Below are positions 1-32,095 of a stretch of 32,095 nt of DNA, piece by piece. Each line of letters begins with the position of its first letter. Within the stretch, counting starts at the first letter, position 1. The notes below the pieces were generated by a model, which worked only from the letters and a program-made list of their open reading frames with translations, was not told the origin of the DNA and searched no databases. This DNA is from a virus. A program made the translations under genes and the position numbers. The stretch lies in IMG/VR virus record IMGVR_UViG_3300030090_003172, positions 1 to 32,095 of that record, one strand, 5' to 3'.

Positions 1-506
1 TGATGTCTATCTACAAACTTTATAATGGCGATGTTGAATTGCATTTTGATGAAAAGAAACATACTTATAAAGTTGATAGACAACTTGTAGCGAGTGTTAC
101 TGGAATAACTGGGGTTGTTACAAGCCCTGCCCTTATGTATTGGGCAGTTAATCAGGCTACCGATTACGTTTCTAGGAATTGGAAAGCCGGAACTGTCTAC
201 GATGAAATAGAAATTAAAGAAATATTGGACGATGCTAAAAAAGCACACCGCAAAACCTCAAGTAGTGCCGCACTTATCGGAACAATTACGCACGATTACG
301 TCCAAAGGTATAGTCTCTATCGACAGAAAAAAATTGATAAACCACGGTTGCCTGTAAATCCTTTGGCTGAAAAGGCTTGTTTGCAGTTTGTTGACTGGGT
401 GGACAAAAACGATGTGACCTTCCACGACACAGAATTTAAAATCTACTCTAAGAAATATAATTTTGCTGGCACTGTGGATGCTGACATAACCATTAACAAA
501 AAACGA
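1..506. repeat. Left copy of divergent 506-bp end repeat
   Basis: Bases 1-506 align without gaps to 31590-32095. By hand I count 48 mismatches. Positions 1-91 and 432-506 are identical, and every mismatch falls between 92 and 431. Nearly all are third-codon changes in the exonuclease gene; the only amino-acid differences I find are E70Q and D76E. This looks like two alleles joined at shared flanks of a circular or permuted assembly rather than a recent tandem duplication. Confidence 0.9.
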
Positions 507-758
507 TATATTGTTGACTATAAAACGAGTAGCGGAATATATGATGACATGGGACTTCAACTAGCAGGATACCAATTGGCGAGAGAGGAAGAAGAAGTTG
601 CTAAATACGACTCCAGAATGATTTTGCGATTGCCTAAAGACGGATCGGACTTTGAATCCAAAGAGTTTCCAAACTATGACGCTGATAAAGAGGCGTTTTT
701 AGCTTGTTTAGCCTATAAAAAATGGCAGGATTTGAATAAATCAAAAAAATCTAAATAA
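3..758 (+). CDS. RecB-like PD-(D/E)XK exonuclease
   Basis: A 251-residue protein with the core of a RecB/Cas4-type PD-(D/E)XK nuclease. In order it shows a GxxxH motif (G93-H97), E144, the GTVDAD strand (D159), the D172-x-K174 metal-binding pair and a QLAGYQ motif (Q186, Y190). Phage enzymes of this type resect double-stranded ends for recombination or replication restart. The start is ATG in a TGATG junction, judging from the second copy at 31592, where the upstream gene stop overlaps it. It follows an SSB-like gene and a small unknown gene in the rightward early operon (across the window ends). No annealase was recognised. The fold call is firm; the exact role is inferred. Confidence 0.85.
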   Translation: MSIYKLYNGDVELHFDEKKHTYKVDRQLVASVTGITGVVTSPALMYWAVNQATDYVSRNWKAGTVYDEIEIKEILDDAKKAHRKTSSSAALIGTITHDYVQRYSLYRQKKIDKPRLPVNPLAEKACLQFVDWVDKNDVTFHDTEFKIYSKKYNFAGTVDADITINKKRYIVDYKTSSGIYDDMGLQLAGYQLAREEEEVAKYDSRMILRLPKDGSDFESKEFPNYDADKEAFLACLAYKKWQDLNKSKKSK

Positions 759-762
759 ATAC

Positions 763-791
763 TTTACATTTCATCTTCTTTTATATAAACT
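763..791 (+). promoter_or_regulatory. Possible rightward promoter
   Basis: TTTACA at 763-768 and TAAACT at 786-791 are 17 bases apart, in the gap between the exonuclease and the next gene. The -10 is a weak match. The phrase ACTTTACATTT recurs ahead of the rightward gene at 26662. Confidence 0.35.
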
Positions 792-802
792 TCGCTTTAT
801 AT
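783..802 (+). repeat. Inverted repeat with TTCG loop
   Basis: ATATAAA at 783-789 and TTTATAT at 796-802 form perfect 7-base arms around CTTCGC. It could be an mRNA hairpin just downstream of the exonuclease stop or a protein-binding dyad. It lacks a T-run, so it is not a typical terminator. Confidence 0.5.
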
Positions 803-826
803 TTAATTCAATATAAGGAGATCAAG

Positions 827-1120
827 ATGAAAACAGATAAAACTTTAGAAACGGTTGCAAGCGAATATGTCGAGATTTCGGCTCAAATCAAAGCCCTAAC
901 AGACCAGAAAAATCGGTGTAAAGCCGTCTTAGAGGGTTCTGGTTGCGATAAAATCTCAACCCCTACCCATACCCTTACCTTGACACCTGTCGAGTCAAAG
1001 CGGCTCGATATGAGGGCTGTAAAAGACAATTGGTTAACCAGCATTATTTGGGCTTTTTTGAAGTCGCTAAAGTCGCAAGTTTCTACTTCCGTTAGAATTA
1101 CTGTGAAGGAGATCAGATGA
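827..1120 (+). CDS. Small early phage protein with a locally shifted frame
   Basis: A 97-residue soluble protein, preceded by a good ribosome site (AAGGAGATCAAG-ATG). The first half (helical, then a Thr/Pro-rich strand and VESKRLDM) resembles small proteins often found beside phage recombination genes; I cannot name a function. From W69 the frame appears disturbed. Reading -1 over about 1036-1076 gives NQHYLGFFEVAKV, which joins well to the in-frame end VSTSVRITVKEIR. This suggests one base lost near 1036 and one gained near 1076. The stop overlaps the next ATG, consistent with an operon. Confidence 0.65.
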   Translation: MKTDKTLETVASEYVEISAQIKALTDQKNRCKAVLEGSGCDKISTPTHTLTLTPVESKRLDMRAVKDNWLTSIIWAFLKSLKSQVSTSVRITVKEIR

Positions 1121-1644
1121 CAAATGCAATTAATTTTATTTATAACGATGGTGGTCGATCTAAATACTTTAAGGGGTCAGCAGGTGACTGTGTGACCAGA
1201 GCGATTGCGATTGCCGCCGACTTGCCTTACAAGAGTGTTTACGACAAGCTTGCCGAAGGCAACGCAACGCAAAGGCGTTCAAAGCTCGACAAGAAATCTC
1301 GTTCCAAATCTGCGAGAAACGGCATTTGTGCGACTCGAAAATGGTTTAAAGACTACATGGTAGAATTGGGGTTTGAGTGGAAACCCACCATGCAAATTGG
1401 ATCGGGATGTCAAGTTCATCTTCGAGCAGACGAACTGCCACAAGGACGCTTGGTTTGTAGGGTGTCAGGTCACTTGGTTGCCGTTATTGACGGTGTTATT
1501 CAAGATACCTACGATTGTAGCCGACAAGGGACTCGATGCGTTTACGGTTACTGGAAGCTTAACAACCAGCACGACCTTGACGTGGTTTGCGATGACGACC
1601 TTTCAAAAGCTTGGGAAATGATCGGACTCAAAGGACTCAAATAA
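1117..1644 (+). CDS. Putative papain-fold cysteine peptidase-like protein
   Basis: A 175-residue protein of a conserved phage/bacterial family that I recognise by pattern but not by name. The order Cys-His-Asp suits a papain-like or C39-like fold: GDCVTRA places C25 at the start of a helix, SGHLVAVIDG supplies H119, and the following DTYD supplies D130/D133. A basic segment (residues 53-68, TQRRSK...) lies between. Catalytic activity is inference; it could also be a transglutaminase-like or inactive relative. It overlaps the upstream gene by 4 bases and is the last gene before a strong terminator. Confidence 0.7.
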   Translation: MTNAINFIYNDGGRSKYFKGSAGDCVTRAIAIAADLPYKSVYDKLAEGNATQRRSKLDKKSRSKSARNGICATRKWFKDYMVELGFEWKPTMQIGSGCQVHLRADELPQGRLVCRVSGHLVAVIDGVIQDTYDCSRQGTRCVYGYWKLNNQHDLDVVCDDDLSKAWEMIGLKGLK

Positions 1645-1658
1645 AACTTAATCATTAC

Positions 1659-1686
1659 GAGGGAACTCCGGTTCCCTCTTTTTTTT
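1659..1686 (+). terminator. Rho-independent terminator in rightward operon
   Basis: Perfect 8-bp stem GAGGGAAC/GTTCCCTC with a TCCG loop (1667-1670), followed at once by eight T residues (1679-1686). It lies 15 bases after the stop of the peptidase-like gene. Two more rightward genes follow without an obvious promoter. Confidence 0.92.
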
Positions 1687-1712
1687 GAGGATAAGATAAA
1701 AAGGAGTTAGTA

Positions 1713-2003
1713 ATGAGCAAAAAACGTGACGCATTTTTAGAATTTGATGCCAAAAATCCTGTCGTTTATGAATTATTTGACAAACACGCCCAAATGTTAT
1801 TAAAAGCAGGAGCCAAGCAAATTGGTGCAAACATGATAATTGAGGTTCTTCGCTACTTTGAATATTTTGGAACCACTGATGCCAAGTACAAACTTAATAA
1901 TAATCATGGTGCATACTACGCAAGGCAATGGATGGCTAGAAATCCGCAACACAAAGGTTTTTTTAGAACGAGAGTTTGTGAAGGGGATTTTATAGATGGA
2001 TGA
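1713..2003 (+). CDS. Conserved phage hypothetical protein
   Basis: A 96-residue soluble protein with a good ribosome site (AAGGAGTTAGTA-ATG). It resembles a widespread family of small phage proteins that end with a pattern like YYARQWMARNPQHKGFF; no function is known to me. It sits just behind the terminator at 1659-1686, so it may be expressed only by read-through. Its end overlaps the next gene by 8 bases. Confidence 0.7.
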   Translation: MSKKRDAFLEFDAKNPVVYELFDKHAQMLLKAGAKQIGANMIIEVLRYFEYFGTTDAKYKLNNNHGAYYARQWMARNPQHKGFFRTRVCEGDFIDG

Positions 2004-2235
2004 TACTGAAAGACTGGCTTTGAGTCGTTTAAAACGCCTTGAGCCAGTTGACCTTGCTAACTGTATGCTTTACCCCGATAACCGTCACATGAGGACACTG
2101 ATCGAGACACTCCGCAACTTTGGGGTGTCTGGTCATGTGGATCACAAAAGGCTTGGCGTAGACTTTCATAGGGTGCTGGACAATTGGCTACAAGACCCTA
2201 TATCTAAACCAATTGCCAATGAGGAGCATCTATAA
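1996..2235 (+). CDS. Small hypothetical protein, end of rightward operon
   Basis: A 79-residue, mostly helical, charged protein, not recognised. The start ATG overlaps the end of the previous gene, with AGGGG about ten bases upstream. Its last 32 bases overlap the 3' end of the leftward endolysin gene, making this the convergent junction between early rightward and late leftward transcription. Confidence 0.65.
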   Translation: MDDTERLALSRLKRLEPVDLANCMLYPDNRHMRTLIETLRNFGVSGHVDHKRLGVDFHRVLDNWLQDPISKPIANEEHL

Positions 2236-2653
2236 ACGGTCTGCGACCTTGTTCCCTGCGAGTGTCAATATAATAATTTATCGCCTCTTCCATAGAGCCT
2301 TCCCACTCCCTGATGTCGTCTACGTTCCATGCCGCACCCCACACTAGACCAACATCTGCCTCTATAGCCGCCTGTTTCATAGCATCCGCTATGTCATCAT
2401 AAACATTTAACTCCCAACATCCCCTGCCATCAATATAAGCCATTAGATCGACTGCCCTGCCTTCGATATGCTTGCTCTTCATTGTCTTACTAGCACCCTT
2501 CGCTACTAACTCCTCTTGACGCTCTACTGTGCGTATGCCTTCAATTACACCAAAATCTACTTTGGTTAATTCAATTGCCCTTCTCACCACTGACTGCAAT
2601 TTAGGCTCTACCGTAATTAATTTGTCTAACGATTTTTGACTTAACTTAAACAT
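2204..2653 (-). CDS. Endolysin, L-alanyl-D-glutamate peptidase (M15 type)
   Basis: A 149-residue enzyme of the VanY/M15 peptidase family, like the phage T5 endolysin, which cuts peptidoglycan stem peptides. The zinc ligands are visible as H62 and D69 in SKHIEGRAVDL and H145 in DAPHWQL; D142 is the likely catalytic acid. The length suits a single-domain endolysin with no cell-wall-binding domain, typical of phages of Gram-negative hosts. There is no signal peptide, so it should need the upstream holin. It is the last gene of the late block; its ATG lies inside the upstream gene's end, with GGGAG nearby. Confidence 0.92.
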   Translation of the reverse strand: MFKLSQKSLDKLITVEPKLQSVVRRAIELTKVDFGVIEGIRTVERQEELVAKGASKTMKSKHIEGRAVDLMAYIDGRGCWELNVYDDIADAMKQAAIEADVGLVWGAAWNVDDIREWEGSMEEAINYYIDTRREQGRRPFIDAPHWQLV

Positions 2654-2912
2654 ATTCTCCCATACATCTTAAAAATAATTCTTCCTTTACTGCTGTTGAT
2701 AATTTTCCTTGCCTTATTGCATTAACAATGTTTTGGTACACATTCTGCTCCCAAACATCGTTAGCTTGCTGAACGTCTCCAGCTTTTATACGGTCATACA
2801 TCTGCATCGCTACACTTGTTTCGTATTGACAATGCTTTGTCAGTAAATCTCTTTCTGCTGATTGCGTTAACATCCAATGCCAACCGCCAATAGCAACAGC
2901 TACTGCCGACAA
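2646..2912 (-). CDS. Possible inner-membrane spanin-like protein
   Basis: A short protein with an N-terminal hydrophobic segment and a helical, charged tail, between holin and endolysin, where Rz-type spanins usually lie. The only standard start is TTG at 2912, which has no ribosome site and cuts the membrane segment to about 13 residues. In the same frame the codons upstream read IKNIIIL, and an ATT at 2930 lies six bases after AGG, giving a more usual anchor. So the gene may begin at a non-standard codon or carry a mutated ATG. No partner outer-membrane spanin was seen. The spanin call rests on topology and position only. Confidence 0.55.
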   Translation of the reverse strand: MSAVAVAIGGWHWMLTQSAERDLLTKHCQYETSVAMQMYDRIKAGDVQQANDVWEQNVYQNIVNAIRQGKLSTAVKEELFLRCMGEYV

Positions 2913-2941
2913 TATAATAATGTTTTTAATATCTATCCTGC

Positions 2942-3340
2942 CTATCGTTTTTTACTGAGTAATTGCAGACCCTGTTTCCCAAATCGGTAGCCGAATGATG
3001 ATCCGATAACCACATACAATAAATTATGAAACCAACTTGGAGTATGCTGATCTAAAAATATAAAACCATCCCGAACATATTCCTGTGTCCACGGCAAGAA
3101 CGAGGCGGTGAGAACCAAAACAAACCAACATGTCCAAATTTCATCTTTGATTGAATCGCCCATTTGATCGGTCAATGCTCTTTCGTTTAGCATTTGACTG
3201 GTAGCTTCCGTTTCATATACCCTTGCTTCAGCTTTTGAGCGAGCCAATAAGACTTCAGATTTAGCCCTTTGCTTATCGACCCGACCTTGTACAAACGTGC
3301 CAACTACCGAGGCAATCGGACTAATGAGAGATTGCCACAT
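2942..3340 (-). CDS. Holin, GTA 3TM type
   Basis: A 132-residue protein resembling the three-transmembrane holins of gene transfer agents and related phages (recalled family GTA_holin_3TM). Residues 1-17 are mildly hydrophobic, a charged helical stretch follows (about 18-65), and two strong membrane segments lie near 69-87 (WTCWFVLVLTASFLPW region) and 103-120 (FHNLLYVVIGSSFGY region). It has a strong ribosome site (AAAGGAGG) and overlaps the upstream small gene by 20 bases. Expected role: opening the inner membrane for the M15 endolysin. Confidence 0.8.
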   Translation of the reverse strand: MWQSLISPIASVVGTFVQGRVDKQRAKSEVLLARSKAEARVYETEATSQMLNERALTDQMGDSIKDEIWTCWFVLVLTASFLPWTQEYVRDGFIFLDQHTPSWFHNLLYVVIGSSFGYRFGKQGLQLLSKKR

Positions 3341-3518
3341 TTTTATTAGCCTCCTTTAACACTTTGCTCATGTAATGATTTGACCTTGCCTTCACATACT
3401 GATCCGCCTGTTGCGACTTATCAAAAAGTTTGACTGTTACAAAATTAGGTATAACACGATTTTCAGTTACTTCCACCACTTGCAACTTGCCGCCCTTGTT
3501 TTTAAAAACTTGCCATTT
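3321..3518 (-). CDS. Small hypothetical protein
   Basis: A 65-residue basic protein starting MKWQVFKNKGG, with a compact beta-rich N-terminus and a helical end. The open frame extends further upstream, but that part lies under the neighbouring gene. The ATG at 3518 comes just after that gene's stop and has GGTGA upstream, so I chose it. Function unknown. It overlaps the holin start. Confidence 0.65.
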   Translation of the reverse strand, partial: KWQVFKNKGGKLQVVEVTENRVIPNFVTVKLFDKSQQADQYVKARSNHYMSKVLKEANKNVAISH

Positions 3519-3525
3519 CATAATT

Positions 3526-3816
3526 TCACCATTTTGTTTTATGCGACCAATACCTCGCACTAAATTTATCGGGGTTTGCGTCCTGTGCATTGTGTCTAGC
3601 ATAATAACTTTTTTTTCTGGCTTTGTCTTTTGCTGTTTTGGGATTCTTGCCAGCACCTACAACACCTTGCTGACCAAACCGGATAAGTTTTATATCGTGA
3701 CCTTTTTGAGCCAGCACTACGTGACTTTTGGTTTTATGGCTTGGTGTTCTTTTTGGTTTGTTTACACCTGATAACCCATGTTTCTTTAACAAAGATTGTT
3801 TTCGTGTTTCGTGCAT
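3526..3816 (-). CDS. Conserved small basic phage protein
   Basis: A 96-residue, highly basic protein with the motif NKPKRTPSHKTKSHVV, then IRFGQQGV, and a C-terminal SARYWSHKTKW. I recognise this as a family common in marine cyanophages and other environmental phages (I recall DUF6321, unverified). Function unknown. It is one of four consecutive small basic genes (3321-4238), which suggests nucleic-acid or membrane-surface binding late in infection. Confidence 0.8.
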   Translation of the reverse strand: MHETRKQSLLKKHGLSGVNKPKRTPSHKTKSHVVLAQKGHDIKLIRFGQQGVVGAGKNPKTAKDKARKKSYYARHNAQDANPDKFSARYWSHKTKW

Positions 3817-4056
3817 TTATCTGTACCTTGCCGTTTTCTTCGCAATCTTTTTGGGTTGTTTTGCAACTTGTTTGCCAGCTTTCGTGGCTTTCCTTTTAGC
3901 CCTAGTCGTTGCCGCATATTCTTGAGCGGTTAGGTTTTTAATAGCCTTTTCCGGCAAATATCGTTCTCCAGTGACACTGCTCTTTTTGCCACTTTTAGTG
4001 CGCCATTTTTGCTTTCCCCAGTTTTTAAGGGATTGCTGTGATTTTTTAAGAGCCAT
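3817..4056 (-). CDS. Conserved small basic phage protein
   Basis: A 79-residue Lys/Arg-rich protein starting MALKKSQQSLKNWGK, with GERYLPEKAIK and a tail of KQPKKIAKKTARYR. It matches a family often seen in marine and T4-like phages; no known role. An upstream extension to 4122 is open but lies under the previous gene. The ATG at 4056 forms a TAATG junction with that gene's stop, supporting this start and coupled translation. The stop abuts the next gene. Confidence 0.75.
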   Translation of the reverse strand: MALKKSQQSLKNWGKQKWRTKSGKKSSVTGERYLPEKAIKNLTAQEYAATTRAKRKATKAGKQVAKQPKKIAKKTARYR

Positions 4057-4238
4057 TATGTATAACCGCCACCAGCTTTTTTGTATTCTCTCGCTAATTT
4101 TTGAGCCTTTCTCGCTGACCACTGACCAGCCTTAGTACCCATGCTCGCTTCTGCTTTAATTTTGTTAAACAGCCTTTTACGCATGGCTGGTTTTGTATAA
4201 TTGCCAGCCTTGTTGACTGTAGATTTTCTAGTTGCCAT
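4056..4238 (-). CDS. Conserved small basic phage protein (DUF5872-like)
   Basis: A 60-residue basic protein starting MATRKSTVNKAGNYTKP and ending with AGQWSARKAQKLAREYKKAGGGY. The GxAGQWSARKAQ signature is one I associate with DUF5872 (memory, not a search). The start at 4238 is preferred over the longer open frame to 4283, which would lie further into the upstream gene. Role unknown. Confidence 0.75.
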   Translation of the reverse strand: MATRKSTVNKAGNYTKPAMRKRLFNKIKAEASMGTKAGQWSARKAQKLAREYKKAGGGYT

Positions 4239-4611
4239 TTTTAACTTTTTCCCCCCATACATTAACAGCCATAAAGGTCGCAACGACGCCTAAATTTGTA
4301 ATGCTCCACACTTGTAAAAACGGAATAATTATATTAAGCCTAGTTTCTGAAATCAACGGAGTAAGAACTAAGGCAACGGCTACGCAAACTGACAGCAACG
4401 ACACCCAAACCATTTTTCTTTGTTGATCGTCTTTAGCATCTCGGTTTGCAAGTCGTATTTCTTCCTGTTTGGCTTCCATAATTTTGTGATGGGTTTCTAG
4501 CTCTTTATCGCTGACCTGTCCGTCACCGTCATAGTCCAAATCACTATATTTGCTTTTTTCTTCTAATGTTTTGTTAGTCAATTCATTAACCCCAATAATA
4601 AAAATACTCAC
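4228..4611 (-). CDS. Two-TM membrane protein with EF-hand loop
   Basis: A 127-residue protein joining a complete 12-residue EF-hand loop (DYDGDGQVSDKE, residues 26-37: D26, D28, D30, G31, V33, E37) to a charged helix (about 38-65) and two membrane segments (about 68-88 and 92-113). The loop matches the canonical calcium-binding pattern. The start is GTG at 4611, overlapping the previous stop. TTG at 4581, with GGGG upstream, is an alternative that keeps the EF-hand. It lies in the lysis/membrane cassette. A calcium-responsive holin-like or anti-holin role is possible but unproven. Confidence 0.75.
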   Translation of the reverse strand: MSIFIIGVNELTNKTLEEKSKYSDLDYDGDGQVSDKELETHHKIMEAKQEEIRLANRDAKDDQQRKMVWVSLLSVCVAVALVLTPLISETRLNIIIPFLQVWSITNLGVVATFMAVNVWGEKVKNGN

Positions 4612-5078
4612 TTGTGATAATTAACCAGCCACTGAATAAATTTCCATATTGTGTAACCGCAAAAACTAAAAAGTCCTCCAAGCACCACTACATAAGTGGC
4701 TATTGTCTTTTTCTTCTCTAGTGCCGCCTTCTCTCTGGCTTCCTGCTCTTTTTGCTCTCTAATTAGTTTGCTACGGTGAGCCACCATGTCTCGATACACA
4801 TCACCTTGCCCCGACCATACGAGCATTTCTTTCAATTCTTTTTCTTGTTGTCGAATCTTTTTTAGATTCAGCACGTGTTCTAGGCTAGTCTGTGTCAGAT
4901 TTTTGCTTTTAGATTGCTTCTTTTGTTTAGTGGCTTCTTTAGCTACAACATCTTTTGCTTGAAAAAAATCGGCAAATTCTTTGTGACAATCATTGATGTC
5001 CTTGCCAAGTTGGATTGCCTTGCGTATGCCAGCTATGGCGGTTGTAGCCACAGTGTAGGCGGTAATTGGATCGACCAT
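4608..5078 (-). CDS. Coiled-coil protein with C-terminal membrane anchor
   Basis: A 156-residue protein: an N-terminal helical segment (1-50), long charged coiled coil (about 75-125, rich in KEQ), then one membrane segment (about 126-148) and a short tail. The shape occurs in small late proteins of marine podoviruses; I cannot name a function. Its ATG lies directly after the stop of the XhlA-like gene. Confidence 0.7.
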   Translation of the reverse strand: MVDPITAYTVATTAIAGIRKAIQLGKDINDCHKEFADFFQAKDVVAKEATKQKKQSKSKNLTQTSLEHVLNLKKIRQQEKELKEMLVWSGQGDVYRDMVAHRSKLIREQKEQEAREKAALEKKKTIATYVVVLGGLFSFCGYTIWKFIQWLVNYHK

Positions 5079-5237
5079 TCATCTTAAAACTAAAGTTAAT
5101 AACATTAATAACACCGCACCAGTTGCACCCAATAAAGTTCTTTCAATACGGTTAACCTTGTTGAATATGGTTTTCCACCGTTCATCGCACTGCGATTCGT
5201 GCTGTTTAAAAGCTATGGTTAACTCTTCAATATTCAT
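5079..5237 (-). CDS. XhlA-like single-TM small protein
   Basis: A 52-residue protein. Residues 1-33 form an amphipathic, charged helix (MNIEELTIAFKQHESQ...); residues 34-51 are a hydrophobic segment (LLGATGAVLLMLLTLVL). This layout, with RIERTLLG before the membrane helix, resembles the XhlA/hemolysin-type small lysis-associated proteins. The ATG overlaps the previous stop (ATGA), and its TGA is followed at once by the ATG of the next gene, so translation is probably coupled. The lysis role is inferred. Confidence 0.65.
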   Translation of the reverse strand: MNIEELTIAFKQHESQCDERWKTIFNKVNRIERTLLGATGAVLLMLLTLVLR

Positions 5238-5359
5238 TCCGTAAAGTCCCGATACGCTAAAAAAATTAGTGCTATTGCAAAACCAACTAACGATAGTCCA
5301 GCTAAAACGGTAAACACAACATCAAAAAAACCTTGCCATGTAAAGCAATCAATCTGCAT
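5234..5359 (-). CDS. Small single-TM protein
   Basis: A 41-residue protein: short polar N-terminus (MQIDCFTWQG), one long hydrophobic helix (about 11-35) and a charged end (YRDFTE). It starts inside the end of the upstream gene and its TGA overlaps the next ATG. Overlaps at both ends support a real translated gene. It may be a holin or holin-accessory peptide; no sequence family recognised. Confidence 0.6.
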   Translation of the reverse strand: MQIDCFTWQGFFDVVFTVLAGLSLVGFAIALIFLAYRDFTE

Positions 5360-5540
5360 CCGCAATCGTTAGAGTTCCTTCAGCCACTTGCCTCATGGCT
5401 TCGGCATAATGTCTGTTTTTTGGATCAATAGGAATTGAGACAACTTCTCCGTCAACTGTTGCTCGAATTTCGCATGGACTAGAGTCATTTGGTAGTGCTT
5501 TTCGATACTGTGCGTTCTCAATTTTCATGTATTTATTCAT
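5349..5540 (-). CDS. Conserved small hypothetical protein
   Basis: A 63-residue protein ending PIDPKNRHYAEAMRQVAEGTLTIADAD, a pattern I recall from many marine phage genomes downstream of tail-fibre genes. Function unknown. ATG at 5540 overlaps the fibre stop. ATG at 5528 (MKIENAQY) is an equally possible start and matches the usual beginning of relatives as I remember them. Confidence 0.75.
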   Translation of the reverse strand: MNKYMKIENAQYRKALPNDSSPCEIRATVDGEVVSIPIDPKNRHYAEAMRQVAEGTLTIADAD

Positions 5541-6859
5541 AATTCTGCATCTGCCTTTACGTTAGCTCCCAGACCATAAGACTGTTCAGCGTATTCAAAA
5601 ATTCTTACTGTTGATTTTGAAGAACTTACTGAATGCGGGTCTACATCCGCAATTGACCCACCCTGACTTGTTCGCTCTGTAATTTTACCAACCGTTCCAG
5701 ATTCACTGCTGTGGGTGATGGTCGGGTTTGCTCGCATCGTAACTGGGTAGTGAAAATTTGCCATATCTGCCGCATTAGCTGCCGATAAATAAGTATGCCA
5801 TGTTGCAATATCAGACGTGGCGGTTGCTAAAGATGTAGACGCTCCATATTCTTGTGACATATAAAGATACCTTTGACATTTTTGCAGTGTCACATCATAT
5901 GGATCAAACTCAAAGTCTGTTCCGGCGGTTCCTTGTTCGAGTTGCATCCCTGTGATAAGAACTTCGTTGCTGGTGCTACTGGCGATATTTATGTTTGATG
6001 AACTAACCCGATTGGCATTGGTCGTGGATGCCCAAGAGGTGTTTAAAGTTCCTGACGTAAAATTTGAACCTGCCGCCAAATAAATAACAACATAAAGACT
6101 TGCGTTATTATCATTCGTCATCGCTCCACTCGTGTCACCAGCAAATGTTAGCGTCTTTTTCTCAAATGTGTCGGCACTAGAAATAGTAAAGGTTTGAGAA
6201 ATCTGCCTCGTGTTGTCGGTGTCCAGCAATTCCGCAGTGAACGTACCTGTCAAATTCGAGCGAATCCAAAAACTCAATGTTAACGAATCTGCGGAAGATG
6301 TACCTTTTTTAATTCTTTGCAAATTTTGACCTTCCATTGCTTGATATAAGGTCACTTCGGCATTTGCCGCCAACGAGGTATCTGCTGTTGTGCAATCGAT
6401 TTTCCAACTGTAACCAAATCCTTGACCAGTTGGGACGGTGGTGGATCGAGCAATTGTATATGTGCCATGAGATGAAATGCCAGTGCCAAATCGGTCTACA
6501 GTAAGGTAGCCACCTGACGTTTTGCCAGTAACTGAGGTGCTTCTTTGCCAAACATTCATACCACCGTTGATCAGCAAATTTTTGTTATTAATTGGATTGT
6601 CTGATGAAACCGATCCTGCGACCGTCAAGTTGCCTGACCCACCTGATCCCACTGTTGCGTTGCTGTTTACCGTAAGACTGTCTCCCACCGTAAGTGCTTG
6701 CGATCCTGTGCCACTAACAAAGTCCTTTAAGTGAGACATGACCTCACGGATAGCGTTGTTAATCCCAGAGGGTGGGCAGTTCTCGGCTATGTTAACGTCA
6801 CCTACGACCGTGTTGTTGGCGGCGGTCGAATCATATTCTGTTAGCTTGTCTTTTGCCAT
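5537..6859 (-). CDS. Tail fibre / receptor-binding protein
   Basis: A 440-residue protein rich in Ser, Thr, Asn and Gly. The N-terminus (KLTEYDSTAANNTVVGDVNI, then GINNAIREVMSHLKDF) matches the virion-attachment segment common to marine phage fibres. A low-complexity beta stretch (50-90) leads to NLLINGGMNVWQRS (about 94-107), which opens a carbohydrate-binding-type beta-sandwich domain (to about 320). A separate C-terminal domain follows, from the region of KCQRYLYMSQEYG. Good ribosome site (AAAGGAC). Expected to bind host surface glycans. It closes the virion block and precedes the lysis cassette. Confidence 0.85.
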   Translation of the reverse strand: MAKDKLTEYDSTAANNTVVGDVNIAENCPPSGINNAIREVMSHLKDFVSGTGSQALTVGDSLTVNSNATVGSGGSGNLTVAGSVSSDNPINNKNLLINGGMNVWQRSTSVTGKTSGGYLTVDRFGTGISSHGTYTIARSTTVPTGQGFGYSWKIDCTTADTSLAANAEVTLYQAMEGQNLQRIKKGTSSADSLTLSFWIRSNLTGTFTAELLDTDNTRQISQTFTISSADTFEKKTLTFAGDTSGAMTNDNNASLYVVIYLAAGSNFTSGTLNTSWASTTNANRVSSSNINIASSTSNEVLITGMQLEQGTAGTDFEFDPYDVTLQKCQRYLYMSQEYGASTSLATATSDIATWHTYLSAANAADMANFHYPVTMRANPTITHSSESGTVGKITERTSQGGSIADVDPHSVSSSKSTVRIFEYAEQSYGLGANVKADAEL

Positions 6860-6872
6860 TTATTTGTCCTTT

Positions 6873-8483
6873 TTATAATAATCCGTACTCACTAAAATCT
6901 AACTCCCTTAAAGCCTCTGGTGTTACGTTTAAAGCCTTACCACCAACAGTTTTTAAATTAATTGGGAATTGTAAATCAAGCAGTTTGGGAACTGTTGGGT
7001 TTACATCTGCCCTTGCTCTTGCCAATCTGCTATCTCTTAATTTATTGGATAAAGCCTGACTTCCCAACCCTGCCAACGTCAACCCTATAGCCGATGGGAG
7101 TCCTAAGTTATAACCAGTAAGCCCTGCCGCCCCCAACCCCGATAAACCACGAGGGTCTAACATTCTTCCGATTGCTCCAGTAGTTTTTTCTGCTACTGAT
7201 GGTTTTACATAATCTAAAGCCCTTGCCTGTTCTGATGGAGATAAATTGCTTACTTTTGCTTCAATATCACTTTCTATCCTGTTTAGCTTTGCCTGTGTTT
7301 GTCTTCGCTTAACCTCTTCTTCAGTCTTTCTTGCTTTTGCATAATTACTTCGTGCTGTGTTCTCTAAACTTATTAAGTCGTTAATTCCCTCTTCTTTTAT
7401 AATAGCCTTGCCCTCTTGTGTCGAATATTCATATTGTAATTTTTTACCACCTTTTTTGGGAGGAGCAAAATTTAAATTATTTCTTCCACTTCTTATGATT
7501 TCGTCCCAACTATTAATCATTTCGCTACTAGCACTTTGATTAACCTTTCCTTTTTTCATATCTTGGGTAATGTCTGCACGAATTTTTCTAAACCCTTCCC
7601 AACTTATAGGCTTTTTATCGTTTCTTATTTTCTTAATTTGGTCTAACAAAGGTTTTTGGTTTTTTGGAGTTGTTGATAGTTGATATTTGTTTGCTATTTT
7701 TTCTAACTCATTTGCAAAATGTTTATTAAATGCAAGTGTTGTTTTTACGCCTAAATTATTTATTTCTTTATATGTTTGACTAGCAATCTTGTCTGCTTGT
7801 TCAAGTTGGGTTGTGCCTTTAAATGGCGACCTACCACTGGTTGCTACCGATGACAATAACCCTGTCACAAATGCCCCTGCTGGATCATCTTTTTCTAATT
7901 GGTCTGCCATTATTAAACCAGTTGGCACTGAAGCAGTAATCTCTGTTTTGGGATTGATTGACAAAAAGTCGGCAAACTTTTCTAGTTGTGGATTTTTTCT
8001 TAAAAAACTTGCATACTTAGCCGCTCCCCCTGCTGTTGACAATAAATTAGATGTTAATAATGCCGCCCTACCTTCTGGCGTGTCGATTTCTGGGAAAGAT
8101 TGTTTAAAGGACGGACTTCTTTCTCCGATCTCTCCAAACACTTTATCTATGCCCTGTCTCAGTGGGCTTTGCCCTGTAACAAGTGACGCTACATAGTCAA
8201 GGAATGGATAACCCATTAATGCAACTGCTCCTGCCGCCGGATTTACTAGCCCGATAGCGGCTGGTAACAACGCCTCCACAGTGCCTCTCGTTGTACCCGA
8301 CACTATTTGATTCATATCCGTTGATCGTTCTGTATTTGTTGCAACCGGACTGGTATTATCTGGAATCATATTAACCAACTGCTCAGTCGTTAGATCGCTT
8401 AATTGTGTCGAGCCTTTACTGTCTACGCTGTCCAGCATTAACTTTAGTTCATCGTCTGACATTTCTTGTAATGTTTTAGCCAT
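6873..8483 (-). CDS. Internal virion protein ending in YGLL
   Basis: A 536-residue protein. The first 55 residues are acidic and helical. Residues about 65-100 form an Ala/Gly-rich hydrophobic stretch (ALLPAAIGLVNPAAGAVALM) that could be membrane-active. The middle (about 230-410) is charged and helical, and a second hydrophobic Gly/Ala stretch lies near 435-480. It ends SEYGLL. No enzyme motif seen. Position between fibre and other head-internal genes, large size and membrane-prone segments suit an ejected protein of the T7 gp14-16 or P22 gp7/16/20 kind; this is inference. It overlaps the next gene by one base (TAATG). Confidence 0.6.
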   Translation of the reverse strand: MAKTLQEMSDDELKLMLDSVDSKGSTQLSDLTTEQLVNMIPDNTSPVATNTERSTDMNQIVSGTTRGTVEALLPAAIGLVNPAAGAVALMGYPFLDYVASLVTGQSPLRQGIDKVFGEIGERSPSFKQSFPEIDTPEGRAALLTSNLLSTAGGAAKYASFLRKNPQLEKFADFLSINPKTEITASVPTGLIMADQLEKDDPAGAFVTGLLSSVATSGRSPFKGTTQLEQADKIASQTYKEINNLGVKTTLAFNKHFANELEKIANKYQLSTTPKNQKPLLDQIKKIRNDKKPISWEGFRKIRADITQDMKKGKVNQSASSEMINSWDEIIRSGRNNLNFAPPKKGGKKLQYEYSTQEGKAIIKEEGINDLISLENTARSNYAKARKTEEEVKRRQTQAKLNRIESDIEAKVSNLSPSEQARALDYVKPSVAEKTTGAIGRMLDPRGLSGLGAAGLTGYNLGLPSAIGLTLAGLGSQALSNKLRDSRLARARADVNPTVPKLLDLQFPINLKTVGGKALNVTPEALRELDFSEYGLL

Positions 8484-10861
8484 TATAATAATCCGTAATC
8501 ATCTGTGCTTGTTTCTCTGTTGATAAACCCTCTTGTTGCTCTGTTGATAAACTCTCTAAACATCTGTAACGCCATATCTACGTCATTATTTGTAGCATCA
8601 AGAAAGTCGTTAAATATACGTCTTGCTCCATCGTCACCTAACATAGGTGCTATTTGCCGTAAAATAGATGTAGGCAATTCTGGCTCAAATGTTCGCTCAG
8701 ATGCTGGCTCAGATGTTGGCTCTCTCTGTACTGGGATTATAGCTTGTTCTGGTAAACTTACAGCCTTGTCTCTTGATTGATTTTCGTTGTCATTGTTTTC
8801 GCTCCTCCTTTTTAACTCTTCTCTCCTTTGTAACTCTGCTTTTATTTTGGCTATTCGTTCCTTTTCGGAAAGTCCCTGCAATTCATTTACGGTCTCTGAG
8901 CTTTTTTCTGACTGTTCATTATCCGCTTGATTATTTTGCCTCCCCTCTCTTGTCCTTATGTATTCTTCTGTATACTCCGCCCAAGACTGACCGCCCTCTG
9001 CTTTGTAATTAGGATTGTATGTCGTTACATACCTTTGATTGACTTGATTAAATTGCTTTGTTAAAAAATCCTGTGCTTTATTTAACGCTTTTTTTAATTC
9101 TTCTTTATTTCTAATCCCTGCCAGCTTTCCTAAATCTCTTTGGAATAACAATAATTCTTTAACGGCTAATTGACCAACCGCACCGCCTGTTGGGTTATCT
9201 GCCCTCATTTGTTGTAATGCTTGATAGCCAACTTTATCTATAATGTTTTGAATAGCCGCAATTGCTTTGTTCATTTTGGGCGTTAGTCGTGAGTTTGGCA
9301 AAAACCGCTCTATCGCTTCTTCTCTCAAATTGTTAAACAATGCTCCTATCGTTCCACTTTGATCTGTTGTTAGCAAATCTAACGACTCCTCATCGTCTAG
9401 CAAGGCACGAATAGAATCTTGTACTTTAACATTCCTTCTCATAGTTGCTCTAATCATCGCATCATCTTTTGGAAACGAATCAATTAGTTTCTTTTTTGCT
9501 TCCAAAAAGTCGCCACGGGGCAACTCTTTTTCTAACATCTTTTCATATTGGGTGCTTAATACCGAAGATGTATTTTGCGTTACTGTTGGATCGATCTCAT
9601 CAGTTTGATTTTCTTTATTTTGCTCTGAAACTTGCGGCTTCGGTTGGCTATCTCTTACTTCGCTTCTAGCCTCTGACGCTACTCCTGTTACCAATCTTCG
9701 TATCTGCTCTGCATATTCTTCCTTGGAAACTAATCGAGCCGAACTTTCCACACCCTTAAATTGCAATTCGTCTTGTTTAAGATTATCCCCTCTCAACTCT
9801 GCTTCTGTTCCAGCTAACCTATATTTAGTAACTAATATTTTTAATTGATCTTGATCTTCTGGACTTAATTCTCTAATTTCTTCATCTTTTAAAAGTGTGA
9901 TGTCTTTAACTTCTGACATAATACCTTTAGGCGAAAGTTTTTGGACAAGTTCTTGAACTTGCAATTTGTCCGTCTCGTCCTTGTAAGGGTTTAATGACAT
10001 TAAAATACTATCAATATCGGTAGGGTCTACATCTGCGTCTAATGCTTTTTGTCTTGCAAATTCTAAATACTTTGTTTTTGTAGCCAAATCTGCAAACTTG
10101 GGATAGCTATTCTTGAGCATTGTCACATATTGTCTATCTTTTTCTTTTTTTATAGCTAACTCTTTAGCTTCTCTTTTCTCAGCCAACTCATTCATAAACA
10201 CCGCTTGCTTTAGTCGCTGGTCGTATAAATCGCCTGTTGCCTGTCTGCCAGCTTGCATTGCCGATGCTATAGCCTCGCCTATTCCTACCCTTGTTGTTTG
10301 AGGAGCACCAGCCCTTAATAGTGCAACACTAGCATTTAATAAACCTTCATCTCTGGCTCTACTCTGTGCCTCTTGCATCTGCTGTTCATCAAGAAGTCCA
10401 TACGTTTCTGGCAACTCTGAGCCTAGCAATCTATCAAGTATTCCCTGCCCTCTTGAGGTGGCTGTGCCAGCCTGACTCTCTACACCAACCTGACTATCTG
10501 CACCGCCTGTCAATACACCAGAAGCTTCCCCTGCCATCGCTCCATCCATGCTCTGGCTGTACTGTCTGTCCTTTTGTAGCCTTTTTGCCTGTCGTGTCTG
10601 TTCTTCTAACTTGGCTAACGCTTGACTCTCAACATTATTAACTGGTGTTAAAGATAACAGATCGCCTTTTTCTGCACCAAGCGGAAAAGTTTCCGCTCCA
10701 CCGTATTCTGCATCAAGGTATGGCAACGTAGGGGAAAGCCCAAAGTCGTTTGTATCCACAGACATCATGCCCATATTTTGACTCATGCCCATTGTGTTAA
10801 GCATTTCCTCTGGAATACTATAAAGTCTGCCGTCACCAAGTCTTACCGTTACCATAGCCAT
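8483..10861 (-). CDS. Large internal virion protein with GLL motifs
   Basis: A 792-residue, largely helical protein and the longest in the window. It starts MAMVTVRLGDG. It carries YGLLDE (154-159), EGLLNA (172-177) and a C-terminal DDYGLL. From about 200 to 420 it is charged coiled coil; a Gln/Asn/Glu-rich linker (about 640-735) follows, then a compact helical end. No lytic transglycosylase or peptidase motif is visible. Likely packaged and ejected with DNA (inference from position and composition). Its start overlaps the stop of the upstream gene. Confidence 0.6.
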   Translation of the reverse strand: MAMVTVRLGDGRLYSIPEEMLNTMGMSQNMGMMSVDTNDFGLSPTLPYLDAEYGGAETFPLGAEKGDLLSLTPVNNVESQALAKLEEQTRQAKRLQKDRQYSQSMDGAMAGEASGVLTGGADSQVGVESQAGTATSRGQGILDRLLGSELPETYGLLDEQQMQEAQSRARDEGLLNASVALLRAGAPQTTRVGIGEAIASAMQAGRQATGDLYDQRLKQAVFMNELAEKREAKELAIKKEKDRQYVTMLKNSYPKFADLATKTKYLEFARQKALDADVDPTDIDSILMSLNPYKDETDKLQVQELVQKLSPKGIMSEVKDITLLKDEEIRELSPEDQDQLKILVTKYRLAGTEAELRGDNLKQDELQFKGVESSARLVSKEEYAEQIRRLVTGVASEARSEVRDSQPKPQVSEQNKENQTDEIDPTVTQNTSSVLSTQYEKMLEKELPRGDFLEAKKKLIDSFPKDDAMIRATMRRNVKVQDSIRALLDDEESLDLLTTDQSGTIGALFNNLREEAIERFLPNSRLTPKMNKAIAAIQNIIDKVGYQALQQMRADNPTGGAVGQLAVKELLLFQRDLGKLAGIRNKEELKKALNKAQDFLTKQFNQVNQRYVTTYNPNYKAEGGQSWAEYTEEYIRTREGRQNNQADNEQSEKSSETVNELQGLSEKERIAKIKAELQRREELKRRSENNDNENQSRDKAVSLPEQAIIPVQREPTSEPASERTFEPELPTSILRQIAPMLGDDGARRIFNDFLDATNNDVDMALQMFREFINRATRGFINRETSTDDYGLL

Positions 10862-11412
10862 TACAATAAACCCCTTCCAAATAATGTCATTTCATCCTCT
10901 AGCCTACCCCTGCCAGCAGGAACAGTCTGCATAGCCATGACGTTTTGATTGTCTCTAAAGAAGTTGGCAGACTGCGGTTGTGCTCTCATACTACGCACCT
11001 CCATCCTGTCCTGCGGTTGCTCCACATTTAATGATTGAGCCAGCCGTAAAGCTGGATTGTTTAAATTATTTCCAAATGTTTTCATCCCCTGCATGAATGG
11101 ATTTATTGCTGGCGTTCCATGAATAGACGCTGTAAATGGATTCACAAGGGCTGGATTATATGCCATAGCCTCCTTGCCTAACGCTCCTATTTGCATTGGA
11201 TTCATTCCAGCCGTTACTAATTGACTCCCAATATACTTACTTGCCGCATCTGCCGCCGCTACTTGAGCCGCCGCATTAGCCGCCGCCACCTTTGCTCCAG
11301 ATGCCGCCGCCCCCATAGCCGCTCCTGTTCCTAATCCTGTTATTATTGCTGGTGTTACTGCCGCAGTTGTCCCTAATGCACCTCCTGCCGCCGCCAATTC
11401 TGCTCCGCTCAT
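10861..11412 (-). CDS. Ala-rich internal virion protein ending in GLL
   Basis: A 183-residue protein. Residues 5-70 are very rich in Ala and Gly with mild hydrophobicity (AAAGGALGTTAAVTPAIITG...), then a Pro/Asn/Met-rich middle and an Arg-containing end finishing FGRGLL. This small hydrophobic protein may line an ejection channel through the host envelope, like T7 gp14 in concept; that is inference. It overlaps neighbours at both ends. Confidence 0.6.
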   Translation of the reverse strand: MSGAELAAAGGALGTTAAVTPAIITGLGTGAAMGAAASGAKVAAANAAAQVAAADAASKYIGSQLVTAGMNPMQIGALGKEAMAYNPALVNPFTASIHGTPAINPFMQGMKTFGNNLNNPALRLAQSLNVEQPQDRMEVRSMRAQPQSANFFRDNQNVMAMQTVPAGRGRLEDEMTLFGRGLL

Positions 11413-12359
11413 GCCAACAAGCCTCCTAACCCTGCTCCTGCACCGATAGCCGCACCAATATTGCCAAACTGGTCGCCACCTATTGCTCGACCTAAACCAG
11501 CACCACCTAAGATATTGGCAAGTCTGTTACTTGTTAATGGTTGCGTTCTTTCGCCTCCCATCGGTGCTCCATATGCCGCTGACAAGAATTGCAGTAGTTT
11601 TTGCTGTGGGCGTTGTTGATAAAAATCAAACCTATTAATAGCATCCCTTAACGCCAATTCATCATATCCTTCCTTCATTCGACCTATTTTTAACAATTTT
11701 TCTGCATCTGTATAATCTTGCATAGCCAGTTGTGGGGCTAATCTTGCCGCAGTTAATTGCCTTGTTAAGTCTCTATCAGACACTTGAGCCATACGGTTTA
11801 AGGCTTGCTCTTGCATTTTTCTTTCGTTTTGATAATTCATAAATGCTAGTTTTCCAGCCGTATCCGTTAATGCTCCAGCAAACGTAGCATCGGTTCTATC
11901 CTGCAAATCCTGACCAGCACCACTGCCGTAACGTCCTGCCCTGCTTAACGTAGATTTCAGTCTTTGCGTGTCATCCTCGTACTTTTGTCTAGCCGCCCCT
12001 GTTGCGGCATCAAACGCCCCTTGAAAGAATGGACTGCCTGTTAGATAACTACCGCCAGCCGTTATGTCTGTCCCTCTCAAGGCTCTGTTTTGGTTAGGAG
12101 ACATGGCAAATTGACCTACTGTTTGCTGTCCTATCCTTGTTAACGGTGAGCCTGTTATAGCCCTTCTCTGTGCCGCATTTAAAGCTGATAGGGTTTGTTG
12201 GCTTGGGTCAACATACGTTTTACCTGGAAAATACGCTGGCATATCAGAACGCTGATACAGCCTTTTTTGCTCTCTTAATCCATAATCTACATAAGGTCGT
12301 AATGCTGGATCAATCTGCTCTCGAACTGTGGTTGTACCACCGCCTCCACCGCCACTCAT
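11409..12359 (-). CDS. Virion protein, probable ejection or tail-tip component
   Basis: A 316-residue protein opening with six Gly after MS, then TTTVREQIDPALRPYVDYGL, a start I recall from many marine podovirus structural proteins. The centre (130-250) is Arg/Gln-rich helical, and the end is Gly/Ala-rich hydrophobic (about 280-316, finishing GAGLGGLLA). Function is not established in what I know. Order (hub, small genes, this, then internal proteins) suggests a DNA-ejection or tail-tip part. Confidence 0.65.
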   Translation of the reverse strand: MSGGGGGGTTTVREQIDPALRPYVDYGLREQKRLYQRSDMPAYFPGKTYVDPSQQTLSALNAAQRRAITGSPLTRIGQQTVGQFAMSPNQNRALRGTDITAGGSYLTGSPFFQGAFDAATGAARQKYEDDTQRLKSTLSRAGRYGSGAGQDLQDRTDATFAGALTDTAGKLAFMNYQNERKMQEQALNRMAQVSDRDLTRQLTAARLAPQLAMQDYTDAEKLLKIGRMKEGYDELALRDAINRFDFYQQRPQQKLLQFLSAAYGAPMGGERTQPLTSNRLANILGGAGLGRAIGGDQFGNIGAAIGAGAGLGGLLA

Positions 12360-12757
12360 TTTGACACCTCCATAACATATCCTCTCGGTTTAAATCCTAA
12401 CTCTTTTGCCATTTTTTCCCAACCCTTTCTCCAGCTATCAAAGGTAATTTTTTCCATGTTTCCCTGTTTTGCTATATTTTGTATTTCGACAAACGCCTGT
12501 TTCATATGGTTAGGCTCATTCGCATAAGCACACCAAATATGTAGCGTTTTATCCTCTTTTGGCTGTAATACTACAAAACCCAATGCTCTGTCATTTTCTT
12601 TAAAAAGCCACAACATTGACCTTTGAAATACACAATCTGCATAAATGTCCTCAGGTATCCACCATTCCGGTGATTTACTTTGAACCTTTGCTAAACCTGT
12701 CTTTACATATTCCCAGACTGTTCTAACTTGTTGCGGTTGTACCATTTCTGCAATCAT
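12356..12757 (-). CDS. GNAT-like protein in virion gene block
   Basis: A 133-residue protein with a GNAT acetyltransferase-like pattern: LGFVVLQ strand (about 58-64), LHIWCAYA strand, a helix (MKQAFVEIQNIAKQG), KITFDS strand, then GWEKMAKELGFKPRGYVMEV at the end. The acetyl-CoA loop (R/Q-x-x-G-x-G/A) is not clearly present, so it may be a structural relative. Start at 12757 or at M5. Similar GNAT-like genes occur beside tail genes in podoviruses; substrate unknown. Confidence 0.6.
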   Translation of the reverse strand: MIAEMVQPQQVRTVWEYVKTGLAKVQSKSPEWWIPEDIYADCVFQRSMLWLFKENDRALGFVVLQPKEDKTLHIWCAYANEPNHMKQAFVEIQNIAKQGNMEKITFDSWRKGWEKMAKELGFKPRGYVMEVSK

Positions 12758-13056
12758 CCTAGCACCACATATTTATAAGTGCAGTCTGCATTTCCATGTG
12801 CTGAATGGGTAAGTGTTGCTGATCCGACTGCTGTAACCGTAAATAAATTATCCATCTCCGCTGACGCATTAGCTGTTGTTGGCATATATAATACTACGCT
12901 ATCCCTGCTAATTCGTGCATCAGTAAGCGTGGTTGATGTTCCACTGCTTGCTAAAGTTATGCTTCCTGTTGAGTTAATTTTGCCACTAAGGATATTATTA
13001 ACAACCTCGGATACGTTTCTTGGTTCATCACCGCTTGGCATTAAAGTTCTAAACAT
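12754..13056 (-). CDS. Small beta-rich structural protein
   Basis: A 100-residue protein rich in Thr, Ser and Val, ending YKYVVLG. The alternating pattern (SITLASSGTSTTLTDARI, SRDSVVLYMPTT) suggests a small beta-barrel or beta-sandwich, as in minor tail or decoration proteins of environmental phages. TAATG junction with the upstream hub gene suggests coupled expression. No specific function known. Confidence 0.6.
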   Translation of the reverse strand: MFRTLMPSGDEPRNVSEVVNNILSGKINSTGSITLASSGTSTTLTDARISRDSVVLYMPTTANASAEMDNLFTVTAVGSATLTHSAHGNADCTYKYVVLG

Positions 13057-14480
13057 TAACGACCACCAGTTGATGCGATTTCAACATCCATTCCCACAAC
13101 CGTTTTCCAATTGCCTGTAGGCTCTAGTTTAAGACGATGGTATTTGCCTACCGATCTAAGCGGCACTCTATTCTCTGTACTAGCCGCCACTGCTGTTGAG
13201 TAGGTTATATCTTCATCGGCTCTTATGCGACTTGCGACCGATACACTACCACTGCCGGAATCAACAACTGGTCTTGCTAATTGAATGATTGAATTACCTT
13301 TAGAGCCAATGTCTGCCGTCCTAATGTCGGCTGTGCTGTTTGTGCCAGTATAGGTTACGATTTTAGTTGCCTCTGTACCAGCTAGTAAAAACTGTCCTCC
13401 AGCCCATATACGGCTGTCTAAGCTGGTATCTAAACTATCAATACTACTGCTGAATACATCAAGCCCCTCTAGTGTAATGCCTCCCTGTGCCGCTCCTGCA
13501 ATAAAATCAGTTGTTGCATCTCCCTGACTCCACCTCTGCAACTGCCAGTTGTAAATGAGTAAACTTTTAGTGCCAGAGTTGTTTGTATACGACCAAATGA
13601 CTAACTTATTAACTGGATCAACAGCACTGCTCATTTCATCTAAATCGCTAAGATTAGCGTTATCAAAGAAAAATCTATCTACCTTTTCTGCTCCGATAGG
13701 AGTTACTGACTGCCCATTGGTAACGTAAAACCCATCATCACTCAAGAAAAAACTATTATTGCCATATTGCACAATGGAGTTTGGTGCATAACAGCCAATG
13801 TTCCTTGAAATAGTATCAAACTGAAAAAACAATGGCGAGCCAATGTACTGCATCCGTACAATACTTTTTTCTAAAAATACTATGCCAAACTCTCCACCAG
13901 TAATGCCTTGAACATCTCCACCATCTGGTATGTCCTGCGTATCTGACTGACTACCACTGCCAGAAGTCCAGTCATCAGGGTCATTAATATCTGACCACGC
14001 AACTCGATTAGGGTAACTGGAAATATTCCCTGATACCACAAAATCTCTTACCGCTGTTAGATATTTAGCTACTGGTGCAGACGCATTCAAATCAGCAAAT
14101 AAACTCGAACTGTTTAACGTGAAACTTTGTAATTTGTTTTGACCGTTTGCCGCTATTACCAGCGAGCCAAATTGGATAAACTTCCAGTTCGTAGTTGTTG
14201 TGTAATTTCCAGTTTTTGATACATTATCTAAATCTAAATCACCTGTATCAAATTTATAAATCTTTGTGGCACTTGCCGCAAACATTGTTGTTAGGTTGTT
14301 AATTTTTCCACTAAACACCGTTAATAGATTTGCATCCGCCGCATCGCTCAATTCAACAGTAGACGGTAAAGGTGCGTAACCACTTCCCACAGGAATGACA
14401 TTTTTTGCCTCCGTTAAAGCACCAGCCAAACCACTTTGATCTGGTAGCCATTCTCCAAATGTTATCCGCTCCGAAGCCAT
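13056..14480 (-). CDS. P22 gp10-like tail hub / DNA stabilisation protein
   Basis: A 474-residue beta-rich protein resembling the packaged-DNA stabilisation/tail hub family of P22 (gp10). Signatures include an N-terminal GEWLPDQSG and AKNVIPVGSGYAPLPS, repeated short strands, WSDINDPDDW (162-171), FFLSDDGFYV (244-253) and LLIYNWQLQRWSQ (307-319), as in a propeller-like hub. In such phages it extends the head-tail connector and holds DNA in. Residues 335-359 match the start of the neighbouring repeat protein in 16 of 25 positions. Located between the adaptor group and ejection proteins, as expected. Confidence 0.75.
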   Translation of the reverse strand: MASERITFGEWLPDQSGLAGALTEAKNVIPVGSGYAPLPSTVELSDAADANLLTVFSGKINNLTTMFAASATKIYKFDTGDLDLDNVSKTGNYTTTTNWKFIQFGSLVIAANGQNKLQSFTLNSSSLFADLNASAPVAKYLTAVRDFVVSGNISSYPNRVAWSDINDPDDWTSGSGSQSDTQDIPDGGDVQGITGGEFGIVFLEKSIVRMQYIGSPLFFQFDTISRNIGCYAPNSIVQYGNNSFFLSDDGFYVTNGQSVTPIGAEKVDRFFFDNANLSDLDEMSSAVDPVNKLVIWSYTNNSGTKSLLIYNWQLQRWSQGDATTDFIAGAAQGGITLEGLDVFSSSIDSLDTSLDSRIWAGGQFLLAGTEATKIVTYTGTNSTADIRTADIGSKGNSIIQLARPVVDSGSGSVSVASRIRADEDITYSTAVAASTENRVPLRSVGKYHRLKLEPTGNWKTVVGMDVEIASTGGR

Positions 14481-15055
14481 GTATCTGTTCCTATAGTATT
14501 GTTAGTCCAAGTCTCACTACCGACTGCTACATCTGTCCACGTTTCTGTTCCCACCGCAACGTCTGACCACTCCTCACCAAGCACTTCACTAGCACAAGCC
14601 GCTAAAGCCGAAGCCGATACCTGTGCCACTGCGGTAATAGTTACGATTGCATCACATGATACTGTTGCCGTTCCGCTAATGGACGCTGACGGTTGCTGAA
14701 CTCTGGCTGAAGCTGAGACTGTTGTTCCGTTGGCTGATATTTGTGCAACGACACTCTGTATTCTAATTCCAGCACTAGCAACACTGCCACTACCGGATAC
14801 ACTTCCTACTCCATTTTGTATTCGTGTGCCAACGCCAACTGCTGTAGCCGATCCTAATACACTGCCAACTACCTGTTGTATTCGTGTTCCTACGGCTGTT
14901 GTTGCCGCACTGCCAGATACGCTACCGACTCCATAGAAAACTGTTGTATCACTGCTCTCCCATATTGCGTTGTCTAAACTAAACGCAAGATCATCAATAC
15001 TTGTACTGAATAAGTCAAGTTGCTCAAGCGTAAACGCTCCGTTTACATCTGACAT
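14462..15055 (-). CDS. Tandem-repeat structural protein
   Basis: A 197-residue protein of three parts. Residues 8-32 (FTLEQLDLFSTSIDDL...IW) match an internal segment of the adjacent hub. Residues 44-160 are six tandem units of about 20 residues (for example GSVSGSAATTAVGTRIQQVV), nearly all Gly/Ser/Ala/Val/Thr with a recurrent RIQ. Residues 161-190 are three 10-residue units of the type EWSDVAVGTE. The first repeat suggests a stacked beta structure such as a beta-solenoid. It may be a short fibre or hub-attached appendage. It overlaps the hub gene by 19 bases. Confidence 0.65.
   Translation of the reverse strand: MSDVNGAFTLEQLDLFSTSIDDLAFSLDNAIWESSDTTVFYGVGSVSGSAATTAVGTRIQQVVGSVLGSATAVGVGTRIQNGVGSVSGSGSVASAGIRIQSVVAQISANGTTVSASARVQQPSASISGTATVSCDAIVTITAVAQVSASALAACASEVLGEEWSDVAVGTETWTDVAVGSETWTNNTIGTDTWLRSG
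14486..14926 (-). repeat. Coding tandem repeats (60-bp and 30-bp units)
   Basis: 14576-14926 encodes six 60-base units (the last shortened), clearest in the first three, which share G-S-V-x-G-S and x-R-I-Q at fixed spacing. 14486-14575 encodes three 30-base units with VAVG(S/T)ETW. The units are diverged in DNA, so they are old or under selection rather than freshly expanded. Confidence 0.8.
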
Positions 15056-15442
15056 TTATGCAAGTGTTACTGTAAGTGATCCAGCCGCTATTTTTAAAAT
15101 ATCTCCAGTTGCTATCGTTTTGCTTGCATCCAAAGCGGTGTAGTAATACATATTCCCACTTGAACTCGCATCCCATATGCCTATGTGACTCACCGTACCC
15201 CATGACCCTGTTGCCTGTGGAAAGTTAATATCTGCACTTGTTGTAGATACTCCGTTACTTGGCGCGGCAAATGTTGCCGCCTGTCTTGCATAGGCTGATC
15301 CGCTTAACTCTGACCCACTTGCATCTTCATCAGGATTTGCCGTGTGCAAAGACACATATACTGCACTAGGAGCAGACAACGCTGAGTTTCTAAGCGTATG
15401 ATTGATTAATGCGTTCTCTAAATAATTAGACATTTCAGACAT
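15056..15442 (-). CDS. Conserved phage structural protein (minor tail type)
   Basis: A 128-residue protein starting MSEMSNYLENALINHTLRN, then VYVSLHTANPDED and YARQAATFAAPSNG, with WGTVSHIGIWDASSSG near the centre. This is a widely conserved phage beta-sandwich family I associate with minor tail/gp80-like proteins. GGAGA ribosome site upstream. It sits between the adaptor and the hub group; exact virion location unknown. Confidence 0.7.
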   Translation of the reverse strand: MSEMSNYLENALINHTLRNSALSAPSAVYVSLHTANPDEDASGSELSGSAYARQAATFAAPSNGVSTTSADINFPQATGSWGTVSHIGIWDASSSGNMYYYTALDASKTIATGDILKIAAGSLTVTLA

Positions 15443-15445
15443 AAT

Positions 15446-16066
15446 TTATTTCTCCGTTAATTTCATAGTGAGCGGTACGCCGCTGTACTGCGATTGTATT
15501 GCCGTTCTGTTTAATGAATCAATCGACCTCTCCAGCATACTTGCCCACACTTGTATTCTGTTGTCGTTCATTAAATACGGCTCTGCCTCTACCAAACTTC
15601 CGTAAAGTAAAGCATCAGGGGCATTTGCTAAAAATGTATTGCTTGCATTAGTGTCAGATAAAAACTCTGGCTCTGCGTAATACAACAACTGAAACGTGTA
15701 ATTACTATCGGGTGCTGGTGCGAAGTTAAACTCACTAGCCAGTATTGTATAATAATTTGGCTGTCCACTCTCTGTTGCCCGACCGTTAGCTGTAAAAGCC
15801 GATGGAGTTAAATACTGCAAACTTCCCCTCGGATTAGTATCCACATAAATATCTCTAACCTCTAAAAAATCACTAGGCAACGCTACGGTTCCATCACCAC
15901 TGGTCGCACTCGCACTAACGCCTTTAAGCATCGTCCTTAGTCTTAAATCACGCCTTAGTCTATTTTCTGCCAACGTAATAAAGTCTGGTATCTGATCTGT
16001 TAAATCAGTTCTACCTAGATAATTGGCAATAGATGTTTTTAAGGTTGTATACGTGGTAAACGCCAT
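15446..16066 (-). CDS. Head-tail adaptor (SU10-type)
   Basis: A 206-residue protein with the typical adaptor start (YTTLKTSIANYLGRTDLTDQ), FITLAENRLRRDLR, LPSDFLEVRDIYV, and the late segment LLYYAEPEFL followed by APDALLYGSLVEAEPYL. This pattern matches the adaptor proteins of phage SU10 and many environmental podoviruses, which form the ring below the portal. It overlaps the upstream small gene by one base. Confidence 0.8.
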   Translation of the reverse strand: MAFTTYTTLKTSIANYLGRTDLTDQIPDFITLAENRLRRDLRLRTMLKGVSASATSGDGTVALPSDFLEVRDIYVDTNPRGSLQYLTPSAFTANGRATESGQPNYYTILASEFNFAPAPDSNYTFQLLYYAEPEFLSDTNASNTFLANAPDALLYGSLVEAEPYLMNDNRIQVWASMLERSIDSLNRTAIQSQYSGVPLTMKLTEK

Positions 16067-16368
16067 TATAACTGTCCAGCCCTTGTCCTAAAAAAACGAT
16101 TATCAGGGTGATTAAGAAATGCCAAAAACTTCTTCTGATCCAGCACTTGAAATCCCTTCATAATCCCTTTGTGGTTTAAATCATCAATAACAGTAAGCGG
16201 AATACTAGCCACCTTATTGCTTACTGGCTCTCCAGACCAACGAGTATGTTTTTTTGTTTCATTAAATTGTTTTTTATTGCTTTCAACTATGCCCGAAACA
16301 TCTTGCGTAGTCTCAATGACAATACCGCCCTCGCCATCGGCATGAGCCTTTGTCTGTCTAAAATCCAT
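16066..16368 (-). CDS. Conserved small protein between coat and adaptor
   Basis: A 100-residue charged protein (HADGEGGIVIETTQDVSGIV at 9-28, ending FLNHPDNRFFRTRAGQL). I recall relatives at the same place, after the coat gene, in cyanophages and marine podoviruses; no role is known. Clean ribosome site (GGAGTAGCT-ATG). It is preceded on the message by the structured gap at 16369-16447. Confidence 0.7.
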   Translation of the reverse strand: MDFRQTKAHADGEGGIVIETTQDVSGIVESNKKQFNETKKHTRWSGEPVSNKVASIPLTVIDDLNHKGIMKGFQVLDQKKFLAFLNHPDNRFFRTRAGQL

Positions 16369-16391
16369 AGCTACTCCAAAAAGGGGGAGGA

Positions 16392-16437
16392 GGACAACAA
16401 GGAGAGGTGATTAGGCAGTCCAAGTTGTCCAACCTCT
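16392..16437 (-). promoter_or_regulatory. RNA stem-loop, possible pseudoknot, after the coat gene
   Basis: On the leftward transcript GGACAAC (16430-16424) pairs with GTTGTCC (16398-16392), extended inside by GGA/TCC (16421-16419 with 16403-16401) across a 2x2 mismatch. AGAGGT (16437-16432), just upstream, is complementary to ACCTCT in the loop (16408-16403), allowing a pseudoknot or a competing hairpin. A T5 run lies nine bases beyond, so partial termination is possible. Confidence 0.5.
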
Positions 16438-16447
16438 AGGGTGAGGA

Positions 16448-17401
16448 TTACTCCGTTAGATCGCCAGCTATTCCATGAGCCGCCTCATTTCTTACCTCAA
16501 GCGTCCACTCTGCAAGTAGCTGTTTCTTCTCTGCGTCACCAGTTTTTGCCAGATCAACTGTTTGGAATGGTCGTAGATATGCCACTGACAGCATTTCTGG
16601 ATCAACAACCAAAGCAATCTCTCCATCATCCGATTCTGTTGCTGTGTTCATCAATCTGTTTGGTACAACAGACATAGTGCCAAAATCTGACATATAGACA
16701 TCAGCCGCACCTATAATGGTGGTTGGTTCATCCGATGGAGCAAGATACCTTTGTGCCGCTATGCCTGAGAAACCAGACAGCGTAACTTTTTGGGTAGCTG
16801 GAACTAGGATGACTTTTGGATCGCCACCAGAATTGTACGTTTGTTTGATGACGTTTTTAAGAATGGTCTCGGTAAAAGCCCGATCTGTTCCATTTCCTCT
16901 GGCGGTTGTGCCAGAAGCACCAGCAGTGCCGCCTGATCCTAAATCCTTGTTAGATGCAAGCCAAGCCTGTATGCCACCAGCCGCTCTTGCGGTAGAAGCA
17001 TTGCCAGCAGAAGCCGTTTCGTTGGAAACCAAAGTCAATTCCATGTCTCGTTTAATTTCCTTGCCGACTTTAGCCATCTGATATGCCATCTCACTTTTTC
17101 GACCTGCCTTGTCGACTGCCTCGAGCGTGCCAGCCACCTTCACGGTTTTGGTACTGATCTGGCAATAATTTCCAACTCTTGTGGTTGGTGTTGCGGTTAT
17201 GTCTGAACCATCTGCACCCTCAACGGCTTTGTTATGTGCCGCCGCCGCTAGTGCATCTGTTTGCCATTCGTGAAAAACGGCTGTTGCCTTGCCTTTGCCA
17301 ATAGAGGACATCATAGGAGTCTCTGTTGGTGTAATCATATAGATTACGTCCGACAAATCCTCACGCTCTCCAATGGCTTGAAATGTTTGATATGTTGCCA
17401 T
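16448..17401 (-). CDS. Major capsid protein (DUF5309-type)
   Basis: A 317-residue coat protein with the HK97-like family pattern often annotated DUF5309/SU10 coat: MATYQTFQAIGEREDLSDVI, ITPTETPMMSSIGKGKA, WQTDALA, then GNYCQISTKTVKVAGT, and the late YMSDFGTMSVVPNRLM. It starts directly downstream of the scaffold gene with TAGGAAAATATC-ATG. The usual order portal-scaffold-coat supports the call. No protease gene is present, and the N-terminus looks unprocessed. Confidence 0.88.
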   Translation of the reverse strand: MATYQTFQAIGEREDLSDVIYMITPTETPMMSSIGKGKATAVFHEWQTDALAAAAHNKAVEGADGSDITATPTTRVGNYCQISTKTVKVAGTLEAVDKAGRKSEMAYQMAKVGKEIKRDMELTLVSNETASAGNASTARAAGGIQAWLASNKDLGSGGTAGASGTTARGNGTDRAFTETILKNVIKQTYNSGGDPKVILVPATQKVTLSGFSGIAAQRYLAPSDEPTTIIGAADVYMSDFGTMSVVPNRLMNTATESDDGEIALVVDPEMLSVAYLRPFQTVDLAKTGDAEKKQLLAEWTLEVRNEAAHGIAGDLTE

Positions 17402-17410
17402 GATATTTTC

Positions 17411-18415
17411 CTATCCTAATATACGTTCAAATACAGCTTGAGCATCTCTGGTGTTACCTGATTTTCTAAGCTGTGCCTTTAATTTTTTGGTTTGCTCTAC
17501 TGCGTTTGATGATGATGCCCTTGTGCCAGACTTCAGCATCTTCGGTGCTTTTTGTACCCTTTTCTGCACCTCTGGATTGCTTTGCTCTAGCTTATCGAGC
17601 AACATAGCTTTATGGAGAACTTGCACCATACGGCTGTCTACAACAGAGCCTAATTCTTGATCGGTAAACCCCATTTTTTTACCATAGGATTTAATATCCG
17701 CCCTAAGTTGTTTACCTTTTTCCGCATCCGCATAATCCGGTAGTGCTGACGCTAACTTTTGTTGTTCCTGAGATAACAACTGTTGATATTGAGCTTGGTG
17801 TTCCGCTTGTTGCTCTCTAGCAATTCGGTCTGCTTCCGCTAACATCTTCTGCTGTTTCTCTTGAATCAAAACTTTGTCGGCAACCGCTTTATTATACGCA
17901 GTCGGGTCGGTTTCTCTTAGTCGGGATAACTCCTCACTGGACGGCTGACCTTGTTCTAGGTACTCGTTCATGGCTACCAACCGTTGTGCATAATCATCCC
18001 TCTTTATTTTTGCTTCTTCGATTGCTTTCATACCAGCGTTATACTGTCGCTCTTTTTCATCGACAGCTTTAGCCTTCTCTGCAATCTTAATGGTTTTACG
18101 AGTGTAATCAGACATCCGTTGATAACCATGTAGAAGTTCATCAAGGGTCACATCCTTCTCTTCCATCTTTCCGTCAACACCTTTGACTTTAATCCGGTGA
18201 GTAGGTTGCTCCTCTATAACCTCTTCGGCTTCTTCGGGTGCATCCGCCATCTGCTCTTCGGTTTCCTCGACCATTTCCACTTGCCGTTGTTGCTCCTCCT
18301 CTTTCGGAGGCTCATTGTCGGTGCTTCTATCGTCCATTAATCCCTCAAACTGGATTGCGGCTTGTTTTACTGTTACTGAAGTGTCCCCTGCTGTGGGGGT
18401 TGCCCCTTCGCTCAT
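17411..18415 (-). CDS. Capsid scaffolding protein
   Basis: A 334-residue protein, very rich in Glu, Gln and Lys. An acidic N-terminus (35-75) is followed by THRIKVKGVDGKMEEKDVTLDELLHGYQRMSDYTRKT (spread over about 72-107), a long coiled coil (110-225) and a basic C-terminus (about 285-334), the part that binds coat protein in known scaffolds. Good ribosome site (AAAGGG). Its position just upstream of the coat gene is diagnostic. Confidence 0.85.
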   Translation of the reverse strand: MSEGATPTAGDTSVTVKQAAIQFEGLMDDRSTDNEPPKEEEQQRQVEMVEETEEQMADAPEEAEEVIEEQPTHRIKVKGVDGKMEEKDVTLDELLHGYQRMSDYTRKTIKIAEKAKAVDEKERQYNAGMKAIEEAKIKRDDYAQRLVAMNEYLEQGQPSSEELSRLRETDPTAYNKAVADKVLIQEKQQKMLAEADRIAREQQAEHQAQYQQLLSQEQQKLASALPDYADAEKGKQLRADIKSYGKKMGFTDQELGSVVDSRMVQVLHKAMLLDKLEQSNPEVQKRVQKAPKMLKSGTRASSSNAVEQTKKLKAQLRKSGNTRDAQAVFERILG

Positions 18416-18419
18416 AGTA

Positions 18420-18665
18420 TTACCCTTTGTGTTGTTGCAAAATCTTTAGCTTATTATTAAATATTGCTTTCTCTGATGCAATAGATTCAAAATGCGACTC
18501 TATCGCCTGTATCGCTTTAATCATTCTGTAAGCGTTCTCTCTTTCTTCATACTCAAACGCTCCACTGTTTCCAATTATATCGTAATAGCTACCTATCAAC
18601 TTTTTTAACTGATTTGCAAAGAAATCATCGTTTAATAAATTGGATGCCCTCTCTGCGTCTGTCAT
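18420..18665 (-). CDS. Small helical protein between portal and scaffold
   Basis: An 81-residue helical protein (DAERASNLLNDDFFANQLKK..., ending KLKILQQHKG). Similar small genes sit at this place in related phages; no function known to me. ATG overlaps the portal stop (ATGA), so translation is coupled to portal. Confidence 0.65.
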   Translation of the reverse strand: MTDAERASNLLNDDFFANQLKKLIGSYYDIIGNSGAFEYEERENAYRMIKAIQAIESHFESIASEKAIFNNKLKILQQHKG

Positions 18666-20689
18666 TGAGGACTCGCTATGTTCACGTTGCCTGTGATGCC
18701 AGCACCGACCTTAGCGGCTTTAAGCGTTGCCTCTGCCTCAAACTCTTGGCGTTTCAATTCTAATTCAGCTTGTAGCTCTTCACGCTTCAACTGCATCTGA
18801 GCTTCCGCTTTCTCCCTAGCCAGTTGTATGTCTGCCTGTGCTTTCTGTTGTTGTACTTGTATATCAGCCTGAGCCTTTGCCATCATCGCTTGTAAAGCTG
18901 GATCGGCTTGTGGCTGTTCTTGTGGCTGTGCCAACATTTGCTCCATCTCTGGACTTATCTCCTTGAAAAACTCGGCTGAGTCTGCAAAACCTGCCGCTTC
19001 GATAAACCTTCCTAACGTCTCTCTGTACTGCGTGAGACTGACTAAAGGATTGTTTATACCATATCCTTGAATCACTTGCTCCTGTTTTGAGAGAACCATC
19101 TGAAGCATAGCCATCTGTTCTTGCTTATCGCCAGTTCCCAGACCGACATTAATGCTTACATCGTACTGAGTGGACCATTGGCGAGGATCCATTTGCACAT
19201 ACTGACCTCGCAGTCTTAAAACGTGAGCCTTGTCCTGATACTTACAAACTAATTGCAAGATGCCTTTAAATAAAGACTTAACGCCTGTCTCTGCAAAGAT
19301 TCTGGCTATTAGCTCTAACTTACCTCCAGCCGCCCTCGTTGTAGCCGCTACCGCCGCCGCTGTGACGTTCTGCAATATGTTAGGGTCTAGCCCTTGCTGT
19401 GCATCACTGATGCCACTACGTTTAGCCTGTACAGCGTCCAAATACTCCAACATCGGAAACGCCTGATTAGCTATGGGAGACACAGTAAGAGGAACAACAG
19501 CGTTGGGGTTTTTCATCCGAACCACCCCACCAGCCGTTACGGAAAGCAAATCATCAAGATTCACCTGTCCCTCTACTGCACCCATCCTGACGTTGTTGGT
19601 TAAATATAAATTATCAAGCATCTGCCTGACAACTTGTGATTTAATCAACTGTAAATCTGCCGCCCTGTCTGCCAATGATTGCCCATAAAATTTATGCGGT
19701 ATGGGAATCGGGCATAAACTGTGAAACGGCACATAGTCCGTCTCTTCATTTTCCAAAATTTGATTACCAGCATATACAATGCGTCTAAGTTCTGCGATGC
19801 CGTCACCATCAAAATCAGTGCGTAAATACATCTCGTAGACTTCTGTGGTCTGCATTGAACTATCTAGGGAATCTTCATCAGGTCGCTCGGCATTACCAAA
19901 TCGTGCTGACCGCTCACTGGTATAACTCAAATCATCATATATAGGCAAAGTCTCTATGATCGCTGGATCATAACCCATAGCCACTAACTCACTCTTGGTC
20001 GTTAGCTTTCTATGAGCAACAAAGGGGCTATCCTCTATTGTTCTGCCCTTCTTTGAGATTAAAAATTCTTCTGGCGGTACATTTTCAATAACCACCTTGC
20101 CAATAATGTTTGTTTTCTGAATGACAACATTATGGCTTCTGAGCATAACTGGTTGCCCTAATTCATCGACTTGTCCACTCTCTACCTCTACTGTCTGCTG
20201 TTCAATGACCTCGACCTTGCCATCAGACATTAAACTGGTTAATTCAAGATCGGATAGGTTCTCGTACTGCTCCTTTGATACATCGGTTGATTCATCATAG
20301 TAAGCCTTGATAACGCCAACCTTTTGCAACAAAGCGTCTTTAAACCAGTTATGAAGTAGTAAAAAGCCCTCGTTCTGTGAATTAAAGACATGATTGCAAT
20401 ACTCGGTAGCCTGTCCTGCACCCTCTTCGTCACCCTGATTGCGTGGCTCAAATCGTACTATTTCATCAGACTGCGTAAATATACGAACCAGTTGTGGCAA
20501 CGCACCATCAATGACTTCTGCCACCTCTCCAGTAACGATCTGACTTCGACCCTCGACCTCATTGCCGTACTCCTGTCTTAGATAATATTCAAGCGACTTT
20601 TGCCGTTGGTCTGTCGTCTCGCTCTGTAGGAATCCGATTGCTGAGTCTAGTTCTGCCTCGATTATCCCTTTGAGTTTGCCTTCTTCCAT
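18662..20689 (-). CDS. Portal protein
   Basis: A 675-residue portal of the P22/SU10 size class. The clip/wing region shows VTGEVAEVIDGALPQLVRIF (about 53-72), GVIKAYYD, EFLISKKGRTIEDSPFVAHR and PFHSLCPIPIPHKFYGQSLA, all typical of podovirus portals. The last 85 residues are a Gln/Ala/Glu-rich coiled coil (ADIQVQQQKAQADIQLAREK...), which in P22 forms the long barrel inside the head. Expected to form the twelve-fold DNA channel. Confidence 0.88.
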   Translation of the reverse strand: MEEGKLKGIIEAELDSAIGFLQSETTDQRQKSLEYYLRQEYGNEVEGRSQIVTGEVAEVIDGALPQLVRIFTQSDEIVRFEPRNQGDEEGAGQATEYCNHVFNSQNEGFLLLHNWFKDALLQKVGVIKAYYDESTDVSKEQYENLSDLELTSLMSDGKVEVIEQQTVEVESGQVDELGQPVMLRSHNVVIQKTNIIGKVVIENVPPEEFLISKKGRTIEDSPFVAHRKLTTKSELVAMGYDPAIIETLPIYDDLSYTSERSARFGNAERPDEDSLDSSMQTTEVYEMYLRTDFDGDGIAELRRIVYAGNQILENEETDYVPFHSLCPIPIPHKFYGQSLADRAADLQLIKSQVVRQMLDNLYLTNNVRMGAVEGQVNLDDLLSVTAGGVVRMKNPNAVVPLTVSPIANQAFPMLEYLDAVQAKRSGISDAQQGLDPNILQNVTAAAVAATTRAAGGKLELIARIFAETGVKSLFKGILQLVCKYQDKAHVLRLRGQYVQMDPRQWSTQYDVSINVGLGTGDKQEQMAMLQMVLSKQEQVIQGYGINNPLVSLTQYRETLGRFIEAAGFADSAEFFKEISPEMEQMLAQPQEQPQADPALQAMMAKAQADIQVQQQKAQADIQLAREKAEAQMQLKREELQAELELKRQEFEAEATLKAAKVGAGITGNVNIASPQ

Positions 20690-20786
20690 TTTTAACCTTT
20701 TTCTCTAATTCGTTAACTCGACTAACCAACTCCATAAACTCTGCCCTGCTAACCTCAATCTTGCCCTTTGGCGTTAGTATCATTGG
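20589..20786 (-). CDS. Small gene overlapping the portal 5' end
   Basis: A 65-residue frame starting MILTPKGKIEVSRAEF with a short coiled coil (MELVSRVNELEKKVKN) and an Arg-rich tail that is read in a second frame across the first 101 bases of the portal gene. AAAAGG nine bases before the ATG supports translation. The tail may be passive overlap. I prefer this start over the longer frame to 20834, which lacks a good ribosome site. Confidence 0.5.
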   Translation of the reverse strand, partial: PMILTPKGKIEVSRAEFMELVSRVNELEKKVKNGRRQTQRDNRGRTRLSNRIPTERDDRPTAKVA

Positions 20787-20835
20787 AATATACCTTTTTA
20801 TTTTATAAAAACCTTTGTTTCTCTTAACCTTCAAA

Positions 20836-20870
20836 ATTATAGCCTAAACGCCTTGAACCTACTGTATAAT
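20836..20870. promoter_or_regulatory. Back-to-back -10 boxes between portal and rightward gene
   Basis: TATAAT occurs on the minus strand (20841-20836) and on the plus strand (20865-20870), facing away from each other towards the portal operon and the gene at 20895. Neither has a convincing -35 at 16-18 bases, so these are weak or activator-dependent candidates. Confidence 0.35.
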
Positions 20871-20894
20871 TGTCCTTTCAACAAGGAGAATCTA

Positions 20895-21065
20895 ATGGAC
20901 AAATTAAGCGATAGGCTGGGCAACCGAAAGATAATAGTTGAGAGTATGTTAGAACACGCCCCGAATCTTGGGTTTGATGACATACATGAGTTTGATAAAC
21001 TTGTTTGCGAATCATTGCATATCGATCAAGAGGATAATCCACCGCTATTCCTTCGTTTCTGGTAA
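20895..21065 (+). CDS. Small rightward gene inside the leftward late block
   Basis: A 56-residue acidic protein (MDKLSDRLGN...DNPPLFLRFW) with a strong ribosome site (AAGGAGAATCTA-ATG) and TATAAT 25 bases before the ATG. It is the only convincing rightward gene between 2.2 and 26.6 kb, and its stop abuts the stop of the leftward gene at 21066. Helical with a Pro/Phe-rich end; no family recognised. It may be an independently expressed added gene (moron). Late transcripts would be antisense to it. Confidence 0.7.
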   Translation: MDKLSDRLGNRKIIVESMLEHAPNLGFDDIHEFDKLVCESLHIDQEDNPPLFLRFW

Positions 21066-22457
21066 TCAACGTAATTTAGTAAAATCCATATATGTATCTA
21101 TAAGTTCTTGGTCTACGATTTGGTATGGCATTTTCCTTTGAAGGATATACGCTATGTTTGCCGCAGACAAAGGGTTTCCACGTTTGTCTGTTACTCCCTC
21201 TAGAGATTTGTAAAAATCTCTCATTAATACTTTTCTTGGCACAGTGTCCAGCAGTCCACCTTTATACTCTCCAAATAATTGACTGGTGTAAGTGCTATGA
21301 GGAAATTTTACATCACTGCTTGGTTTTTTAGATAAGTCTAATGCGGCTATTCCAGCACCAGTATTTTCTGATAGAGCGTTTTTTAAAACATCCTCGGTAA
21401 CGGCATAACGAGCCTGTGCAACGCTTGGAAATCCAGCGTTTTGATACAAACCACTGTTCATTAACTTTACAAATTTCTTTCTTACGGCAGGGTCGGCAGT
21501 ATCTAAATATGACCTTAATCCATCATCGGTTAATTTCGGAAAATTTGTTATTTTTTTATATTTTTCCGATCCAATTTTAATTGTCGATCTCATTTGCTTC
21601 TCGAAACGAGATATATCTTGTTTTTTTATTTTAGAAAACGGCAACATCTCTGCCAATGTTGAAGCTGGAAATGTTGCAAAATCTACCGCATCTTTTCCCA
21701 TTGATGAGTATACGATGTTAACAGGCAATCCAGTCTCCTCGGCAATCCTCGATACTGCATTATGTATCCGCGTTGGTATACCTTCATTTGAAGCCCATAC
21801 CGCTCCCTCTGAGGGATTTGACCTCATAAAGTAAACCCCACCATCGAGTGGCACTGGCGTTTTAAATTTGTTGCCTCCAATGCCGACCAAATTACTTCCG
21901 GCTTTGCTCTGATCGCCTAAAACTGGAAACAACACAGAGCCTTGCAAATCTTCTAGCTTTATTTTCTTTTCGGGTGCAAGAACTTTTTGGTCAACATACT
22001 CAATATCAAGTTCACTCAAAGGCTCGGTTAATAAACCTTTGTTGCCATAACCAAGGGGGTCTATTTGTTCTTTCGTTAACTTTTTTTTCTTTACCGGAGC
22101 AATGCCAGCCGCTTTTTCTTTCGTCATTCCCTCTGCGATAGGCACATTGTCCAATCGTTTTCTAACAACAGGAATCACTCCAGCCGCCACCAGTCCTGTC
22201 GCTGTCTTTGCAAGACCAGCCGGACTCACAGCCGAACTAATTAACTCCGCTGTTTCATTAAGCAATCCTGTTTGCGGTGGTGGCAGGAAGCCCCTCTCTG
22301 TTAGGTAAGCCGTTGACCCAACAATGTCCTCCGGACGTTGCATACCAGTGAGCGTCAATGGCAGACCAAGCAAATCAATAAAGCCTGTAGCTAACTGTGG
22401 GACTCCCCTTGCTACTGATAGCCCCAACTTTTTTAATAACTGATCTAACTCGTCCAT
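21066..22457 (-). CDS. Polyvalent-type protein with large-polyvalent-protein domain
   Basis: A 463-residue protein. The N-terminal third has hydrophobic and basic stretches, with GLLNE (64-68) and GLLTE (141-145). From about 168 to 275 runs a domain I recognise from large polyvalent phage proteins: LQGSVLFPVLGDQSKAGSNL, LDGGVYFMR (205-212), WASNEG, VNIVYSSMGKDAVDFATFP. Such domains occur in proteins delivered into the host. GLLDT follows at 401-405. It sits between terminase and portal, separated from the portal group by a rightward gene. The domain call comes from memory; the activity is unknown. Confidence 0.55.
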   Translation of the reverse strand: MDELDQLLKKLGLSVARGVPQLATGFIDLLGLPLTLTGMQRPEDIVGSTAYLTERGFLPPPQTGLLNETAELISSAVSPAGLAKTATGLVAAGVIPVVRKRLDNVPIAEGMTKEKAAGIAPVKKKKLTKEQIDPLGYGNKGLLTEPLSELDIEYVDQKVLAPEKKIKLEDLQGSVLFPVLGDQSKAGSNLVGIGGNKFKTPVPLDGGVYFMRSNPSEGAVWASNEGIPTRIHNAVSRIAEETGLPVNIVYSSMGKDAVDFATFPASTLAEMLPFSKIKKQDISRFEKQMRSTIKIGSEKYKKITNFPKLTDDGLRSYLDTADPAVRKKFVKLMNSGLYQNAGFPSVAQARYAVTEDVLKNALSENTGAGIAALDLSKKPSSDVKFPHSTYTSQLFGEYKGGLLDTVPRKVLMRDFYKSLEGVTDKRGNPLSAANIAYILQRKMPYQIVDQELIDTYMDFTKLR

Positions 22458-22473
22458 AATGCCTTACTTTGCT

Positions 22474-23046
22474 TTAAAGGTTAAGATATCGCATAAGTGA
22501 TTCAAGATTCTCTAGTTGCTCCTGAGTAAATGCCCTTTTATCCCACTGCCCTAGAGCACCTCTAAATATTCCAGCATCATCAGAGATATTTTTCCACTGC
22601 TCAAAACTTCTAGTCTCTTTAGGTTGATCCGTTGTAGGATTGGCTAGGTATCTTTTTTGACCTAATCCATCGACATAATAACCCCGACTGTAATCCCTGT
22701 AACGCCTTCTCTGAGCATCTAACTGATCTGGTGTTAATGACTCAATAAGTTGCTCATATGATCGCTTTACCGTTGGATCAGTCTTTATTGCTCCATGCGA
22801 GATATAGTCTAGCAGTATTTGATACGGAGTGGTTTCTGGACTAAACACGCCTATTGTTTCTTTGCCCTCTGTGCCTTCTGGTCTTCTTGGTTCATCGGCT
22901 GGATAAAACTCTAAAAGACCACCGCCTATATTTTCTATGGGTGGGTTGTTCAGTATCTTTACCTGATTTTTTTTCAGTATCGGATACCTCTTTAGAGCCA
23001 TTTCTATCGCCCTCTGTCGTTTCTCGTCCTCTGTCAAACCACCCAC
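22474..23046 (-). CDS. Hypothetical protein between terminase and polyvalent gene
   Basis: A 190-residue protein with a basic helical start, NIGGGLLEFYPADEPRRPEG (40-59), and an aromatic, Arg-rich second half (RRRYRDYSRGYYVDGLGQKR). I recall similar proteins next to terminases in marine phages; no function known. It shares the GLL motif with its neighbour and the internal virion proteins. The start overlaps the terminase end by 13 bases. Confidence 0.6.
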   Translation of the reverse strand: MGGLTEDEKRQRAIEMALKRYPILKKNQVKILNNPPIENIGGGLLEFYPADEPRRPEGTEGKETIGVFSPETTPYQILLDYISHGAIKTDPTVKRSYEQLIESLTPDQLDAQRRRYRDYSRGYYVDGLGQKRYLANPTTDQPKETRSFEQWKNISDDAGIFRGALGQWDKRAFTQEQLENLESLMRYLNL

Positions 23047-24317
23047 CTCGTATCTACGTTTAAACTTTTACCCCAACTGCTCGGAACTTCATCCAACCCA
23101 ACGGCTAAATACCTAAACGCATCAGCCGCATGACTGCACCAATTATGTAAAGGTTTATTGTAGAAAATATTTCTCTTATCGTCATACTCTCTACGATAAT
23201 TCCTTAATGCGTCCAATCCCTGCTGTGTTCCCTGTTTGTCAAACCAGCATCGAGGCAGTAGTGACCTGACCGCTTGTATGCCGTCATCAACATTTAATCG
23301 AGGAACAACGGTAATATCTAATCCAGCCTGTTGTAGCATTTCCTTCCTACTCTTGCCAGTGCCTAACTCCCTTACCTCGACATCATGGGGCAATAGCTGT
23401 GAAGCGTCTGCAAAGCCTTTGTCTCTCAAAACGCTTACATAGTAATCTAATCCCTGCCCATGACTTTCAATATAATCAACTAGCCTGACCTCTTTACCAG
23501 CCGTCTGAGCCACCCAAATACTTGTCGAGTCACCCATTCCTAAATCCCATGCACAGTAAGTTTGACAAAGAGTTTCTAAAGGAATAGTCGTAATCCGATC
23601 ATCTTCCTCTAATTCGTTTATTTGCTTGCCGTAGTAACTACCCTCTATAGCCGCATTAAAACTACACTCAAACTCTTGATAGTATTTATCATCACCAATC
23701 TCTTTGCGAATAGTCGCTAATTCATCGGAATCTAAAATATTTGTATCTGAAGCCTTAAACTCCAGCAACTTCCAATCTGGTAACGAATCTGCCTTGTCTC
23801 GTAAATCCTTAAAAGCGTTTCTACCCTTTGGAGTGCCAATAAACAACATAAACCCTTTATTCTCTGCCAACGCTGGTCTAAGCACCTCTGTGTATAAGCG
23901 TGGGTTTATATCTGCCACTTCATCAACAACCGCACCATCTAGTCCTATGCCCCTGAGAGCATCAACATTGTCTGCACCATATAAGCTGATTCGCCAATTA
24001 TAGTCACCAACGGCAAAATCTACCCTAAGTTCTGAGACATTAATGGTTGGCTGATACAATCTTGTATGCTCGATAAGTATGTCCCACGCCACCCTTTTCG
24101 CCTGAGAATATGTCGGGGCAACATAAGCGTAACGGCTTTGCTTCTTGCCACTCTTCCATGCTGAATGAATAAGCTGATTAATCGCACCCACTGTCTTGCC
24201 CATTCTTCTGTGAGCAACAACAACGGTGTTTCTATTGTTTTTTACCGCCGTGTGTATTTCCTGCTGTGGCGGTCTTGGAGTGTAGGTTGCTCGCTGGTCA
24301 AAATTAATCGTCTTCAT
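23034..24317 (-). CDS. terL: Terminase large subunit
   Basis: A 427-residue DNA packaging motor: ATPase then nuclease. Numbered from the ATG at 24317, the Walker A is AHRRMGKT (35-42), Walker B GAVVDE (128-133) with E133 catalytic, and GTPKG (161-165) the coupling motif. The RNase-H-like nuclease shows D258 (WDLGMGDS), D312 (PHDVE) and D399 (HAADAF). The frame opens at TTG 24320, but ATG 24317 is the better start. It overlaps the small subunit by 14 bases. Confidence 0.92.
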   Translation of the reverse strand: MKTINFDQRATYTPRPPQQEIHTAVKNNRNTVVVAHRRMGKTVGAINQLIHSAWKSGKKQSRYAYVAPTYSQAKRVAWDILIEHTRLYQPTINVSELRVDFAVGDYNWRISLYGADNVDALRGIGLDGAVVDEVADINPRLYTEVLRPALAENKGFMLFIGTPKGRNAFKDLRDKADSLPDWKLLEFKASDTNILDSDELATIRKEIGDDKYYQEFECSFNAAIEGSYYGKQINELEEDDRITTIPLETLCQTYCAWDLGMGDSTSIWVAQTAGKEVRLVDYIESHGQGLDYYVSVLRDKGFADASQLLPHDVEVRELGTGKSRKEMLQQAGLDITVVPRLNVDDGIQAVRSLLPRCWFDKQGTQQGLDALRNYRREYDDKRNIFYNKPLHNWCSHAADAFRYLAVGLDEVPSSWGKSLNVDTRWVV

Positions 24318-24651
24318 CAAGAATGGCAGATTTAATATTTATCTGGACATCACCGCCCTCATTGCCAACCAACTCCTTGCGATCTGTTTCCTTCCACCCT
24401 GCTCTAGTCTTTAACCAAAACATTTGAGCCGTTAAATTTCCTGCTTTTGCTTGTTCGTACAAAGTTCCAGCAATAAAAGTATTTGCGTCTATTCGACCTA
24501 AACTTAATTCATGTTCATAATATTTTCGCAATGTGTCTCGATTTATTTTTAACTTTAAAGCTATATCTTCTGCCGTTGACCCAAGACCAGCCAGCTTTTT
24601 AACCAATTCTTTAGTTTGCTCTGACGTTTCATGTTTTTTCCCTTGTGCCAC
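24304..24651 (-). CDS. terS: Terminase small subunit
   Basis: A 115-residue protein with an N-terminal helix-turn-helix (TAEDIALKLKINRDTLRKYY, 26-45), a helical core containing GNLTAQMFWLKTRAGWKE, and an acidic end. This is the common pattern of podovirus and siphovirus small terminases that recognise DNA and recruit the large subunit. GTG start with CGGAG upstream. The gene end overlaps terL. Confidence 0.85.
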   Translation of the reverse strand: MAQGKKHETSEQTKELVKKLAGLGSTAEDIALKLKINRDTLRKYYEHELSLGRIDANTFIAGTLYEQAKAGNLTAQMFWLKTRAGWKETDRKELVGNEGGDVQINIKSAILDEDD

Positions 24652-24654
24652 TTT

Positions 24655-24762
24655 TTATAACTCCGAAAGTTGTCTGTTTTTTACCAACCTTAACACTTGA
24701 TCTAAATAGTTAATGCTTTGTCTTTGTTGTTTTTTTATTTGTTTTTTCCATTTTTTCTGCAT
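24655..24762 (-). CDS. Tiny Lys/Gln-rich peptide gene
   Basis: A 35-residue frame starting MQKKWKKQIKKQQRQ and continuing as an amphipathic helix (SINYLDQVLRLVKNRQLSEL). Its stop lies three bases before the small-terminase GTG, so it may be a leader peptide coupling terminase translation. The ribosome site is weak (AAAG region). It lies in the otherwise empty 183-base gap upstream of the terminases. Confidence 0.4.
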   Translation of the reverse strand: MQKKWKKQIKKQQRQSINYLDQVLRLVKNRQLSEL

Positions 24763-24789
24763 TTCTATACTTTCGGCAAACCCCCTTTA

Positions 24790-24828
24790 GGTTTAACATA
24801 AACCGAATTTTACATTAACCGGAGTTTA
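24790..24828. promoter_or_regulatory. Operator-like dyad cluster at terminase promoter
   Basis: Three dyads lie side by side: GGTTTA-ACA-TAAACC (24790-24804, perfect), TAAAC-CGAA-TTTTA (24799-24812) and TTAAC-CGGA-GTTTA (24815-24828). The last two are also direct repeats with a 16-base period. The half-site TNAACY is shared with the dyad in the early promoter at 30375-30388. Confidence 0.5.
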
Positions 24829-24834
24829 CGTCAA
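24807..24834 (-). promoter_or_regulatory. Promoter for terminase operon
   Basis: On the minus strand TTGACG (24834-24829) and TAAAAT (24812-24807) are 16 bases apart, directly after the stop of the low-complexity gene. The spacer holds an operator-like dyad, so this sigma-70 type promoter is probably regulated. Confidence 0.6.
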
Positions 24835-25494
24835 TTAAAATCTGGAATCTTTGGTTCTGCCTAACCTAGCTAATGCCTCTCGGTTGTAGAAGTCTGACCA
24901 ATTTGCACCCTCTGGTCTGCGCTGGAGCAGTTGCCCTGCTAAATCTTGTCTTTCAAGACCGCTTAAATTATCCGTTCTGGTAAGCCTGTATTCGACCTGA
25001 CCTTGGTCGTTCATGCCGCTTCGCTTGTTAAACGGAGTCCACGCAAACCCCTCTGGGGCTGTCCTGTAAGCCAAGTCTCGATTCATTTGAGCCAAGTAAT
25101 CATCATCCTGCTCTGGCATAAACCCACCCTGCATCTGGTCGTCTATAGGATCAACTATGACTCTCGGCGGTGCTACTATCTCCGGCGGCATGGGCTGTTC
25201 AATAGGATCGACAATCAACCGTGGCACTTCTGGAACGTCCATTGGCTGTGTGCCATCCATCGGCTGATCTTGCATATAATTCTGTTGTTGAAACCCCATA
25301 GGCTGGTAAAATGGGCTATAACTCTGAAACATAGGATTCTGAAACATCGGTGGGGCATACATAGGCTGATACGGCTGGTACATCCCAAAACCGCCCATCT
25401 GACCATAGCCACCCATTTGATTGAATCCACTCATGGGAGTATAGCCAAACGGACTACCAAATCGACTATATGCCGATCCATATGCCCCAGACAT
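24835..25494 (-). CDS. Low-complexity (prion-like) protein ahead of terminase
   Basis: A 219-residue protein. Residues 1-85 are almost only Gly, Tyr, Met, Gln, Pro and Phe (MGGYGQMGGFGMYQPYQPMY), a prion-like composition. Two copies of PR(L/V)IVDPI follow at 91-98 and 110-117. The C-terminal half is folded-looking and holds a second repeat, PEGxxWxxFxxR, at 147-158 and 194-205. No membrane segment or enzyme motif. TAATG junction with the upstream basic peptide. It may be a virion or assembly protein; no family recognised. Confidence 0.65.
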   Translation of the reverse strand: MSGAYGSAYSRFGSPFGYTPMSGFNQMGGYGQMGGFGMYQPYQPMYAPPMFQNPMFQSYSPFYQPMGFQQQNYMQDQPMDGTQPMDVPEVPRLIVDPIEQPMPPEIVAPPRVIVDPIDDQMQGGFMPEQDDDYLAQMNRDLAYRTAPEGFAWTPFNKRSGMNDQGQVEYRLTRTDNLSGLERQDLAGQLLQRRPEGANWSDFYNREALARLGRTKDSRF

Positions 25495-25604
25495 TAATAA
25501 GCTCCTTGTTTACGATTACCCACATACTTGCGTTTCTTCATTTTTTTTCCGTTTTTCATCAACTCTTTTCTTTGTTGTTTGAGTTTCTTTGCTGGCATAT
25601 TCAT
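25494..25604 (-). CDS. Short Lys-rich peptide
   Basis: A 36-residue very basic peptide (MNMPAKKLKQQRKELMKNGK, ending NRKQGAY) with a good ribosome site (CGGAGTTACACT-ATG). Its stop overlaps the next ATG (TAATG). Similar Lys/Gly peptides are common in marine phage late regions as I recall; a DNA-binding or packaged role is plausible but unproven. It is the first gene of the late block after a terminator. Confidence 0.65.
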   Translation of the reverse strand: MNMPAKKLKQQRKELMKNGKKMKKRKYVGNRKQGAY

Positions 25605-25647
25605 AGTGTAACTCCGCTAAGTCATTGATTTATTTATAAAAGCCAAT

Positions 25648-25672
25648 AAAAAAGGGGCGTAGAAAGCCCCTC
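25648..25672 (-). terminator. Rho-independent terminator
   Basis: On the minus strand AGGGGC-TTTCTAC-GCCCCT followed by a T-run (25652-25648). It ends the single-gene unit at 25703-26047 and separates it from the late block. Confidence 0.88.
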
Positions 25673-25702
25673 AAATTCATTATATCACGAAAAAACTCAA
25701 AA

Positions 25703-26047
25703 TCAACAGCCCCCTTGCCTAATCCTTTCCGCTATTATCGAATGTTCTCGGATTAATCTATTAATTTTTTTAATAGTCCGGCTTATATCTTTCAACTTGT
25801 CTTTCTGTTCTTCTAGTGTGCAAGGTTGTCCTTCTTCCCCAAACATCTGAATCCTTTTCATCTGCCACTCAATATTTTTTTCTAATTGCTCCTCAAGTAT
25901 CTCTATACACTTTTCGCTATGCTCCGCCTTCTCCTGCCAACGATGAGTCACCAGCGGTCGTAACCTTGCTAATATGAGGTTGATGGCAAACTGGTTAGAG
26001 GTTTGGCTCAAGCGTTGGTAAATCTCGTCTCTGATATCTATGCTCAT
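25703..26047 (-). CDS. Hypothetical helical protein, own transcription unit
   Basis: A 114-residue, highly charged, mostly helical protein (for example IEILEEQLEKNIEWQMKRIQ) with a likely coiled coil at 45-105. Not recognised. It has its own promoter (26078-26106), a clean ribosome site (AAAGGAGATAAAC-ATG) and its own terminator, so it looks like a moron-type unit. Confidence 0.7.
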   Translation of the reverse strand: MSIDIRDEIYQRLSQTSNQFAINLILARLRPLVTHRWQEKAEHSEKCIEILEEQLEKNIEWQMKRIQMFGEEGQPCTLEEQKDKLKDISRTIKKINRLIREHSIIAERIRQGGC

Positions 26048-26077
26048 GTTTATCTCCTTTATTGAATTGATGTAATA

Positions 26078-26106
26078 ATTGTAAAGTAATTGTTTATAAA
26101 TGTCAA
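26078..26106 (-). promoter_or_regulatory. Consensus promoter, cassette copy 1
   Basis: TTGACA (26106-26101) and TACAAT (26083-26078) on the minus strand, 17 bases apart. About 55 bases here, through the leader CAATTCAATAAAGGAGA, are nearly identical to copy 2 at 26538-26566. Confidence 0.85.
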
Positions 26107-26116
26107 GTATTTAATT

Positions 26117-26140
26117 AAAAAAAGGGGGGTTGCCCCCCCC
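26117..26140 (-). terminator. Rho-independent terminator, G6/C6 stem
   Basis: On the minus strand a G-run (complement of the C8 run 26133-26140) pairs with the C6 complement of 26129-26124 and is followed by T7 (26123-26117). It ends the unit at 26148-26507. Confidence 0.85.
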
Positions 26141-26147
26141 GATTACA

Positions 26148-26507
26148 TCAACCATTTATTTCCAGATGGCTTTTAAGTTTCTTTGCAATTTCCAGAAAAT
26201 ATTTGCCACCTCTCCAGTTAATGCCCTCCCTTTCGAGGTCGGAATAGTCCTGACCGGAATCAGTCCAAGTGTCAAGATAACCTCTATTATCCAAATCACT
26301 TATAAATGTTTTCAGAACATCAACATCAACCAAAGTTGAGGGCTTGACCTTCTTTTTCAAAAATTCATTTTCGAGCCAGTCCACATAACGAACACGCAAC
26401 TCCTCGGAAGAAACCCCTTCAGAATTTTCGATAAACCTCCAGATTTCATCGGATGTGTAGTCCCACATTCCCCGAAATCTTATTCCAAATTTTATTTTTT
26501 TTCTCAT
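26148..26507 (-). CDS. Hypothetical acidic protein, own transcription unit
   Basis: A 119-residue protein starting MRKKIKFGIRFRGMWDYTSD; acidic and helical afterwards (WRFIENSEGVSSEELRVRYV). Not recognised. The frame is open to 26549, but AGGAG six bases before the ATG at 26507 fixes the start. It has its own promoter and terminator. Confidence 0.7.
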   Translation of the reverse strand: MRKKIKFGIRFRGMWDYTSDEIWRFIENSEGVSSEELRVRYVDWLENEFLKKKVKPSTLVDVDVLKTFISDLDNRGYLDTWTDSGQDYSDLEREGINWRGGKYFLEIAKKLKSHLEING

Positions 26508-26537
26508 TTTTTTCTCCTTTATTGAATTGATGTAACC

Positions 26538-26566
26538 ATTGTAAAGCAATTGTTTTATAATGTCAA
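26538..26566 (-). promoter_or_regulatory. Consensus promoter, cassette copy 2
   Basis: TTGACA (26566-26561) and TACAAT (26543-26538) on the minus strand, 17 bases apart, in the duplicated promoter-leader cassette. It drives the gene at 26148-26507. Confidence 0.85.
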
Positions 26567-26598
26567 GTATTTGTTTCCAGGATTTATAAATTAATTAC

Positions 26599-26628
26599 TT
26601 TACATTTGGCTGGTGTGTGTGTTAAGAT
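26599..26628 (+). promoter_or_regulatory. Rightward promoter for accessory cluster
   Basis: TTTACA at 26599-26604 and TAAGAT at 26623-26628, 18 bases apart, with a GT-rich spacer (TGGTGTGTGTGT). The leader then carries AATTCAATAAGGAGAT. Confidence 0.5.
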
Positions 26629-26661
26629 AGCTTTATAGTAAATTCAATAAGGAGATTAAAA

Positions 26662-27075
26662 ATGGAGGTAAAAATTAGACAATCTGAAAGTAAGGAAATA
26701 AATGGTGCAAAACGAGTCGGAGATTTCCCGATAGTTTTTAACGCCCTCAAAAACAAATTTGGACAACCGCATGACCGAAATGTTGACGGTAAGATTAAAT
26801 TTGAGTGGAATCTGACAATTGAGTGGATCAACAATGGGCTGGTTGAAGCCGATTGCGTAGTGAGAATTTATGACTATTACAACTGCGATGTTCTTTTTAG
26901 AAGGTTTAACATTGGTGGTCACAGTGGAATGGCACTTGATGTTGCTTATGCCCTTCTGGACGATGATGACGTAACTCCCGACAATATTTTGACCGACAAG
27001 GTTAAGAATAAATTAATGGAAATTGGCGAAGTGAATTACCCCCACATTTGGAAGGATTGTGATGTTGCAAATTGA
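26662..27075 (+). CDS. Hypothetical protein, head of accessory cluster
   Basis: A 137-residue mixed alpha/beta protein (FEWNLTIEWINNGLVEADCVVRIY strands, then ALDVAYALLDDDD and a helical end). Not recognised. Strong ribosome site (AAGGAGATTAAAA-ATG). It begins a four-gene rightward cluster, all overlapping or closely spaced, flanked on both sides by leftward genes. Confidence 0.7.
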   Translation: MEVKIRQSESKEINGAKRVGDFPIVFNALKNKFGQPHDRNVDGKIKFEWNLTIEWINNGLVEADCVVRIYDYYNCDVLFRRFNIGGHSGMALDVAYALLDDDDVTPDNILTDKVKNKLMEIGEVNYPHIWKDCDVAN

Positions 27076-27238
27076 TAGAGAAGTAAAAAATATCGCTTTG
27101 ACGGAATCAGAAATAGAACACCTTATGAGTGCCATGAGTGCAATTTATCCGTCAGACAAAAATTCGGAAATCCGACATAAACGCATTTTAAGGGAGCTAA
27201 CGAAAGCCCTTAATTCGACTAACACAATTTTTGAGTAA
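27062..27238 (+). CDS. Small hypothetical protein
   Basis: A 58-residue helical protein (MLQIDREVKNIALTESEIEH...). Its start overlaps the previous gene by 14 bases. The sequence is typical of small phage proteins with two helices; function unknown. Confidence 0.6.
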   Translation: MLQIDREVKNIALTESEIEHLMSAMSAIYPSDKNSEIRHKRILRELTKALNSTNTIFE

Positions 27239-27248
27239 GGAGTTAATT

Positions 27249-27359
27249 ATGCTTAAACTAATTGGCGATATTTTGTTAGCAGTCTGCGTCTTAACAAGTT
27301 TGTGGGCTGTGTGTTGGGTTTTATTTGCAATTGAAAATATTATTTTGGGGGTGTCATGA
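27249..27359 (+). CDS. Small single-TM protein
   Basis: A 36-residue peptide that is nearly all membrane helix (LIGDILLAVCVLTSLWAVCW). It has a strong ribosome site (AAGGAGTTAATT-ATG) and its TGA overlaps the next ATG. Role unknown; perhaps superinfection exclusion or lysis timing, by analogy only. Confidence 0.6.
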   Translation: MLKLIGDILLAVCVLTSLWAVCWVLFAIENIILGVS

Positions 27360-27586
27360 AATTTAATGAATTTTTAACGGCATTAAGGAATCGGTTGAAT
27401 AAACCGATTTCTCGCCAGTATGCAAACGAACTACTCCGAAAAAATCGCATAACAAAAGCCATCCAGCTTGAGAACGGCAGATGGGAAGTTGCTAAAGGGT
27501 GGCGATTGCTGAAAGTTCGGCAAGGAGCACCAAAGGGAAATCAGAACGCTAAAAAAGATTTTTCGACTCAAGCAGAGGAAATATAG
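27356..27586 (+). CDS. Small HTH / excisionase-like DNA-binding protein
   Basis: A 76-residue basic protein. SRQYANELLRKNRITKAIQL followed by NGRWEV resembles the winged helix-turn-helix of excisionase/MerR-like proteins, and GAPKGNQNAKK is a basic tail often seen on small phage HTH proteins. No integrase was found, so a regulator is more likely than an excisionase. GGGGG upstream of the ATG. Its end overlaps the convergent leftward gene by 38 bases. Confidence 0.6.
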   Translation: MKFNEFLTALRNRLNKPISRQYANELLRKNRITKAIQLENGRWEVAKGWRLLKVRQGAPKGNQNAKKDFSTQAEEI

Positions 27587-27881
27587 CCTCCTGAGCCTGT
27601 GCAAATGATTTTGACCTATCTTGGGATTCCGTCCATTTGGTGTCGAGCAAAACTGAGTGGATGGCTTTTTTTAACAACGGTGACAAGTCTTCTATAATTG
27701 TATCCATATTTTCAGCCGATTGACGATCTCCTGACTGCACAAGATCATCAAAATTTTGTGATCCAGTTGTTTTTAAAGCGGAGCTGACCTTATAACCAAG
27801 TTTTGTAGAATATTGGCGATGATACCTAGCCCAATTCGCCAAATGCCAGTTAACTCTTTCTAGTTGCGTAACGTCCAACAT
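27549..27881 (-). CDS. Possible antitermination (Q-like) regulator
   Basis: A 110-residue protein starting MLDVTQLERVNWHLANWARY, with GSQNFDDL and DTIIEDLSPLLKKAIHSVLL. The pattern WxLANWARYxRQ then late helices recalls small phage antitermination/late-regulator proteins; this is memory-based and uncertain. AGGA upstream supports the ATG at 27881 over the longer frame. Being last in the leftward early operon and just ahead of the late genes fits a Q-type role. Confidence 0.45.
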   Translation of the reverse strand: MLDVTQLERVNWHLANWARYHRQYSTKLGYKVSSALKTTGSQNFDDLVQSGDRQSAENMDTIIEDLSPLLKKAIHSVLLDTKWTESQDRSKSFAQAQEAIFPLLESKNLF

Positions 27882-28032
27882 CGCAAGTCCTGCTGTGCGT
27901 AAAAGTGGCTCTGCGTTCAACAGAAGCATCAAAATGGTTGCACCGCCACCAGTCTAATTTCAAGCTCTGGTACGTCATTCTTCGGCTGTGCTCACAGTCG
28001 CGACAATATCTTCCCTCGCCAGTTCGATCCAA
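27850..28032 (-). CDS. Small Cys-rich zinc-finger-like protein (start uncertain)
   Basis: About 60 residues with the pattern YCRDCEH ... WWRCNHF ... RTCDVGRY, four Cys spaced like a small zinc finger common in phage early regions. The frame is open to 28176 but overlaps the resolvase; TTG at 28032 is my estimate, GTG at 28059 is possible, and ATG at 27978 would lose the first Cys pair. The end overlaps the Q-like gene. Confidence 0.45.
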   Translation of the reverse strand: MDRTGEGRYCRDCEHSRRMTYQSLKLDWWRCNHFDASVERRATFTHSRTCDVGRYATRKS

Positions 28033-28310
28033 TCCGTGAGTCTTACCACCGCCAACCACTCGCCTCGACTCCACCGCAACACTACTGCTGGTTTCCTTGT
28101 TTTTGCGTTCTCCGTTGCTTGTTTCCAATAGGAAGGAAGATTGACCCTTTCTGTTCGTTTGCACTCTATGCTCCAATTACCAATTATAATATCCTCGCCA
28201 CCATCTCTCGTTTGCTGTAAGTTGCGAGTGACTTTGTGACCAAGGTTGTCAGTTAAAATATTACACACCTCGTGTTCGCCTCGTTTGCCTTTATTTCTTG
28301 CGTTTACCAT
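27975..28310 (-). CDS. Holliday junction resolvase-like PD-(D/E)XK nuclease
   Basis: A 111-residue nuclease. KGKRGEHEV supplies E12, TRDGGEDIII supplies D40, and SIECKR supplies E49-x-K51, the archaeal-resolvase/VRR-type core. A following SYWKQATENAKTRKPAVVLR matches such phage resolvases. Expected to resolve branched replication or recombination DNA before packaging. It overlaps the zinc-ribbon gene upstream by 20 bases and the Cys-rich gene downstream. Confidence 0.8.
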   Translation of the reverse strand: MVNARNKGKRGEHEVCNILTDNLGHKVTRNLQQTRDGGEDIIIGNWSIECKRTERVNLPSYWKQATENAKTRKPAVVLRWSRGEWLAVVRLTDWIELAREDIVATVSTAEE

Positions 28311-28437
28311 TTTTAATTCTCTTGTAAATTTTTAAACAACTTTCGCAATGCCACCGTTTTGTATTGTTTCCGGCTAAAAAATACTCGCCACCGTTTTCTG
28401 GGCGATATTTGGCACAGCGAAAGCAAAATTTATCCAC
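28291..28437 (-). CDS. Small zinc-ribbon protein
   Basis: A 48-residue protein with two CxxC knuckles (FCFRCAKYR at the start, HCESCLK near residue 31) and a Lys/Arg-rich end. GTG start directly at the HNH gene's stop, with AGGAG eleven bases upstream. It fills the gap between the HNH and resolvase genes. A nucleic-acid-binding role is likely from composition. Confidence 0.6.
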   Translation of the reverse strand: MDKFCFRCAKYRPENGGEYFLAGNNTKRWHCESCLKIYKRIKNGKRKK

Positions 28438-28712
28438 TAACGATTCAACTCCTGCAAGGTCATTCCAAGCAAATCCAGTTCACTAAGTTTGTAGCGATTT
28501 TGAAACCCTCGCCGACTTAATCCATGCACTCCGTTTGATCCTCTATGGTGCATTGGACACAATGGCACTGTCAAAAAATCGGTGTAACTCGATCTGGCAA
28601 ACCCCTCTATATGATGGATTTCGGCTGGAGATTCACCTAAATTTAAATGCTTGCACAAAATACACCCTAACTGCTGGATATTGAACAAGTGACGTTTAGA
28701 TGACTTACTCAC
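28437..28712 (-). CDS. Ref-like HNH nuclease
   Basis: A 91-residue protein resembling the P1 Ref (RecA-dependent nuclease) family: LGCILCKHL (C17, C20), AEIHHIEG (H33, H34), VPLCPMHHRGSNGVHG (C52, H55, H56). Zinc is bound by the Cys/His set and the HNH centre cuts DNA. Ref enzymes act with RecA on displaced loops. GTG start. It fits the recombination content of this operon, like the lambda nin genes. Confidence 0.8.
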   Translation of the reverse strand: MSKSSKRHLFNIQQLGCILCKHLNLGESPAEIHHIEGFARSSYTDFLTVPLCPMHHRGSNGVHGLSRRGFQNRYKLSELDLLGMTLQELNR

Positions 28713-29044
28713 TGCAATTTACCTATCGCTCTTTGGTTGCTAGAAAATGTACGCCACGCTTCTATTCTAGCCTCACAAGCCTGACGCATAAAATATCGTC
28801 TGACATCTTCCTCGGTGGCTGTTTTTTTATTGACCAAAGCATTTTTATATTCTTGTGATGTTTTTGCCTTGCAATCTGCCGCCGAAAAACTTAGACCAGC
28901 ATCAAGAAACTTTTGCGTTTGCTCGGCTAAAACAACTTTAACATAGTCCGACATATGTTCCCTGTTGGCTTTTGCTTGAGCATCATCCGTTGCATTGTTT
29001 TGTAAATAGTCCAATGCTATTTGGACTTCATCGTCCTTAATCAT
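28709..29044 (-). CDS. Conserved hypothetical early protein
   Basis: A 111-residue helical protein with a helical middle and the ending ACEARIEAWRTFSSNQRAIGK. I recall phage proteins of this pattern next to replication genes in many podoviruses; function unknown. ATGA overlap with the previous gene. Confidence 0.65.
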   Translation of the reverse strand: MIKDDEVQIALDYLQNNATDDAQAKANREHMSDYVKVVLAEQTQKFLDAGLSFSAADCKAKTSQEYKNALVNKKTATEEDVRRYFMRQACEARIEAWRTFSSNQRAIGKLQ

Positions 29045-29325
29045 CGCATTTTTAATGAAGCAAATAATTTCTTCATTTTTTCTTTGTGTTCGTTTTTTTC
29101 TTCATCGGTCAAAGTTGTTGTTTCACCTCGCAACACATACCAAAAATGATCGCTACAAAAAAACGGTGGATAACCAGTTGTGCCAGTGCCCAGATGCCCA
29201 AATTTTGGACATCTCTCTGGAGTGCCTTTTTTCCAAGCACATTGTCGATCAACTTGCTCTCCTCCTACCACCGAATGATATTTGTATCCTGCGTCCTCTA
29301 AATGAGTCGGATATTTAAACGCCAT
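29041..29325 (-). CDS. Putative zinc-binding hypothetical protein
   Basis: A 94-residue protein with Cys/His spaced as CAWKKGTPERCPKFGH ... FFCSDHF, which could hold one zinc, and a Lys-rich helical tail. Not recognised. The ATG lies inside the end of the replication gene, preceded by a GGGGGGTG ribosome site. Confidence 0.6.
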   Translation of the reverse strand: MAFKYPTHLEDAGYKYHSVVGGEQVDRQCAWKKGTPERCPKFGHLGTGTTGYPPFFCSDHFWYVLRGETTTLTDEEKNEHKEKMKKLFASLKMR

Positions 29326-30040
29326 CTTTCACCCCCCCTTGTTTTGCCAACATTTTGTACGCTTTTGCTTGCTCGTTTCTAAACCAATGATTTAAACACT
29401 TACCTATCCCAGAACTTGTTTTTAGGTTTTGTTTATCTGAGATTAACCATCCCTTAACCTCTCGAAGGGTCTTAATGATGTCAACATTTGGATAGCATGG
29501 CTCTATTTCCATAACCCAACTCTTGCAAACTTTACAACTGCCACCCTTTATCGGCAAAGTTTCTACAACCTCACCTTTCCCCAAAAGTTTTACAATATTA
29601 TTATTATTATTAACTTCTTCTTCTTGTACTTCTACTTCTACCTCTTCTTCAAGAAGGGTTTTTTGCAATTTGCGTCCACTTTTTTTGCTATCTGTTTGTT
29701 TTATTTCATTTTCTTGCCACGGTGGCAATGGAACTCTAGACTTGTACGACCTCAATTTTTGCTGAAATCTGGGAATATGGAGAAATCTCTTTCCACCGAC
29801 TTCGTAACTCTGCACTAAATCTACGTTTATCAAATGCCCTAGCACAAGTAAAGCCTCTTTCACCGTTTCAACATCGTGATCTCTCCACAGTCTATGCAAC
29901 GCTCCATCTGTAGCCTCAAAGTTTCCATAATCATCTGCCTTCAAAAGCAACGCCATAAATGCCATCTTTTCACGACACGATGGTAATTCTAAAAACCTAT
30001 CCGATTCTAAAATTTCTGCTCTAATCATTCTTTGTGCCAT
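29315..30040 (-). CDS. Replication initiator (lambda O / DnaD type)
   Basis: A 241-residue protein. The N-terminus (RMIRAEILESDRFLELP, then ALLLKADDYGNFEA and RFLHIPRFQQKLRSYKS) is the winged-helix domain common to phage replication initiators. A linker of Glu/Val and Asn repeats (about 134-153) follows. The C-terminal domain holds CKVCKSW and GIGKCLNHWFRNEQ, likely for helicase recruitment. The start is ATG 30040 after AAAGGAGATTAGA. No helicase gene exists here, so it probably loads host DnaB (inference). Confidence 0.75.
   Translation of the reverse strand: MAQRMIRAEILESDRFLELPSCREKMAFMALLLKADDYGNFEATDGALHRLWRDHDVETVKEALLVLGHLINVDLVQSYEVGGKRFLHIPRFQQKLRSYKSRVPLPPWQENEIKQTDSKKSGRKLQKTLLEEEVEVEVQEEEVNNNNNIVKLLGKGEVVETLPIKGGSCKVCKSWVMEIEPCYPNVDIIKTLREVKGWLISDKQNLKTSSGIGKCLNHWFRNEQAKAYKMLAKQGGVKDGV
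29591..29660. other. AT/purine-asymmetric triplet tract, candidate origin element
   Basis: Within the initiator gene, ATT triplets (about 29596-29611) abut a pyrimidine-rich CTTCTTCTT/CTTCTAC tract. It encodes the Asn/Glu linker between the two domains. In lambda the origin lies at the same place in gene O; here no clear iterons were found. Confidence 0.35.
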
Positions 30041-30065
30041 TCTAATCTCCTTTATTGAAAAAATT

Positions 30066-30116
30066 GTCAGTCTCTCCTGACCGTCAAGCCTCACCATTTC
30101 CGCTCTGCTTTAGCGG
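30066..30116. repeat. Dyads upstream of replication initiator
   Basis: GTCAG-TCTCTC-CTGAC (30066-30081) and CCGCT-CTGCTTT-AGCGG (30100-30116) are perfect dyads just ahead of the initiator gene; TTGACG (30087-30082, minus) abuts the first. They may be operators, an origin part or mRNA hairpins. Confidence 0.5.
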
Positions 30117-30125
30117 TTCAATATG

Positions 30126-30143
30126 CACTAGCGATGACTAGTG
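30126..30143. repeat. Dyad at the repressor gene stop
   Basis: CACTAG-CGATGA-CTAGTG, perfect 6-base arms, overlapping the stop codon of the Cro-like gene. No T-run follows, so it is a weak terminator at best; mRNA processing or protein binding are alternatives. Confidence 0.5.
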
Positions 30144-30325
30144 ACTCCGGTGGTGTTCAGAGGAGACGTTACCTTTAGCTGTTGTTTTGTAATATCTTGA
30201 ATTTGATACTGGCGTAAAACCGGAGGATACTCGCCCCACCCCGAAATTGCTTGAGGGCTAATATCCAAAGCAAAAGCCAACTGTCTCTTACTGGTAAAAT
30301 AATCTATTGCTTCATTTGTTGTCAT
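30128..30325 (-). CDS. P22-Cro-like repressor, leaderless
   Basis: A 65-residue DNA-binding protein. MTTNEAIDYFTSKRQLAFAL then DISPQAISGWGEYPP and VLRQYQIQDITKQQLKV fits the P22 Cro family, with the helix-turn-helix at about 14-31. The frame is open to 30373, but the promoter (30332-30360) puts transcription start at or near the A of ATG 30325 with no ribosome site, as in lambda cI mRNA. It heads the leftward early operon and faces away from the rightward one. Confidence 0.8.
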   Translation of the reverse strand: MTTNEAIDYFTSKRQLAFALDISPQAISGWGEYPPVLRQYQIQDITKQQLKVTSPLNTTGVTSHR

Positions 30326-30331
30326 TTTGCA

Positions 30332-30360
30332 ACTATAACTGAATTTAGGATTAATGTAAA
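30332..30360 (-). promoter_or_regulatory. Promoter of the repressor / leftward early operon
   Basis: TTTACA (30360-30355) and TATAGT (30337-30332) on the minus strand with 17 bases between. The -10 is followed by six bases and then ATG, predicting a leaderless message. Confidence 0.75.
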
Positions 30361-30366
30361 GACTTC

Positions 30367-30395
30367 TTGACACATCAACCTGAGTTGACTATTAT
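30367..30395 (+). promoter_or_regulatory. Rightward early promoter with operator in the spacer
   Basis: TTGACA at 30367-30372 and TATTAT at 30390-30395, 17 bases apart. The spacer holds the perfect dyad TCAAC-CTGA-GTTGA (30375-30388), which a repressor bound there would use to block polymerase. Its -35 is six bases from the -35 of the leftward promoter. Confidence 0.85.
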
Positions 30396-30461
30396 GATTA
30401 AGCATACGGTATTTTGGGTATGGGCAAGTTTGCCATTAATTATTTCAATTTGGAGACTACT

Positions 30462-30674
30462 ATGGGAATTGTTAAAAAATTAATTGAGGAAGATCATTCG
30501 CTGGAAGAATGTAACGCAGACATCCATCAAGACTGCGTAGAGGGGCTGGCTAGAGTCATGTTTGATTTGTCGAGCGATCAGTTTACGGCATTGTGTTACA
30601 AGGTTGGCGTTACCAAATCAGAAGTCTGGAAAATTGCGTACAACCAAACGAAAGGGGTTGCAGATGGGAAATAA
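30462..30674 (+). CDS. Small possible HTH protein, first rightward early gene
   Basis: A 70-residue acidic protein starting MGIVKKLIEEDHSLEEC. FTALCYKVGVTKSEVWKIAY fits a helix-turn-helix spacing (small residue, then Gly four on, Val six further), though not strongly. GGAGACTACT-ATG sets the start. As the first gene opposite Cro it could be a second regulator; I recognise no family. Confidence 0.55.
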   Translation: MGIVKKLIEEDHSLEECNADIHQDCVEGLARVMFDLSSDQFTALCYKVGVTKSEVWKIAYNQTKGVADGK

Positions 30675-30906
30675 AAAGATAATTCACCAAACTGATAATG
30701 AAATTATTTTATCGTTAAAACAAATTAACGAAGTCAATGAGCGACTGCAAAAAGAACTTATTGACATTAGCGACAAGGTAAACAATTTGAAGAGTTACTT
30801 GTTGAAAAATCGTCATCACGCCGATACGTGCATTGTATATCATGAAGCCTACCAATCCGCACTAAATGAAAGACTTTCAAATTACAAACAACAGAAAGGA
30901 AATTAA
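30664..30906 (+). CDS. Small coiled-coil protein
   Basis: An 80-residue protein starting MGNKKIIHQTDNEIIL with a helical coiled coil (LKQINEVNERLQKELIDISDKVNNL) and a His/Tyr-containing end. Overlaps the previous gene by 11 bases. The longer open frame to 30562 lies under that gene and is not used. Function unknown. Confidence 0.6.
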   Translation: MGNKKIIHQTDNEIILSLKQINEVNERLQKELIDISDKVNNLKSYLLKNRHHADTCIVYHEAYQSALNERLSNYKQQKGN

Positions 30907-31350
30907 ATGAATTTAACCGGAAAAATAACTGCCGCCGAAATGAATCCTAGCGGAAAATCTCTTAAGATTACATTTGAAGGGGTGCATGGCGAGGAATCTA
31001 CAGTTTTTGCAAAAAAACCGAACCTCGGATTGATGGAGATGGTCGGACAAACCGTTCAATATTCTGTATACGACAGTGAATTTCAAGGACGCACAAACCA
31101 GTGGATTGAAACTTTCAAAACAACAGCACCAAGTGTAAATCAAGTTAATTCTGCTCCCCAAACGTCACCAAATAAAATCAATCCAGCCAGTTACATGCCT
31201 TTTGTTAGCAATGGGATTGCTCACGCCATCCAAGCCGGATTAATCAAAAATATTGGTGATGTTGGTGTTTGGACAACAGAATTTGCGAAAGCTGGCAGAA
31301 ACGCTGTGAGCGGTGAGACTCCTACAACTGAAGGGGATGTGCCGTTTTGA
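30907..31350 (+). CDS. SSB-like protein with DVPF tip
   Basis: A 147-residue protein. Residues 1-70 look like an OB-fold (LTGKITAAEMNPSGKSLKIT, VFAKKPN, VGQTVQYSVYD). A Ser/Pro/Asn linker (75-92) leads to a helical segment (PFVSNGIAHAIQAGLIKNIG) seen in phage SSB-type proteins as I recall. It ends TTEGDVPF, matching the acidic DxxIPF-type tip by which SSBs recruit partner enzymes. Expected to coat single-stranded DNA near the exonuclease. Ribosome site AAAGGAAATTAA-ATG. Confidence 0.65.
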   Translation: MNLTGKITAAEMNPSGKSLKITFEGVHGEESTVFAKKPNLGLMEMVGQTVQYSVYDSEFQGRTNQWIETFKTTAPSVNQVNSAPQTSPNKINPASYMPFVSNGIAHAIQAGLIKNIGDVGVWTTEFAKAGRNAVSGETPTTEGDVPF

Positions 31351-31592
31351 AGGAGCATTTTTATGTTTTTGGAGTTACATCTGACAGATTCAATGACGAA
31401 ACATTTGTAATTTCCACGTCTTTTGACAAAATTCTTAGCCAAGAAGAAATTAACGCCTTTGTTTTGCAAGAGTGTGCAAGGGAGTTGAAGGTAAGCCCTA
31501 ACAATTTGCTTGTCGATGTGGAATTTGCGTTTTATTCTGAGTCGGAAATTCAGCCGCTAAATCTTGATCGGTCAAAAAAGGAGATAAATTGA
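31347..31592 (+). CDS. Small hypothetical protein with TTG start
   Basis: An 81-residue acidic protein (KEHFYVFGVTSDRFNDETF..., ending LNLDRSKKEIN). No ATG or GTG is available near the 5' end, so TTG at 31347, overlapping the SSB stop, is the likely start, with AAGGGG ten bases upstream. Its stop overlaps the exonuclease ATG (TGATG). Function unknown. Confidence 0.6.
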   Translation: MKEHFYVFGVTSDRFNDETFVISTSFDKILSQEEINAFVLQECARELKVSPNNLLVDVEFAFYSESEIQPLNLDRSKKEIN

Positions 31593-32095
31593 TGTCTATC
31601 TACAAACTTTATAATGGCGATGTTGAATTGCATTTTGATGAAAAGAAACATACTTATAAAGTTGATAGACAACTTGTAGCAAGCGTAACAGGCATAACTG
31701 GTGTTGTTACAAGCCCTGCGTTGATGTATTGGGCGGTCAATCAGGCTACCGATTATGTTTCTAGAAATTGGAAAGCTGGAACCGTTTATGACGAAATACA
31801 AATTAAAGAAATTTTAGAAGATGCAAAAAAAGCCCATCGCAAAACTTCAAGTAGTGCCGCATTGATTGGCACAATTACGCACGATTACGTCCAAAGGTAT
31901 AGCCTCTATCGGCAAAAGAAAATTGACAAGCCCCGACTTCCTGTTAATCCGTTGGCTGAAAAAGCTTGTCTCCAATTTGTCGATTGGGTGGACAAAAACG
32001 ATGTGACCTTCCACGACACCGAATTTAAAATCTACTCTAAGAAATATAATTTTGCTGGCACTGTGGATGCTGACATAACCATTAACAAAAAACGA
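31590..32095. repeat. Right copy of divergent 506-bp end repeat
   Basis: Aligns to 1-506 as described for the left copy. Its upstream context (the stop of the 81-residue gene overlapping the exonuclease start) supplies what is missing before base 1, consistent with a circular or permuted molecule. Confidence 0.9.
31592..32095 (+). CDS. RecB-like exonuclease, partial second allele
   Basis: The first 168 codons of the same exonuclease as at 3-758, cut by the window end. It keeps GxxxH, E144 and the GTVDAD strand, with only E70Q and D76E. The rate of silent change shows the gene is under strong purifying selection. Confidence 0.85.
   Translation, partial: MSIYKLYNGDVELHFDEKKHTYKVDRQLVASVTGITGVVTSPALMYWAVNQATDYVSRNWKAGTVYDEIQIKEILEDAKKAHRKTSSSAALIGTITHDYVQRYSLYRQKKIDKPRLPVNPLAEKACLQFVDWVDKNDVTFHDTEFKIYSKKYNFAGTVDADITINKKR

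What the first reader, a model, noticed from the sequence alone, without database searches (positions are those of the whole stretch)
6873..23046. Recurrent GLL motif in internal virion and polyvalent-type proteins
GLL followed by a polar residue or by the C-terminus recurs: YGLLDE and EGLLNA inside, and YGLL at the end of, the 792-residue protein; YGLL at the end of the 536-residue protein; RGLL at the end of the 183-residue protein; GLLNE, GLLTE and GLLDT in the polyvalent-type protein; GLLEF in its neighbour. The three consecutive genes 6873-11412 all end in GLL. This looks like a short linear tag used for loading into the head or binding a common partner such as portal or scaffold.
Basis: partly seen in the sequence, partly recalled or inferred. 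Interest (0 to 1): 0.62.

Follow-up and report, generated by a model that had tools for sequence, protein, structure and literature searches.

The report
Terminal GLL tag on phage-injected proteins
In this short-tailed phage and many relatives, the proteins predicted to be packed in the head and injected into the bacterium, including swappable effector and toxin-like proteins, carry the same tiny Gly-Leu-Leu tag, usually near an end, while other virion proteins do not, which suggests a shared label for loading or docking whose partner is still unknown.

Summary
Three consecutive genes end exactly in GLL. Under within-protein shuffling, any tripeptide ends at least 3 of the 47 proteins in 0.1% of shuffles, and three neighbours in a row in 0 of 20,000. 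In about 240 related loci, C-terminal GLL is confined to the ejection operon. The slot of the 536-aa gene has it in 15 of 68 proteins (expected 0.33; 7 of 15 families). Upstream slots have 0 of 439. The 183-aa slot ends in [SGNT]L[LIM]G? in 62 of 96 proteins, against 1 of 810 elsewhere. The 792-aa family has a conserved N-terminal Y..GLL..GLL motif. A distant lineage repeats this, with N-terminal GLLD and C-terminal RRGLLD. The polyvalent-type protein begins with a GLL-bearing module of about 90 aa, fused in relatives to about 12 unrelated payloads, including ART-PolyVal, Zeta toxin and PBECR5. Best reading: a protein-level short linear motif marking virion-loaded, injected proteins and docking them to a common partner. 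Selection and restriction to these proteins are well supported; the partner, and whether it acts before or after ejection, are inferred. GLLEF (190-aa protein) and the 316-aa tail are probably not tags.

The parts
10861..11412 (-). 183-aa ejection-operon protein (slot B), Gly/Ala-rich, ends FGRGLL
   Evidence: L002 homologue keeps FGRGLL; slot B ends [SGNT]L[LIM]G? in 62/96 relatives vs 1/810 elsewhere
10864..10872 (-). C-terminal GLL codons of the 183-aa protein
8483..10861 (-). 792-aa internal virion protein (slot C)
   Evidence: family alignment A5; AF2 model mostly helical, pTM 0.39
10391..10399 (-). first internal GLL (residues 155-157, YGLLDE): conserved N-terminal motif of the C family, displaced by a ~140-aa N-terminal extension
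   Evidence: L156 is one of two columns >=90% invariant besides M1; GLL in first 30 aa of 49/80 C-slot relatives, expected 1.3; lies in a loop of the model
10337..10345 (-). second internal GLL (residues 173-175, EGLLNA), inside a helix; conserved but probably structural
8486..8494 (-). C-terminal GLL of the 792-aa protein (DDYGLL), in a low-confidence, probably disordered tail
   Evidence: relatives of the C slot end EFGL[LMV]x
6873..8483 (-). 536-aa protein (slot D), ends SEYGLL; no homologue found
6876..6884 (-). C-terminal GLL of the 536-aa protein
   Evidence: slot D has GLL in last 10 aa of 15/68 relatives, 7 of 15 families, expected 0.33
11409..12359 (-). 316-aa protein (slot A), PHROG 4287 'DNA ejection protein'; Gly-rich tail ending GGLLA
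   Evidence: tail composition suggests a glycine zipper rather than a tag
21066..22457 (-). 463-aa polyvalent-type protein between terminase and portal
22188..22457 (-). N-terminal ~90-aa module shared by polyvalent-type proteins with unrelated payloads; GLL at residues 64-66 (22260-22268)
   Evidence: alignment A8; 36 loci; 12 payload clusters
22474..23046 (-). 190-aa neighbour with GLLEF; not supported as part of the tag system
   Evidence: no relatives in fetched loci

Best explanation
GLL is a short linear docking motif, typically hydrophobic-[G/S]-L-L/I followed by nothing or by a small or acidic residue. It sits near the termini of proteins that this group of podoviruses packs in the head and injects. 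Ejection proteins in slots B, C and D carry it, usually at the C-terminus and in C also near the N-terminus. A GLL-bearing N-terminal module carries swappable polyvalent effector payloads. Inferred mechanism: during procapsid assembly the exposed tails bind one conserved site on a common virion partner at the portal vertex (portal, scaffold or the 316-aa A protein), which recruits the proteins into the head. Shown: sequence, enrichment, restriction to this protein class, recurrence in proteins without detectable homology, conservation at the amino-acid level, repetition in a second lineage. Inferred: binding, the partner, and action at the loading step.
For: Window statistics. Slot-restricted C-terminal GLL: D 15/68, C 6/80, upstream 0/439, slots +4/+5 0/116. 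GLL is the most enriched of all tripeptides in the last 15 aa of slot D, by family vote P=2e-6 and by protein. The result holds after excluding the window, L002 and loci fetched with a GLL-adjacent query (D Fisher 7e-11; C N-terminus 6e-22; B 9e-41; 29 of 33 loci have a terminal tag on at least one of B, C, D, against 0 of 28 upstream triples). 21 tagged C/D tails fall into 10 groups with no similarity in the preceding 100 aa. 18 different codon triplets encode the tags. Second lineage: C starts MQGLLD/MFEGLL/MAEGLLD, D ends RRGLLD, B ends GGLLDG or KGLLDDE; phiM5 gp28, annotated as detected in the phage particle, ends PKGLL. Polyvalent-type module with GLL fused to about 12 payload clusters including ART-PolyVal, LPD23, Zeta toxin and PBECR5, 5 of 20 of which also end near GLL against 0.12 expected. 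The 792-aa C-tail is predicted disordered.
Against: No partner is known and no binding or loading experiment exists. Tags come and go: L002 lacks C-terminal GLL on the C and D proteins with a nearly identical head, and about half of slot-D families have none. SU10 and Rhizobium phage N3_2 show no comparable tails in the genes read. Within a genome the residue after GLL does not match between C and D tags more than expected (P=0.97), so no phage-specific tag flavour is seen. Slot B mostly uses SL[LI], which may be a different motif.
Confidence: 0.55

Rival explanations
1. The tags act after ejection: they hold the ejected proteins together, or to the tail tip, as the trans-envelope channel forms, rather than loading them into the head.
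For: Tags sit mainly on the three main ejection proteins. In T7 the last five residues of gp16 are conserved and needed for infectivity (PMC8954989).
Against: Polyvalent-type effectors, for which no channel role is expected, carry the motif too.
Confidence: 0.2
2. GLL ends reflect shared ancestry or a common C-terminal fold (helix end) of ejection proteins, not a docking motif.
For: Many C proteins with EFGLx ends are homologous.
Against: 10 groups without BLAST similarity in the preceding 100 aa; the motif is at the N-terminus in some proteins and the C-terminus in others.
Confidence: 0.14
3. C-terminal hydrophobic ends are degradation signals (ClpXP-like C-degrons) for turnover of injected proteins.
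For: Some B tails (RRRLSLL, KERPMISLL) are basic then hydrophobic, recalling C-degrons (own knowledge).
Against: Does not explain N-terminal copies or GLLGE/GLLD ends.
Confidence: 0.04
4. Prohead-protease cleavage sites: GLLxE resembles the (L/I)xE site of T4 gp21 (own knowledge).
For: GLLDE, GLLNE, GLLTE, GLLGE and FGLTE fit L-x-E.
Against: Many tags are the extreme C-terminus (GLL-stop, GLLD-stop), leaving nothing to remove. The family scans found no head-maturation protease in the genes scanned; only an M15 peptidase was found.
Confidence: 0.03
5. Nucleotide-level by-product: the tags are codons overlapping the ribosome-binding site or start of the next gene.
For: In the window the stop codons of the 183-aa and 792-aa genes overlap the next ATG (TAATG), and the 183-aa and 316-aa ends contain GGAAGGGG or GGAGG.
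Against: The 536-aa gene is followed by its own AAAGGA site. Relatives have the site after the stop and use 18 codon triplets. N-terminal copies are unexplained.
Confidence: 0.02

Closest known systems
T4 capsid targeting sequence of internal proteins
   Same: A short terminal peptide common to otherwise unrelated injected head proteins, thought to direct them into the prohead (own knowledge; papers located)
   Different: T4's is N-terminal and removed by the prohead protease; here mostly C-terminal, sequence GLL, no protease found
Encapsulin cargo-loading peptides
   Same: Short, mostly C-terminal, Gly/Leu-containing tails that load unrelated cargo into an HK97-fold shell (own knowledge)
   Different: No evidence here that the coat protein is the receptor; different consensus
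T7 gp16 conserved C-terminal residues
   Same: Extreme C-terminus of an ejection protein conserved and needed for infectivity (PMC8954989)
   Different: Positively charged, one protein only, not a shared GLL motif
Polyvalent proteins (Iyer et al. 2017, PMC5512222)
   Same: Same payload domains, predicted packaged and injected; relatives of the 463-aa protein carry ART-PolyVal, LPD23, PBECR5 or Zeta toxin
   Different: The shared ~90-aa GLL-bearing N-terminal module matched no Pfam or PHROG family; GLL is not mentioned in that paper's main text
Ejection operons of LUZ24-like and phiM5-like podoviruses
   Same: SU10-type portal and adaptor, stabilisation-type protein, then three or four internal proteins; Pa223 portal and coat are the nearest solved structures
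   Different: No terminal tag described in the papers found

Membership tests
Podovirus ejection (internal virion) protein operon | Synteny: A, B, C, D genes after the stabilisation-type tail gene, before tail fibres, on the structural strand | tested here: met
Podovirus ejection (internal virion) protein operon | Proteins present in virions and ejected | not testable with these tools
   only indirect: phiM5 internal proteins are annotated as detected in the phage particle; a PaP3 protein matches a solved Pa223 ejection protein
T4-type capsid targeting sequence | N-terminal position | tested here: inconclusive
   true for C-slot motif (49/80) but B and D tags are C-terminal
T4-type capsid targeting sequence | removal by a prohead protease at (L/I)xE | tested here: not met
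   no such protease found in the scanned genes; many tags end at the stop codon
Encapsulin cargo-loading peptide | binds inner face of an HK97-fold shell protein | not testable with these tools
   no complex prediction available
Polyvalent proteins | recognised polyvalent payload domains | tested here: inconclusive
   met in relatives sharing the N-terminal module; the window's own 463-aa payload has no Pfam hit
Polyvalent proteins | same N-terminal part with exchanged C-terminal domains | tested here: met
   12 payload clusters behind one module

The most novel reading that the evidence does not exclude
A general virion-loading code of podoviruses: a terminal GLL motif that any protein can acquire, read by one conserved receptor at the portal vertex, which lets these phages exchange ejection proteins and injected effectors as plug-in modules.
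Probability: 0.35. Interest if true: 0.85.

Novelty: new variant of a known kind. Interest (0 to 1): 0.68.

Why it matters
Ejection proteins are described as having almost no sequence conservation between phages (PMC8954989). A short motif shared by unrelated ejection proteins and by injected effectors would explain how such different proteins are sorted into the head. It would give a sequence handle for finding unknown injected proteins in metagenomic phages. It also makes the recruitment question testable with small tail deletions.

Tried and rejected
(1) Shine-Dalgarno or start-codon overlap as the cause: rejected. (2) Post-hoc chance: rejected, though total GLL over the whole proteome is only mildly raised (P=0.012). 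(3) Counting the 316-aa GLL(G) tails (16/58) as tags: set aside, because these tails are Gly-rich and many of that family end in GGK instead. (4) GLLEF of the 190-aa protein: no relatives found, not supported. (5) Matching of tag flavour within a genome: negative, P=0.97. (6) Structure: A-protein model pTM 0.31, 792-aa model pTM 0.39 with no significant PDB fold match; profiles of A and C have no convincing solved relative. (7) Prophage relatives in bacterial genomes: none by the coat-protein scan; the A1 alignment could not be used as a query there. (8) Literature: no paper found describing a GLL motif in ejection proteins; the Pa223 structure paper is not held. (9) One call was a mistaken use of an RNA tool on a protein alignment and yielded nothing.

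Full report
What is in the window. The window is a whole 32-kb virus record of a podovirus-like phage: SU10-type portal and adaptor, phage coat and scaffold families, terminase. The morphogenesis operon runs on the minus strand. After the stabilisation-type protein (13056-14480) and two small genes come four genes that I call A (316 aa, PHROG 4287 'DNA ejection protein'), B (183 aa), C (792 aa) and D (536 aa), followed by a tail-fibre protein. B, C and D end in GRGLL, DDYGLL and SEYGLL; A ends GGLLA.

Is it more than chance? Shuffling each protein gives 0.022 terminal GLLs for the 47 genes against 3 observed, and 2.2 GLLs in the six proteins against 11. Because the motif was chosen after looking, I also asked how often any tripeptide ends at least three of the 47 proteins: 0.115% of shuffles, and never three consecutive genes in 20,000. 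The excess over the whole proteome is weaker (11 against 5, P = 0.012).

Conservation among relatives. Loci were fetched by coat protein, by the A family and by the C family. Genes were called by a simple script and placed by their offset from the A homologue. After removing near-duplicates, GLL in the last 10 residues was found in 15 of 68 D-slot proteins (expected 0.33, 7 of 15 families), 6 of 80 C-slot proteins (0.36) and 16 of 58 A proteins, against 0 of 439 proteins in the nine upstream slots and 0 of 116 in the next two downstream. Among all tripeptides GLL is the most enriched at the D-slot C-terminus, whether counted by family or by protein. Slot B ends in [SGNT]L[LIM] with an optional G in 62 of 96 proteins, against 1 of 810 others. 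Excluding the window, L002 and the loci fetched with a query that touched a GLL motif leaves the result in place.

The internal copies. In the C family alignment (27 sequences, most about 15-22% identical to the window protein) the only columns at least 90% invariant besides the initial Met are the leucines of two GLL motifs, window residues 155-157 and 173-175. In most homologues the first lies within the first 30 residues (49 of 80, expected 1.3); the window protein has an extra N-terminal region. The AF2 model, of low overall confidence, places the first in a loop, the second inside a helix, and the C-terminal 11 residues in a low-confidence tail. I therefore read the first as a tag-like motif, the second as structural, and the C-terminal one as a tag.

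Protein-level, not DNA-level. Tags in relatives are written with 18 different codon triplets, and in most relatives the ribosome-binding site of the next gene lies after the stop codon. The two YGLL-stop ends in the window do share 15 identical bases, which may record a recent exchange. Twenty-one tagged C and D tails fall into 10 groups with no BLAST similarity in the 100 residues before the tag, so the motif has been kept or gained in unrelated surroundings.

A second lineage. A scan with the A protein of Microcystis phage MJing1, together with phiM5 and HTVC106P, shows the same habit in a different, mostly GC-rich group: C proteins start MQGLLD, MFEGLLS or MAEGLLD, D proteins end RRGLLD, B proteins end GGLLDG, GLMGG or KGLLDDE, and phiM5 gp28, annotated as detected in the phage particle, ends PKGLL. 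Escherichia phage SU10 and Rhizobium phage N3_2 do not show it in the genes examined.

The polyvalent-type protein. The 463-aa protein between terminase and portal begins with a module of about 90 residues containing GLL at 64-66. A scan found 36 loci with this module. GLL is kept at that place in nearly all of them, while the rest of the protein falls into 12 unrelated payload clusters. Pfam recognises ART-PolyVal, LPD23, Zeta toxin and PBECR5 among the payloads, the kinds of domain listed for polyvalent proteins, which are predicted to be packaged and injected (PMC5512222). Five of 20 distinct payload proteins also have GLL within the last 12 residues, against 0.12 expected. This links the motif to being an injected protein rather than to being part of the channel.

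Interpretation. The simplest account is a short docking motif used by proteins that must enter the head. The direct evidence ends at sequence: enrichment, restriction, recurrence in unrelated proteins and repetition in a second lineage. A common partner is inferred, and candidates are portal, scaffold and the A protein. Against a strict requirement, L002 has a nearly identical head but lacks C-terminal GLL on C and D while keeping it on B and at the C N-terminal motif, so the tags must be partly redundant or exchangeable. A role after ejection remains possible; the precedent of the conserved, essential last five residues of T7 gp16 (PMC8954989) would fit it.

Limits.

Noticed in passing
window 22188-22457 (-) and L064, L072, L260-L295: A conserved N-terminal module of about 90 aa is fused to about 12 unrelated payloads (ART-PolyVal, LPD23, Zeta toxin, PBECR5 and others): a plug-in carrier for injected effectors; no Pfam or PHROG hit to the module itself.
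   Followed up: partly
window 6873-6887 and 8483-8497 (-): Identical 15-base sequence TACGGATTATTATAA at the ends of two adjacent genes, found nowhere else in the window.
   Followed up: partly
L002 8476-12560: Close relative (coat 96% identical) has exchanged the C-terminal part of the 792-aa gene and the whole next gene: a sharp boundary between conserved head genes and mosaic ejection genes.
   Followed up: partly
L246 (PaP3) 14314-14697 and 14702-16225: Two neighbouring proteins of Pseudomonas phage PaP3 both have SGILS near the C-terminus (KSGILSKLFGG, GSGILSRPAPK): possibly a variant of the same tag.
   Followed up: no
slot A relatives, e.g. L022-L081 against L164-L241: The 316-aa family has two kinds of C-terminus, Gly-rich GLLG and a GGK ending, splitting the relatives into two groups.
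   Followed up: no
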